This document shows, in pieces, positions 1 through 64,000 of a DNA stretch of 64,000 bases. The stretch is from Tetradesmus obliquus. Lineage: Eukaryota > Chlorophyta > Chlorophyceae > Sphaeropleales > Scenedesmaceae. Below the pieces are notes generated by a model. It saw only the letters and a list, made by a program, of their open reading frames with translations. It made no database searches and had not been told where the DNA came from. The position numbers and the translations under genes are program-made. The DNA is taken from assembly GCA_030272155.1 (NCBI GenBank), contig CP126205.1, positions 1,166,501-1,230,500 on the forward strand, read 5' to 3'. The stretch's first letter is position 1. Each line of letters opens with the position of its first letter.

Positions 1-1716
1 TCCACACAGCCCCCAGGGCTCGGGCGGCGCGTACATCACCGCGGCGTGGCAGGCCGAGATGTCAAAGGCGGTGTGGGTGCCGAGGGGGTTCTCCAGGCTG
101 TGGATGCAGCCCACCTGGGCCATGGCCTTGATGCCGGTGGTGCCATCATTGGTAGCGCTCTTGCTGGAGAGCACGGCCCTCGCGTCCGGGCACGGTTTAC
201 CCCTGGCCAGGCCGGCCGTGCCCTTGACCGCCTCCACGCACTTCCACATGAGGCCGGGGATGGTGGGCTTCTCCTCCTCGCTCTCCTCCAGCCCCATGCG
301 CGCGTAGGCTGCGCGCACCGCGTCGACCTGGTGGGCAAACACAAAGGTCTTGTCCTCGGCACAGTAGCTGGTCACCGTGAACTTGCCGCCGATCACACAG
401 GCCGAGATCTTGGAGCCATCAGGGATGCAGCCCGTCTCCCCCACGGTGCGACGCAGGTGCCGGATGCCAGGCTCGTCGGCCACCACTTGCCATTCCCCAG
501 AGCCCCGCTTGAAGCGCGTGGTAGAGTCGTCGCCCTTTTCCTGTGCATCCGAGTGCTTGAGCGGCGGTGGCAACAGGGACCTGGATGTGTAATCGTTCAG
601 CGCCGCCCGCAGGCAGTTCACCTTGGACGGCTCGGGGTACAGGTGGTTGTTCATGACGCGGTAGCAGAGCGCAGGCCGCTTGTTGTTGTCGTGACGATCC
701 AGACGCGACGGCTGCCAGTGCTTGAAGCAGAAGCCGTTGCTGTCGAGCGCATAGAGGGGGATGTCGAACTTTTTGCAGAAACCCTCCAGCAGGTCAGCAG
801 TGCAGACACCATCGGTCTTGGGGTCGTAGCCAGGGCTGTAGAGGGCACGGCCCCGCATGCGAGCATGGTATGCCTTGGTGATGTCAGCGTAGAACGTGTC
901 GGGGTCCTTGAAGTACTTTTTCAGTCCACGCACGTTGCTCTGCGTGTAGAAGTAGCTGAGCGCGTCATACACGCACGTGCCCTGCTTGCGGTCGTAGTAC
1001 TCGCGGGGCACACCAGCATGCACACCCACGATGTCCAGGGCGTTGAAGTTGCGCATGGGCACATCCTCCAGGCCCTGCCCCTGGCCAGGGCGGTGCACGA
1101 TGCCGTCAATGACTTCCACACTGGCGACGGCAACGTCACCCACTTCACCACTCGCAGTGTACTGCTCCAGGTCCACCAGCTCCTTGGCGTACTGGTGCGC
1201 CAGCCTGTCCAGAGCGCTGCGCTGGCCAAGGATGATCTTCCTGTAGGCCTGGGACTCATCCTGCCACTCACTCAGCGAGCCGTCCTAGCGGAAGCGGCGC
1301 ACCTTGAGCGTCACCTTGGCAGTGGCCTGCACACGCCGGCCAATGCGCCCCCCGGTGAGGGCACGGCCAGCCAGACCCCGGATGTTCATCTCGGGGCGCC
1401 GGCGCATGTAGAGCTCCCCCTCTCGGGCAGCAGCCACGCGGCGCTGGTCGCGCACAGCCTGAGCCTGCATCTGCTCAGGGGAGGCGTCGAACTCGCCGCG
1501 CTGCAGGGCGCGAAGGTACAGGTCATAGTCGTTGCCCTTGAGCACACCCCACACATGGTTCTTGAGGTCCTTCACAGAGTCAAAGCCGCGCTCGAGCGCC
1601 ATGCGCTTGGTGACACGCTTGTTGCGATCGATGCCGGGCACAAAGTTCAGGTAGCTGCGGATCTTCTCGTTCTGGGAGCTGGTGAACTTGGCGGGGTACA
1701 TGATGGTGGCAGGCAT
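1..1716 (-). pseudogene. Viral-type large protein, broken copy 1 (runs off left edge)
   Basis: One minus-strand frame runs from ATG at 1716 to the window edge (about 571 codons) with a single interruption, TAG at 1285-1287. In the second copy of this region (21135-21740) the same codon is AAG (Lys), so the stop is a nonsense mutation. The first ~140 residues are basic. Further on are CVYDALSYFY, a motif close to NNHLYPEP and, near the edge, FDISACHAAVMY. Such blocks remind me of the region ahead of, or at the start of, type-B DNA polymerases of viral and organellar elements. That family assignment is recall from pattern, not a search. It diverges from the 195-residue ORF at 1791 across a 74-bp spacer, a virus-like compact layout. 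Everything left of position 1 is unseen, so no polymerase catalytic motif can be checked. Confidence 0.6.
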
Positions 1717-1790
1717 TTTTTCCTACAAGCCTAGGCGACGCGCAAGCTTAAGTCGCATGCACACATAAAGCGGTTGTACATTGAAAGGGT
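1717..1790. promoter_or_regulatory. Short divergent intergenic region of the viral element
   Basis: This 74-bp spacer separates two divergent start codons (1716 minus, 1791 plus). It contains an AT-rich stretch around 1765-1785 and the palindromes CCTAGG and AAGCTT. The second copy (21741-21814) is nearly identical. A shared bidirectional promoter is inferred from the layout only. Confidence 0.4.
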
Positions 1791-2378
1791 ATGGTGAACC
1801 CAGAGATCAAGGCCAAAAGGATGGACAGCAGTGTACTCTACGAGCTCGTGAAGACCAGGCTGAACACTCCAAAGGCAGGCATGCTGAGATACTTCAGAGA
1901 CGTCGGTAACTGGAGGCGAGACATCGGGGATCGAGACAAGCTGACTTGCCAAGAGCTGGATGAGCTGTTCTGCAAGCCACACCAGGTCAGCCTCATGGTC
2001 ATTGACAAGAGCTTCCATTGGACGCTCATCCACATGGTGAACAAGCGAGACCGCTCATACGATGATGACGGCAAGTTGACATCACCTGGCAAGGGACGCC
2101 CAACACTGGGGCTCTATGACGACCTCACGCTCGTAGACACAACAACCATTGTGAAGCACGCAACACTCGTGATGGCATCAGAACCACATTACAATGTCAG
2201 ATGCTGGGAACAAACTGAAAAGTCGAGGTACCCATATGGGGTGATACAGTTTGACACATACGACGCATGCCCCATGCCATCACAGGGACCACTTCCACTG
2301 TACAACATCACAGCACCCAGAGGAGTGACCATGAGGCAAGGGGTGATACGTGCGCCTTACGGAAAATCAGGAAAATGA
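1791..2378 (+). CDS. Viral-element hypothetical protein, copy 1 (195 aa)
   Basis: This is an uninterrupted 195-residue frame beginning MVNPEIKAKRMDSS and ending APYGKSGK. No family is recognised. The sequence is well mixed in composition, without the Gln/Ala/Ser runs of the host genes, and is rich in Asp, Arg and Tyr. There is a Trp-rich middle part (HWTLIHMVNK) and a Pro-rich C-terminus. It is conserved almost unchanged in the copy at 21815-22402 with only a handful of substitutions (for example C to F and S-W to R-R changes near the middle). That argues the frame was intact when the segment was copied. It diverges from the broken viral-type gene on its left. Function is not assigned. Confidence 0.6.
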   Translation: MVNPEIKAKRMDSSVLYELVKTRLNTPKAGMLRYFRDVGNWRRDIGDRDKLTCQELDELFCKPHQVSLMVIDKSFHWTLIHMVNKRDRSYDDDGKLTSPGKGRPTLGLYDDLTLVDTTTIVKHATLVMASEPHYNVRCWEQTEKSRYPYGVIQFDTYDACPMPSQGPLPLYNITAPRGVTMRQGVIRAPYGKSGK

Positions 2379-2514
2379 ACACGTGATCACGCATGATTGA
2401 GCGAATCTCAACCGATCCCACGTGACCCACGGGGGCCACGGGAGAGGGGCCCTCGGGCCTCTGGGGGCACCTCTGGCTGACAGGTTTTCAAAGTAAATTT
2501 CGCTAACATATGAA

Positions 2515-2700
2515 ATGTCCGGCACTACCTTTACTACTGATGATGAGACGGAAAGAACCTGCAAGACTTGCGACACAACCAAGCCACTCACAAGTGAGTT
2601 CTTCGGAACCACACGACGAGGCCGAGCAAGCATCATCGTGGCAGCAGCATGCTGTGACTGGAATAAGGAGGATTGCTACGCAACTCAATATTTCTTGTGA
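2515..2700 (+). CDS. Short Cys-knuckle ORF of the viral element
   Basis: A 61-residue frame starts at the ATG after CATATGAA. It contains CKTCDTTKPLTSEFF, a CxxC-x4-KPLxxFF pattern that I associate with small zinc-binding or HNH-linked proteins of large algal viruses. The reading frame ends soon after the knuckle, so this is either a fragment or the first exon of a longer gene. In the second viral copy the frame is cut after eight residues by the 25-bp inverted repeat at 22524-22618. A plausible but short coding call. Confidence 0.35.
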   Translation: MSGTTFTTDDETERTCKTCDTTKPLTSEFFGTTRRGRASIIVAAACCDWNKEDCYATQYFL

Positions 2701-3660
2701 TCCATCGTAAAGCACACAGTCAGTCGACGATCATGGCTGGTGACTGGCGGGAATCAGTAGGAAGGCATGTCGTCATTTCGCCCGCCAAAGGGGTTTTTGA
2801 CCCCCGACGACCAGGGGGGGTCTGCTAGACAGCATTGCAAAACCGGTGAAAATACGGTTTTTGAAAAACTCAAAGTTGATGTAAAAGGCGCACGGGCCAT
2901 ATCCCATTCTGCCAACATTGATACGTTGTTGGGTTGTTGACAAGGGTACCCAGGACGATGATGCCACGGCGGCCGTCCAGACTCATTCGTGTCCAGTCCT
3001 CATGTACAGGCTACTACACCACGTTCAGCCCCTCCGGAACTGGCAAGCCCGCCACGCCCACAATTGCTGCTGCCTATACAGCGGCACTGCGCCTGCGGAG
3101 CTCTGCTGGTGCAATTGTGGAGAAGCAGAACGAGTGTCAGGTCTACTCAACAAGCTATCAACTGGAGGACCCTGAGATGCGCGTCACATACGAGATGTAC
3201 AAGCACCTGTTCCCTGCCGATGATGACCCTGACCTGAGCCACATGCCAACCTGCTGACCCATGCAGCCACCCAGCTGCGCACAACATTCACAAACAACCT
3301 GTGGGTGCCGCTCGTACCCCGCCTCAAGCGACTGTGCCGTGCCTGGCGGCGGAAACGTAAGCAGGAGCAAGTGGCCATGAGCATTGATCCGAGCATGTTG
3401 GACTTGGTGTGGGCGATTGAGACAGGGGCAGACTATGCCATGGAGAAGAAGATGCATGCAGCGGCTGTGGAGTTTGTGACTGAGGTCAGGCGGCGGCCTG
3501 CTGGCCCCTGCTTCCCATCACAGCTCCAGCCACGATTGAGAGAATCACCCGGCCAACAACCCCCAGTAGTCAAAAGCAGAAGGTGAGCGTGCAGCGTGTG
3601 TTTGATGCAGCAGCCCCATGATGCATGAGTGCACTTCATATGATGACTGATGATGATGCA
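2701..3660 (+). other. Unassigned remnant, possible coding fragments
   Basis: No complete gene is visible. Plus-strand stretches at about 2934-3257 (ending near YEMYKHLFPADDDPD) and 3300-3490 (WVPLVPRLKRLCRAWRRK, then MLDLVWAIETGADYAM) look like pieces of one decayed protein with a basic helix. They could belong to the viral element or to a transposon-encoded nuclease N-terminus, but no motif decides it. The stretch ends in the GCAG repeat at 3686. Confidence 0.3.
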
Positions 3661-3685
3661 TGCAGAATGTGTGATGATGCAGTGC

Positions 3686-3750
3686 AGGCAGGCAGGCAGG
3701 CAGGCAGTCGACGGCAGGCAGGCAGCCAGGCACGCAGGCAGGCAGGTAGT
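3686..3750 (+). repeat. GCAG tetranucleotide microsatellite
   Basis: An interrupted (GCAG)n array lies just outside the 3' end of the minus-strand gene that ends at 3788. The interruptions include GTCGAC and CCAGGCAC. Confidence 0.85.
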
Positions 3751-3787
3751 AGCGCCGACTCAACCTGACACTCTACAAAACTGCTGC

Positions 3788-6700
3788 TCAAACCTCAGCT
3801 GCACACAGCCCAGCCTGCACCTGCTGCAACCACTCAGCCTCTACTGGAGTCAATGTCTCCAGCGCCTTGCTGCTGCTGTCAGACGGCTGCAGAACATGCA
3901 GGATGCTGCTGATCTTGTCACTGCACAGGTCCTGCAATTTGCGCTGCAACTGCAGGGGCTGGGCAAGGTCACGCGCAACATTCTGGTAAAAACGGCCCTT
4001 GATGAAGTTGCCTTCAAAACGCTCCAAGCGGAACAGCCAAACCAGGTGCGTGCTGCTGCTGCTACTGCTGCTGCTGCTGCTGCTGTGCTTGTTGCTGCTG
4101 CTCTTGCTGTTGCACTTGTTGCTGCTGCTGCTCTTGTTGGTGCGACGCTTGCTGTTGCTCTGCTTGTGCTGCTGCCAGCGGCACCACCTACATCCACAGC
4201 AGTAGGAGCAGCTGCTGCTGCCACCTTGAAGCTGGCTGGGTCGCGCATGAAGGTGTCTGCAACCTCCACGAACCCGTGGTCGCCCAGCTGCACCCAGCAC
4301 CCATCATCCCCAGCCTCATCCTCATCAAGCCACACGCCAGGCCGGCCATCAGCTCCTGCAGGGGGAGGCTTCTGCAGCCTGGGCTGCTTGCTGCTGTCTG
4401 CCTCTGCTGCTGTTGCTGCTGCTCCTGCCATGGCAGTGCCATGCTTGCGCTTCCTGCTTGTGCTGGTAGGTGCTGCTGCTGCTTCTGCGGGGCTGGCAGC
4501 AGTGGTGCCACACGCTGGCACGTCCAGCGCCCTGAGGCTGCCTGTGACCGCCTGCAGGGCAGCCTCAGGCACTGACGCACCCTCACGTGATGCCGCACAC
4601 AGCTGCTTGAGTCCCTGCTTTATGGCTGCTGCCACAGCTGGGTCTTCTCCAAGCCTCAGCAGAGGCATCACGGCAGCTGCTGCAGAGGCATGCGCGGCAT
4701 CTGCCTCGCTGCTCAAAGCCATTGACAGGTCTGACACTGCCTCCAGTGTTGCAGTGATCATGCTGCTGCTAGGTGCAACGGGGTGCTGCGCTGCACCTGC
4801 TGGTACCAGCAGCACTGGCGCTGCTGGCTGCTGCTGCGACTGCTGCAGTGCTGTGATTGCGACTGCAGCTACTGTGGCGGCAGCACGCTGCTGTGGCCTC
4901 GCGCCATCCAGCTGCAGGGCGCCTGCAAACATGCAAGGGGGCAGGTGGCAGAAACAGGCATTATTATGTGGGTGCATTACACAACAAAGCATCATGCTAC
5001 GCAGCAACCCAAAACCTCCTCCTTCCAGGTATTGTTTTTCAATCGACCCAGGCACCCAGAATGCAGGCGTGTGCGCTTTTGACAGTACCAACCAAACCAT
5101 AGTCTACTGGAACCGACACAAACTGCTTGACGTACACGAGTAGGTGGTACGCAACACAGACCAGGTGAAGCGGTATTTAGACTCAATCACAGACAACGTA
5201 GAGGCAACACTGAAATCAGATGACTACTGGGTTTTGGTTGAAGAACAGCCATGGGACTCCGACAGTAAGAAAGGCATCGTGTTCAATTTGCAGCTGCAAC
5301 AGGCAATTGTTATGTACTTTCTCTGCAAAGGCAAGTGTGTGCGTGTCTTAAGCGCCAGCGAACGGTACAAGTTCTTGGGAATTAAAAATTGGCAGCAGAT
5401 GACTAGGCATTTCCGGAAGGTAAATACGGCAAACGCTGTGCGGCAGCTGCTGGAGGCAAGTGAAGAAAACTTGCTCGCAGGGCGCAACCATGATTTAAGT
5501 ATGTCGCAGGCAGCACGAGAGTCACAGCATGACATGGCCGGCGCCCTGGGGCAGGTGCTTTGCTACTTCTACCGCAACAGCGAAGCAGTGGCAGATCGCA
5601 GGGTGGTGGAGGCAGAACTCACCAACAGGCTGGTTGCCCCTGAGCAGCAAATAACAACCAGCAGTGCACAGCAACAGCATCAGCAACCTAACCTGAGATA
5701 TAACCGCAGCAGCAGCGGTAGCCGCGACGCAGGGCCTTCCCAGAAGAAGGCAAAGCACGACAGCGCAGCCCGGCACGTCCAAGCCAGGGCGCTGCTGCAG
5801 AAGACACTTACGCAGCTACAGGCAGAACACTCCGAACTCTTGCCACGCGCGCAAGGCTCAGCGCAGCAGCAGAGCAGCAATGCAGAGAAGCTTTATCAAG
5901 TGTACCGGCAACACAGAAACAGCAGACACCTGCAGGCGTTTTTGAATCTCAGTAACAACAATCAGAACGGAACCAATCTTCACAACTTAGCCAACCTCAA
6001 TGCGAGGCTCACTTACCTATTGCAGCCGCCACGCGCCCCTCCGTAAAGGTGCTGTACAAGGCAGGGTAGGCATAGCTGGCAGCGTCACCACCAAACTTGG
6101 CCCCCAGCCTGTGGCTAGGCTGCTCCCAAAGCAGCAGGGTCTCACCAGGCCAGACATACACATCACATGGTTGCTTGGCCCAGTTGCCGCTCAGTGGTCT
6201 GCCACCGGTAACAAACTCAGCTGCCACACGCATTTGCACGCGCTGCTGCTGGCCGGCTTGCATGCGCAGCCCTTCCTTATTCATGAGCTGAGCAACAGTG
6301 TAGCGGCTACATGTGGTGTTGCGGATGCTGCAGCTGCCACCCAACGCACAAAGCGGCCTGGACAGCTCACGCCAGAGCTTGCTGTTTGGTACCAGCAGCA
6401 GCAAGCCAGCACCCGTGATGGCGCCTGCAGGCCCTGGCAATGCTGCTGCTGACCCGGCTCACCCGGCTAGTCCCGCTGGCTCTGCTGCTGCTGCTGCTGA
6501 CCCGACTGACCCGGCTGACCCGCCTAGTCCCGCTGGCTCTGCTGCTGCTGCTGCTGCTAGTCCTGCTGGCCCTGCTGGCCCAACTGGCAAGGCTGCAGGC
6601 CCTGTTGCCATCCAGCCTGATGCTGGTGGCACTGCTGCTGCTGCTGCTGCTGCCGCTGCTGCTGCCTCCTGCGCAAGTGCAAGTGCCAGGTGGGCGTTGT

Positions 6701-7460
6701 TGCGTGCGGCAGCTGCTGCACTGTCTGCTGCAGCTGCACTGGCATCTGCAGGAGCTGCATTGCCGGCTGCCACGTGCCTCGCTGTGTCTGCGGCTGCTTG
6801 CACAGCAGATGCAGCAGCGGCTTGTGCTGTCCCTAGCACTGCCTCGCTCTGCGCTGCTGGGTTTGCAAAGCTGCTCTTGACAACATCCCAGTCTGCTGCC
6901 AGCAGGCACACAAAACTCTGCAGCAGCACTGGGCAGGCAGGTTTGATGGGCAGCCTGTCTGCGCCATACAGCTCTGCGTTGCTGGCATGAATGCTGTCCC
7001 GCAGCTGCTGCAGGTGCGCATCTGCCTCTGCTGCTGACATGTGCTGATACTGCCAATCGCAGGTTGCCTTGCACTTTGCCAGCTCATAGCCGTTGTGCAT
7101 CAGCGGCACAGTCAGCTTGCGCAGCATCCCAGCAAGGCTGCCCTCTGCTTCCACAGAGCTGATAAGAGCCTGCCAAATGTCTGGTGTGCATTTATTCAAA
7201 CTGTAAAGCTGCGCCAGCTCTGTAGCCTGCTGCAGCTGCGCTGTGCCTGCCTCATCCAGGCTGGCCACCAATGCGCTGTTGGCCAGGGTGGGGCACCTGT
7301 GCATGCAGCAGGCGAAGCAGCGCAGGGAGGTCAGGTCAGGCCATTGCCAATGAGTGACTGTCCCAATCAGGATGCACTGGCAGCATGCTAGAAACATGCT
7401 GGCTTCAGCTGCACAAGATGCACACTGCATCAGCAGCTCCATGACTGCACAAAGATGCAC
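3788..7460 (-). CDS. 3' part of a minus-strand host gene with an antisense resolvase in an intron
   Basis: Coding exons are seen on the minus strand. One runs from about 7344 to 6017, with blocks such as KCTPDIWQALISSVEAEGS and PVLLQSFVCLLAADWDVVK, Pro/Gly/Ala linkers, and a conserved-looking stretch ending YPALYSTFTEGR. The next begins at 4922. The donor reads AATAG|GTAAGTGAG (intron from 6016) and the acceptor TTTGCAG|GCGCC (exon from 4922); both are phase 1, so the 1,094-nt intron 4923-6016 is well supported. A further intron is likely from AAG|GTGGCAG near 4226 to about 4055, CAG-rich throughout. The last exon encodes RFEGNFIKGRFYQNVARDL and stops at 3788. The family is not recognised. 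It may be the 3' half of gene 2 of the duplicated region; the duplication breakpoint (7343) falls just upstream of the first exon here. Confidence 0.55.
5006..6046 (+). pseudogene. A22/RuvC-type Holliday-junction resolvase, decayed, inside a host intron
   Basis: The frame carries the hallmarks of poxvirus A22-like / RuvC-fold resolvases. These are the first acidic motif SIDPGTQNAG, then VEEQPW followed by an amphipathic helix and an MYFLCKGKCVRV strand, a downstream Lys-rich helix, and the last motif HDMAGALGQ. Two defects are visible. There is an in-frame TAG at 5141-5143, shortly after the first motif. The final motif has Gly where the family has a second Asp (HDxxD). A ~140-residue Gln/Asn/Ser-rich C-terminal extension follows. 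It lies antisense within the intron 4923-6016 of the minus-strand host gene; its last 30 bp overlap the host exon. The start codon is unclear. Resolvases of this type belong to NCLDVs and Polinton-like viruses, so this is probably another piece of the endogenous viral element. Confidence 0.75.
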
Positions 7461-9120
7461 AAAAGCCGCACAGGCAAGCCGTACATGCCCCTACTAACAC
7501 AGTGCCGCATCTCACGCATGATGCTCACCAGCCTAGCAGCGACCGCTTGAACTTCACCACCACCTGCATGCCGCGGCCAGCAGAGTCCGCGTAGGTCAGC
7601 CGGGGGCCGAAGCCAAACATGTAGTTCTCCACGTAGTTCTGCCAGGACTTTGCGGCTGCTGAGCGCCCCGCGCGCCCGAGATACCTGCAACACACATGCT
7701 CAAACCAAAGGATGGATGTGGCATCGTAGCAGCATCATAGCAGCATCATAGCAGCTCCTATGGGACAGGCAGGTCAGCATCATTGTGTCACAGCCTGCAG
7801 TGCCTGTCATCACCCCTGGCAAGCACCCCAGCTGCACAGAATCACAATAACACAGCAACAGAAACACTCACCAGGGCCACAGGTCGCTGGGAAGGCTGGC
7901 CATGGGCAACCGCCTGATGATCAGGAACACCTCGCCAGCATGCATGGAGCAGAAGCTGTACAGGCTAGGACGGTTGTGCCTCTGCATCAGGTCTGCTGGG
8001 GGAGCGGTGGTGCCTGCAGGCAGAGCGCAAGCAAAATGCAAGAGGTTATCAGTATCAATGCCTGGCGTTGTCTGGTTCATCAGCATCATGAGAGTCTCCG
8101 AGCCATCCATCCACCGGCGCTGCATCATCAGCCATGTACAGACACGCACTGTGGCTGACGCAAACTGCCCACTTTAGCCTTTTGCATTTCACATGGGGCA
8201 GACACCTGTAAGACTAAATCGGTGAGGTATCACTTTGCCCATCATACAGACCCTGTCTTGTAGTATTAAACGTGCAAGTTGATACTTCAGGTTTTGGCTT
8301 TGAACGGGCAGACACCTGTAAGACCAAAGTTGTGAGATATTCCTCTGCATAATCAACAGCTCTTACCTTTGGGACTGTTCAAAGCTGTTGTTCAAAAACT
8401 TGGCTCCAGCCAGAGCAGCGTTGACCATGCTGGGTGTGACCTCGTCAAAGCTGGCAACGTGCTGCAGGCCTCCATAAGCCAGGGTGAACCCCATGGCATT
8501 GTTGGGAGTGCGCTGGGTCCCAGTGCTGGCCTCACCAATGCTGCTGCTACTGCTGCTGCTCCTGCCCCTGCGTCTGCTGTTGTTGCTGCTGTTTTCACCG
8601 CCACTGCTGCTGCTGCCTTCACTGCCGCTGCTGCTTGCAGCACTGCTGGAGGCACTGCCAGCCCCCCGCTGCTGCTTGACAATGGGCTCTGCTGGTGACA
8701 CTGGCTGCAGGTAGGTCAGCACCACAAAAGCCAGCGCAGTGATGCTTGCCAGGCACAGGCCGCTGCAAGAGGCTGGCAGGATGTCATGGTACTCTGGCAT
8801 GCCAAAGTCCATGTAGCCCTTGCAGTGGTAGTAAACTGCACTGAAGCCTGTGCCTAGTGTTGCCTGGAAATGCGCCAACAGCCCGCTGAGACCTAGAACC
8901 CACACTGGCGGCTCAGCTGGCAGCCCTGGCACACTGCTGTGTTCCCAGGTGCCTCGCGCTGTCTCTGCCTGGCGCGAGCCCAGGTACAGGTGCTGAGCTG
9001 TGGCCAGCAGGGCCTGTGCAGCCTGCCGCGCCCGGAACACTGCGCTGGTTGTTGCAAACTGCGCCTCGCTCGTCAGCCTGGAAGGGTGAAACCACAGGGG
9101 GTCCCCACTCTCCTTGAGGG
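7343..9120 (-). pseudogene. Gene 2, unit A copy: 5'-truncated membrane-protein gene
   Basis: Exons corresponding to unit B are present from ESGDPLWFHPSRLTSEAQ leftward. First comes the large exon with two hydrophobic segments (WVLGLSGLLAHFQATLG and LCLASITALAFVVLTYL) and a Ser-rich loop. Then come the exon with MQRHNRPSLYSFCSMHAG (about 7869-8010) and the exon with NYMFGFGPRLTYADSAGR (about 7528-7681). The reading is cut at 9120/9121, exactly where unit B continues, so five upstream exons are absent. To the left it may continue into the exons at 7344-3788. Family not recognised; a multi-pass membrane protein is inferred from hydrophobicity only. Confidence 0.55.
8194..8330. repeat. Direct repeat pair (period ~113 bp) in a gene 2 intron
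   Basis: GGGCAGACACCTGTAAGAC occurs at about 8194 and 8308, each followed by a related AT-richer stretch. The same pair is found in unit B near 13966 and 14080. It lies between the exon ending at about 8363 and the one starting near 8010. Confidence 0.8.
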
Positions 9121-9486
9121 AAGAGTAGGTGTAGTGTATGTGTTACACATGGGGGCCAGGCAATTCCAGCCTCTTGAACTGGCGTATCATACCAGCCAGG
9201 TAGGGTTTCAAGTCCAACTCCGTCCCCCACCACCATTTCGACGGAACAGCAAGTCTGCAGCCTCACTGCCCGCCTAGCAAAATGACCACAATGCTGCAGC
9301 AAAACCGAGTGGTCGCCTCCAAGGGACAGCATGGCATGGCAAGCAAGCATGTAAGCGCATAGCATGATAGAGCATGCAAGCAACGCTGACAGAGACCTGG
9401 CTGCAACACAACACTGCTGTTGCTGCATGACAAGCACTAGGCTGCACTACATCCAAGCAAAAAGAAAACCACTCTTACCGCTGCAA
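9121..9486. other. Replacement segment unique to unit A
   Basis: These 366 bp have no counterpart in unit B and occupy the place of 2,071 bp there (14893-16963). No ORF, terminal repeat or flanking duplication is evident to me. The right boundary is at CTGGGGGATTGTG, shared with unit B at 16964. Confidence 0.7.
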
Positions 9487-9718
9487 CTGGGGGATTGTGT
9501 TTAACAGAGCAGCGAAAGGTGTAATGGTGCTTCGTGAGCAGCAAGGTGCCGGCACAAGCCCAACACTTGCCCAAAAGTGCCCAAAAGTGTGCATGGGCAT
9601 CCAGTACTACATGAATTTATATGCAAAGTTGATCTGTACTGTTGATTGACTGGCAGTTGACAAAAGCACAGTGGCAAGCCCAAAAGTGCCCAAAAGTGTT
9701 GGGCAAGTGTCTTGCCGT

Positions 9719-12325
9719 TCAGGCATCAGCTAAGGCGCCGCTTTTGTACAACAGCAACACAACCATGCCACCCACGAGGACAAATATAATCATCACCATC
9801 ACCAACTCCTTAGGCTTTTCTGTGCCCCAACTGAGAACTTGGGCCAGCAGCTGAACGAGCCACAACCAGGGCTGTTTCAGCTCCAGAGCTGTCACCGCAG
9901 CTCCCCAGGCACCCCAAAACCCCAACCAGCCCCAAAAGGGGGTGGGTGTCAGAGCTGCCCAACCATGCTTCAGCACGGCAGTGATGAGCAGCACCAAGGT
10001 CACCAACACCACCAGCAAGGGTGGGACCCAGCGAAGTACAGGCAAGTCCCTTGCGCAACATGACAAACTGATTCTTCATAACTCACATGGGCTCATGCAA
10101 CTATCGTGTGCAAGATACTGAATAGCGGTGGCAGCAGTGGCAACTTCACGGCAACAGCAACCACACCAAACAACCTGCTGGCTATGTTGTTACAAGCAAC
10201 ACCCACACCACAGCAACACACCACAGCAACACAGAATGCACGTGGGGCCTGCATGTAACGGTATGCCTAATGACTGGGCAGTGGGTGTGGCCTTAATGAG
10301 CCTTGACATGCTCATGGTCACTGCCAAGAGCTTCTTTGGTCAACACACGCACTGCCGCACAGTATACGGCCTTGATATCATCCATGGCAGTGCGCATCTT
10401 GGGCCCACCTGCAGGCAAGGCAGCAGGGGCATGCGAGAACACAGACGATTGCGGGAACAGGGGTGCATGTTGCAGGCACAACCGCATGACATGCAGGAGG
10501 GAGTCATGAAGGGTTCATGTACAGGGGCGGGAAACGCAGCACGAGGCACGCAGTGTGCTGCAGAGCTTCACACAGGAGCCGCCACACTGCAGCAGCGCAG
10601 CAAAAGCAAAGCACTGATGCAGAATGCAGAGGGCATGCTGCATGCTGCCTATGTGGTACTCTTGCTGCTGCAGCATGTTGTACAATCGCTGCTCCACATG
10701 CAGTGGCTGCTCATGGCCGAAAGCCTTGCAAGAAGCACCATCGCAAGCACAGCCGCAACCCACCTGCTGCTGCTGCCGCTCTTGCTGCTGCGCCTATTTA
10801 GGCAAATTGTTGAAATGGCGGCCATAAATGACAGCCATGCACCACCAAAGAAGAACAGCAGTCACAGCACCAGGTGGAGGGTCAGCAGATCAATGGTGAT
10901 AAGTGTGTGGTTTGGGCGGTAGTGCAGGGCTGCCAGGTACTTGGGCAGTGTTCAAGCATGCCTCGTGACACTGCTCCATGAGTGCTGTTATGAAGAATGT
11001 CCTGGCAAAGCACTGCTCACTCTAGACTGCGGAAGAATCATCGCTGAAGGAATTACGCCCTAGCAAAGCGCTGCTTGGTGGGCACGCGCAGTGTGATAAC
11101 CCAGCTTGCATAATCAATAGGTTTATACTCCATGCTGCTGTGGCAGCTCGGGCTGCAGAAAACCTTCCCATGGGACCAGCAAATAATCTTGCAGAAGAGT
11201 TGGCAGCAACTGCTGGCATGCGCCACAGGCGGCCGCTGCATGCTAACATTTCACCCATGCATGCAACACCAACGCTCACCTGGTGCTGTTGTGGTAAAGC
11301 ACGAGCCACCAAGGAACAGCAGATGATGGCGCATGCACAGGAGCAGGGCAGGGCAGAGCAGAGCAGCACAGGTCAACATCAGTGTTGCATGCAATGAGCA
11401 TTATTGTATGCACACAAAATTCAGGAGGAGCAGGATGGTAATGTGGCACTCTTGTGTTGTCTTTTGGCAGCGCAGAGTGCACACACATATCAGCATGTGC
11501 GCTGTGTGTGTGGCACTCTTGCATGCAACAAGTGGAGTGCAGAGTGTTGCAGCAACAAAGCTGGCTGCAGCAAAATCCTTCACATGGATCTGAACCTCAG
11601 ATGCCTCGCTGATTCTGATCAGTTGCAAACAAGCATGATGGTGGCTACCATGCGCCAGGTGGTGCTGCATGCGGGACCCTTAATAAGCAGGACTGTTGGG
11701 GCATGGGTTTTAGCGGCTGCTCCACACACAGTGGCAGGCCATGCATGTATGGCCGCCTTGCAAGCACACGCATGACTAACCTGCTGCTGTTGTGGGGACG
11801 AGAGAAGAAGCCGGGTGGGAGCCATGAAGAGTACATGCAAGGAAGGACACACGGCCAAGGCACTCGGCAAAGGATAAAACAAAAAAGCTTGCAGCATGAA
11901 AGCACCCCAAAGAGGGGTCATTTTAATGTAATGTAATGTAATGTAATAGAGAGAGTAATGTAATGTAATGAAGGCACAGTGGCATGTTGTGGGTGCATGC
12001 AGTAGCACTGCTGACAGCTGGGGAATGCTGCTCTCCATGGTTGCTGCAAGCTTGCTTGATAAGCAGCTGTAGACGTAGGATGCCAGGAACGGTGCGACCC
12101 AGCCGCACCTGCCTGCTGCTGCATGAGCAGCACCTCCTTCTGCTGCAGTGCTGCCAGCTGCTGCTGCAGTGCTGCCAGCTGCTGCTGCAGTGCTGCCAGC
12201 TCCTGCCGCAGCAGCAACTCCCGATCCCGATCTCCTATAGCATCCTCTAGCTGCTTCTTCACACGCTCCACCTCCGTCTCTTTGGCGACAATCTTCCGCT
12301 CTATTGCCTCGGGTGTTGTAGACAT
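9719..12325 (-). CDS. Gene 1, unit A: coiled-coil and membrane protein
   Basis: The first exon (12109-12325) starts MSTTPEAIERKIVAKETE. It encodes a coiled coil with three exact heptads (LAALQQQ) and ends at GCAG|GTGCGG. Further minus-strand exon candidates encode KVFCSPSCHSSMEYKPIDY (about 11050-11200), HYRPNHTLITIDLLTLHL (about 10865-10935), EQRLYNMLQQQEYHIGSM (about 10640-10730) and GPKMRTAMDDIKAVYCAAV (about 10300-10410). The last exon has strong TM segments (PPLLVVLVTLVLLITAVL and LVMVMIIFVLVGGMVVLLLY) and stops at 9719. One exon frame runs into TGA near 10875 in both units unless a donor at CTG|GTGCTG is used. The exact exon chain is not proven. Coiled coil followed by membrane segments is all I can say of function. 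Confidence 0.55.
11926..11971. repeat. TAATG pentanucleotide microsatellite (unit A)
   Basis: Runs of TAATG flank a GAGAGAG island inside an intron of gene 1. Unit B (19402-19441) has one repeat fewer, showing slippage since the duplication. Confidence 0.85.
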
Positions 12326-12405
12326 GTTCTCCCTGCAGCAAGCAGCAGCATATGGGGTGCATCTTGCTCAAATCCAGCAAGTAATTCACGGCTCCTGCGA
12401 TATGA

Positions 12406-12462
12406 ATAAGCTCAGCTTTCTATGGATAAGCTCAGCTTTCAATATGTATAGGCTCAGCTTTC
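12406..12462. promoter_or_regulatory. Triple palindromic element upstream of gene 1 (unit A)
   Basis: Three copies of a ~15-bp motif ending AGCTCAGCTTTC occur with 20-21 bp spacing, between the stop codon of the upstream minus-strand gene (12463-12465) and the gene 1 start at 12325. The core AAGCT-C-AGCTT has self-complementary arms. Duplicated at 19857-19913. A transcription-factor array is inferred; a 3'-end element of the upstream gene is the alternative. Confidence 0.55.
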
Positions 12463-12589
12463 TCAGACCTTGCGAGCGTCGCCTCCAAAAACAGTGCGCA
12501 GCTCGTCGGCCTCAATGATTCTTTCAACAATGCTTGCAAGCGCCTGCGAGCGTTTCGGATCGTTCCACGCAAGAATGCTCAATGTGCTT
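12463..12589 (-). CDS. Terminal exon of an upstream minus-strand gene (unit A)
   Basis: The acceptor CGGCACAG|AAGC opens a 127-nt frame containing ILAWNDPKRSQALASIVER and IIEADELRTVFGGDARKV and ending in TGA at 12463-12465. Composition and conservation in unit B (19914-20040; one K to N change) support coding. Upstream exons were not resolved in the ~520 bp left in the unit, so in both units this is probably only the 3' end of a gene that was cut by the duplication. Family not recognised. Confidence 0.5.
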
Positions 12590-13115
12590 CTGTGCCGTGG
12601 CAGTGCGTTTGCAGGAAGTGTCAATGTTTGTTTGTGCAATTGTTACAGATAGTGGCAAGAAAGTGAGGCTGTTAGTTGGATGGAGTTCGGGGTTTTTCGG
12701 ACCCAAGGCACGAATGTGGCCAGAGACCTGCCTGCAATTGAAATATTGCTCAATGCCCTCTCAAATTATTCGAATTCACGCATTAAACATCGTTGGTTTA
12801 TGATCTCTGCAAGTGCAGTGTCATATTTCAAGACAAGACGATTATTTTCTGCCCATTTACAGGACATACAGCGTTGGACAAGCATCCACAGATTTCAATT
12901 CATTACTTTAATGGCGTTGAGCGCCCTCGTCAGCATTCAAGGCAACTAAGTGAGAGCTGGCACAGCTGTGCAGCAGCGCTGCTTCAGCAGCAATTGCAGC
13001 AGCAGCATTGCGTTGCTCAAAAGCAGCAAGGTGCGCCTCGTTTTACATTTAGGTGCCACAGCACAATGCAGCCAGCAGCCAGCATGTTCCTGCCAATAGC
13101 AGCACGTCAGCGGCC

Positions 13116-16100
13116 ATTGCCAATGAGTGACTGTCCCAATCAGGATGCACTGGCAGCATGCTAGAAACATGCTGGCTTCAGCTGCACAAGATGTACACTG
13201 CATCAGCAGCTGCATGACTGCACAAAGATGCACAAAAGCCGCACAGACAAGCCGTACATGCCCCTACTAACACAGTGCCGCATCTCACGCATGATGCTCA
13301 CCAGCCTAGCAGCGACCGCTTGAACTTCACCACCTGCATGCCGCGGCCAGCAGAGTCCGCGTAGGTCAGCCGGGGGCCGAAGCCAAACATGTAGTTCTCC
13401 ACGTAGTTCAGCCAGGACTTTGCTGCTGCTGAGCGCCCCGCGCGCCCGAGATACCTGCAACACACATGCTCAAACTAAAGGATGGATGTGGCATCGTAGC
13501 AGCATCATAGCAGCATCATAGCAGCTCCTATGGGACAGGCAGGTCAGCATCATTGTGTCACAGCCTGCAGTGCCTGTCATCACCCCTGGCAAGCACCCCA
13601 GCTGCACAGAATCACAATAACACAGCAACAGAAACACTCACCAGGGCCACAGGTCGCTGGGAAGGCTGGCCATGGGCAGCCGCCTGATGATCAGGAACAC
13701 CTCGCCAGCATGCATGGAGCAGAAGCTGTACAGGCTAGGACGGTTGTGCCTCTGCATCAGGTCTGCTGGGGGAGCGGTGGTGCCTGCAGGCAGAGCGCAA
13801 GCAAAATGCAAGAGGTTATCAGTATCAATGCCTGGCGTTGTCTGGTTCATCAGCATCATGAGAGTCTCCGAGCCATCCATCCACCGGCGCTGCACCATCA
13901 GCCATGTACAGACACGCACTGTGGCTGACGCAAACTGCCCACTTTAGCCTTTTGCATTTCACATGGGGCAGACACCTGTAAGACTAAATCGGTGAGGTAT
14001 CACTTTGCCCATCATACAGACCCTGTCTGTAGTATTAAAAGTGCAAGTTGCTACTTCAGGTTTTGGCTTTGAACGGGCAGACACCTGTAAGACCAAAATT
14101 GTGAGATATTCCTCTGCATAATCAACAGCTCTTACCTTTGGGACTGTTCAAAGCTGTTGTTCAAAAACTTGGCTCCAGCCAGAGCAGCGTTGACCATGCT
14201 GGGTGTGACCTCGTCAAAGCTGGCAACGTGCTGCAGGCCTCCATAAGCCAGGGTGAACCCCATGGCATTGTTGTGAGTGCGCTGGGTCCCAGTGCTGGCC
14301 TCACCAATGCTGCTGCTACTGCTGCTGCTCCTGCCCCTGCGTCTGCTGTTGTTGCTGCTGTTTTCACCGCCACTGCTGCTGCTGCTGCTGCTGCCTTCAC
14401 TGCCGCTGCTGCTTGCAGCACTGCTGGAGGCACTGCCAGCCCCCCGCTGCTGCTTGACAATGGGCTCTGCTGGTGACACTGGCTGCAGGTAGGTCAGCAC
14501 CACAAAAGCCAGCGCAGTGATGCTTGCCAGGCACAGGCCGCTGCAAGAGGCTGGCAGGATGTCATGGTACTCTGGCATGCCAAAGTCCATGTAGCCCTTG
14601 CAGTGGTAGTAAACTGCACTGAAGCCTGTGCCTAGTGTTGCCTGGAAAAGCAGCCCGCTGAGACCTAGAACCCACACTGGCGGCTCAGCTGGCAGCCCTG
14701 GCACACTGCTGTGTTCCCAGGTGCCTCGCGCTGTCTCTGCCTGGCGCGAGCCCATGTACAGGTGCTGAGCTGTGGCCAGCAGGGCCTGTGCAGCCTGCCG
14801 CGCCCGGAACACTGCGCTGGTTGTTGCAAACTGCGCCTCGCTCGTCAGCCTAGAAGGGTGAAACCACAGGGGGTCCCCACTCTCCTTGAGGGCCAGCTGC
14901 TGAACGCTGCAGGCAGCACATGGCAACACAGTATGGCAACGCACAGTCAGCAGCATGAAAAGGCAAGTGAACTTGGCTGGGCGGCTGCTTATGCATGGGG
15001 ATTTTGCGTGCCATCTGGCAGGCAAGCATCCTTCACAACACATTGGCACATGCAGCATCAACAAAAAGCTGGTGTAGCTTGGGGATGGTGCTTACTTGAT
15101 ATCCTTCAGCGCTGACAGCAGCTCAAGGGAGAGGACCTTCTCCACTGCGTTGTTGAAGCTAACTATCATGGCTTTGAACTGAGGTTTGGAGGTGCCTGCC
15201 AGTGCTGCTGCTGCTTTCTTGCTGCTGCCAGGAGGGCGGCCACCCTGCGACAGCACCAAAAACACACATGCAGGCATGCTTCGATGACTAAACTCAGGCA
15301 GGTAGGCACTGTCTGTTGCTTGCTTGCCCCCAAACAGGTTCTGCAAGCAAAAAGCCTGAGGTAGCAAAAATCCTCTATACATATCACAGCAAGGCATTGC
15401 TATTATGGGCAATTTGCTACTTGGGAAATTTGGACTTAATGAGTGCCTGATCATCTGAAAGCAAAAGCCTGAGGTAGCAAAAATCCTCTCTGTATATCAC
15501 AGCAAGGCATTGCTATTATGGGCAATTTGCTACCTGGGAAATCGGACTTGATGAGTGCCTGATCATCTGAAAGCAAAAGCCTGAGGCATTTCACCAAGGT
15601 ACAGCATATGCTATCTGCAAGCACTGCAAGCTCTTTGCATGCTCAATAGGTTTGTGTGTTTGAAGCGCTTCTGCAAGCTGTCCTGGTCCGCACACAAAGT
15701 GAGCAGGCAAGTGCTGAAGCTCACCTTGCAGTCCCACCACGCATCCATCAGGCAAGTGATGGTCCTTGAGTTGGCAGGGAACGCCAGGGCAACCTGCACA
15801 GGATCATGAAAGTTCAGAGAGACTATGCAACACCCAGCTGCTGAGCCATGCTGAACACCGCCTGTTGATCACCTGCAGCTGCTGGATCCTGCCAGTAGCA
15901 TCCCTGTACTCGACGTGGCGTTTGCAGCTGCATGGCTCATCTGAAGGCAGTGCGAGAGTGCGGCCCAGCCACAGCGCCAGCCTGAACTCCTGTATCAACT
16001 GGGGGTGAGTTAGCAGCAGCAAGTTAAAAGCTGAGAGCTGTATGCCAGCAGCAAGACCTTGCATACCTGGTCCTGTGCCGTGCTGGGCTGCAAATCCAGT

Positions 16101-16398
16101 GACATGCCTTTAGCAAAGCTTGCACACACCATAGACTCCCACTGCTGCAAATCGCCCATTACAATCAGCTCAAATGCATCTACTCCAGCGTGCTGCGCCC
16201 TCTGCTGTGTTCTTCGCAGAGCTGCCTGCAGGACTGCACTGCTTATGCTGCTGCTGCTGCTGCTGCCAGGCAACCGCTGCAGAGGCTGCATGTCCCTGCC
16301 CAAGAGCCCTGCCACAGAAAACACTCTTGCAAAAACTTTGTTTTGTGCATCAGTCACATCTTGAGGATCTGCTGCTGAGGTGAGGCTGCTGCTGAAGG
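13116..16398 (-). pseudogene. Gene 2, unit B copy: 3'-truncated, keeps the upstream exons
   Basis: Exons resolved on the minus strand with consensus sites are 16067-16398 (contains NKVFARVFSVAGLLGRDM and FAKGMSLDLQPSTAQDQ), 15873-15998 (FRLALWLGRTLALPSDEP), 15725-15793 (FPANSRTITCLMDAWWDCK), 15096-15340 (GTSKPQFKAMIVSFNNAV), 14136-14906 (large exon with two hydrophobic segments and a Ser-rich loop), 13642-13783 and 13302-13454 (NYMFGFGPRLTYADSAGR). Further 5' exons were not found before about 16520. The duplication boundary at 13116 removes all 3' exons. A multi-pass membrane protein of unknown family is inferred. Unit A holds the complementary part of the same gene. Confidence 0.6.
15348..15592. 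repeat. ~112-bp tandem repeat in a gene 2 intron
   Basis: The block starting AGCCTGAGGTAGCAAAAATC and ending CTGATCATCTGAAAGC occurs twice, with a partial third start, at about 15348, 15460 and 15573. The intron separates exons 15096-15340 and 15725-15793, and the array begins a few bases from the exon at 15340. The period matches the exon-edge duplications elsewhere in the window. Confidence 0.9.
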
Positions 16399-17195
16399 CT
16401 GCAAACAGACAGAAAAGAGCAGGCGGGCGCGTTCAGCACGTCGGCAGCCAACGAGGCTGCATAACAGGCAAACGAGTGTTGTAAATTCGTACATCACCTT
16501 GATACCCGGGGAGCTTCTGCACAGCACGCAGCATCGGTGTGCTGCTACTGCTTGGCTTCTGCTGCTACTTGCTGCTTGGGGTTTCCTAGCTGCTGCCGGT
16601 TGACTAAAGTTGCTGAATGTACTTATTTAGCGTACTTCAGGGCTCCGCAGGTTGCATCGCTACCTTTCACACGACAACACAGGATGCGTTTGATGCTTCG
16701 GTCTATGGCTGTTGCAGTTCGATCTCCTGTCCACAACACGTTGCAATGATTGTAGATGGTGTTTTTACATGTCCCAGATGCAACAGGTAAGTCCAGACTG
16801 CACCACCATCTTGAGCCCTAGCACTGGTAAAGGGGCCCAGCGGTGGTACATTGTAGTACTGTGGCGGTCAAAAAGCCAGCAGGGCGGAGGGTTGCCCGCA
16901 CAGTGTAACAGTGCCTCAGGTAGGCGTTGCTAGGGGTAGGGCCAGGTTTGAACAATTCATCACCTGGGGGATTGTGTTTAACAGAGCAGCGAAAGGTGTA
17001 ATGGTGCTTCGTGAGCAGCAAGGTGCCGGCACAAGCCCAACACTTGCCCAAAAGTGCCCAAAAGTGTGCATGGGCATCCAGTACTACATGAATTTATATG
17101 CAAAGTTGATCTGTACTGTTGATTGACTGGCAGTTGACAAAAGCACAGTGGCAAGCCCAAAAGTGCCCAAAAGTGTTGGGCAAGTGTCTTGCCGT

Positions 17196-19776
17196 TCAGG
17201 CATGAGCTAAGGCGCCGCTTTTGTACAACAGCAACACAACCATGCCACCCACGAGGACAAATATTATCATCACCATCACCAACTCCTTAGGCTTTTCTGT
17301 GCCCCAACTGAGAACTTGGGCCAGCAGCTGAACGAGCCACAACCAGGGCTGTTTCAGCTCCAGAGCTGTCACCGCAGCTCCCCAGGCACCCCAAAACCCC
17401 AACCAGCCCCAAAAGGGGGTGGGTGTCAGAGCTGCCCAACCATGCTTCAGCACGGCAGTGATGAGCAGCACCAAGGTCACCAACACCACCAGCAAGGGTG
17501 GGACCCAGCGAAGTACAGGCAAGTCCCTTGCGCAACATGACAAACTGATTCTTCATAACTCACATGGGCTCATGCAACTATCGTGTGCAAGATACTGAAT
17601 AGCGGTGGCAGCAGTGGCAACTTCACGGCAACAGCAACCACACCAAACAACCTGCTGGCTATGTTGTTACAAGCAACACCCACACCACAGCAACACACCA
17701 CAGCAACACAGAATGCACGTAGGGCCTGCATGTAACGGTATGCCTAATGACTGGACAGTGGGTGTGGCCTTAATGAGCCTTGACATGCTCATGGTCACTG
17801 CCAAGAGCTTCTTTGGTCAACACACGCACTGCCGCACAGTATACGGCCTTGATATCATCCATGGCAGTGCGCATCTTGGGCCCACCTGCAGGCAAGGCAG
17901 CAGGGGCATGCGAGAACACAGACGATTGCGGGAACAGGGGTGCATGTTGCAGGCACAACCGCATGACATGCAGGAGGGAGTCATGAAGGGTTCATGCACA
18001 GGGGCGGGAAACGCAGCACGAGGCACGCAGTGTGCTGCAGAGCTTCACACAGGAGCCGCCACACTGCAGCAGCGCAGCAAAAGCAAAGCACTGATGCAGT
18101 ATGCAGAGGGCATGCTGCATGCTGCCTATGTGGTACTCTTGCTGCTGCAGCATGTTGTACAATCGCTGCTCCACATGCAGTGGCTGCTCATGGCCGAAAG
18201 CCTTGCAAGAAGCACCATCGCAAGCACAGCCGCAACCCACCTGCTGCTGCTGCCGCTCCTGCTGCTGCGCCTATTTAGGCAAATTGTTGAAATGGCGGCC
18301 ATAAATGACAGCCATGCACCACCAAAGAAGAACAGCAGTCACAGCACCAGGTGGAGGGTCAGCAGATCAATGGTGATAAGTGTGTGGTTTGGGCGGTAGT
18401 GCAGGGCTGCCAGGTACTTGGGCAGTGTTCAAGCATGCCTCGTGACACTGCTCCATGAGTGCTGTTATGAAGAATGTCCTGGCAAAGCACTGCTCACTCT
18501 AGACTGCGGAAGAATCATCGCTGAAGGAATTACGCCCTAGCAAAGCGCTGCTTGGTGGGCACGCGCAGTGTGATAACCCAGCTTGCATAATCAATAGGTT
18601 TATACTCCATGCTGCTGTGGCAGCTCGGGCTGCAGAAAACCTTCCCATGGGACCAGCAAATAATCTTGCAGAAGAGTTGGCAGCAACTGCTGGCATGCGC
18701 CACAGGCGGCCGCTGCATGCTAACATTTCACCCATGCATGCAACACCAACGCTCACCTGGTGCTGTTGTGGTAAAGCACGAGCCACCAAGGAACAGCAGA
18801 TGATGGCGCATGCACAGGAGCAGGGCAGGGCAGAGCAGAGCAGCACAGGTCAACATCAGTGTTGCATGCAATGAGCATTATTGTATGCACACAAAATTCA
18901 GGAGGAGCAGGATGGTAATGTGGCACTCTTGTGTTGTCTTTTGGCAGCGCGGAGTGCACACACATATCAGCATGTGCGCTGTGTGTGTGGCACTCTTGCA
19001 TGCAACAAGTGGAGTGCAGAGTGTTGCAGCAACAAAGCTGGCTGCAGCAAAATCCTTCACATGGATCTGAACCTCAGATGCCTCGCTGATTCTGATCAGT
19101 TGCAAACAAGCATGATGGTGGCTACCATGCGCCAGGTGGTGCTGCATGCGGGACCCTTAATAAGCAGGACTGCTGGGGCATGGGTTTTAGCAGCTGCTCC
19201 ACACACAGTGGCAGGCCATGCATGTATGGCCGCCTTGCAAGCACACGCATGACTAACCTGCTGCTGTTGTGGGGACGAGAGAAGAAGCCGGGTGGGAGCC
19301 ATGAAGAGTACATGCAAGGAAGGACACACGGCCAAGGCACTCGGCAAAGGATAAAACAAAAAAGCTTGCAGCATGAAAGCACCCCAAAGAGGGGTCATTT
19401 TAATGTAATGTAATGTAATAGAGAGAGTAATGTAATGTAATGAAGGCACAGTGGCATGTTGTGGGTGCATGCAGTAGCACTGCTGACAGCTGGGGAATGC
19501 TGCTCTCCATGGTTGCTGCAAGCTTGCTTGATAAGCAGCTGTAGACGTAGGATGCCAGGAACGGTGCGACCCAGCCGCACCTGCCTGCTGCTGCATGAGC
19601 AGCACCTCCTTCTGCTGCAGTGCTGCCAGCTGCTGCTGCAGTGCTGCCAGCTCCTGCCGCAGCAGCAACTCCCGATCCCGATCTCCTATAGCATCCTCTA
19701 GCTGCTTCTTCACACGCTCCACCTCCGTCTCTTTGGCGACAATCTTCCGCTCTATTGCCTCGGGTGTTGTAGACAT
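17196..19776 (-). CDS. Gene 1, unit B copy
   Basis: Same gene as 9719-12325. The first exon is 19581-19776 and has two LAALQQ heptads instead of three (a 21-bp, heptad-length VNTR). The membrane exon ends KSGALAHA and stops at 17196 (unit A has ADA). The TGA in the LLTLHLVL exon frame is also present here, near 18350, so it predates the duplication or is spliced out. This copy looks as intact as that in unit A. Confidence 0.55.
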
Positions 19777-19856
19777 GTTCTCCCTGCAGCAAGCAGCAGC
19801 ATATGGGGTGCATCTTGCTCAAATCCAGCAAGTAATTCACGGCTCCTGCGATATGA

Positions 19857-19913
19857 ATAAGCTCAGCTTTCTATGGATAAGCTCAGCTTTCAATATGTAT
19901 AGGCTCAGCTTTC
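19857..19913. promoter_or_regulatory. Triple palindromic element upstream of gene 1 (unit B)
   Basis: Exact counterpart of 12406-12462, between the stop of the upstream exon (19914-19916) and the gene 1 start at 19776. Confidence 0.5.
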
Positions 19914-20040
19914 TCAGACCTTGCGAGCGTCGCCTCCAAAAACAGTGCGCAGCTCGTCGGCCTCAATGATTCTTTCAACAATGCTTGCAAGCGCCTGCGA
20001 GCGATTCGGATCGTTCCACGCAAGAATGCTCAATGTGCTT
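19914..20040 (-). CDS. Terminal exon of an upstream minus-strand gene (unit B)
   Basis: Counterpart of 12463-12589 with the same acceptor and stop and one visible amino-acid change (PKRS to PNRS). Upstream coding sequence is not recognised between 20041 and the end of the unit at 20582. Confidence 0.45.
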
Positions 20041-20736
20041 CTGTGCCGTGGCAGTGCGTTTGCAGGAAGTGTCAATGTTTGTTTGTGCAATTGTTACAGA
20101 TAGTGGCAAGAAAGTGAGGCTGTTAGTTGGATGGAGTTCGGGGTTTTTCGGACCCAAGGCACGAATGTGGCCAGAGACCTGCCTGCAATTGAAATATTGC
20201 TCAATGCCCTCTCAAATTATTCGAATTCACGCATTAAACATCGTTGGTTTATGATCTCTGCAAGTGCAGTGTCATATTTCAAGACAAGACGATTATGTTC
20301 TGCCCATTTACAGGACATACAGCGTTGGACAAGCATCCACAGATTTCAATTCATTACTTTAATGGCGTTGAGCGCCCTCGTCAGCATTCAAGGCAACTAA
20401 GTGAGAGCTGGCACAGCTGTGCAGCAGCGCTGCTTCAGCAGCATGTGCAGCAGCAGCATTGCGGTGCTCAAAAGCAGCAATCTACCTGGGCAGCAAGGTG
20501 CGCCTTGTTTTTCATTTAGGTGCCACAGCACAATGCAGCCAGCAGCCAGCATGTTCCTGCCAATAGCAGCACGTCAGCGGCCTTCAACACTGCTTTGCTG
20601 CTTCGTCCAACGCATTTGCCTCATTTGCTGCTGCCTGCAGCGTGAACAGCATACATAGGAGATGCAACAGACCGCCTCGATGTTGCTGCGTCTGCAAGCA
20701 AGGTCAGCACAGCGTTCTTCGCTTTAGCACCCCTCT

Positions 20737-20946
20737 GTGGTAGGCATGTGCAGCAAAGGCCGTGACATTCTGGACCCAAAGGGATTGGAGGCATTCCACA
20801 GGCTGCACCACCGCACACAGCATGCCTTATGTGACATTTGGCAGTTACTGTGGGGGCAAGGTGCTGCAGCTTGGGAGGCCTGCATTAAGCAGTCATTTGC
20901 AGCTGGCATGAGCTTGAACCTGGAGGAAGCCACAGCCAAGCACCAG
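20737..20946 (+). pseudogene. Inverted paralogous exon of gene 2
   Basis: On the plus strand, a frame ending IKQSFAAGMSLNLEEATAKHQ is followed directly by the donor GTAATT at 20947. Gene 2 exon 16067-16398 (minus strand) ends SFAKGMSLDLQPSTAQDQ followed by GTATGC. The two exons thus share sequence and intron position but lie in opposite orientations. No continuation was found to the right before the viral copy at 21175. It is an older paralogue, either a fragment or an exon of a gene I cannot otherwise trace. Confidence 0.55.
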
Positions 20947-21134
20947 GTAATTATGACGCAGAAGCAGCAAGTGGGCACAAGCTAAATGCTTCACACCAAT
21001 GTGCCTGCAGGCAAACTTTCAGCCATGTCAGAGAAACAGGCATTGCCACGACAACCAAAGCACTGTGTCTAGCATTACTCACCTCAAACCCCCTTGGCCT
21101 GCAGCTTGCAGCTCTGGTGTATGAAAACTATAGC

Positions 21135-21740
21135 TCACTCAGACACCATGAATTGTCTGTACTTGCTTGCTTCGCTCGCAGTGTACTGCTCCAGGTCCAC
21201 CAGCTCCTTGGCGTACTGGTGCGCCAGCCTGTCCAGAGCGCTGCGCTGGCCAAGGATGATCTTCCTGTAGGCCTGGGACTCGTCCTGCCACTCACTCAGC
21301 GAGCCGTCCTTGCGGAAGCGGCGCACCTTGAGCGTTACCTTGGCAGTGGCCTGCACACGCCGGCCAATGCGGCCCCCGGTGAGGGCACGGCCAGCCAGAC
21401 CCCGGATGTTCATCTCGGGGCGCCGGCGCATGTAGAGCTCCCCCTCTCGGGCAGCAGCCACGCGGCGCTGGTCGCGCACAGCCTGAGCCTGCATCTGCTC
21501 AGGGGAGGCGTCGAACTCGCCGCGCTGCAGGGCGCGAAGGTACAGGTCATAGTCGTTGCCCTTGAGCACACCCCACACATGGTTCTTGAGGTCCTTCACA
21601 GAGTCAAAGCCGCGCTCGAGCGCCATGCGCTTGGTGACACGCTTGTTGCGATCGATGCCGGGCACAAAGTTCAGGTAGCTGCGGATCTTCTCATTCTGGG
21701 AGCTGGTGAACTTGGCGGGGTACATGATGGTGGCAGGCAT
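21135..21740 (-). pseudogene. Viral-type large protein, truncated copy 2
   Basis: Carries the first ~185 residues of the protein at 1-1716, from ATG at 21740. It has Lys where copy 1 has the nonsense codon. Homology stops at about 21175 (after QYTAS), and the frame then runs ~14 residues into unrelated sequence. It is a truncated fragment, not a functional gene. Confidence 0.75.
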
Positions 21741-22563
21741 TTTTTCCTACAAGCCTAGGCGACGCGCAAGCTTAAGTCGCGTGCACACATAAAGCGGCTG
21801 TACATTGAAAGGGTATGGTGAACCCAGAGATCAAGGCCAAAAGGATGGACAGCAGTGTACTCTACGAGCTCGTGAAGACCAGGCTGAACACTCCAAAGGC
21901 AGGCATGCTGAGATACTTCAGAGACGTCGGCAACTGGAGGCGAGACATCGGGGATCGAGACAAGCTGACTTTCCAAGAGCTGGATGAGCTGTTCTGCAAG
22001 CCACACCAGGTCAGCCTCATGGTCATTGACAAGAGGTTCCATCGGACGCTCATCCACATGGTGAACAAGCGAGACCGCTCATATGATGATGATGGCAAGT
22101 TGACATCACCTGGCAGGGGACGCCCAACACTGGGGCTCTATGACGACCTCACGCTCGCAGACACAACAACCATTGTGAAGCACGCAACACTCGTGATGGC
22201 ATCAGAACCACATTACAATGTCAGATGCTGGGAACAAACTGAAAAGTCGAGGTACCCATATGGGGTGATACAGTTTGACACATACGACGCATGCCCCATG
22301 CCATCACAGGGACCACTTCCACTGTACAACATCACAACACCCAGAGGAGTGACCATGAGGCAAGGGGTGATACGTGCGCCTTACGGAAAATCAGGAAAAT
22401 GAACACGTGATCACGCATGACTGAGCGAATCTCAACCGATCCCACGTGACCCACGGGGGGCACGGGAGAGAGACCCTCGGGCCTCTGGGGGCACCTCTGG
22501 CTGACAGGTTTTCAAAGTAAATTTCTCTAACATATGAAATGTCCGGCACTACCTTTACTACTG
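21175..22563. repeat. Second copy of the viral segment (matches about 1152-2543)
   Basis: About 1.39 kb is near-identical (roughly 98% by eye) to positions 1152-2543 with a constant 20,023-20,024 bp offset. It includes the divergent spacer and the whole 195-residue ORF. No terminal repeats or target-site duplication were found at the left edge. The right edge abuts the 25-bp inverted repeat. Confidence 0.95.
21815..22402 (+). CDS. Viral-element hypothetical protein, copy 2 (195 aa)
   Basis: Full-length, uninterrupted copy of the ORF at 1791-2378 with several amino-acid replacements. The start, stop and upstream spacer are preserved. Family not recognised. It is the only complete ORF left in this copy of the viral segment. 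Confidence 0.6.
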   Translation: MVNPEIKAKRMDSSVLYELVKTRLNTPKAGMLRYFRDVGNWRRDIGDRDKLTFQELDELFCKPHQVSLMVIDKRFHRTLIHMVNKRDRSYDDDGKLTSPGRGRPTLGLYDDLTLADTTTIVKHATLVMASEPHYNVRCWEQTEKSRYPYGVIQFDTYDACPMPSQGPLPLYNITTPRGVTMRQGVIRAPYGKSGK

Positions 22564-22618
22564 CGCCTGGAGTCACAGCAGAAAGATGTGGTATGCCGGA
22601 CATTTCATATGTTAGAGA
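22524..22618. repeat. Perfect 25-bp inverted repeat at the edge of viral copy 2
   Basis: Arms 22524-22548 and 22594-22618 are exact reverse complements, separated by 45 nt. The left arm is viral sequence including the start codon of the Cys-knuckle ORF. The right arm copies the version specific to copy 2 (TCTCTAAC, versus TCGCTAAC in copy 1). The inversion therefore arose after the two copies diverged. Confidence 0.95.
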
Positions 22619-22691
22619 CATACCACTTGCTGCTGTCACTGGTCTTGGCTGTCTCCAAGCTGATGCGGCGCGTCAGCCTGCTGGCGCTGCT

Positions 22692-22964
22692 TCAGCGGGT
22701 GTAGCGCCATGTGTCGCAGCGGTGGCACACATCAATGAGCCGGCAGCTGTGGCAATCATCGTCCAACTCTGTTTGCCAAGCGTGGCCGTGTTGAGCACAC
22801 ATGTCCTTCAGTGCCTGCTGTGACTGGTTGATCAACACCCTCAGCTCGTGCTCTGCATCGCGCAACGCTTGCTGCATCTGCTTCAAATGTGCAACTTGTG
22901 CATCAATTGCTGCTGATGTTGTTGCGTCTCCTTCTTGTTGTTGTTGCTGCTGCTGCGTATTCAT
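22692..22964 (-). CDS. Small coiled-coil protein with C-terminal zinc-ribbon-like motif
   Basis: A 90-residue frame starts at ATG 22964 with a Gln run. It continues with a predicted helix (VAHLKQMQQALRDAEHEL) and ends with CAQHGHAWQTELDDDCHSCR followed by LIDVCHRCDTW. The order Cys-His ... Asp-rich ... Cys-His ... CxxC is one I associate with small zinc proteins of large algal viruses, but this is pattern recall. It starts about 350 bp from the inverted repeat that ends viral copy 2, so it may be another viral relic. No splice sites are needed. Confidence 0.45.
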   Translation of the reverse strand: MNTQQQQQQQEGDATTSAAIDAQVAHLKQMQQALRDAEHELRVLINQSQQALKDMCAQHGHAWQTELDDDCHSCRLIDVCHRCDTWRYTR

Positions 22965-24250
22965 GTTTGCTGTTGTTGGTGCTGGTACTGGAGGAGGAAG
23001 TGCCGCTCAAGTGAGATGATGCTGTTGCTCTGAAAGAATGGTAGGCACGCGCAAGCTCTGCAGCATGCGTTGTCCTCAGATAGTAGAGGCTCACACACCA
23101 CAGTGCAAAGCTAGCAAGTGCACTTTGGGGACAGTCGCACAGAAAGCCTCTCGGACCGTCTGCGCAATTGTATTAGATGCGTAAGTGATTTATTTACACA
23201 ATTTCAATTGCCCCGCAACTGCATCAATGCTGTTGCGCGCATTATACAATTTCACAGTGGGTTAACCGATGGTAGACCAAACGGTCCACCAGGTGATCAC
23301 CGGGTGCTCAACCGCTGCCAAACTGTATAAGGAAGTTATTTTCAGATGTTACATTCACGTTTCAGCTTGTAACATCACAACTCACAGAGCCTCTTCCTTA
23401 CGGTGGTTATAATCACATGCAGAGGTGTACCAGACGTATGTAGCGCACAGGTACTGGAAAGTAATTGATTTACCACTGGGGTTCTACACATTTGCAAGGA
23501 TCTCATCAACACCATTTACAGTCAAACAAAGCCAGACAAGCGAATGGCATCTTATACAACAGATTGTGCAGCCAGTGTCCATGCAGATCGAGGCTGCTGA
23601 CTGCAGCAGCCTCCTGTGTACCATGCCAGCAGTAGCAGCTAGATTTCGCCACGCCAGCATATGTAGCAGCACGCGCCCGAGCCGCCGCCAGTACAAGAGA
23701 AGCTGGCGACTCTCTGGCCACACATATGCTCCCAAACACGACACCGCATCAGGCCTGTCACAGAGTACATTGAACATAAGAGAGGTTTGGTGGCTATACA
23801 GGAAACCGAATGTACACTTGCACCCTTGCAGCTCATGCATATGCGCAAGTGTAGTTGCGGTATGCGGCTGGTGCGCATGTGGCAGCCGCCAGGCGTGTAT
23901 CACACAAAGCGTGCCTGCAAACACGCAAATGAACACGTGGCAGGGAGGTAAAAGAACTCAAGCAGTCTTCACCACACATTCTTCACAGCATTCCTGCCCC
24001 GAGCACAGCCGCAGCAGCGCTTGTCATGCAAGCTGCATCTTGCAGGCAGCCGCATGCCTCCAAGCACAGTGCCAAGTTGCGCAAACACAGACGCGCACGA
24101 CTGCAGATGTTGACACAGCAGCCAGCAGAACAGCCACAGTCGGTTGCGTACGTGGTCCTTGCACAAGCAACCAACATACGACACTCATATGCATGCTGCT
24201 GCAGCTGTGCCAGCTGCCCTGCTGTAGGGTGACAGACAGCACCACCTGAC
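22965..24250. other. No resolvable gene
   Basis: A 274-codon plus-strand frame (23425-24249) exists but has Cys/Ser-rich, disordered composition and no motif. A minus-strand piece near 23510-23600 (HWLHNLLYKMPFACLALFD) looks more protein-like and could be the 3' end of a minus-strand gene. I cannot assign exons. Confidence 0.3.
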
Positions 24251-24299
24251 ACAGCCGCTGCGCTGCTGCTAGTGCAGCCGCTTGCTCCAATGTTGTCTG

Positions 24300-24960
24300 C
24301 AAGAACTGCTGCGTGCTGCTATCCGGCGCATGCAGTGCTTCCCAGCAGCTGTTACTGCTGCTGCTGTCTGGTGCACACGACACTTCCCAGCAACAATCAC
24401 TGCTGCTGCTGCTGCTGTCCGGCGTACATGGCCCTTCCCAGCAGCAACAACTGCTGCTGCTGCATGCCTGCTGCTACCTGCCCCTGTCTCAAACAAGAGC
24501 AGCTGGCAGCGCATCCTGCAGAGAAGCTGTAGCCACACTCGCAGAAATGACAACTCATGCTGCAATCCAGTGCAGTCATAAGTCCTCCTAGTCCTGTGTG
24601 CTCATGCATGCCAGCAATCATTACGTCTGCAATATTTGCTGCCGCAGATCCTCAGCAGCAGCACATGCACTTGTTCCGGGGCCCCCCAAAACAGCAGCTT
24701 GCAGCGTGTCGACACGCATGACGTCATGCAGGAAAGCTGCAGCCACTTGCCTGCTGCACTGCAGTCACGAGGCGTTCACAAGTCCTGTGTGCTCATGCAT
24801 GCGGTGGCGCATACGGCGCTTCCCCAGCAGCAGTCTTTGCTGCTGCTGCTGCTGCTGCATGGCTGCTGCCACCTCTCGCGGCCCCCAAGCCAGCAGCTGG
24901 CAGCATGTGCCGCACAACGAACCACAGCCAAACTTGCAAACATGACAACACATGCTGCAT
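24300..24960. repeat. Tandem repeats beyond the 3' end of the Nudix-like gene
   Basis: Two kinds are nested here. At 24315-24460, a ~60-65-bp unit containing CTTCCCAGCAGC and a CTG run occurs three times. From about 24590, the block around CCTGTGTGCTCATGCA recurs at about 24594, 24787 and 24980 (period ~193 bp). The last copy spans the stop-codon region of the gene at 24966. On the minus strand the units give degenerate Cys-rich peptides. Confidence 0.75.
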
Positions 24961-24965
24961 TGCAG

Positions 24966-26916
24966 TCACGAGTCCTTCAAGTCCTGTGTGCTCATGCACG
25001 CTGCTATGGTGGGCGAGGGCTGCTGCCACTCCCAGTAGTTGATCAGCACGCCATTGGGCCGGGGCTCTGAGGTGTCAAAGGGCTGCTGCGGCAGGCACGG
25101 CAGCTGCGCTGTTACCTTGTGGCAGGTGTACTGCAGCAGCAGCAGTTGTGCAGTCAAGGTTTGTTGATGAAACCAGGTGTGCGCTGCCGGGCTTGACCTG
25201 CACTAGGTTAGCGCACTGCATCTAACACAGCATTGCGGCGCTGCTGTTGCTGCTGCAGCAGTACCAGTCAGGTGTGGTGTGCTTAGAGATGTCACCATGT
25301 TAACTGTTGAAGTTATCATCTGCACCCGGCATCTGCTGCAGTGCCAAGATGGCCTGTCTATGCATGTGATGCTGTCTAATGTTGTTTTTGCTTGCCTGCG
25401 TCAGCAGTCCGGGGTATGAGGTTGATTCCTGCATCTCCACCAGTGAGTGGTAGCTGGCTTCCTCAATGCTCAGCTGCAGCAAAAATTGCCAACAATGATA
25501 ACAAAGGACAAATAGGAGTGGCATATCAGCAGCGCGTCTGTACCAGTGAGTGGTAGCTGGCTTCCGGAATGCTCAGCTGCAGCAAACAGCAACAGGCACG
25601 ATGGCAGATCATCAACGCATCTACACAAAGAAGAAACAGCTCATCTTGCTTCTCTGCTGCTGCTCCTCTGCTGCTGCTACCCCAGCAAACAATTGCAAGC
25701 ATGTTCATGCAACTGAGTTTCAGCTGCACTTAGCCGCGTCACTGAGATGCAATTGCGCCTGATTCATACTTTTTTGCACATGTATACACCACTGCTGTCT
25801 GCTGTCCCACCTGCTGCCTCCAGTCCTGCGGCAGCGCAGTAGCCAGCTCTTCGCTGACCGCCCGCACTGCTGCTGTCTGCCAGTCTTCCTGCCCAATCAT
25901 CTTTTCCGATAGCGGCAGCCCTCGCTGCCGCAGACGGCCATCCGGCAGCCGCTGCCCAGCCTCTATCAGCACCTGCAGCAGTTTCAAAAAACAAGCATGT
26001 TGATGACGGTGCTGTGTGGTTGCTGTTGGTGCGCAGCCGGCCATCAGGCAGCCGCCGACCAGCCTCTACCAGCACCTGCACAAGGCCAGACAGCATACAC
26101 AAAACGTCTACAACGCAAACATCTGGATGGCGGTGCTACGTGATTGCTTTGTCTACACCCTCGCTAGGCGACCAGCCGCCGCTGAGCACACCGCGGTTCT
26201 TTGATGGCATCTATTCAAACCAATGTAGGCCACATACAACAGTAGTGTAGAGCTGGTGTTCTAGGCTGCGCATGTCCTGCAAGCAAACAGCGCTGCACAT
26301 ACACAGCACTGCAGCTGCAGTAGCTGCCGCTGCTGGTTGCTGCGCACCTGACCAGCGCTGTTCTTGATGTACAGGTTGAGCACGTTCACCATGCGCAGAG
26401 CTCTGCTGCTGGTGCCGGAGCCATGCACCGTCAGAACGCTCTCAGCATTGGCGACCTGCAGGCAACAAGGAAGCAGGTGATGCGCAGCTGGGTGCAGTGA
26501 CAACTCAACGCATGGGATGTCCTGCTAAGGTTGTAGTAGCGCAGCTGCTGCAGTGTGCAAGTAAACCATGACAGACGCGCCTTGTCGTGCATCATTGGCT
26601 GGCACAGCTCTCAGAATATACGGCATGGGCATGACCAGCCTCTGCCGCAAACATTGCTGCCACTCCCTAACAGCATGCATCTCAGAGGCTCACAAGACGC
26701 TTGCAGGACTGTTGCCTCAGGCGACTGTTGAGCATCGAGTGGAGCGTGCACCACTGTTGCCTCTGCTTTCTAGTCATGCCTACTGACACGTTCCCTATGT
26801 GCTGACGCTGCCATGCCAGCATGCACCTGCTGCTGCAAGCATACCTCCTCAAATAGGTCTGCAATGGTCCTGGCAGTGCCCTGGCCATACAGTGCTGTGT
26901 TGATGCCATTGCGTTC
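24966..26916 (-). CDS. Conserved plant/algal Nudix-like protein (C-terminal exons)
   Basis: Five minus-strand exons join in phase 0: 26845-26916 (GINTALYGQGTARTIADLF), 26348-26455 (LTVHGSGTSSRALRMVNVLN), 25811-25972 (VLIEAGQRLPDGRL, then LPLSEKMIGQEDW and AVRAVSEELATALP), 25396-25473 (EASYHSLVEMQESTSYPGLL) and 24966-25130 (YTCHKVTAQLPCLP to a TGA). The combination LPLSEKM, an (A/R)A-x-x-EEL helix and SYPGLxTxYxxH matches an uncharacterised plant/algal family with a Nudix-like fold as I remember it. The canonical GX5EX7REUXEEXGU box is incomplete, so hydrolase activity is doubtful. The intron after 25396 uses a GC donor (CAG|GCAAGC). Two exon edges have degenerate extra copies ~103 bp upstream. 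The N-terminus lies upstream, possibly reaching 27260, and is not resolved. Confidence 0.7.
25441..25575 (-). repeat. Exon-edge duplication, Nudix-like gene exon 25396-25473
   Basis: The acceptor and first codons (LSIEEASYHSLV) recur 103 bp upstream as LSIPEASYHSLVQ, then run into a stop. The plus-strand anchors CAGTGAGTGGTAGCTGGCTT are at 25441 and 25544. Confidence 0.9.
25957..26080 (-). repeat. Exon-edge duplication, Nudix-like gene exon 25811-25972
   Basis: The exon start VLIEAGQRLPDGRL with its CTGCAG|GT acceptor recurs 103 bp upstream as VLVEAGRRLPDGRL and then diverges. Plus-strand anchors begin at 25957 and 26060. Confidence 0.9.
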
Positions 26917-28212
26917 CTGCAAGGCACAGCAGCGCAACAACAGCTACGCTGTGACAAACAGGCAACTGCTCGCTGCAGCTCAACATGACTGCTTACGCCT
27001 TCACCCTACTTGATGATTTCACAAGAGTGCCCACGCCAAAGCACTTGCTGCTGATGCTGCACAGCCTGCTCTCTGTGACAGCTGCCTGTCAGCGTCCTGC
27101 AAGCGTCATCGCTGTGTGCTCTTGCCTACTGTGCTTGTGCTTCTAGTCCTGCAGGATACGCTGCATACTACCAATGCCTGGCACGTTGCTGCGTGTTTGG
27201 ACAGCCACCTTGCAGCCTGCAAGCTGTAGGTGCGCCTGCAAGTTCTCCTTAGCACACAGGCGGCAGTTCCGTTCAGCTATCCACTCCCATCAAGCACATG
27301 CTCACCAGCCATGCAGACAGCTCTGCAGCATTGCTTCCTGCAAATGTGCTGCCATGGCTGCTGGTGGCAGCTGTTGCAGCCATGTTACGAGCTGCAACAG
27401 CTGCGCCACCTACGAACCGCCGCCTTGCTGCTGCTGCATGCACACAAGCAACTTATCAGCTCATTAAAGTGTTCAGCTCAGCTCAGGTGCTGTAGACAAA
27501 ACGCCGATGTATGACACATCAGAGCCTGCTGTCCATGTGTGCAGCTGTTGTTGTGAGCACGCATACCAACGTTTACTTGAACTTCCAGCCCTCCTGATGC
27601 TGATGAATCACTGTTTGTATGCTGTGCAAGCCAATGACAAGCACGTGCAGCACTGCTGCACCGGCCATCAAGGCTCCACAGCAGCAGGGAACACTCACCA
27701 TAGGCGAGCCTGTGCGGTGTGCTGCTGGCCAGTGCCGAATGACCAGACCGAAGAAGCATGCAACCCTACTAAATTCAAAACCTAAATAAAGCCATAGCTG
27801 TGGCTGTGCAGGTCCATGAAACACGCAGCCCACATTTCAAGCCTGCCCACGGGAGTCACAGGTGATCTTGATAGTCAACCAACGTCAAAACATACTCAAA
27901 AGATTCGCAAAATTAATTGATCAAATCAACGACAAGCCAAAATACACAAGCTCTCAGGTGACACATGTCACATCGACAGGAAAGGCTCTCCCTACGTAGT
28001 ACGTGTGCAAAGGGCAACAGTCAGATGGCGATCTGGCAACAGACAAAGACCAAGTTATGAACCGACAGTATACATGCCTGGCAACTGTCCGATACCCGCT
28101 TCGCATCTCCGGAGTTCTGCGTCCCTGCTTTAATAGGCCTCAATCGACGTCAATTACAGCAGCATCAACAACAGGAACATACGATAGCGGTGAGCAATTG
28201 TACTACCACCAG
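26917..28212 (-). other. Unresolved, possible upstream exons of minus-strand genes
   Basis: Minus-strand coding-like stretches occur near 27150-27260 (ENLQAHLQLAGCKVAVQT) and 27680-27830 (QLWLYLGFEFSRVACFFGL), but no donor/acceptor pair links them in phase to the exon at 26916. About 27840-28000 is AT-richer and looks intergenic. Confidence 0.3.
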
Positions 28213-28239
28213 CAGGTGACGGGTGACACCCGTCACCTG
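28213..28239. repeat. Perfect 13-bp-arm palindrome
   Basis: CAGGTGACGGGTG and its exact reverse complement are separated by a single A. The location is just outside the minus-strand hypothetical frame ending at 28233; the two overlap by a few bases. Confidence 0.9.
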
Positions 28240-28919
28240 GAGCAAAACTCCCACTGTGGTCGGGAGCAGCGTCTCATGCATGGCAGCAGGCTGCCTCGAC
28301 AACGCACCTGCACGCAGCTGACAGCAACATCAATGTCAAGCTCTGCCTGGGCATGCATGGGGACCATCAAACACTGTGCAGCACAGCCTGCAGCAGCACA
28401 CAGCTTATAAGCGAGCCGCAGCCACAGATTTGCCACATCCTCACGCCTTTGGAACTTCATCAACATCACACTGATCTTCCGCCTTTTACCTCTGTTGCTG
28501 TCCACCTGTAGTGTCCACAGGCAGCATCAGTCAGCTCACAAGACCTCTGCCCTGTCTCACCAAGGCGTAGCACTTTTGGATTCCTCACTGACTGTGGTTC
28601 ACCCACAGCTGCAGCAGAAGCAGCAGCAGCAGCAGCAGCAGCAGCACAGGCGGCATCCGTGTAGTATCCTTTGCAGCGTGCTGTGCCGCCAAATGGGCTC
28701 ACTGCATACTGAGATAGGCATCATGGTGGCAATCCTGGTGGGAGCTTGGGCAGCCAAGGTGCGCATTCTGGGGCACGCAGTGCATGCCTCTGCTAGCGCA
28801 GCCATATCAGGCAAACTGGCCTCTTGCAGTGTGCTATCTGTGTCATCGCAAGCTCCCAGCATCGACAGCGCATGCGCTGTGCAGCAGCGCCCCCAGTTGT
28901 GAGATTGCTCAGCAAGCAA
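28233..28919 (-). CDS. Hypothetical minus-strand exons
   Basis: Protein-like minus-strand stretches include CDDTDSTLQEASLPDMAALA (28800-28870), VGEPQSVRNPKVLRLGETG with an Ala run (28540-28640) and MLMKFQRREDVANLWLRLAY (28400-28465). They probably belong to one gene with short introns, but boundaries are uncertain. No family is recognised. An Ala-rich stretch is encoded by GCN repeats around 28615-28645. Confidence 0.35.
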
Positions 28920-29681
28920 GCACGTCAGGCTGGAGCTAGGGTGCTGCGTGGGAGTGTGATGACACGATTGGCACAGTGCAAGCGGCCAGTTTGCCTGGTA
29001 GTGTGCCTAGTTGGTCATGCAGCATACACGTGTTGTTCAAGCGGTTCAATCTGCTCACTGTGCGGGCACTACAGGCTTGGTCGTGCAACTTCAGCAACTA
29101 TCAGCTAGCTAGAGCTTCGGCTATAAGGCTCTGCTTGCACGCAGTTCACTGCTTAGCCGAGCACGCTGACACTGCTGTACTGCTGTGTGGTTGCTTCCTT
29201 TTGCTGAACCCGCGACACCATGTGTGCTGCTCTTGATCCCTTGCTTGCAGGTGGCTGCTGTTGCTCTGTACCTGTTCTGCCACAGACGGTGGGTGCAACT
29301 CCATTGCTGAGCGCACTGCAGCAGCAAACTAGGATGATGCTAGTTGCGATGCTCTGCCATGCTGAGTAACTGCCTGCAAGCGACATGCACCACAGGTCAG
29401 GAGGCGTGCACAGCTTCAAAAGCAGCACTTGTAGCATTGCTTGCACTACAAAAATTGCAGCGCCATATGGTGTGCATGCTTGTGTCATTGTGGCCAGCCG
29501 GTCGCTGTGCTGCTGCGTCTCGCTCCCCTTGCCTGCTTCCACACCTGATAGTCTCAATAGTTTCACTGCTGCACATGCACTGTTGTGTGTTCAACTGAGC
29601 AGGCGTCTGCGGCGGCTGGCAGCAACAGGGGAGGGCTTGCCTACTGCCTGCTGCAGCCATCAACCTACGCCACAGCCAGTC

Positions 29682-29893
29682 ATGGCAGCACTGCCAATCA
29701 TTCGCTACGCAGATGCAGTGCAGCAGTTGCACACTGCACACTGGAGCAGCAGTGATGTCAAGCAAGGCCGACAGAAGGGTGCATCAGCAGCAGCAGCTGC
29801 CTTGGACGTACCACAGGATCAGGAGCAGCTTGACACAGCAGCGCAGCGCGACCAACAACAGACACACGTGGCGCCGGCAGAGTCATCAGTGGC

Positions 29894-29957
<64 letters not shown>

Positions 29958-30310
29958 GCGGATGACTTGCGCAAGTCCAGCGCATCAAGCCTATCCGCTG
30001 CCGCTGCCGCCACTGGCAGTGGCGAAGCACTGAGTGCAGCAGCTTCGCAAGGTGCCTCTTCGACTCAGCCGCAAGCTGCAGGCTCAGAAACAGAGTGCTG
30101 CCCTATCTGCTTTGGAGAATATGATTCGCCAAGCATTGAGGTGAAGCAGCTTCCCTGCAAGCACTATTACCACCCGGACTGCATCGACGCATGGCTGGTC
30201 AGGGACAACACATGCCCACTGTGCAAGAGCCTTGTCTGGGCGCCCAATGACGCAGCGGCAGCAGCAGCGGCGGGGCATGTGTCAGGCGTTGATGCTGCCC
30301 AGATACACCT

Positions 30311-30351
<41 letters not shown>

Positions 30352-30419
30352 TGCAGCAGAGTATTGGGAACCGGCACGTGCTGCGCGTCATCATCATTGG
30401 CGGGCTGGGGCCACGTTAG
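29682..30419 (+). CDS. RING-H2 finger protein, putative E3 ubiquitin ligase
   Basis: From ATG 29682 the frame encodes 245 residues. It has an N-terminal variable region, a poly-Gln run of about 20 (CAG repeat at 29899-29955), an Ala/Ser linker, then a canonical RING-H2: C140-x2-C143, C158-x-H160-x2-H163-x2-C166 and C177-x2-C180, with HPDCIDAWLVRDNTCPLC in its second half. A second Gln run follows, and the protein ends VLRVIIIGGLGPR. RING-H2 proteins recruit E2 enzymes for ubiquitin transfer; substrate unknown. The frame is open upstream to 29385, so an earlier start or 5' exon is possible. No TM helix is evident. The two poly-Gln tracts are likely length-variable. Confidence 0.85.
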
Positions 30420-32047
30420 CAGCAGTCTTGGGCAACGGCAGACACAGCATGCGCGATGAGAAAGCGAGCTGCGGTCTACAATCAGTTGTGCTACGTGTGT
30501 CACCTGAATTTGAGCCAGCAACGAGCTTGTGTCAGTTGCTGCAGCAGCTGAATCACATTTGCGATCCCTTGTTGTGTAGACTGACATACAGAGCTTTATT
30601 TGTTGACCTGGCTACTGCAGTTGTGCTGCATTTGTATTCTAATGCTTTTGGTCTACTGCTCGTGCAGTGGCAGGTGCAGTTGTCAGTTAGAGGTTTTAGC
30701 GCGGGGTAAGTCCACATATGACCATGTATTTGGCAAATGAGACGGCAAGGGCTACAAAGAAACGGGCAATGCAGCGTTCACTGCAGCGTGGTAATTGAGC
30801 TGGCTGCTGTGCGTTTGTGCAGCCAGCGAGTCCTGTCAGTGGGGTTGCATGTTCAGGCAGTGCAGGCGGCGCTGCATGTGCGGCTGTGCCATGCTCGGGC
30901 GCAGTTTGTGTGCCTTTGTGTGCCTTGTATTGTGAGCATTGCAAGTTGACTTGCACGTCAACTCACAAGATGCATTGCAAACTGACTTGCAGTGTTGTCG
31001 CTGGTGATGCCCTTGTGTATGCCCCAATTTATTGTGTACCGTAGAAACCGACCTGTGCCGTGTTGCTTGGTACGGACGGTTCTTTGCAAACCAGTCAGGT
31101 TGCCTGACCAGTACGCATACTGTACCATAGGGCATGCTGTTTGTAAAGATGGACAGTCTAGCATGAAGCCTGTGCTGTTTGTGCCTGGCAGTAGCCTCAT
31201 GTGCGCAGGCATATCACAGGCAGGCGATGCAAGCCAACTTTGCTGTTGGAGCCGTCGCTTTTTCATGTTGTCTGCACTTCTAGCTCCGCTTGATTGATTG
31301 GATGCATTGTATAGCATACCTGAATCTGGATCGCATTTGTGCACTTGCGTATGCAAGGTACCTGAGCAGGGAAGGGAAGGGCGTCATGCAGCATTCTATG
31401 TGTCTGATCTGCCCACAGATGCGCTGCGCTGTGCATGCACTAATGCAGACGTTGATCAATCTAGGCCCTCAGGGCCCTCGGCTAGGAGTCCAGAAGCGGC
31501 CGCCGTGTATCAGGGATACAGCTTTTGCTGTTGGCATCTGTCGTCGTGGCAGCAGACCAATCTTTTTCTGCAGACCATGTTTGAGTGTTTCAACTCTGCG
31601 ACGGGTGAAGCTGGTGGCAAGTGCATGTTTTGTGTTGCTGGCATGCATGGCAACTGCGGCATGTGGCTGTTGCGAGGACTTCAAGCCATGTGCCCTCCCT
31701 GCCATGCGCCAGCTATTGTTATCACGTCCGATGACCTTAATCTGCCCTCCAGGTTCAATTCACAAGGCCTGGCATCACAGCTGCTGGCGTGTTAAGTGGC
31801 AAACCTCTCAGTAACAGACCATGCAGGGGTTAGGGTTGTCGATGGGACAACTTTCCTGCAAGAAGGTTGTAGGTGTTGCTCAGCACGTCATGCAACACTT
31901 GCCAGCATTTCTCTGAGCACTTTCACTGACGGAAGTTTTGCTTAGTGCTCAAGCACGCACCCCAAGCTTCAAGCAGCAACAACGCCACCAGTGAACACAC
32001 GACGGCTTGTCCGCAGTCTGCTAAGCCTTTAAGCAGAAGAAGTAGAC
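30420..32047. other. Intergenic region without a supported gene
   Basis: A plus-strand 165-codon frame at 31298-31795 and others are Cys-rich with no motif. The stretch between about 30680 and 31300 has many short GT/TG-rich repeats built on CTTGCA. The last ~200 bp before 32048 are presumably the promoter and 5'UTR of the PABPN1-type gene. Confidence 0.5.
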
Positions 32048-34398
32048 ATGGCAGAAGAAGAGCAACAGTTTCACGAGGACGAGCAGTATGAGGAGGACGG
32101 CATGGAGGCAGACGGTGCTGGCGAGGAGGGGCACGAGGATGCTGTCGATGTGAGCTGCACGGCTATTGCAGCGGCTTAACGTGCATGGACAAGGTTATTC
32201 GCAGAATGCTAGTAGCATATTCCACTCATGCCGGCTCCTAGACGCTGCCTGACCACTGCCACACCATGCTGCTGCTGTGACACAGCTGGGTGGGAGCCCT
32301 CCTCTGGCCCTGCTCACTGCTATGCATCACGGCTAAAAAGAAAAAAAGAAATCAAAAAGAAAAAACAAAATGATAAAAATAAAATGCCGTGCTTTGCATA
32401 GGAGCTTGAGGCCATGAAGCAGAAACTCAAGGAGCTGGAGGAGGAAGCAGCAAAGCTGCGTAGCACACAGGTGGGCTCAGAGTCTCTGGTATAGCCAGTG
32501 GTATAGTCAGAAGTGTTGGCAGATATGTTTTGCAGCTGAGGGTCACATGTTTATCCTGATCTGGGTGGATCAGCAGCAGCAGCAGCATTATGTGACGCCT
32601 TTCGCTTGTCGTCGTGCATGCGCTGCCGCAGCTTGCTTGTATCACGTGCATTTGCAGGCTGTTGTGTTGTTGTGTGCTGCCCTACCATCTATACAAGTCC
32701 ACCTGCTGTCACTTCCTGCGCCACACCCTCCGCTGCCAAGTTATAGCTGTCATTCTTGTGCCACTGTCGCCACATCATCTGCCCTATGCTTCACCACGCC
32801 CTCTCCACTTGCCACCCAGCAGCAAGGCGGCGCTGCGGAAGAAGCAGAAGAGGAGCCAGCAGGCGAAGGCGGCAACAAAGAGGAGGCAGACTCGCGGTCA
32901 GTGTTTGTCAACAACGTTGACTGGGGAGCAACACCCGAGGAGCTGCAGCAGCACTTTGCCACGTGTGGCACAGTCAACAGGGTGACCATCCTAACTGACA
33001 AGTTCGGCAACCCCAAGGTGGGCATGCAGTATAGTGCCTGCAGGGCAGCGCTTGCAGACAGCGCTTGCAGGACAGTGCTTGCAAACAGCGCTTGCAGGAC
33101 AGCTCTTGCAGGACAGCTCTTGCAGGCAATGCCTGCAGGACAGCGCTTGCAGACAACGCTTGCAGGACAGCGCTTGCAGGATAGCGTGTACAGGACAGTG
33201 CTTGCAGGACAGCGCTGTCAAGATAGCTTGCAGGACAGGGCTTGCACGACGGCTGTTGGGACGGGTTGCGGGACAGTTGTTCAATGATAAACACAGCGTT
33301 GAGCTCTGCTGACCTTCTGCTTTCCGCCGCCCGCCTGCGTGGTTTATTCTATCGTGATTCAACACCAGGGCTTTGCGTACATCGAGTTCCTGGAGGCTGA
33401 TGCAGTGGACAACGCCATCATGCTGGACAACAGCGAGCTGCGGGGGCGGCAGATCAAGGTGCGCAGATCATTGCAAGCAATCGCAGCGTGTGACAGGCAT
33501 CTGTGTAGAGGCCGGATGTCAGAAGTGGTTTTAGTAGCAAGGTTGTAGCCTTCAGTGCAGCAGCACACAGGAGCTGGTGCACAAGCTTGTACCGGGGTCT
33601 TTCGCGGCTGCCTGATTGCTGTATGTGGTGTGCAGCAATGCAGCCATGCACGTGCTGCCAGAGCACTGCCCCCAGCTGTGCAGGCTCCACCACAGCAGCA
33701 ACAGCCAACGCACATGTACCTTGTTTGGGTGAACACTGCTGGCGTGTAGTGGACCACAGGTTATGAGCAAGCAAATAAACGTGTCACTATGGCTCAGGAG
33801 TGCTGAAAGCCTCCTTAGAGGTATGACCCAACACTGCTTGCTGATGCTGATGCTGATGCTGTGCTGCTGCTGGTGCTGCTGCTGTGCTGCTGCTGGTGCT
33901 CTTGCACACCACAGGTGATGCGCAAGCGCACCAACGTGCCGGGCCTCAAGCGCGGGCGCGGCAGGGGCCGGGGGCGCTTCGGGCCGCCGCGCGGCCGCGG
34001 CGGCTATCATGGCGGGTACGGATACGGATACGGCGGCGGATACGGATACGGATACGGCGGGTATGGGTAGGTCGCTGCATTTGACCAGCGCTGAGTTAAC
34101 TTGCAGACGTGTGCAGAGCGTGCAGCTGTGATGTGTACAATACAGTTGTGTTGGCTTTTGCTGGGATAGCTGTTTGGGTTATTGCACCGTAGCCTGCTAA
34201 GGCACAATTCATGCAGATGTAACCTGAGTTGTGGTTAGCATGTCTGCTGGTGTGATGTACCTCGACATGCATGTAACGCATGTTAAGGTCCCTTGAGTTT
34301 CTCAGCAAGCTGACCAAGCTGCGCTGTCTTTCTGCTGTGCTGCTCGCAGGTATGCTCCCAGGGGCCGCGGCAGGGGCAGGGGCTATGCACCCTACTGA
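32048..34398 (+). CDS. PABPN1: Nuclear poly(A)-binding protein 2 (PABPN1 type), complete, 6 exons
   Basis: Exons 32048-32149, 32402-32470, 32820-33017, 33369-33458, 33915-34060 and 34350-34398 have consensus splice sites and agree in phase (654 nt, 217 aa). Domain order is that of PABPN1: acidic N-terminus, a short coiled coil ([18 protein letters not shown]), one RRM with RNP2 VFVNNV (about 85-90) and RNP1 GFAYIEF (about 124-130), [15 protein letters not shown] between them, then [16 protein letters not shown] and an RGG/GYGYGG tail ending APY. The family binds nascent poly(A), stimulates poly(A) polymerase and controls tail length in the nucleus. Exon 5 could also run on to a stop at 34070, giving a shorter tail; the donor GTATGG at 34061 joins the final RG-rich exon. 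No poly-Ala expansion at the N-terminus. Intron 3 holds a minisatellite. Confidence 0.95.
33040..33265 (+). repeat. Minisatellite in intron 3 of the PABPN1-type gene
   Basis: About 14-15 degenerate copies of a ~15-bp unit close to GCTTGCAGGACAGC. Nearly every unit contains TGCAGG or TGCAGA, i.e. a repeated potential acceptor (CAG|G) within the intron. Confidence 0.9.
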
Positions 34399-35281
34399 TA
34401 CTTGCTGGCGTATGGCCAGCAGCAGCGGCTGCGCGGCAACTGCAGGAGGGAGCTGGCAGGTCACATGCGAAGAGGAATAAGGTTGTGTGGCACTGCAGCA
34501 GGCAGCTGCAGTTGCCGCTGGTGCAGCAGCGGAGCAGTGGGCGTGTTGGTTGGTGATTTGCTTTTGGGACAGATGGATGCAGGTTTTAAAGCAAGATTTG
34601 AAGGTTGCCAGTTTGAAGCAGCTGCGCTGTGACGGACACTTATTGGAATGGCCAGCTGTGACAGCTCAGCTATACTGATGAACAGGCCCTGTTCTCCAGG
34701 GCCGTGTTCTCCAGAGACCCGTGCTCCAGGGACCGCCCTGTGCGTGAGGCGGGTTTTGTGCTGTGCATTGTTATCCAACGGACTAATTGGTAACAGTACA
34801 GTTGGTTTTGTGTGTGCAAAAACACCCTCCTGCATTGGAGAGGGGGCTCTGTGTGATTGTAGGGTGCCCCTTAGTGGACAAGGCGGGGGTGGGGTACCAG
34901 GTCATTCAAAGGCCAGGAGTGGTGGCAAAGTGGCTGGCTGAGTGCATGCACACACTCAGTCTATCCGTTTGACACATCAAGGAGCGCCTTTGCTGTGTGC
35001 TTCAACCATGGGCTTGGGCAGCGAGCAGCCGTGAAGATCAGGCGACATCAGACTGTCACATTCATTCGGATGTGCAACCGTCCAATGATTCAAGGCGTAC
35101 TGGTGCACCGCCAGACACTCCAACGGTATAAGATGGATGCATTGAAATTTCTGTTGGAGCAAATAAAAAAAAAGACAAAGCCAGGATTCGCAATCCTTTC
35201 TGCCTGATCTTCCGATCGTTTCGTCGGGCTTCTTACATGGATTTGGGATGACAACAAAACTAAAGAAGCGCTTCAGCGTTC
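34399..35281. other. Intergenic between PABPN1-type and cyclase genes
   Basis: No supported coding region. 34399-34700 is probably 3'UTR. Short direct repeats of CCAGGGACCGCC/CCAGAGACCCG type occur around 34695-34735. The cyclase promoter should lie in 35100-35281; no element is recognised. Confidence 0.5.
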
Positions 35282-38200
35282 ATGGCAGGCCCTAGGTGGC
35301 AGAGCTGGGTCGGGGCCTTGCTGGTGTTCCCCCTTTTGTTGACTGCAGCACAAGCTGCTGTCTGCGATACAGGTTGCCAAGCACAGCAACGATCGTCTTT
35401 GACTGATCTGTATGCGGCCACCGGGGGCCGGGGCTGGCGGAGGCAGTCGGGATGGGACTCCGGGTCCCTGGATCATTGCAGCTGGTTTGGCGTGAGCTGC
35501 TGCGGCACGGATGGCATTCCTGATGCATCGGGTCCTCGATCTGCGGCCTGCCCGCTGCCTGGGGGCGTGGCCGGGCTGGACCTTGGCTTGAACAACCTGA
35601 CAGGTGCATGGCCTGCTGCTGCTCTGGCTGGGCTGTCAAGCTCCCTGGCATACATCAACCTGCGAGGCAACAGCCTTCAAGGGCGGTTGCCGGAGAGCAT
35701 CAGTGGCCTTCAGCAGCTGTCTGTGCTGTACATAGATGATGCAGGCCTCAGCGGGGCGCTTCCGGCTGGGCTTGGGCAGCTTGCAAACCTTACACAGCTC
35801 ACTGCGGCACGCAATGGATTCAGCGGTGCCTTACCAAGCAGCTTGGGGCAGCTACAGCGGCTGCGACGGTTGACTGTCAGCAGCAACGCCTTGACTGGGG
35901 CGTTTCCTGCAAGCTTGTTGGCTCTGCCGCAGCTGCAGCAGCTGGATGTGTTGAACAACCAACTGTCTGGGCAGCTGCCAGCTACAGCACCAGCTGGAGT
36001 GGACAGCAGCAGCAACACGCCGCTGGGAGCGTTGGGAGGTGAGCAGGAGCAGCAGCATGACATGTGTTGCAACGGATTGATGCAGTACCTGCAAGTGTTG
36101 AGCTGTCGGACAGAAGCCTGTTGTTCATCACTGAGGCACCTGCAGCATGCGTAAGCAAACCACTCTGTGCAGTAGCGTCAACAGCAGCCAGCACCCACTG
36201 CAAGCGTGTTTGCCGCATTTCAAGAAATGCAGCATGCAGCGTCACATACATGTTGTCTTGCATCCTTGCTCGCCGCTGTCAACCCATGCAGCCACTCACA
36301 GTGACATGCTGCCATTGTGTCAACGCGACTGCGCTTATTCCTGCCATCGCAGTGTCAAGAAATGAGATTCTGGAGGTCAGGCTTAGCAGCAATCAGCTCA
36401 GCGGCCCTCTGCCTGGCTGGCTGGCTGCTCTGCCTGTCATCCTGTTAGATGCTAGCAGCAACAAGCTCAGTGGCAGCCTGCCTGCAGCAGCGCTGGGCAG
36501 CAACCTGGTGCTGCAGGAGCTGCTGCTTGCAGGAAACAGGTTCAGCGGCAGCTTGAGTGCAGACACGTTCAGGTGGGTGCTGTTTGTGCAATGGACGGCA
36601 CTGGGAAAGAAATGGCGCAGCTGTAGCAGGTTTGATGGGCAGCCCATGCATGTGTTGCTTGCTACATCCAAACTTTGCCTATGCAGACACGTTCAGGTGG
36701 GGATGCTATTGAGTGGACGGCATGGAGCTGTAGTGGTGGCACAGGCTGCAGCAGGCATGGTTGGTAGCACATGCATGATGCTTGCTGCTTCCGAAGTTTG
36801 CCTGTGGATTTGTGCATGGCCGGAAGGTGTGCGTGAGGACCAGTGCTGTGCATCAACCCACAACCATGCTCCAAGGTAAGGCACACTGAACGTCCATCGG
36901 AGTGACGTGCAGCAGCCGTCGTTGGCTTGCTGCACCATGCCCTGGTGCACTGTTTGACTCTTGGTTGCTCTGGCTGCTGTGCTCTGCCTTGCATTTCTCT
37001 CAAATGCAGCGGCAACCTGCGCGTGATGGACTTGAGCAGCAACAGCCTCACAGGCAGCCTGCCAGCACCAGCAGCAGGCTCGCTGCAGCGGCTGGACCTG
37101 TCACACAATAACCTCACAGGGCAGCTGCCGCCTGACCTGGCGCAGCTGCCAGCGCTGAGGCAGCTGCAGCTGACAGGCAATGAGCTCGCGCCGATGCAAG
37201 GATTGCCGGCTGTGCTGCAGCTTGACAGGTGAACCACAGCCATACTCAACAAGCAACTAGAATGTTCATGCCTTGTTTTGTTGGGTGCGCCGTCGTGGGA
37301 TGTTAGCAGGTGCTGCTGACTCTCTGGTGCAGCAGCCAGCAGTGGGCAGAGGCCGGTTGCAGCTGGATTACTGCCGGCACACTGCAGAGCTGCAGCCACT
37401 GTGAACAACTGCTATCCTGCATCATCATCATCATCATCATCATAAAGTTACCCACCATCTGCTATCCTGCATGTTCAGGCATCTGTTTAGCAGGCTGTCT
37501 CTCTGTCAGCCGCTCAGCTGATGCAATCATTCCTGCCACTGCCTGCATACTGAGGCTGGGGTTGTGCTTGCTGTTGGTACTCTGTTGCTGCATATGTTTG
37601 CAGCTCTGCCGCTGCTGTGCCAGTCGATCCTGTAGGGCAGGCTGGGCTGCTGTGTCAGCCAGTAGTGCTCACAGGCAGCAGCAGCAGCAGCAGCAGCAGC
37701 AGCGGCCGTGCCACAGTGCAGCTGGGTCCAGCAGTGTACGGCTTTGAGGGCTGTTTCTGCAAGGCGCCGCTGGCTGCTGCAGTTGAGCAGCAGGGCGGGC
37801 GCACTGTGAGCATGACGTGCGTCGCGAAGCAGGTGCGTGGCTGGTGCAGCTGTTGACCGCAACTCTAGCAGCATTTGCATGCTCCTGTCGGATACATGCT
37901 TGCAGTGCATGCTGGGTGTAAGCTGGGTGCAAGTGGGCTGCCCCAGAGTTGTGGCAGCCTGCTGTGCTGGCATTGGCACACATGCAGCAGGGCATGTCAC
38001 CTATCTGCTGGTTGTCAGGCATAAACCCTTCAGCTTTGCTGTGCCAGCAGCCATTAAATGCCCACCTACTCTGCTGCTGCTGCCGCTGCTGCTCGTGTGT
38101 TGTGGCAATGTACCTGTGTGCACCAGGGCGCGCCGCTGGCAGCTGTGCTTGCTCCGCTGCTGTCAGTGACAGCAGTAGCGCTGGTGGCGCTGGCGTGTGT

Positions 38201-39375
38201 GGCTGCTGCGTGGCGCTGCGGGCTGGCTGGGCTGGTGCAGCGCATCAGCGTGGAGGCGAAGAAGAAGACGCCGCCAGGCACAGCAGCCAAGGACATCACA
38301 CTGGTGCTCACTGACGTGCAGGTGCGTATGTGTGCGTGACTGGCGCAGTTGTGCTGCGCTGCGACGTAGCTACAGCCATGCTGTGATGAGGCCTGTTGCA
38401 TGCACTTCATACGACGTGAAAAGGCAGGGCAGTGCGCAGATGCATTCAAGCGTTCTTCACTAATTTCTTTTTTTTCTTGCGCACCTCTTTTACTCCTGCA
38501 GGGCTCCACTGAGCTGTGGGAGTGGGATCAGCAGCTGGCCAGCGACGCGTTCAAAACGCACGACAGGGTTCTGCGGCAGTACATGACGCAGTTCTTCGGC
38601 TACGAGGTGTCCACCGAGGGTGATGCCTTCCTGGTGGCGTTCCACGAGCCGTTTGATGCGGTGGCGTGGTGCCTCTGCGTGCAGATGGCGCTGCACTGTG
38701 AGTGCCAGTTACAACCTGCCAGCAATTGCGTGTGTGCTGTGGCTTGCTTGCACTGCGTATGTCAGGGCAGGGGCGGTGTGCATGTGCGACTTGCCGTGGT
38801 GCCTCTGCAGGCAGGTGGCGTTTCATTGAGAGTGCTTTGGGTGCACGCATTTGGCGGTTGCAGTGACGGCCTTGAAGCAAGCAGGCAGCTGTGTGCATGT
38901 GTGGCTTTCCACAGGCTTCTTGATGTGGTGGCGTGGTGCCTCTGCGTGCAGATGGCGCTGCACTATGAGTGCCAGTTATATGTTCAACAATATGCAGCCG
39001 GCAGTAGCGAGTGTGGGGTTGCAGTGACTGCCTTGAAGCGCACAGGCGGCTGTTTGGCTTGCTTGCTTGCACAGCGCATGTCAGGGCAGGGGTGGTATGC
39101 GTGTGTGGCTGTTCGTTGTGCCTGTGCAAATGGCGCAGCACTGTGAGTGCCGGCAGTCGCAAGCAGCGTGAGGCTGAGAGTATGTTGTTTGATCACTGCT
39201 AGTAGTAAGTAGGCGTTGCCTACTTACTACTCTGCTTGACCTGGTGAGCTGTTGAAATGCATGCTGTGGGAAGGTTTTGCTGGGCAGTGACAGTATGTGG
39301 CTGCTCCCAGGGCTCTCACATGCTGCAAGCATCATGCCGTGCAGCTCACTGACAGTGCGAGTGCTGGGTCTGACT

Positions 39376-39436
<61 letters not shown>

Positions 39437-42400
39437 AGACGCCGAGTGGCCGGAGCCGCTGCTGATGCACAAGTCCACCTGCCTTGACACTGCCAGCACG
39501 CTCGAGCTGAAGCGGCGGCAGCGCCAGGACCGCTGGCAGACGCGCATGACGCGTGCAGTCGCAGGCGACGATGCGGCGGGGTCCAGCGGTTGGCAAGGCG
39601 GCCGCACTGCCAGCGCTGCGACAGGTGTTGGGGACGGTGCTGCTGCTGCCACCATGGCAGCTGCAGGTGCTGCTGGTGTGGCTGGGAATGAGGCTGACGG
39701 GCCTCTGGAGCATTTCCCAGATACGCTGCCGCCAGCGCCGCTGGTTGCTGTTGATCAGGACCCTGCTGCAGTGTATGAGGATGAGGAGGCGCTGCTGGGG
39801 CAGGGCCAGGGCAGCAGCAGCGACAATGCGCTGGAGGCGCGCATGGCTGTGGAGGGCACTGCGCAGGGCGGCCCGGGCGGCAAGGTGAGGCGGCTTGCTG
39901 GTGTGCGCGTGTGCGGCGGCTGTCGGTGTGGTAGCAGCTGTGGAGCATGTGCGTGCATTGGACACAATTTGCATTGGACACGATCGTGCTGGACACAATC
40001 TTGCAGCTCCTGTGATTTGCTGACAGCAGTGGGTTCATACGAACGAGGCCCGAGGAGGTGAACACAGGCTTAACGAAAGAGAGATCTCGAGTGGGAAGGA
40101 GGGGGGCTTGAGTGCTGTGTAGTGTGTGTTTTGTGGGCAAAAATTGAATGCCTTGTGGCCGAAGACGAGGGGTTACACGGTGTGCACAGGCAACTACGTT
40201 GCAATGAACACCCGAAAACGTGGAACGTCGCAGATGACTCAGCAAAACAGGCTGTCACTCAAGGAGACTCACCCCAGAAAGTCTCTGTGTGTGTAACTTG
40301 ACATATGGCCTTGCAGGCAAAGCCGTCAGCCACAGCACACGCAGTGTTGATGCTAAACAACGGTAGGACTAGCGTAAACAGTGTCAGTGACAGCAAGCTG
40401 CACTTTATGCAGTGCAGCGGGCGGGCTGAATCCCCAGAACAACACCCACCAGCAGAAACACAGCCTGACAGGCGGTGGCCTGAGGCGACAAACTGGGAAG
40501 AGAGAGCAGAGAACAAGCCAGCTGCTGCAAGGGCCGCACAACTACATGTCGCAGCAGCGATACGGCAACTCACAGCTCCTGCAAAGCAAGACAGCTAGCT
40601 CTGGCATGTCAGAAGCTCACAGAGAAAGCAAGTACATGCAGTGAGAAGAAGGCCATCACCGCCGCACCACACACAAACCATTGCCAAGCAACACAGTATG
40701 CCAGGCAATAAAAGGTTGGCGTGTGAGCAGCCGATTTCTATACCGTGACGGCACCCTAGCCGTAGCAGCAAAGTCCGCAAGCGCATCCCAAAAAGCACCT
40801 ACTGCTGCTCTCACAGCCACTTGTTCCACCAGCTGGGGTATCCCAAGGTCACCGGACACAGCCCACGCTGCCCTGCGGCCTTTCTCAAAGGCATGCACTG
40901 CTGCAAGACAGACCATGTCCCACACCAGTCGATGTACAGCGTTATGGGGGAACACGCCAACCATATAGCTCGGCACGGCAGTACAGCACCTGCCGGCAAC
41001 AAGTTGAACGCCCTTAGTTGACTTTCCACCTCACGCCGCACCGCCACAGCAACAGGACATGTCCAAAAATGATGCTCCACCCCAGGCCCTGCAGCAGAAC
41101 ACGCTGCACACGCAGCACTAGTCTGCATACGTTGAGCAGTAGGGAAAGCATCCAAGGCCAAGCGCCACGCCGCTTCCTTGTACATGTTAGCCACCCGTAC
41201 CTGCCACCAACGAGACAACACCGACTGCACTGCAGGCAGGCTGACTGCCATCGGCAGGGCATCCAGGGCTCTAACCCGATTAAGTAAGGCAGCATGGCGG
41301 GGCGCTATGGCATCAAGCGCAGCAAGACGTTGTAGCTTCGTGGCATCAGCAACCTGCAGATCAGCCAAACGTATAAAACCATCTGCCCCTGGCCGCTGCC
41401 AACCCAAATCAGCACTCAACTGTTCGCGCGCAATCAAAATGTCCACAGGAGAAACAGAGTATAGTTGTGCAACGCTCGTACCGGCAGCTTGGGCAGCTGC
41501 CAGGTGCGCGCGTGCTGCAGCAAGCCACACAGACGGCACAAACGACAGCAGCAATGCCTTGTGGCTGAAGAAGAGGGGTTACACGGTGTGCACAGGCAAC
41601 TCCGTTGCAACGAACACCCGAAAATCTGGAACGTCGCAGATGACTCAGCAAAACAGGCTGTCACTCAAGCAGACCCACCCCAGAAAGTCTCGCTGTGTAA
41701 CTTGACATATGGCCTTGCAGGCAAAGCCGTCGGTCACAGCACACGCAGTATTGATGCTAAACAAAGGCAGGACTAGTGTAAACAGTGTCAGTGACAGCAA
41801 GCTGCACTTTATGCAGTGCAGCGGGCGGGCTGAACCCACAGAACAACACCCACCAAGCAGCAACACAGCCTGGCAGGCGGTGGTCTGAGGCGACAAACTG
41901 GGGAGAGAGAGCAGAGGACAAACCAGCTGCTGCAAGGGCCTTGTGCCTTGTGGAGAGAGAGGTCTGTTACAGGGGTGGGCAAGCTATCGCCCTAGAGCGA
42001 GTCACTTGCCCCTCTTTCAGCTCACATATCATGAGAACCCGATATCAAGCCACAAGATGCAACCAAAGTAATACTCCAGAGGCATCTTGCAGCCCCTACC
42101 TCCCCATAAACCAACAAGTACATGCAGTGCAGCATGTGCGAAGTGCAGCACGAAAAGCAGCAGGGTGCTCAAAGCACAGGGCACAAAACGCACAAGGGAA
42201 GGCATGCATGGTCCAAACAGCAAGCGGGATGCACAATGGTGCTGCTTACCATAGGTGTTTGGCATGATTGCACCAAGGCACTGCTGTACACACCAGACTG
42301 CAGCAAGCAGGAGCACACGGGACCGACAGGAGACACTGCATGTGACATGCAAACTAAGGTGCTACTGCTTCTGCAATCCTCATGGCTGACAAGCACAGAA

Positions 42401-45400
42401 GCACGCAATGCGACACACAGAGCTGGAAAATCAAGCACAGTGACACACGACATGCAACATGGCCTTGCCAGAAAGTGGAAATTGGACAACTACTGACAGC
42501 ACATCATGTAAAAGCAGGAAGGTCAACCAGAGCGGGGCGCCAGTACAATGCGCAGCTGTGCTGGATCAGAACACAAGAACGGGTGATCTCCAGGCACCGC
42601 AACACGCCAATGAGCCGGCGCAGCCTCCAATGCCACAAAATCAGCAAGCAATTCCCAAAACCGCAATTCCCAAAACCGCAAAGCAAACCGCAAACTGTGG
42701 GAGAGAGAGGTCTATTACAGGGGTGGGCAAGCTATCGCCCTAGAGCGAGTCAACTGTGGGAGAGAGGTCTGTTACAGGGGTGGGCAAGCTATCGCCCTAG
42801 AGCGAGTCACTTGCCCCTCTTTCAGCTCACATATCATGAGAACCCGATAGCAAGCCACAAGATGCAACCAAAGTAAAACTCCAGAGGCAACTTGCAGCCC
42901 CTACCTCCCCATAAACCAACAAGTACATGCAGTGCAGCATGTGCGAAGTGCAGCACGAAAAGCAGCAGGGTGCTCAAAGCACAGGGCACAAAACGCACAA
43001 GGGAAGGCAGGCATGGTCCAAACAGCAAGCGGGATGCACAGTGGTGCTGCTTACCATAGGTGTTCGGCATGATTGCACCAAGGCACTGCTGTACACACCA
43101 GACTGCAGCAAGCAGGAGCACGCGGGACCGACAGGAGACACTGCATGTGACATGCAAACTAAGGTGCTACTGCTTCTGCAATCCTCATGGCTGACAAGCA
43201 CAGAAGCACGCAATGCGACACACATAGCTGATAAATCAAGCACAGTGACACACAACATGCAACATGGCCTTGCCAGAAAGTGGAAATTGGACAACTACTG
43301 ACAGCACATCATGTAAAAGCAGAAAGGTCAACCAGAGCGGGGCGCCAGTACAATGCGCAACTGTGCTGGATCAGATCGCAAGAACGGGTGATCTCCAGGC
43401 ACCGCAACACGCCAATGAGCCGGCGCAGCCTCCATTGCCACAAAATCAGCAAGCAATTCCCAAAACCGCAAAACCGCCTGCTGCTTCGCCTCCTTTAACA
43501 TCTGCGCTAGTAGTTGCTGTCGCTGTTGTTGTTGTTGCAGCAGCTGCTGCTGCCTACGCTGCTCAACCAGCTGGTTATGCTGTTGCTGCGCAGCAGTGAG
43601 AGCTGCAGGCTGAAACACATCTGTAATAGGTACCTGCCATTGCGGCGGCGGCGCAGACGGCCGCGGCGCAGCAGGCGCGGGCGGCGGAATGTGCAGCGTG
43701 TTAGCCTGCCGTCGGCCAACATCCATGGCATTCAGAGCAGCTAAACAAATAACCCCCCAAACACCCTGGTGGAGCCGCTTAGGGCCGGGAGGCCGCTGCA
43801 TCAACCAGACATGCCGCATAGCAAGCGGCGGGCGGCCTGCAGCCCGCGTACACCATGTTGCAGGCAACGCAGACAGCAGGCTGTCAATCACCGCTACCGC
43901 AACTGGGCACTCCCAAAAATGGTGCACCAGACCAGGGCACGCAGCGCCACACATGCATGTATCATGCTGCTGGTGCATGCGCTGCGACGTAGGCAGGCCA
44001 TCCATGATCAGCCGCCAATACGTCTCCTTGTACGCATTATCCCAGCGCATCTTCCATAGTGCGCCCTGGGCGGCCGCCACACATTGCAAACCACGAGTCA
44101 ACGCCGCGGGCGGGGCACCCGCACCGATCGCAACACTGACAAACCTAGTGCGCCGCTCCTGGCGCTCAGCACGCAGGGGACCAAGCTGCAATGAGGTAGC
44201 TTCACGAACAGACAATTGCGCAACAGACACCGTCTTGCCGCGATGATTCCGCCAGCCTAGCCGCGCCACCAACATGGCCTCAACATGCTGCTCTGCTGCA
44301 GAAGGCACACATGGCGGGTCTGGCACAGCTGCAGGCGGCCAGGGCCGGTCTGCTGCAGGATGCCGCACAACAGCCAAGGCAGCCCGATGCCACGGCATGG
44401 GCAACAAGTTAACCAAGTCTGTCAAATCTGCCGATTCGTTGTCTGCATTGCTGAAGTTGGAGCCGTACGGCAGCAATGGGTGTGGCAGCTGCTGCCGTGC
44501 AGCATGCTGGATCACATGCCAAGCGCGACAGAGATCGGCCACAGTGCGGATGCGCGGCCGACACTTGCCGCCAGAACATGCATGTGGCCCGCGCACAGAG
44601 GGCACGGGATGCATTTGCAGCCCACCGGGCACAAACCCAACCATTGCTTGCAAAAAGGGTTAGCAAAGACAGGAGCCAAACTACACCAAGCCCCGGGCTG
44701 CAGCACCGGCGCCTCCTGTGGCGGGTTCGAAAGGTGATCGCATGGTTCGGCGGTCACTTGGCGATGTTGCAGTTGTTGGGCATCCAACACACCACCAGCT
44801 ACTTCGAGCTGCAGTCCTCCGTGGTGTAGGCGGTTAGCATACGAGGTTCTCACCCTCGCGACCCGGGTTCGAGTCCCGGCGGGGGAAGCTGTTTTGCTCC
44901 TTTGCCTGTGCCCCCCCGTTACCCCTTTGTTCTTCTCCGCCCCTCGCTGGACCTGATCAGGAAATGCCTTCTGTTTAGATGAACGCCTTCTCCTCACACA
45001 GCTGTGCGCTGCCGTAACATTGATTCAAAGCATGTACGTTGTGCAATAACAAACCAGGCTGGGCCTGACAGCAGGCGGGTTGGGCCTGACATCCCAGGCA
45101 GTCTCATGTCATACTGCCGCCTCATCTGAAAGGCCTGTAGGTTACCGCACAGCTCACTTTCCAATGTCCTTCTGCGCCCGCCCGCTCTTCCACGATATGT
45201 TTTGTGGCCGGCAAGGATGTGCTGTTTCGCGGCCTGCGCGTGCGCATCAGCATCGCCACTGGCCTTGCCGGCTTTTTGGAAAGCCTGTTGTCTGGGGGTG
45301 TGTTTCTGTCCAAGTCTCCGCCTGCCTGCGCTTCCCTTCACTCATATTCATGGGCCTTCAAGGGCGTGCTGTTCCGCGGCCTGCGCAGACAGCAGACAGG

Positions 45401-48400
45401 CTGGGCCCAACACGTTCAAACCTCAGTGCAGACGTGTGATGTAGTTGTTCCATTGTCTGAACAGCCTGTTGTCTTCACCGCTGCCTGCAGGCCGGCAAGG
45501 TTGTGCTGTTCCGCGGACTGCGTGTGCGCATGAGCATCGCTACGGGCGGCGTGGACTCCATCCGCATGCACAGCGTCACGCAGCGCGCAGAGTACGTTGG
45601 GGAGGTGCTGCACAAGGTGCAGGCGGTCGGGGAGACGCCGCACGGAGGCCAGGTGGGTGCAGTGCTGCTGCTGGAGCACTCTGCTTGATGTGTTGAGTTG
45701 CGTTGCATGGCAGCATGGTGAGTGTGTGTCAGCCCCACAGCCGAGCTTTGTTGCACAGCTCGCGGCGTCACCTGTCACTCCGTGCTTCAAACGTTGGGTC
45801 GTACAGTTCACACCGCAATTCCCACTGAACTTGCCACCTCGTAAACTTCACGCTTCAGATCATGATGGACTCGGAGAGCTTCCGTGGCATCCATGCACGG
45901 CTGCCGGAGCTGGGCGGTGCTGTGCTGGAGGCCACGCAGAAGCTGCTGCGCAGCAACAGCGCGGCGGGGCCCAGCGCACAAGAGATCGTGGAGATGTTCA
46001 GCGCACCGCCCCACGCAGAACACACAGACCGTGAGCATACTCTGGGAGTGGCTGGTTGCCTTGATTGTGGTTGGTGTGGCAGCAGAAGCCAGGGCGCAGG
46101 AGAGTGTTGTGATGTTCTCCGCACCACGCGAAGTGCACCGACCGCGAGTTTACTTCGTGATCACTGGTTTCTGTGTAGCTGGACGTACGGGACATATGGG
46201 GTTGCCACCTGGAACATCACATGCTGCTGCTGCTGCTGGCTGCTGCTGTTTTGACTTTTGACCCATCACCTTTTTTCTTACCGCCTTGCTTCGCCAACCG
46301 CAGGCCTGCAGCCCAGCGTGTTCCTTGGCCGCAGCAGCCCCACAAATGTGCTGCAGCCTGGGGACCAGGCCAGCACAGATGGCCGCACGCAGCACAGCAC
46401 AGTCACAATGCGCAAGGATACACACGGGCCCAGCCAGGCTGATGCTGCTGCGGCTTCTGCAGGTGCGGGTGCGGGGTCGGCAACAGCGCTGTGGCATTAT
46501 GATGGGATCCTTGTGCGTCTTTGTTTTTAAATGGTTTACACTGTGTTTAGGAATCGATGCATTGGTGTACTGCGTTCTTGCATCCGATTGTGTGCTGGCT
46601 GCCTGGATGGTATGTTCACCGGCAGCAGCACACATGGAAACTTCAACAACAAACAGTTGGGTGCAGCGAGCACGCCACTGGCGTTCTCCTGCATGCTTGC
46701 TTCACTCAAAACCAGCATTCCTTGTGTTCTGCTTAGCAAGCCCTTCTAGCTGCTTCTTGAGAGCTGCTGCGGAGCATCCAGGATCTCTTCTGACTGCATC
46801 CACTGTGCCCTATTGTATATGTTGCACCAATCAGTCACGTCCTGCGCGCGAGGCTGCTGCTGCCAGCTTTGGCGGCCATGCAGAATCATGTAGAAGAGCT
46901 TCGTGCAGATCTGCTGAGGAGCAGAGGTATAGCCTCACCTGACTTCATTCGCTGTGTCCTGCCGTATACCTGCACATCCAGGTGCTGCACGCGAGGCTGC
47001 TGCTGCCAGCTGTGTGGCAGCCACGCGGCGCTTCTATGTTCTGGTGCAGATATGCTGCGGAGCATCCAGGATCTCACCTGACTTCGTATCACTGTGTCCC
47101 GCCCTGTACTTCCCACCATCCAGGTGCTGCGCAAGAGGCTGCTGCTGCTAGCTTTGTGGCGGCCACGCAGAAGCAGCAGCTGGGGCGCTGGTCGTGTGGC
47201 GAGCAGGGCGTGCCAGGCAGCGGCGACATCGAGCAGGGCAACATCAGCAGCTCGCCACGGCCGCCCAGGGCGCAGCGAGGGTGAGGGGCACGTGCTGTTT
47301 CATGCAGCTGCTTGCATACCTGGCCCATATATATTGTCGACAGCCGCAGCTGCGTGGATGCCGGTTGCTGCACCAGGCGGCACACCTGCTGGGCCTGCGT
47401 TGTGATGATCACTCCGCGTCAACCCAGCCTGCTGCCCTGCAATGTTTGCTGTATCCCCCATCGTATGCCTTTGATACGTGCAGGCTGCTGCAGGCGGCCC
47501 ACTTGCTGGGCTTGCGGGAGGATGACAGCATCTGCAGGTTGCGTGATGATGACTCAGTCTGCATCAGCCTACCCTTTTGCCCTGCACTGTCTGCTGTACT
47601 CCTGCCTGGTGTGTTCTTGATTCACTGCAGGCTGCTGTACCCGGCGGTCCATCTGCTGGGCCTGCGTGATGACGACTCAGTCTGCAGCGAAATGGAGGGT
47701 CTCCACGGCGCCAACGGCACCTTCACTGAGTGCTGTACACCTGCCTTATGCCTGCCACTGACTTGCAGGCTGCTGCACCAGGCAGCGCACCTGCTGGGCC
47801 TGCGTGATGACGATTCAGTCTGCAGCGAAATGGAGGGCCTCCACGGTGCCAACGGCACCTTCACTGAGTGCGGCGCAGCCACCACCAGCAGCGCCCAAGC
47901 CTCCCCCCGCAGCAGCCCCCTGATCGGCGGCACGTCGCCAGCCGCCGCCGGTGGCCGATCGAGCTCGGCGGCTGGCGGCGGGCTGGGCGGCGTGCTGCGG
48001 GAGGTGCATGGCTGGGCGGTGAATGCGGCGGCGGCTGCGCCTGGCGGGCTGCTGGCGAAGGGTGGCGGTGGTGCTGGAGGCAGGGGCAGGAGAAGGCGCA
48101 ATGAGGCGTGGGGTGGTGCGAGGCGGCGCAGCAGCTTGTCATATGGCGTGATGGTGATCGACATGGGCGTGCACCAGCTGAGCGGGCTGCCGCAGAAGGT
48201 CAACCTGGTGCAGGTGGGTGGGCTGGCAGGGGTCGCTGTGCAACAGCAGATGCGCATGGATATGGCAGTTGTGAAGCGTCAAGGATGTGGTTGATCAACA
48301 CTGCTGATGGTGTGAGTGCTTGCCCCTGCTGTCCACTGGCCAGCCACTTGCAATGAACTCCCATTCATGCCCTAAGATCGATGCGTCACAAACACATGTT

Positions 48401-51400
48401 ACATGTTCCTGCACGCGCAGGTGATGCCTTGTGGGCTTGAGGACCGCGCGCGCTTCTTCCCGCGCCTTGACAGCCTGCGCCAGGAGACCCCCACACTTTT
48501 ATACATGCAATTCACACATCTCACTCCCACTCCTGCCGTCAGATCGACGCATCACAAACAAGACATGTTTGTAATGTGTGCAGGTGATGCCTTGTGGGCT
48601 TGAGGACCGCGCGCGCTTCTTCCCGCGCCTGGACAGTTTGCGCCAGGAGACCCCCGGCTACTTTGACGCGCCGGCAGCAGGGCTGGTGCCACTTGGGCCG
48701 GGCAGCGGCAACACGGCGTTGGACATGCCTGCAGTGACCATCGTGTTCTGCACCATCGACAAGTGAGTGCTGGGGCGCTGTATGAGGGCTTGCGCGCATT
48801 GCACTGGTCCGTCCTTCGCTGGAATCACATTCATCGTGCTCTGCGTAATTGCTGGATATGTGAAGTGTGCAATGGGTGGTGGTGCGGCTTGTGCAGCTGT
48901 GTGAAACCCTCTCTCATGGTCTGCTGTGGTGTGAGTCACCTCTTGGCATGCTGCAAGTACTGCGAGACTGCGGAGGCCAGCGGCGAGGCCGCTGAGGTAG
49001 TGCTCGAGCTGTACGTTGTAACACGCAAACATCCCGCCCCCTGGCTCATGGTGTGACACTGCACCTCCTGCGGCGTGCTGCAGGTACTGCGAGATTGTCG
49101 AAGCCAATTACGAGGCTGCCGAGCTGCAATGCTACCATTCTGGACCCCCCTCGCATGGTGTGCTGACCTGTGGGCTGTGTTGCGCTGTGCTGCAGGTACT
49201 GCGAGATTGTCGAAGCCAGCCGTGAAGCCGCTGAGCTGCCGTGTCACATGCAACTGCACTCCACTAAACCTCCCATCTGTGTATGGCATGCTGCAGGTAC
49301 TGCGAGATTGTCGAGGCCAGCCGCGAGGCTGCTGAGCTGGCGTTGGAGCTGTGCATTGCAACTTGCAGGACAAGCAGTCACCTTGTGGCCGGCCGTTGTG
49401 TGCTGTGGTATGCTGTGCTGCAGGTACTGTGAGATCGTGGAGGCCAGTCGTGAAGCTGCTGAGCTGGCGCTGGAGCTGTACAGCGACGCGGTGCGCTGGC
49501 TGCTGCTGGTGGGCGGCGGCTACGAGTGCCAGGAGGCTGAGGGCACCTTCATGGTTGCTTTCTCAAGTGCTGACGTGGCCATTGAGTGGTGCCTGATGGT
49601 GCAGCAGGTGCTGCGAGACATGAGCTGGCCGGCCAGGTGGGCTGAGGGCTCAGGGCTGCCGCTCACTCACTGTAACAGCATATGCAGGGGTAATAATGTG
49701 CTGTGGTGCACTGGCGAGCGGAACATTGGCATACAACATGCACTCGCCTCAAAATGCTGTATTCAGTTGCACATGTAATATGCAGCACTGGTGCGGCGCC
49801 GCCCATGCGTGGAGCGGTATGCGTGAGGTCATGGCACTGACCTCACACCGCTGTGGCTGCCGGCCGCTGCCTGGCAATGCTTACCACCTTGCTGCACTCT
49901 GCTGCAGCGTGCTGGAGCTGCCGACGTGTGAGGAGGAGCACAGCATGCACGGCATGTCCCGGGCCACTGTGGCTTCCTTACAGTATGTGATATCTTTGCT
50001 GTGTTGCACCCCATTTCCGTGCTGCAGTGTGCTGGAGCTGCCGACATGTGAGGAGGAGCGCGACATGCACGGCAACGTGATGTTCCGCGGCCCGCGCGTG
50101 AAGATGGGCATCTACTGCGGCACACCTACACGTGTCATCCCGCACACCACCACGGGGCGCGCTGACTACTTTGGGCCTGTGGTGAGTGTCTCGGCATGAG
50201 AACTCATGCACTGCCTGATGTACTTTGGATTGTGTTTGCATCTTGCGCATTAGCCCACACACCGCTATGGGGCGCACAGACTACTTTGGGACTGTGCTGA
50301 GTGCACTTTGATCACCTTGAAGCTCATTAATCTTCTCAAAACCCCAGCTCAACTTGCATGCTGTGCGGCATCCCACACACCACGGGGCGTGCGGACTACG
50401 TTGCGCCGTGGCATCCTCTTGCGCCGCATGTCAATCGCGCCACGCGCTACTGCCACGCCGCCGCGCGCGGCGGCCAGGTGCTGGTGCACGCACTGGCCCG
50501 TCATTGCAGCCGGCTGTGCCGCCTGCGCTGCAACGCTGCTGGTGAACTGCGCGCGCGCGACTGCCACTACTACTGCCATGCTGCCGCCCATGGCGGCCAG
50601 GTCTGTGCCCCAGGAGTTCATGTGCTCAACGGTTGAGTAATGCATGTGTCCAATTCTGTTTCGTTGCAGGTCAACCGCGGGACGCGCTTCTGCCGCGCCG
50701 CCGCGAAGCGGCCAGGCGCTGGTGCACACACTCAACCTTTTACTCTTGCAAATGTGTATTCCTCTTTGTTCTCAGGTCAACCGCGCGGCGCGCTACTGCC
50801 ACACTGCAGCGCGTGGCGGCCAGGTGCAAAGTGCACCCACGAGTCCCTCTGTACACTGCATCGTGTCCTGCTGTGTCGTCTGTGCTGCACTGCTTGCTGC
50901 AGGTCAATCGTGCTGCGCGCTACTGCCATGCTGCAGCGCGCGGCGGCCAAGTCCTCGTGCCCAAGGAGCTCATGTGCTCAACAATTATGTTGAGATTTGT
51001 CCATCTCTGCTTCTTTGCAGGTGAACCGCGCGGCGCGCTACTGCCATGCTGCAGCTCGCGGCGGCCAGGTTCCAGCACCCAAGGAGCTCATGTGCGAGGT
51101 CATCAGCAAGTCACTGACATTAGGCCTGCGCTGCGCCTCCTGTATTCCCTGCAGGTCAATCGTGCTGCGCGCTACTGCCACGCCGCAGCGCGCGGCGGCC
51201 AAGTCCTCGTGCCCAAGGAGCTCATGTGCGAGGTCATCAGCAAGTGGGTGCTGATCGACCCGAGCGAGCTCATGCAGAGTGACAGGCTGCTGGAGTTAGT
51301 TGCTTACTTTGATGAGGAGCGGCGGCTGTGGCCCTGGATGTTTAAGAGGAGGGCTCACTGGGAGGTGCCTGTGCCACCACCTTGGTACAGCCAGATGTCG

Positions 51401-53835
51401 CAAGCTGGGGGTGGAGGTGAGACAGCTGACCCCTCAGCTGCCGCCGGCAGCCAGCAGCAGCAGCAGTTTGGTGGGAGTGGGGTGTCGGGCGGGTACTGGG
51501 TGCAGGGCGATCTGCTGCAGCAGCAGCAGCGGCAGCAGCAGCAGCAGAATGGTGTGGAGGTAGGTGGTGGGCCCGGCGTGCTGCAGCAGGGCCAGCGCCA
51601 GCAGCAGCAGCAGCAGCATGCTGGTGGGCCTGTGGATGGCTTCGACAGCTTGGCTGCAGCAGCAGCAACAGCAGCAGCAGCAGCAGGTGCTGAGCAGCTG
51701 GGCAGCAGCGATGCAAGTAGCCACAACCAGAGCTGCCTCAGCGATATGGTGCCCGCTCGGCTTGCCCCGCTGCATGAAGCAGCAGAGTGCGGCGGCAGCA
51801 GCAGGTGCCCCTCTGAGCACTCCTCATCATGCCTGCTGCAGCCAGAGCAGCAGCAGCAGCAGCAGCGCCAGTCAGGGCGCCCAGCCCAGCAGCAACAGCA
51901 GCAGCAGCAGCAGCACAGTGCAGGCCCTGATATGCGCATGCCCACTGCCCCTAGGCCGCCGATGCCAGTGCGGCAGTCCGTGCGGCGGCACTCTGACCTG
52001 GCACAAGCTTACAGCCGCATGGGGCCCCAGGCGCTGCAAACCCTTGTGCCGTTATATGCACAAGGCGGCGGCAGCACGCCATCTCAGGCCCTCTTTGGCG
52101 GCGGCCCACCAGCGCCGCCGCCGCCGCCGGCAGTGGCCCCTGCGCTGCTGGCAGCGCAGCAGGCCGGTACCGCAGGGCGGTACCGCCGGCCGAGCTACCT
52201 GAGTGACGTGTCAGCTTCGCGGTACCGGCGGTACAGCAACATGTCGGATAGCAGCAGCGTGCAGTTCAACTCGGCAGGGGCGACTGTGGCATCTGGAGGC
52301 GGCAGCACACAAGGGGGCGGCGCTGCTGGTGGTGGGCCGAACAGCAGGAGGAACTCTGCAATGTCAGACTTCTATCCTATGTGGGATCACAGCCGGCGGC
52401 CTTCTAGTAACATGTCAGGAGACGCGCCGATGGCATGGCTGGGTGCACCGGCAGCAGCAGCAGCAGCAGCAGGGCCTGGCGGCGGGCTAGGGGTGGTTGA
52501 GGGTGCAGCACTGGCGCCGCGGCCGCCACTGGCCCTGCTGCTGCAACAGCAGCAGCAGCAGCAGGGGCTGCTGCGGCAGCCTGGTGCTACGCGAGGGGTG
52601 GCGCAAGGCGTGCCGATGTACCAGCAGCAGCAGCAGTACCGCACAGCAGGGCCTGTGCCTGGCTATGTCGGCAGCTCTGCAGCAGCAGCAGCAGCAGCTG
52701 CATATCCTCAAGGCAGAGCAGGCGCTATGGATCCAGGTGCGTTGTTGCGTCATTCAACCGGGCAGCAGCAACAGCAGCTGCAGCAGCTGCTGCCGCAGCG
52801 GCGTGGATCAGCCGGTGATGCACAGATCCTTGATGTGATGTTTGCGCAGGCCCGGCATGGAAGCTCCCATTCTGCCTCACCGTCTGTTGGTGCCACTGGT
52901 TCTGCAGGCTATGGTAGTTGGCATGGCGGGCCGCAGCAGCAGCAGCAGCAGCAGTGGACGCCTGCTGCTGCTGCTGGGCCATCTCAGAGAGGTAGCTGGA
53001 GTCAGGCATCCGCTACTCCTTACTACACGGCCGCACAGCAGCAGCAGCTGGCAGCCGACTGGGCGGCTGCTGGCCACAGCCGCCACGCAGATGCTAGCGC
53101 TGCAAACACCAGCGCAGCAGCAGCAGCAGCAGCAGCAGGGACTGTTGGCAGCACTCAGAGCTCCGGCCCGCTCAGCAACCCTGTGGCCAGCAGCAGCACC
53201 GGCGGCAGCCGCGGCAGCAACGGCCCTCTGGCCCTACCAGCTGCTGTTATGTTACAAGGCCTTGAGAGCCAGGTCATCCCTGGTATGCTGCACAGCAGCA
53301 ACAGGCTGCGCTTAGTCAGCAAGCGGCGGCGCCAGATGAGCTACTGTTACTTCCAGGAGTCCTCTAAGCCAGGCATCCCTGCCGATGGAGCCCACCCGAA
53401 GCACCTGCTGCCAGCTTTCAGTAACAGCACCAGCAGCAGCTACCCGCTAGCTGGCGTGCTGGGCGCCGGCGGCTTGGCTACTGTTGCCAGCAACTATGCA
53501 GGCAGTGAGGCAGCCACTAGCACCTGTGGCAGGGATGCGAGCGCAGGGGGGCTAGTTGCGTTGGGCTCGATTGCGGGCTCTGTGGCAGGCGTTAGTAATG
53601 CAGGAGGCGGCGTTAGTAACTCAGCAGCGGCACACGGGCTGCTGCGGCCGCAGTCGGTGGGCAGCGGCAGCGGCGGGGGTTTCAGCAGGCGCGGCAGCAT
53701 GCCGACGAGTCTCACGGAGTCGAGTGACGCCGGCGGTGCTGCAGCAGCAGCAGCAGGGCTTGGTATTGGTACAATCCCTCTAGCAGCAGCAGCAGCGCAG
53801 GGCATTGGTGAGCCTCATGGACTCGATGGCCTGGC

Positions 53836-53867
<32 letters not shown>

Positions 53868-54622
53868 AGTCAGCAGCAATGGCTGACGCTGGCGACGCAG
53901 CAGCAGCAGCAGCAGCAGCGCTGGACGGCTCAAACGGGCTGTCAAACTGGCCTGGCGGCCAGCGCACTGCGCTTGACAGCTACTGCGGCCTGCCAGAGAT
54001 CGAGCCGCTGCCAGATGCTGAAGTGATAGAGAGCTTGCGTATGTCTGTGCCGCAGCGCACGCACCGGCCCAGTAATCTGAGCACAATGACTGGCGTGGCT
54101 GACAGTGTGGCTGGCTTTGAGGGGCCTGGCATCAGCAGCATGTGTGCTGACATCATGCGGGGGCGCTGGCTGTGGATCGCGGAGCTGCTGGTGCATGACC
54201 TGGGCCAGTTCAGGTGCGGCTTTTGGTGGATTTCAACCGTTTTGAAACACAAACCAACTCATCACAATCACAAAAACAACAAAATCGCATTGGCAATTGT
54301 GCTCGTCATAGGTTTTTTTGTGTTGTCAACAGTGACTGGCTGTGGCTGACAGTGTGGCTGGCTTTGAGGGGCCTGGCATCAGCAGCATGTGTGCTGACAT
54401 CATGCGGGGGCGCTGGCTGTGGATTGGGGAGCTGCTGGTGCACGACCTGGGCCAGTTCAGGTGCGGCTGCTGCTGGTTGTGCTTTGTTGGCTTCGGTCGC
54501 CTTTCCACGTGTTTACTCTTGCGGCGCTAAACTCATTCTGGTGTATGCACGCACCTGTGGTGTGTAGCATCTAGAGCTCCAGGCCTCCAGCTCTCATTGG
54601 AAGCATGCACACTTGCTGAAAC

Positions 54623-54696
<74 letters not shown>

Positions 54697-55677
54697 AGGT
54701 TCAAGGGCGTTGCCGGCGTGCATTCGATTGTGAGTGTCACCAGTGAGGAGCTGGGCGGCCGCACCTTCCCCACCACCATCCGCAGGGGCAAGGGCGAGCA
54801 GGTCAGGCTGGGGCGCGGCCTGCTGGCGCTCGTGCAGGTGAGAACTTCACAGTGGGAGGGAAGTGCTTCATGGTGTGAAGTGTGGCGTGAACTTTATGGG
54901 GCAAGGGCGAGCTGGTCAGGCTGGGGCGCGGCCTGCTTCGCTCGTGCAGGTGAAAATTTCACAGTGGGAGGGAAGTGCTTCATGGTGTGAAGTGTGGCGT
55001 GAACTTTATGGGGCAAGGGCGAGCTGGTCAGGCTGGGGCGCGGCCTGCTGGAGCTCGTGCAGGTGAGAACTTTGCACTGTGAAAGAAGGTGTGGAAAAAC
55101 TTCACACCAGGCTTCAGGGGTGGCTGTCCTTTGCTGTTGTGTCCTTGGGTGACTCAGCTGTGTTGAGCATGCTGACGCGTGCAAAGGCTGGCTTACGTGT
55201 GCCGGTTGCTGAGGTGCTTGCGGAGTGAGTCGGTAGCTATATGGGTTTGCTGGCTAGCTGCTGGGCCCTTTACTCACGCGCTTTATGCGGACGCCCCTGC
55301 TGCTGCTGCTGCTGCTGCTGCAGATGCTGGCCAGCCCCCGAGGCTCCACCTGGCTGGGGCCCTACCAGGGGCAGCAGCTGCTGCAGAACGCCACGCCTTC
55401 AGTGCTGCAGCAGCAGCAGCAGCAGCAGCAGCTGCAGCAGCAGCAGCAGCTGCAGCAGCAGCAGCACTTTGCTGGCGGCGGCGCAGTGTGCCAGACATGC
55501 AACAGCAGCTTGGGGCTTGGCCGCCGCAGATCAGGCGTGCCTCCAATTGACCTGGAGCTGCTGCAGCAGCAGCAGCAGCAGCTGCAGCAAGGCCTGGGAA
55601 GCCAAGCCTGGGGGGCAGGGGCAGGAGTGGGAACGCCGCATTCTGCTGGCTTTGGGTTTGGGCCGGCTGGAGCAGCC

Positions 55678-55714
<37 letters not shown>

Positions 55715-56910
55715 CAGGGTTCGGCGGTACATCTATGCAGCAGCAGCTCGGCTTCACGCGGCCTTTAGGCCGCATGCGGCGGCCGTCCTCGCTTGGAGAT
55801 CTGATGCTGGCAAAGGCGGCTGCACTGGACGAAGTGCCAGCAGCAGCAGCAGCAGCAGCAGGTGTGGGCGGCGGCGGCCTGCCAGGCAGGTTTGGTGGGT
55901 CTGTCGGGTCTGCAGGTATGGAGCTGCAGCCGCCTCGGGGCCAGCTGCTGCACTATGGATCAGCACCGGAGCCTGTAGCAGCAGCAGCTGCTGCTGAAGC
56001 AGGCATGGATGCAGCAGCAGCAGCAGGAGGAGGGCAGCCGTACATGAGTGATGCAGTCATGCAGTACGTGCATCCTAGCCACACGCCAAGCCAGGCAGCG
56101 CATCAGTTCTGGCATATGCAGACGCACCTGTGGCAGCTGCAGCTGGTGCAGCAGCAGCAGCGGCAGCAGCGGCGGCGCCGGCACAGCGTCTGCATGGGGA
56201 GCGTGCAGCACCGCACATGGACGCGGCCGTATGGCGTGATGGGCGAGATGATGCCATTTGAGGAGGCAGAGGAGTGGCCGCAGCAGCAGTCGCTGAGCAA
56301 CTTGACATCACCAGGCAGTGCGGCTCGCTTCAGCGACCAACCACCCCAGCAGCAGCAGCAGCAGCAGCAGGGTGAGGCTGCCACGCTGCATCACATTGTG
56401 CTGCCCTCGCCGATTGCAGAGGATCCGAATGATGGATTGGGTGGTCTGAGCAGCGGCAGTGTATGCGGCCTGCAGGGCAGCACAGCACGCAGCACATCAC
56501 TCGGCGGTGGCACGACGCTCCCATCAGCTGTGTTCTCATCTGCATCTGCTCTGGTGTCACCGAGTGACCCCGGCAGTACTGCGGCTGGTACTGTAGCAAG
56601 CGGGGCGCCGTCATTGGCTGGGCTATCTGCCGGGCTGTCACCGCTGCCTGGGGGCTCCTCATTCTTTGGGGATGCAAGAACATACGAGGATGCGGACGAT
56701 GTGCTGCATGCATCAGATGTGACCTCGCCCGGGTCAGAGCAGCAGCTGCTGCAGCAGCTGCCGGAGAAGGGCGCAGAGCAGCAGCAGCAGCAGGTGCAGG
56801 GGGAAGAGGCAGCGGTGCGCAGCAAAGCAGCGCAGAGCAGGGCAGCAGCAGCTGCTGCAGCAGCAGCTGGTGCTGCTGTGCCTGGAAGCGCTAGGCGCTC
56901 CTTTGAGTGA
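35282..56910 (+). CDS. LRR-receptor class III nucleotide cyclase with two cyclase domains, 18 exons
   Basis: Exons: 35282-36038, 36353-36572, 37010-37228, 37604-37832, 38127-38321, 38502-38697, 39439-39884, 45491-45652, 45859-46030, 46304-46462, 47124-47280, 47769-48213, 48584-48762, 49424-49636, 50028-50181, 51155-54213, 54699-54837, 55324-56910. All phases agree (8,688 nt, 2,895 aa). Order: signal peptide (1-26), plant-type LRRs (to ~400, e.g. LDLGLNNLTGAWP), one TM helix (~480-502), cyclase domain 1 (~530-808; metal Asp538 in TLVLTDVQ and Asp581 in TEGDAF), a linker, cyclase domain 2 (~1165-1330; Asn1303 and Arg1307 in VNRAAR), then a ~1,500-residue Gln/Ala/Ser tail interrupted by a conserved block (VHSIVSVTSEELGGRTFP) and many RRxS sites. 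The family makes cAMP or cGMP; the substrate-choosing residues are not decisive. Predicted plasma membrane, cyclase inside. Intron 7 (5.6 kb) hosts retroelements and a tRNA. Confidence 0.85.
36559..36806 (+). repeat. Exon-edge duplication at the 3' end of cyclase exon 2
   Basis: The exon end and donor (GCAGACACGTTCAG|GTGGG) at 36559 recurs at 36683, period 124 bp. The following intron sequence is also duplicated imperfectly to about 36806. Confidence 0.9.
38661..39155 (+). repeat. Exon-edge duplication at the 3' end of cyclase exon 6 (4 copies)
   Basis: The block TGGTGCCTCTGCGTGCAGAT ... CACTGTGAGTGCC recurs at about 38666, 38795, 38933 and 39115. The first copy is the true exon end (donor GTGAGTG at 38698). 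Later copies are degenerate: the third has ATGAGT and the fourth keeps GTGAGTG. Confidence 0.9.
39201..39231. repeat. Perfect 14-bp hairpin in cyclase intron 6
   Basis: AGTAGTAAGTAGGC, a GTT loop, and the exact reverse complement. The left arm contains GTAAGT, a perfect donor hexamer that would be masked if the RNA folds. Confidence 0.95.
39379..39438 (+). repeat. (CTG)19 tract ending in the acceptor of cyclase exon 7
   Basis: Nineteen CTG units run directly into CAG (39436-39438), which is the 3' splice site of exon 7 (phase 1, required by the frame). The repeat occupies the position of the polypyrimidine tract. Confidence 0.9.
40148..41940 (-). mobile_element. Retroelement fragment between 388-bp direct repeats
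   Basis: Direct repeats 40148-40535 and 41553-41940 (equal length, ~93% identical by eye) flank a minus-strand frame. The outer edges do not start TG/end CA and I see no target-site duplication, so a classical LTR element is not shown. Tandem duplication of an element's untranslated region is an alternative. It sits in intron 7 of the cyclase gene, antisense to it. Confidence 0.7.
40811..41554 (-). pseudogene. Retrotransposon ORF fragment with zinc-binding HHFW motif (1)
   Basis: The minus-strand frame lacks an ATG at its 5' end, continuing from the repeat at 41553. It includes NMYKEAAWRLALDAFPTAQR, CAACSAAGPGVEHHFWTCPV and a helix-rich C-terminus. The order WRL ... R ... CxxC ... HHFW-x-CP resembles the zf-RVT region found after the reverse transcriptase of plant/algal LINEs. 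No reverse transcriptase is present here, so it is a 5'-truncated remnant. Confidence 0.6.
41951..43473 (-). repeat. 717-bp direct repeats at the 3' end of the second retroelement
   Basis: Copies 41951-42667 and 42757-43473 (offset 806 bp) are near-identical. Between them is a third start of the same repeat (about 42699-42752, ending GAGCGAGTCAACTG). Each copy includes the last ~145 bp of the ORF that ends at 43328 plus about 570 bp of downstream sequence, so the element's 3' end has been tandemly duplicated. Confidence 0.9.
43328..44653 (-). mobile_element. Retrotransposon ORF fragment with zinc-binding HHFW motif (2), 441 aa
   Basis: A minus-strand frame from 44653 to 43328 with an N-terminal CysHis-like piece (HACSGGKCRPRIRTVADLC), then NAYKETYWRLIMDGLPTSQR, CMCGAACPGLVHHFWECPV, a Gln-rich linker and a terminal FWELLADFVAMEAAP block. 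It is homologous in layout to the fragment at 40811-41554 but clearly a different family member. The zf-RVT-like core suggests the C-terminal part of a LINE polyprotein; no RT motifs are present. Both fragments have the same orientation, antisense to the cyclase gene. Confidence 0.65.
44815..44887 (+). tRNA. tRNA-Glu (anticodon CTC)
   Basis: A 73-nt cloverleaf fits completely. The acceptor stem is TCCTCCG/CGGGGGA with one wobble and discriminator A. The D-stem is GTGT/GCAT, the anticodon stem CGAGG/CCTCG with loop TTCTCAC (anticodon CTC), and the T-stem and loop CGGGTTCGAGTCCCG. The A box (TGGTGTAGGCGG) and B box (GGTTCGAGTCC) are consensus for Pol III, and a TTTT terminator follows at about 44894. 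It lies within intron 7 of the cyclase gene, same strand, ~160 bp from the retroelement ORF. Probably functional; no intron. Confidence 0.92.
45219..45550 (+). repeat. Exon-edge duplication at the 5' end of cyclase exon 8 (3 copies)
   Basis: The exon start (GTGCTGTTCCGCGG region) occurs at 45219, 45366 and 45503, periods 147 and 137 bp. The first copy could encode DVLFRGLRVRISIATG; only the last, at 45491, has the acceptor used in the phase-consistent model. Confidence 0.9.
45993..46150 (+). repeat. Exon-edge duplication at the 3' end of cyclase exon 9
   Basis: The exon end GATGTTCAGCGCACC ... GACC|GTGAGC at 45993 recurs degenerately at 46111 (118 bp). The second copy has GCGAGT instead of the GTGAGC donor. 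Confidence 0.8.
46839..47180 (+). repeat. Exon-edge duplication at the 5' end of cyclase exon 11 (3 copies)
   Basis: The acceptor-proximal block GAGGCTGCTGCTGCCAGCT occurs at 46850, 46993 and 47135 (143 and 142 bp). GCGGAGCATCCAGGATCTC also recurs within the spacers. The last copy is the exon used (CCAG|GTGCTG at 47124). Confidence 0.9.
47361..47880 (+). repeat. Exon-edge duplication at the 5' end of cyclase exon 12 (4 copies)
   Basis: Anchors CTGCTGGGCCTGCGT lie at 47386, 47503, 47653 and 47791 (117, 150, 138 bp). Copies three and four share over 100 bp, including the ATGGAGGGxCTCCACGG stretch. Only the fourth continues into the long exon 47769-48213. Confidence 0.92.
48421..48660 (+). repeat. 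Exon-edge duplication at the 5' end of cyclase exon 13 (2 copies)
   Basis: GTGATGCCTTGTGGGCTTGA begins at 48421 and 48584 (163 bp), each right after CAG. The first ~75 bp of the exon are almost identical between the copies. Confidence 0.92.
48957..49470 (+). repeat. Exon-edge duplication at the 5' end of cyclase exon 14 (5 copies)
   Basis: TACTGCGAGAT-type exon starts lie at 48958, 49085, 49197, 49298 and 49425 (127, 112, 101, 127 bp). Four are preceded by CTGCAG|G, a ready acceptor followed by GT. Only the fifth opens the full exon. Confidence 0.95.
49909..50130 (+). repeat. Exon-edge duplication at the 5' end of cyclase exon 15 (2 copies)
   Basis: GTGCTGGAGCTGCCGAC occurs at 49909 and 50029 (120 bp), each behind a GCTGCAG acceptor. 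The first copy runs through GAGGAGGAGC and then diverges. Confidence 0.92.
50140..50420 (+). repeat. Exon-edge duplication at the 3' end of cyclase exon 15 (3 copies)
   Basis: The CACACCACCACGGGGCGCGC ... GACTACTTTGGGCC block is at 50163, 50279 and 50394 (position of GACTAC; 116 and 115 bp). The first copy has the true donor GTGAGTG at 50182. Confidence 0.9.
50430..51250 (+). repeat. Exon-edge duplication at the 5' end of cyclase exon 16 (7 copies)
   Basis: Copies of the exon start (VNRAARYCHAAARGGQV) begin at 50430, 50542, 50670, 50776, 50903, 51021 and 51155 (112, 128, 106, 127, 118, 134 bp). Most follow CAG and start with GT. Length of match grows toward the right; the last two also share the following KELMCEVISK codons. 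Only the seventh continues into the 3-kb exon. Confidence 0.97.
54091..54470 (+). repeat. Exon-edge duplication at the 3' end of cyclase exon 16 (2 copies)
   Basis: About 125 bp ending GGCCAGTTCAG|GTGCGG occur at 54091-54219 and again at 54340-54466. The first is the exon end in the phase-consistent model. Confidence 0.92.
54624..54698 (+). repeat. (CTG)24 tract ending in the acceptor of cyclase exon 17
   Basis: Twenty-four CTG units run into CAG (54696-54698), the 3' splice site in front of GTTCAAGGGC. Longest pure triplet tract in the window. Confidence 0.92.
54790..55070 (+). repeat. Exon-edge duplication at the 3' end of cyclase exon 17 (3 copies)
   Basis: GGGGCGCGGCCTGCT-anchored copies at 54810, 54923 and 55035 (113, 112 bp), each ending CTCGTGCAG|GTGA. 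The intervening intron sequence is copied too. Confidence 0.95.
55297..55323 (+). repeat. (CTG)8 tract ending in the acceptor of cyclase exon 18
   Basis: Eight CTG units followed by CAG|ATGCTGG. Third case in this gene of a CTG run serving as the region upstream of a 3' splice site. Confidence 0.85.
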
Positions 56911-59720
56911 GTTGTAAGTGGCAGGCAGCACTGAGTGCAGTTGCTGTTTGGGGTTGCTGTGTGGGGCTGATGTTGGTGAGAAGCTCGCAGGATGACATGC
57001 TTAACATGTCTTATTCATGCAGTGTTGTGGCATTGCGTTGGCAGTTGCTTGGCAACCTTAGGCTGCCAGATCGGCAGCACGCGGCTTGGCTTTTACTTGG
57101 GAGTGCTGTTGTTTAGGTTTTTGCTTGTCTTGAGTGGTGGAAGAGCAGCCCAGTAGCCAGGCTTGAAAGCAGGGCCGCCTGCAGCTGTGGTAATGGTGCG
57201 TCACAGAGCCAGGCTTGGTTGGCTTCGGTTTACTTTTTGCAGGAGCTGCTGCGATACAGCATGAGCTCCTGTGCACTGCCTTGCAGTCGTTGCTCTCAAA
57301 GGCTCCTTTACTGGCCGTTTTTCATGGCTTATCGTCGCTGCTGCGCGCGGTTTCTAACTGTGGATCGGCAGCTGCGGTTGCCAGACTGCTGCTGGACTTG
57401 CATGGCTGAGCCAGGCACTGCGGAATGCAATGCGGGATCTGTTGTTGCAACCATATTCCATGGCCACCTGGCATGGCAGCAGAGCTGGAGGAATATGTGA
57501 CTGTTACTGTGATCCTCGAGCTGAGCTTCTGCCTATGTGCCTATGTGCCTTTGACAAAAGGCCATTGCTTGTTAGGCCTCGCAGTCTGCAGATGTGCTGC
57601 ACGCATGTTCTTGCTTTCCAGTCTTTGAGTTGAGATCTTGTTTATGAGGTGCGGCCACCAGGCTGTTGCATAAGCATCCCCGCAGTCTGCAGATGTGCTG
57701 CACGCTTGCTCTTGCTGCTGTCCAGTCTCTGATGCTTGCCTTGAGTCCCTTCTGCTGAGCCTTGGCCACCACGCGGCTGCATGACATGCAGAAAGGGCGC
57801 CGCAGCGTGGCGATCTGCGCTGGTCTTCTTTGCTGCCGGTCACACGATTGCAAAACAGATTGCCTGTTTGCTGTGACACCCAGTGCCACCTGTACGCACT
57901 GCCTCTGAACTGCTCGCCTGCAGCAGGTTGGTGTGGCCCGCCAGCTGTTTCCGCTGTGTGGTACGCTTGCCATAGGTGTGTGTGTGTAGCAGCAACGGGT
58001 TCATCACCTGTGCTGCCTGGTTGCGTAGCTTCCGCAGCATTGGTGGAAGGCACGGACACAGGATCTTCTTTTCTATAGCTACTCAGCAGGCTGCGTTGTG
58101 GCTCAGGTTCATTTATGCATGTGTGTTTGTTTGTCACTGCTGCCGCTGCTACCCCTGCATGTATGCATGTTAGCAGCACTGCTGATGCGGCAATTGTCAG
58201 AGCACCTCCCCGCCCTTGCGCCTGTGCATCTGCCTGTCTCTGCAGCTGTGGCGCTGTGCATGCATGCAATCTGTCCTGATGCTGTCTTTCCTGCACGCAC
58301 CACAAGGGCGTAACTGTAGCGCTGGGACGACATGCTACAGCGGTGCACGCTTGATACAGCTTTGGCGGAACAGATTAGATGCTGGGGAAGCACTGCTTTG
58401 CTGTGCTGGGCTAGGCTCGCCTGGTTGTGCACTCAGCAGCGCAGCTGCACAGCGCACATCTGCAGCTCGGCACCCAGATAGCATATGCGCGCTTCAACGA
58501 TTGAACAGGATCCGTTGTTGTGTTGGCGGCAGTTGCACTCCAGAGCTTTCCCACTGCGCCTTGAATAGAGTTGATGGTGTATTGCCTCCTGACCGGGTTT
58601 CCGTGCGCCTGTGGATTTGCGCTTTCTCTCCCTGCTCGGGCTGTTTGCTTCCGATGCTTTGTTGGCTGTGCTGGCGTATCTCACCTAGCTATTACGCAGG
58701 ATACGTGACCCGGAATGCACGTTGGGGTCGCAGGGGGAGGACGCAATTGCTGCTGTGTGCAGCCCTTGCTGCTGTATGCTGGGATTGCGGCCTTGGGTTG
58801 CAGCAACCTTATGGCGCTTGCATTGCGCGCATCATCACTGCTGCTGCTGCTGGCAGCCTGCGGTTGCACTTGGGAAGCTTGCATGCTTGCTTTGCATCAG
58901 CCGATTGCCGCGCTTCGTATGGTGGGAAAAGTGATCCGCTTGCTCGGCCTGGTTTGTGTTCACAGCACTTGCAGGACTTCCCCGATTGAGCTGCGACGTC
59001 AGCTTTGTGCAGTGTGTTGTGTCAGCAGGTGCCCCCGACTGCTGCTGCACATGTCCATGCATTTGCGCAGCCTTGTGCCACATAGCATGTCTGTTGCTGC
59101 TTTGCTGGGTGCAGAGCCGCCTTCCTGTGCTGCCGGTGGGCTTGGGTTGCAGGGTTTTGCTTGTTGTCCGGTGTGAGCCGCTGCTGCTGACATGCAGACA
59201 AACGATGGCCCAGGCGCACCAGGCCACGATTTGTCCTGCTACCCCCTCCGATGCACTGCAGTGCAGCACTGAACTCGGGTTGTAAAGGAGCGCACACCGT
59301 GATGAACTGCAGCAAACAGGCTGTCAGTCATGCGCACACGGTGCCACGCAGTGCACTGCACTCAGTGCAGTACAGTGACCGTGCAGTACAGTCACTGCAC
59401 TGACTGGCCCACAAACGCAGCTGCCTGGCCGAGAAGGACCTTAGTAACGAACTTTGTGCAGATGGAGAAGCTGTTTAGGTTGACTGCGGTCCCACTGGCT
59501 CGTTCGACAGCAGTGAGTGCTGCAGCAGGGCAGCAGATCAGCTGATCTGAGGGTGACTCAACCTCGCATGTGCTGACGCAGACACCAGTTCGACATCACC
59601 CATTGGACTTGAAACTTTAATTTAGACGTATCGGAGTTGTGAACATTGTAACTTTGCACGGTGTATGCGTCAGATCACCTAGTAGCCTTCGAACGCTGGT
59701 CACGGCACCGGCAGAACACC
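56911..59720. other. Intergenic or unresolved region
   Basis: No supported gene. A 257-codon plus-strand frame at 58216-58989 is Cys/Leu-rich without motifs. Around 57580-57790 there are tandem repeats with ~101 and ~117 bp periods (GCAGTCTGCAGATGTGCTGC at 57581 and 57682; GGCCACCA blocks at about 57652 and 57765). They look like the exon-edge arrays but no exon is known here; they could mark a minus-strand gene. A GCAGTACAGT direct repeat with partial inverted symmetry is near 59370-59400. Confidence 0.4.
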
Positions 59721-60389
59721 ATGCAGCGAGCATACGTGCGGACGAGCAGCCTAGCCCGCAGGTTCTTCGAAGAAGACTTTCCCGATGCCGAACAAATGCC
59801 TCTAATGCTGTCTCCACGCGAGCAGCAGGCCTACGATCGGCTTGTCAGGCCTTTATTAGACTTGCTGAGCTCACCCCACGACACAGCTGCCCTGCTGGCA
59901 GCAGTCCAGCAATTGATCAGCATCTTCTATGCAGACCCTCAGCAATACGAGCTCTCGCGCTCGGCTGCCGAGTACATTCAGGCGCCTGGGGCGTTATGCC
60001 TGATTGATGCAGCAGGTGCAGCAGCAGTACCACCAGCATCCAGGGCTTTCTTTGCTGCTCTGGAAGCACACGACCCAGCAGTGTTCAAGGAGCTCTTGCA
60101 GGAAGACATCTGGAGGCGTGGAATCGCAAACCACATCGCTGATGCCGCCTTGATGCCACCAAGCTTGCTGCTGGATGCACACCCTGCTGTTTCAGCAGCA
60201 CAGCCGTGCCCTGCTGACTCAGACAAGCTGCTGCTGCCAGAAGATGCTGCTTACACCCTAAACCGCGTCGCGTCATCTTCACCAGCAGCATCAGCAGTGT
60301 ACCGGCCTTTTGAATTTCAAGTGCAACTGGCTCGCGGCATCTCCGGCACCAGCAGCAGCGTGCACGCATCGGCGCAGACCACTTCAGAT

Positions 60390-60423
<34 letters not shown>

Positions 60424-60854
60424 CAGCAGCAGCGGCGGCAGAGGCGGCAGCAGCAGCAGCGCCCAGCATCCTTAAGCGTGCTGTGTGGAGGCGCCACCTG
60501 ACACGCAGCTGCAGCCACTACCTGGCACCACTGCTGGGCAGGGATGGGGCCGGCACTGTGCTGCTCACAGGTGAGCCACACAGTCATGCAACCGAGACGG
60601 AATCACGTTCTTCATTTGATATGTCCGGCTTAATGGTGGGTTGTGGACAGAGATTGCGCGCGCACTGTGCTGCTCACAGGTAAGCCACTGGTGTGGCAAA
60701 CGTCTGGACAGCTGCAGGTGAACAGGTTCCAGCACCGTACCCGCTGCTGCCTGCTTACACATGTGCTGCTGCTGCTGCTGCTGTTGCCGCTGGTGCTGCT
60801 GCCGCTGCTGGTTCTTGATGCAGGTGCCTCACTTGCTTGTACAGTGAAGGGCTT

Positions 60855-60904
<50 letters not shown>

Positions 60905-62078
60905 CGCTAGCTTTTGTTGGCTACAGCAGTGCAGCTGCAGCACAGCTGGCCCTGGATGGCTGCCTACTGGAAGTGCTGACACGGTGGGTGCCTTGCTGTA
61001 CAAAGGGTTGCATGTAACACCCTTTGCAATAGCACACTGCAACTTAATGCATACTATCATTGCTAGAGGGGCCCACGGCACCCATGGCTGCTTCAACCTC
61101 ATATCTTCAGATGTGCATTGCTGTGATCCCTGTCTTTATGACAGCATGCACAGCTCTGTTCCCTGCAGAGTCCTTCTTCTACAAAGTGCTTATTTTTATT
61201 ATTTCTACAAAGTGCTCGCAGCAGCATCGAGTCCACTGCAGTGTGGTCTGGTCCGGCGGTGATTAACAAAATTACACATCCTGCTTCGTAAAGTCTTGTT
61301 GTTGTACTGTTATTCCAGGTACTTCAAACGGCACCCAGCACCTGTCACTGATGCACATGGCAGGCCAGTGCAGCCCTTGGCAGTTGCTACAGCCCACCAC
61401 CTACTGCTGCTGCTGCCGGAGCCCACACAGCTACAGCTGCCAGCAGCAATGCTGCTGGATGCTGCTGCGTTGGGAGCAGCAGTAGACGCAGGTGCATTCC
61501 ATGGCCCTGCAGCAGCAGCCGCTGCTGCTGCTGTGCCGCAGAATGCACTGGCTGGCCCAGTAGCAGCAGCAGCAGCAGCAGGGCCAGGAGCAGCAGCAGG
61601 GTTCAAGGACGTGCTGATCAGCTTTGACTTGGCCCTGCACCCTAGTGTTGCAGCCCTGCTGCTAGCTGCTGCTGCTGACAGCCCGCTTGCTGCGTTTGCA
61701 TATGACGGGGATGACATGCACACACTGCCCAGTACAGTGAGGGCTGTAGCAAGCGGGGCTGTGCTGCTGAACCCTGCGGCTGTTGCACACGGCTCCCCTT
61801 GCTTTGGTGATGCTGCACCAGCCGGCGAAGCAGCAGCAGCAGGCAGGGGTAGAGCGGAGAGTGCCAGTCAGGCAGCGGCAGCAGCAGCAACAGGTGGGTT
61901 CCTGTGCAATGCAGTCGCACCTGAAGCTGCGGCAGCAGCAGCAAGGGAGGCAGCGGCAGCAGCAGCAATGGGCTGGCAGCCGCTGCTGCTGCTGCCTCGA
62001 TGGCAGCAGCACCTGTGCACTGCGGCATTGGCGCTGCATCTTCCCGCATCATTCAAGAATGGCAGCAGGGAGCATGGT

Positions 62079-62112
<34 letters not shown>

Positions 62113-62237
62113 TGCAGCAGCTTGTTGCTGATGTGGCGGGTGATGTGCTGCTGCAGCAGCTGCTGGTGGCCGATGTGGGCTGCCTGCTGAGCAGCATAGG
62201 CAGCTCTCAGCTGCTGGCTGCTTTGCTGGACTGCTGG

Positions 62238-62274
<37 letters not shown>

Positions 62275-62921
62275 GATTCGACAGCGGCAATGGTGTTAGT
62301 GAGGACGCTGCTTGGCAGCTGGCAGTGCGTGCTGGCACTCAGTGGTGGCAGCGCTTGCAGAAGCTAGCTGGGCATGCAGCAGGTGCTGTGCCACCACAGC
62401 AGCAGCAGCAGCAGCAGCAGAAGCAGAAGCAGCACAGTGTTGGTGACTGGCTTGATCTGGCAGCGCCTCCTGCAGGGCTGCTGCCAGCACCAGCAGGTCA
62501 CAGGTGGGCCTCAACAACCGCCACAACAGCAGCGGCAGCAGCAGCAGCAGCAGCAGCAAAGACAAGCCGGCAAGTTCAGCAGCAGCAGCAGCAGGGAGTG
62601 CAAAACGGTTTATCACCTGCTAGCCTCATGTCCGACCCTGCACTGCTGCGGTCACTGCTGGATCACAGCTGTCAGCAGCAGCAGCAGCAGCAGCAGTCGA
62701 TGCGTGTTCGGCAGTGCATGCTGCAGCAGCTGAGTAGAGATCATGGCTGGGTGTGGGGCTGCGTGGAGCGTGCGCCTACAGCAACACCAGCACGTGGACA
62801 GCAGCAGCAGCGGCAGCAGCAGCTGCTGCCGGCGGCTGTTGGTGCTGCTGCTGCTGCCGGGTGGTGGGCTGGGCCAGTCATGCGCGGCTCTGCATTAGAG
62901 GGCAGCGTGCTTGATCAGTAG
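59721..62921 (+). CDS. Unknown 870-residue protein, 3 exons
   Basis: Exons 59721-60570, 60824-60983 and 61319-62921 agree in phase. The N-terminal 220 residues are helical and well mixed (SSLARRFFEEDFPDAEQMP, PREQQAYDRLVRPLLDLL, YADPQQYELSRSAAEYIQ). After an Ala run come a basic stretch (LKRAVWRRHLTRSCSHYL), a poly-Ser run in exon 2, then YFKRHPAPVTDAHGRPVQPL, FKDVLISFDLALHPSVAALL and several poly-Gln/poly-Ala linkers. No family is recognised. The donor of exon 1 (CTCACAG|GTGAGC) is duplicated 109 bp downstream as CTCACAG|GTAAGC, and both later exons start with GT after the AG. An upstream GTG-initiated extension to 59661 is possible but the ATG at 59721 is preferred. Confidence 0.75.
60555..60690 (+). 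repeat. Exon-edge duplication at the 3' end of exon 1 of the 59.7-kb gene
   Basis: ACTGTGCTGCTCACAGGT occurs at 60555 and 60664 (109 bp). The two donors are GTGAGC and GTAAGC. Use of the second would add about 37 codons' worth of sequence and change the phase. Confidence 0.92.
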
Positions 62922-63320
62922 GAGCCCCATGAACCATGCATCAATAGTTATCAGCGTAGGGGCTGCATGGTGTGCGAACAAATATGTGCAGCACCTGTTG
63001 CCAATTGGCGAGCGAGCAGCTCCAGGGGCACTAGAGGGCAGCGTGCTTGATCAGTAGGAGTCCCATGAGCAGTTTCATAGTAGGGACTGCATGGTTGGCA
63101 AAGAAGTACGCGCAGCACTTGTTGCCAAGTAGTTGTTCCGAGTCTACTGGCAGTGCTGAGGCCTTTGGGATGGATGCCTCCTGCGGGCAGCGTGCTTGAC
63201 AGTTCAAATCCCATGAATCCTGCATCAATACTTCTCAACGTAGCAGTAGCGGCTGCATGGTGTGCGAACAGATATGTGCAGCACCTTGTGGTAATTGGTA
63301 AGCAGGTGCTCAGCATGGCA
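62896..63320 (+). repeat. Tandem duplication of the stop-codon region of the 59.7-kb gene
   Basis: The last codons and stop (GGCAGCGTGCTTGATCAGTAG) at 62901 recur at 63036 and, degenerately, at 63186 (135 and 150 bp). Each is followed by CCCATGAAxC and a GCTGCATGGTGTGCGAACA block. Confidence 0.92.
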
Positions 63321-64000
63321 GAGCTGAGGCCCTCTGGGATGGTCCGTGGAGCTGCAGTTGGCCCAACAGCAGCTGATACAGCTCTAGCCTGCATTCAGCA
63401 GCATTGTTATGAAGTGTTGGTGGGTCGGGACTGTTCATGCACCTGTGCTGAGCAACACGCACAGCGTGGTAACCCGGGGTTGTTACACCTGATGTTCACA
63501 GAGAGTTTGCATATAGCATGAAAGCATGGAAGGATGATGTAACAAGCAGTGTTATGCTCACTTCCTTACAGCTTCCAGCAATGTGAGTGAGCAATGTGTT
63601 GCATTCAGCTATAGCAATGTATATCCTGCAAATCTTGATACTAACAGCCTGAGGGGTGTGCCACATCAGCCCTGGCAAGTCGGTAAAAGGCACGGGCTGA
63701 ACTGCTTGCACTGTTCAGAAGCCAGAGTTTTGACGTTTATGCCAACAATTACCTTGCTGATCACGCCTCCAAGCGATCAGGTTCACCAAAAGGCGAAGAG
63801 CAAGAGGCAGGGGTCGTCAAGGCTGTCTGTCCGTGGTTTGAGGCAGTTGATCGCTCGCACTTAACACAGCCGTGGGAGTGATCTCGAAAACAACACATGT
63901 CTTTCTACAGCACAGACGTGCTGCTCAAATAACGCTGTCCTTCATTGCAAGTCCTACTCCCACCCCATCAACAGTGATCGATCGACATAAACACGCACGC
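63321..64000. other. No supported gene at the right edge
   Basis: Only short frames. The stretch 63500-63650 is AT-richer. A neighbouring gene may begin beyond the window. Confidence 0.5.

What the first reader, a model, noticed from the sequence alone, without database searches (positions are those of the whole stretch)
36559..62925. Exon stutter: tandem duplications anchored on splice junctions throughout several genes
Seen directly: at least ten exon edges of the cyclase gene, two of the Nudix-like gene and one of the 59.7-kb gene carry 2-7 tandem copies of a segment that includes the splice site. Periods are almost all 100-165 bp, with many at 103-143. At 5' exon edges only the last copy is complete; at 3' edges the first is. 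This holds on both strands and in unrelated genes, so it is a genome-level process rather than one gene's history. I know of no named element class that fits. Introners insert whole introns, whereas here each copy is host exon-edge sequence.
Basis: partly seen in the sequence, partly recalled or inferred. Interest (0 to 1): 0.93.

Follow-up and report, generated by a model that had tools for sequence, protein, structure and literature searches.

The report
Exon-edge copies crowd algal introns
In a green alga, many introns contain partial copies of the neighbouring exon's edge, splice site included; similar copies occur across the sampled genome, the extra copies appear to be removed from the message, and they may be how introns grow, and perhaps arise, in this alga.

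Summary
Window 36.5-63.3 kb holds about 15 arrays, nearly all spaced 101-166 bp. Of 20 further 10-kb stretches, 17 hold at least one array; spacings peak at 110-130 bp. The assembly (104.7 Mb, 17 contigs) is very probably Tetradesmus obliquus. One duplicated acceptor lies in the D1-protease gene, whose crystallised protein has that exon head only once.

Anchoring is also real: 1.63 arrays per kb of possible exon-edge target, against 0.17 inside introns and 0.18 outside genes (1.44, 0.19, 0.16 without the window); 45 of 88 arrays touch an exon edge against 21.7 +/- 3.6 after random shifts. No sequence is shared between loci, so no mobile element. Introns with arrays are longer (median 452 vs 281 bp).

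Two corrections. In 45 of 59 measured pairs similarity covers less than 80% of the period, so "tandem" fits only some. Stop codons are straddled too (3 of 13), so the anchor seems to be the coding boundary.

Best reading: exon-linked local duplications; those straddling a coding edge survive because splicing or the 3' UTR hides the extra copy. The fullest window intron is absent from a paralog and probably two relatives, suggesting intron gain.

The parts
36558..36806 (+). donor-edge array, 2 copies, period 124; exon ends about 36572
38634..39151 (+). donor-edge array, several copies, smallest offset 130; exon ends about 38697 (cyclase-like FDAVAWCLCVQMALH)
45206..45547 (+). acceptor-edge array, about 3 copies; exon starts about 45491
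46752..47175 (+). acceptor-edge array, about 3 copies, offset 146; exon starts about 47124
47359..47871 (+). acceptor-edge array, 4 copies (spacing 117, 150, 138); last copy continues into the exon to about 48213
48357..48655 (+). acceptor-edge pair, offset 166; exon starts about 48584
48937..49482 (+). acceptor-edge array, 5 copies (spacing 127, 112, 101, 127); exon starts about 49424
49900..50074 (+). acceptor-edge pair, offset 120, 91% identical; exon starts about 50028
50136..50411 (+). donor-edge array, 3 copies of the exon end ...GACTACTTTGGGCCTGTG
50413..51245 (+). acceptor-edge array, 5 decoy exon heads plus the real one (51155), and one partial head near 50570
50182..51154 (+). intron built largely of the two arrays above; a near-contiguous exon-exon copy lies about 50368-50482; no intron at this site in paralog L005 or, by ORF, in P0008 and P0010
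54083..54476 (+). two copies, offset 246, 95% identical, containing splice-like edges
54785..55088 (+). contiguous tandem array, 3 copies of 112-113 bp, donor-like CAG|GTGAGA or CAG|GTGAAA in the copies
57577..57732 (.). pair, offset 101, 85%; gene and edge not identified
60535..60688 (+). donor-edge pair, offset 109; exon ends about 60570
62892..63298 (.). 3 copies, offsets 136 and 285; edge not identified

Best explanation
Each array is a local duplication of host DNA that straddles a boundary of coding sequence, most often a splice junction. Shown: the copies are gene-specific, mostly 95-165 bp apart, dense at exon edges, rare inside introns and outside genes, and in one protein-verified gene the extra copy is not in the protein. 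Inferred: a repair or replication process acts preferentially in or near coding exons, duplicating about 50-130 bp either in place or as a locally templated insertion with some unrelated sequence. Duplications wholly inside an exon are lost by selection. Those crossing an exon edge survive because the outermost copy still supplies an intact edge and the extra copy is spliced out with the intron, or left in the 3' UTR. Repeats then recombine into arrays of up to 7, decay as non-coding DNA, and lengthen introns.
For: Density per kb of target: edge 45/27.6 kb = 1.63; intron-only 7/41.8 kb = 0.17; outside genes 22/121 kb = 0.18; without the window 33/22.9 = 1.44, 7/37.4 = 0.19, 19/118 = 0.16. Planted duplications are detected about equally in the three classes up to 13% divergence per copy (80 trials per cell). 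Shift test: 45 of 88 against mean 21.7, sd 3.6, maximum 33 of 1000; without the window 33 of 68 against 15.8, sd 3.0, maximum 27. The remaining 14 of 88 arrays overlap an exon without a counted junction: 6 touch a terminal or unpaired exon edge, 8 are interior and all 8 are rich in triplet runs (fraction 0.14-0.36). Exon-intron pairs: 56 cross a junction; 15 are wholly exonic on one side, 10 of these by my reading starting or ending at the exon edge. D1 protease: the copy in intron 5 is absent from 1fc6/1fc7. An apparently transcript-derived protein of a relative (P0001, 89% identity, 74% of the query) reads straight across two window arrays. GCS2 domain contiguous with the copies left out. 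Copies are not coding: 19 of 22 indels are not multiples of 3. Stop codons straddled 3 of 13. Array-bearing introns 36, median 452 bp, others 76, median 281 bp, p = 2.8e-5. A near-identical seven-copy acceptor array in a kinesin gene. T. obliquus mean intron 462 bp against 230-302 in four other algae (gene models of PMC5966456, passages).
Against: Why duplication should favour exons is not explained. In 45 of 59 pairs similarity covers less than 80% of the period although many copies are 90-98% identical, which plain tandem duplication does not give. Differences between exon and copy are more often synonymous than a neutral copy of the present exon predicts: 97 of 208 changed codons non-synonymous (0.47) against about 0.62 simulated; third positions 143 of 250 (0.57) against 0.44. 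Some genes have none: 0 of 14, 0 of 14 and 0 of 18 splice sites in L007, L021, L023. P0001 does not confirm splicing of the most stuttered intron: it departs from the query just after GRADYFGPVV. Gene models come from a home-made predictor that also called some copies as exons.
Confidence: 0.6

Rival explanations
1. Plain random tandem duplication everywhere, with selection alone removing those in exons; no exon preference. Edge anchoring would be geometry (short introns) plus easier detection of copies of conserved exons.
For: Some arrays are plain tandem repeats inside introns or outside genes (L019 3505, L018 1549, L025 9302). Detection favours edge copies 2.4- to 3-fold at 20% divergence per copy. 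Stop codons are hit too.
Against: Predicts equal density in introns, intergenic DNA and edges; observed ratio about 9, with detection roughly equal up to 13% divergence per copy while the median best-pair identity is 87%. Shift test z about 6.5.
Confidence: 0.2
2. Intron birth and growth: new introns arise and expand at stuttered sites, so arrays are footprints of recent intron gain by duplication (the section on the most novel reading). This can hold together with the best explanation.
For: Window intron 50182-51154 has no counterpart in the paralog L005 or, judged from ORFs, in P0008 and P0010; it contains exon-end copy + about 19 nt + exon-start copy.
Against: Only one intron examined. Of six D1-protease introns only one has an array, so most introns of that gene give no sign of it. 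In the window intron the sequence after the donor does not resemble the next exon start, as the simple AGGT model would require.
Confidence: 0.25
3. The copies are functional: alternative exon heads or tails, or decoy splice sites kept by selection.
For: 27 of 28 decoy acceptors keep AG and 24 of 31 decoy donors keep GT; synonymous excess.
Against: 19 of 22 indels break frame; in the strict set AG 17/18 and GT 17/21 are kept about as often as neighbouring dinucleotides (0.79, 0.75); copies are partial exons.
Confidence: 0.05
4. Mobile element or introner family, or assembly artefact.
For: One survey found introners primarily in fast-evolving lineages such as green algae (PMC9860276 passage).
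Against: No similarity between loci among 166 array entries. Best-pair identity is 74-97% (5th-95th percentile), not expected of a misassembly.
Confidence: 0.03

Closest known systems
Tandem genomic duplication crossing an intron-exon boundary (potato RdRp, Ma et al. 2016, PMC4974935: part 1 of 5 of the text read)
   Same: A duplicated segment spans an existing splice junction; most of the extra copy is spliced out.
   Different: One gene there; here a good share of sampled genes, up to 7 copies, many copies not contiguous, and stop codons straddled too.
Rogers/Hellsten AGGT model of intron gain (one 2012 review, PMC3443670, passages; Hellsten 2011 and Gao & Lynch 2009 only as cited there)
   Same: Intron sequence made of duplicated exon sequence.
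   Different: Here the exon-tail copies lie at the donor side and exon-head copies at the acceptor side, not an intron running from one AGGT to the next.
Staggered-break direct repeats that lengthen Daphnia neo-introns (PMC4202315, abstract and passages)
   Same: Direct repeats, intron lengthening, repeated rounds.
   Different: There internal repeats are reported in 55 of 90 newly gained introns; here the repeats are pieces of exon edges in introns at large.
Small tandem duplications from breaks with complementary 3' overhangs (PMC8355091, passages; rice work by Vaughn & Bennetzen 2014 only as cited there)
   Same: Plausible enzymology for short local duplications.
   Different: The passages read speak of short (<100 bp) insertions; no coding-edge preference appeared in them.
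Introners (PMC9860276, passages)
   Same: Large effect on introns, green algae among hosts.
   Different: Introners are families shared between genes; these copies are host-gene specific.

Membership tests
[quoted passage not shown]
   59 exon-edge/copy pairs measured with the junction in or at the edge of the repeated block
[quoted passage not shown]
   One intron examined (50182-51154): absent in the paralog and in two ORFs from other contigs; orthology not proven
[quoted passage not shown]
   Intron 50182-51154 shows the reverse order; only this intron inspected for it
Staggered-break / paired-nick tandem duplication | adjacent head-to-tail copies | tested here: inconclusive
   14 of 59 pairs near-contiguous, 45 not
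Staggered-break / paired-nick tandem duplication | microhomology at the join | not tested
   Copies too diverged to place joins; kinesin join read by eye only
Introner | one sequence family shared by many introns | tested here: not met
   0 cross-locus pairs at 1e-6 among 166 entries
Mutually exclusive tandem exons | copies are whole, open exons | tested here: not met
   Copies partial; 19 of 22 indels break frame

The most novel reading that the evidence does not exclude
This alga grows, and sometimes creates, introns by copying exon edges: duplications at coding edges are tolerated because splicing removes the extra copy, so exon-derived sequence is continually converted to intron. Introns such as 50182-51154, made mostly of copies of the two exon edges and containing a near-contiguous exon-exon copy, would be young introns caught in formation. 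The exon preference would point to a break or copying process tied to exons themselves, and the synonymous excess to copies taken from a diverged allele.
Probability: 0.3. Interest if true: 0.88.

Novelty: new variant of a known kind. Interest (0 to 1): 0.72.

Why it matters
Boundary-crossing duplications are known to me as single cases; here, outside the chosen window, 23 of 182 modelled splice sites carry one. If representative, this genome is a natural laboratory for how introns lengthen and arise, how the spliceosome ignores intact decoy sites, and whether exons attract duplication. It also offers a concrete reason for the long introns reported for T. obliquus, and a warning for gene annotation, since my own gene finder called some copies as exons (e.g. 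window 51021-51098).

Tried and rejected
Gene finder: long ORFs alone did not separate coding from non-coding; a first self-trained model collapsed into micro-exons and was discarded; the second was kept. On D1 protease it found 7 of 7 exons; 5 of 6 introns join the protein exactly and one acceptor is about 9 nt off, losing three residues.

AGGT / recursive-splicing idea: many heads begin CAG|GT, but several arrays begin with other bases; dropped. CTG-run instability: runs upstream of acceptors do not go with arrays (3 of 27 with a run, 16 of 85 without, p = 0.56). Selection on decoy splice sites: no clear excess over neighbours in the strict set. Coding selection on decoys: synonymous excess, but frame-breaking indels; left unexplained. 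Sharp loss of similarity at the splice site (16 of 59 pairs with at most 10 nt of intron-side similarity): partly real, partly an effect of indels; no weight placed on it. Paralog as donor of copies: paralog L005 resembles decoy d3 (90% over 52 nt) more than the real exon (74% over 69), but the match stops at the splice site; open. Exon-exon copies in other introns: 34 of 112 introns passed the threshold but about 7% of mismatched controls did too, and many hits are CAG-rich; the printed output was cut. I use only the window intron, third by score. Strict set: 39 of 63 pairs, hand-picked for plausible gene models. Four of 63 pairs were dropped before the 59-pair counts: three from antisense models inside the window arrays and one zero-offset row.

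Not in print, as far as searched; titles and abstract starts of the listed papers only, lists capped (e.g. 10 of 1,855), open-licence papers only. None of the listings described exon-edge arrays in Tetradesmus.
Full report
WHAT WAS CHECKED. The window lies in an assembly of 104,662,953 bases in 17 contigs (G000, C15:1166501-1230500). Exons of one gene (L032) translate to the D1 protease of PDB 1fc6/1fc7 with 2 differences in all (queries of 89, 127 and 211 residues, partly overlapping). I recall that structure as coming from Scenedesmus (now Tetradesmus) obliquus; the calls do not name the organism. Size and GC match the published T. obliquus genome (108 Mb, 57% GC, mean intron 462 bp; PMC5966456 passages).

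THE ARRAYS. Self-BLAST of the window found 32 direct-repeat pairs at offsets of 50-800 bp. In the sequence, copies of exon heads with CAG before them, or of exon tails with GT after them, sit inside introns. Sampling 20 stretches of 10 kb at fixed coordinates, 14 had such pairs at a strict threshold and 17 had at least one array at the working threshold; L012, L022 and L023 had none. In all, 94 arrays in 234.5 kb (28 kb of them from the window, which was chosen for the feature); smallest offsets peak at 110-130 bp, and 58 of 94 lie at 95-155 bp. Control offsets give 8 and 2 pairs against 193.

ANCHORING. I trained a simple gene finder on exons recognised by homology. With 112 confident introns, 18 donors and 20 acceptors are spanned by a copy, 30 introns by at least one. 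The window is richer than average: 14 of 42 splice sites against 23 of 182 elsewhere. Per kb of places where a 120-bp duplication could lie, edge arrays number 1.63, intron-only 0.17 and outside genes 0.18; without the window 1.44, 0.19 and 0.16. When I planted artificial duplications (80 per cell), detection was 0.80-0.90 at edges, 0.76-0.90 in introns and 0.89-0.95 outside genes for 3-13% divergence per copy, and 0.60, 0.20, 0.25 at 20%. Random shifts of the arrays give 21.7 +/- 3.6 edge arrays against 45 observed of 88; results are alike with stricter exon sets (43 against 20.0; 37 against 15.8) and without the window (33 of 68 against 15.8 +/- 3.0). Of the 88, 14 overlap an exon with no counted junction: 6 of these touch a terminal or unpaired exon edge, and the 8 truly interior ones all lie in triplet-rich sequence. 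But 3 of 13 terminal exons have a copy spanning the stop codon (glutamate-cysteine ligase, L010 minus-strand gene, L018), so the boundary of coding sequence, not splicing, seems to be what matters. The numbers are small.

WHAT THE COPIES ARE. They belong to their own gene: no similarity between loci among 166 array entries. They are mostly not plain tandem repeats: similarity covers at least 80% of the period in 14 of 59 pairs. Ungapped identity is about 0.85 on the exon side of acceptors and 0.9 or more just inside donors, and falls to about 0.6 within 10-15 nt on the intron side. They are not coding: 19 of 22 indels are not multiples of three. Yet the differences are more synonymous than a neutral copy of today's exon should show (97 of 208 changed codons non-synonymous against about 0.62 expected). 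One reading is that the copied template had already diverged as a coding allele; this is unexplained. Nearly all decoy acceptors keep AG (27 of 28) and most donors GT (24 of 31), but not clearly more than neighbouring bases in the strict set.

ARE THEY SPLICED OUT? For D1 protease, yes at protein level: the head of exon 6 occurs twice in the gene and once in the protein. The caveat is that the crystallised strain may lack the copy. For the window gene, an apparently transcript-derived protein of a relative (P0001, 89% identity) reads across the sites of two arrays with single copies; at the third, most stuttered intron it departs from the query after GRADYFGPVV and so does not confirm splicing there. 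For glutamate-cysteine ligase, the GCS2 domain is contiguous with the copies left out. No RNA-seq was available.

A FRESH CASE. In a kinesin gene (C2, L033), the exon head GDVIVSLANKESHIPYRNSKLTWL appears in seven near-identical copies in tandem, 126-144 bp apart, with six copies of the acceptor and its pyrimidine tract upstream of the real one. This is plain tandem duplication of pyrimidine tract + CAG + about 80 nt of exon.

INTRON SIZE AND BIRTH. Introns with arrays have median 452 bp (36), those without 281 bp (76), p = 2.8e-5. The most stuttered window intron (50182-51154) holds two extra copies of the upstream exon's tail and five of the downstream exon's head. Near 50368-50482 a tail copy and a head copy are only about 19 nt apart. 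The paralog in C4 (L005) reads straight through this site, and ORFs P0008 and P0010 from other contigs also read through, so the intron is probably lineage-specific. P0008 and P0010 seem to leave the shared sequence at other points of the same exon, which hints at shifting intron positions; they are machine-called ORFs and orthology is not proven.

MECHANISM. Shown: local, gene-specific, edge-anchored, non-coding copies, longer introns. Inferred: an exon-linked duplication process with survival only where the extra copy is hidden. Candidate enzymology is repair of offset breaks (PMC8355091) or locally templated end joining; neither was tested. Why exons attract it is unknown.

COMPARISON. The nearest published event I saw is the potato RdRp duplication across an intron-exon boundary (PMC4974935). 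One 2012 review calls tandem duplication the only proposed route of intron gain shown in vivo (PMC3443670), and Daphnia neo-introns carry direct repeats that are thought to lengthen them (PMC4202315). What is different here is frequency, multiplicity, the edge preference and the mixture of tandem and non-contiguous copies. Hence: new variant of a known kind.

Noticed in passing
window 1785-22402: Near-identical ORFs recur about 7.5 kb apart (e.g. 10122-10922 and 17599-18399) and an ORF beginning KGMVNPEIKAKRMDSS occurs at 1785-2378 and 21809-22402, suggesting a large duplicated, possibly viral or transposon-derived element.
   Followed up: no
window 40147-43059: Long high-identity repeat pairs (offsets 805 and 1404-1406) and an ORF with a weak reverse-transcriptase zinc-binding hit (PF13966, below cut-off) lie between the LRR/cyclase-like exons.
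   Followed up: no
window 44815-44887: tRNA-Glu gene (anticodon ctc) on the + strand.
   Followed up: no
L007, L021, L023: Genes with no spanned splice sites (0 of 14, 14 and 18), in sharp contrast with L010 (7 of 16); the process or its survival is very uneven between genes.
   Followed up: partly
strict set of 39 pairs: Differences between exon and copy are enriched at third codon positions (143 of 250) although the copies are not coding.
   Followed up: partly
L033 715-1875 (reverse complement): The seven-copy kinesin array is open in one frame throughout (387 aa), so read-through would add repeated peptides.
   Followed up: no
whole window: Very many (CAG)n/(CTG)n runs.
   Followed up: partly
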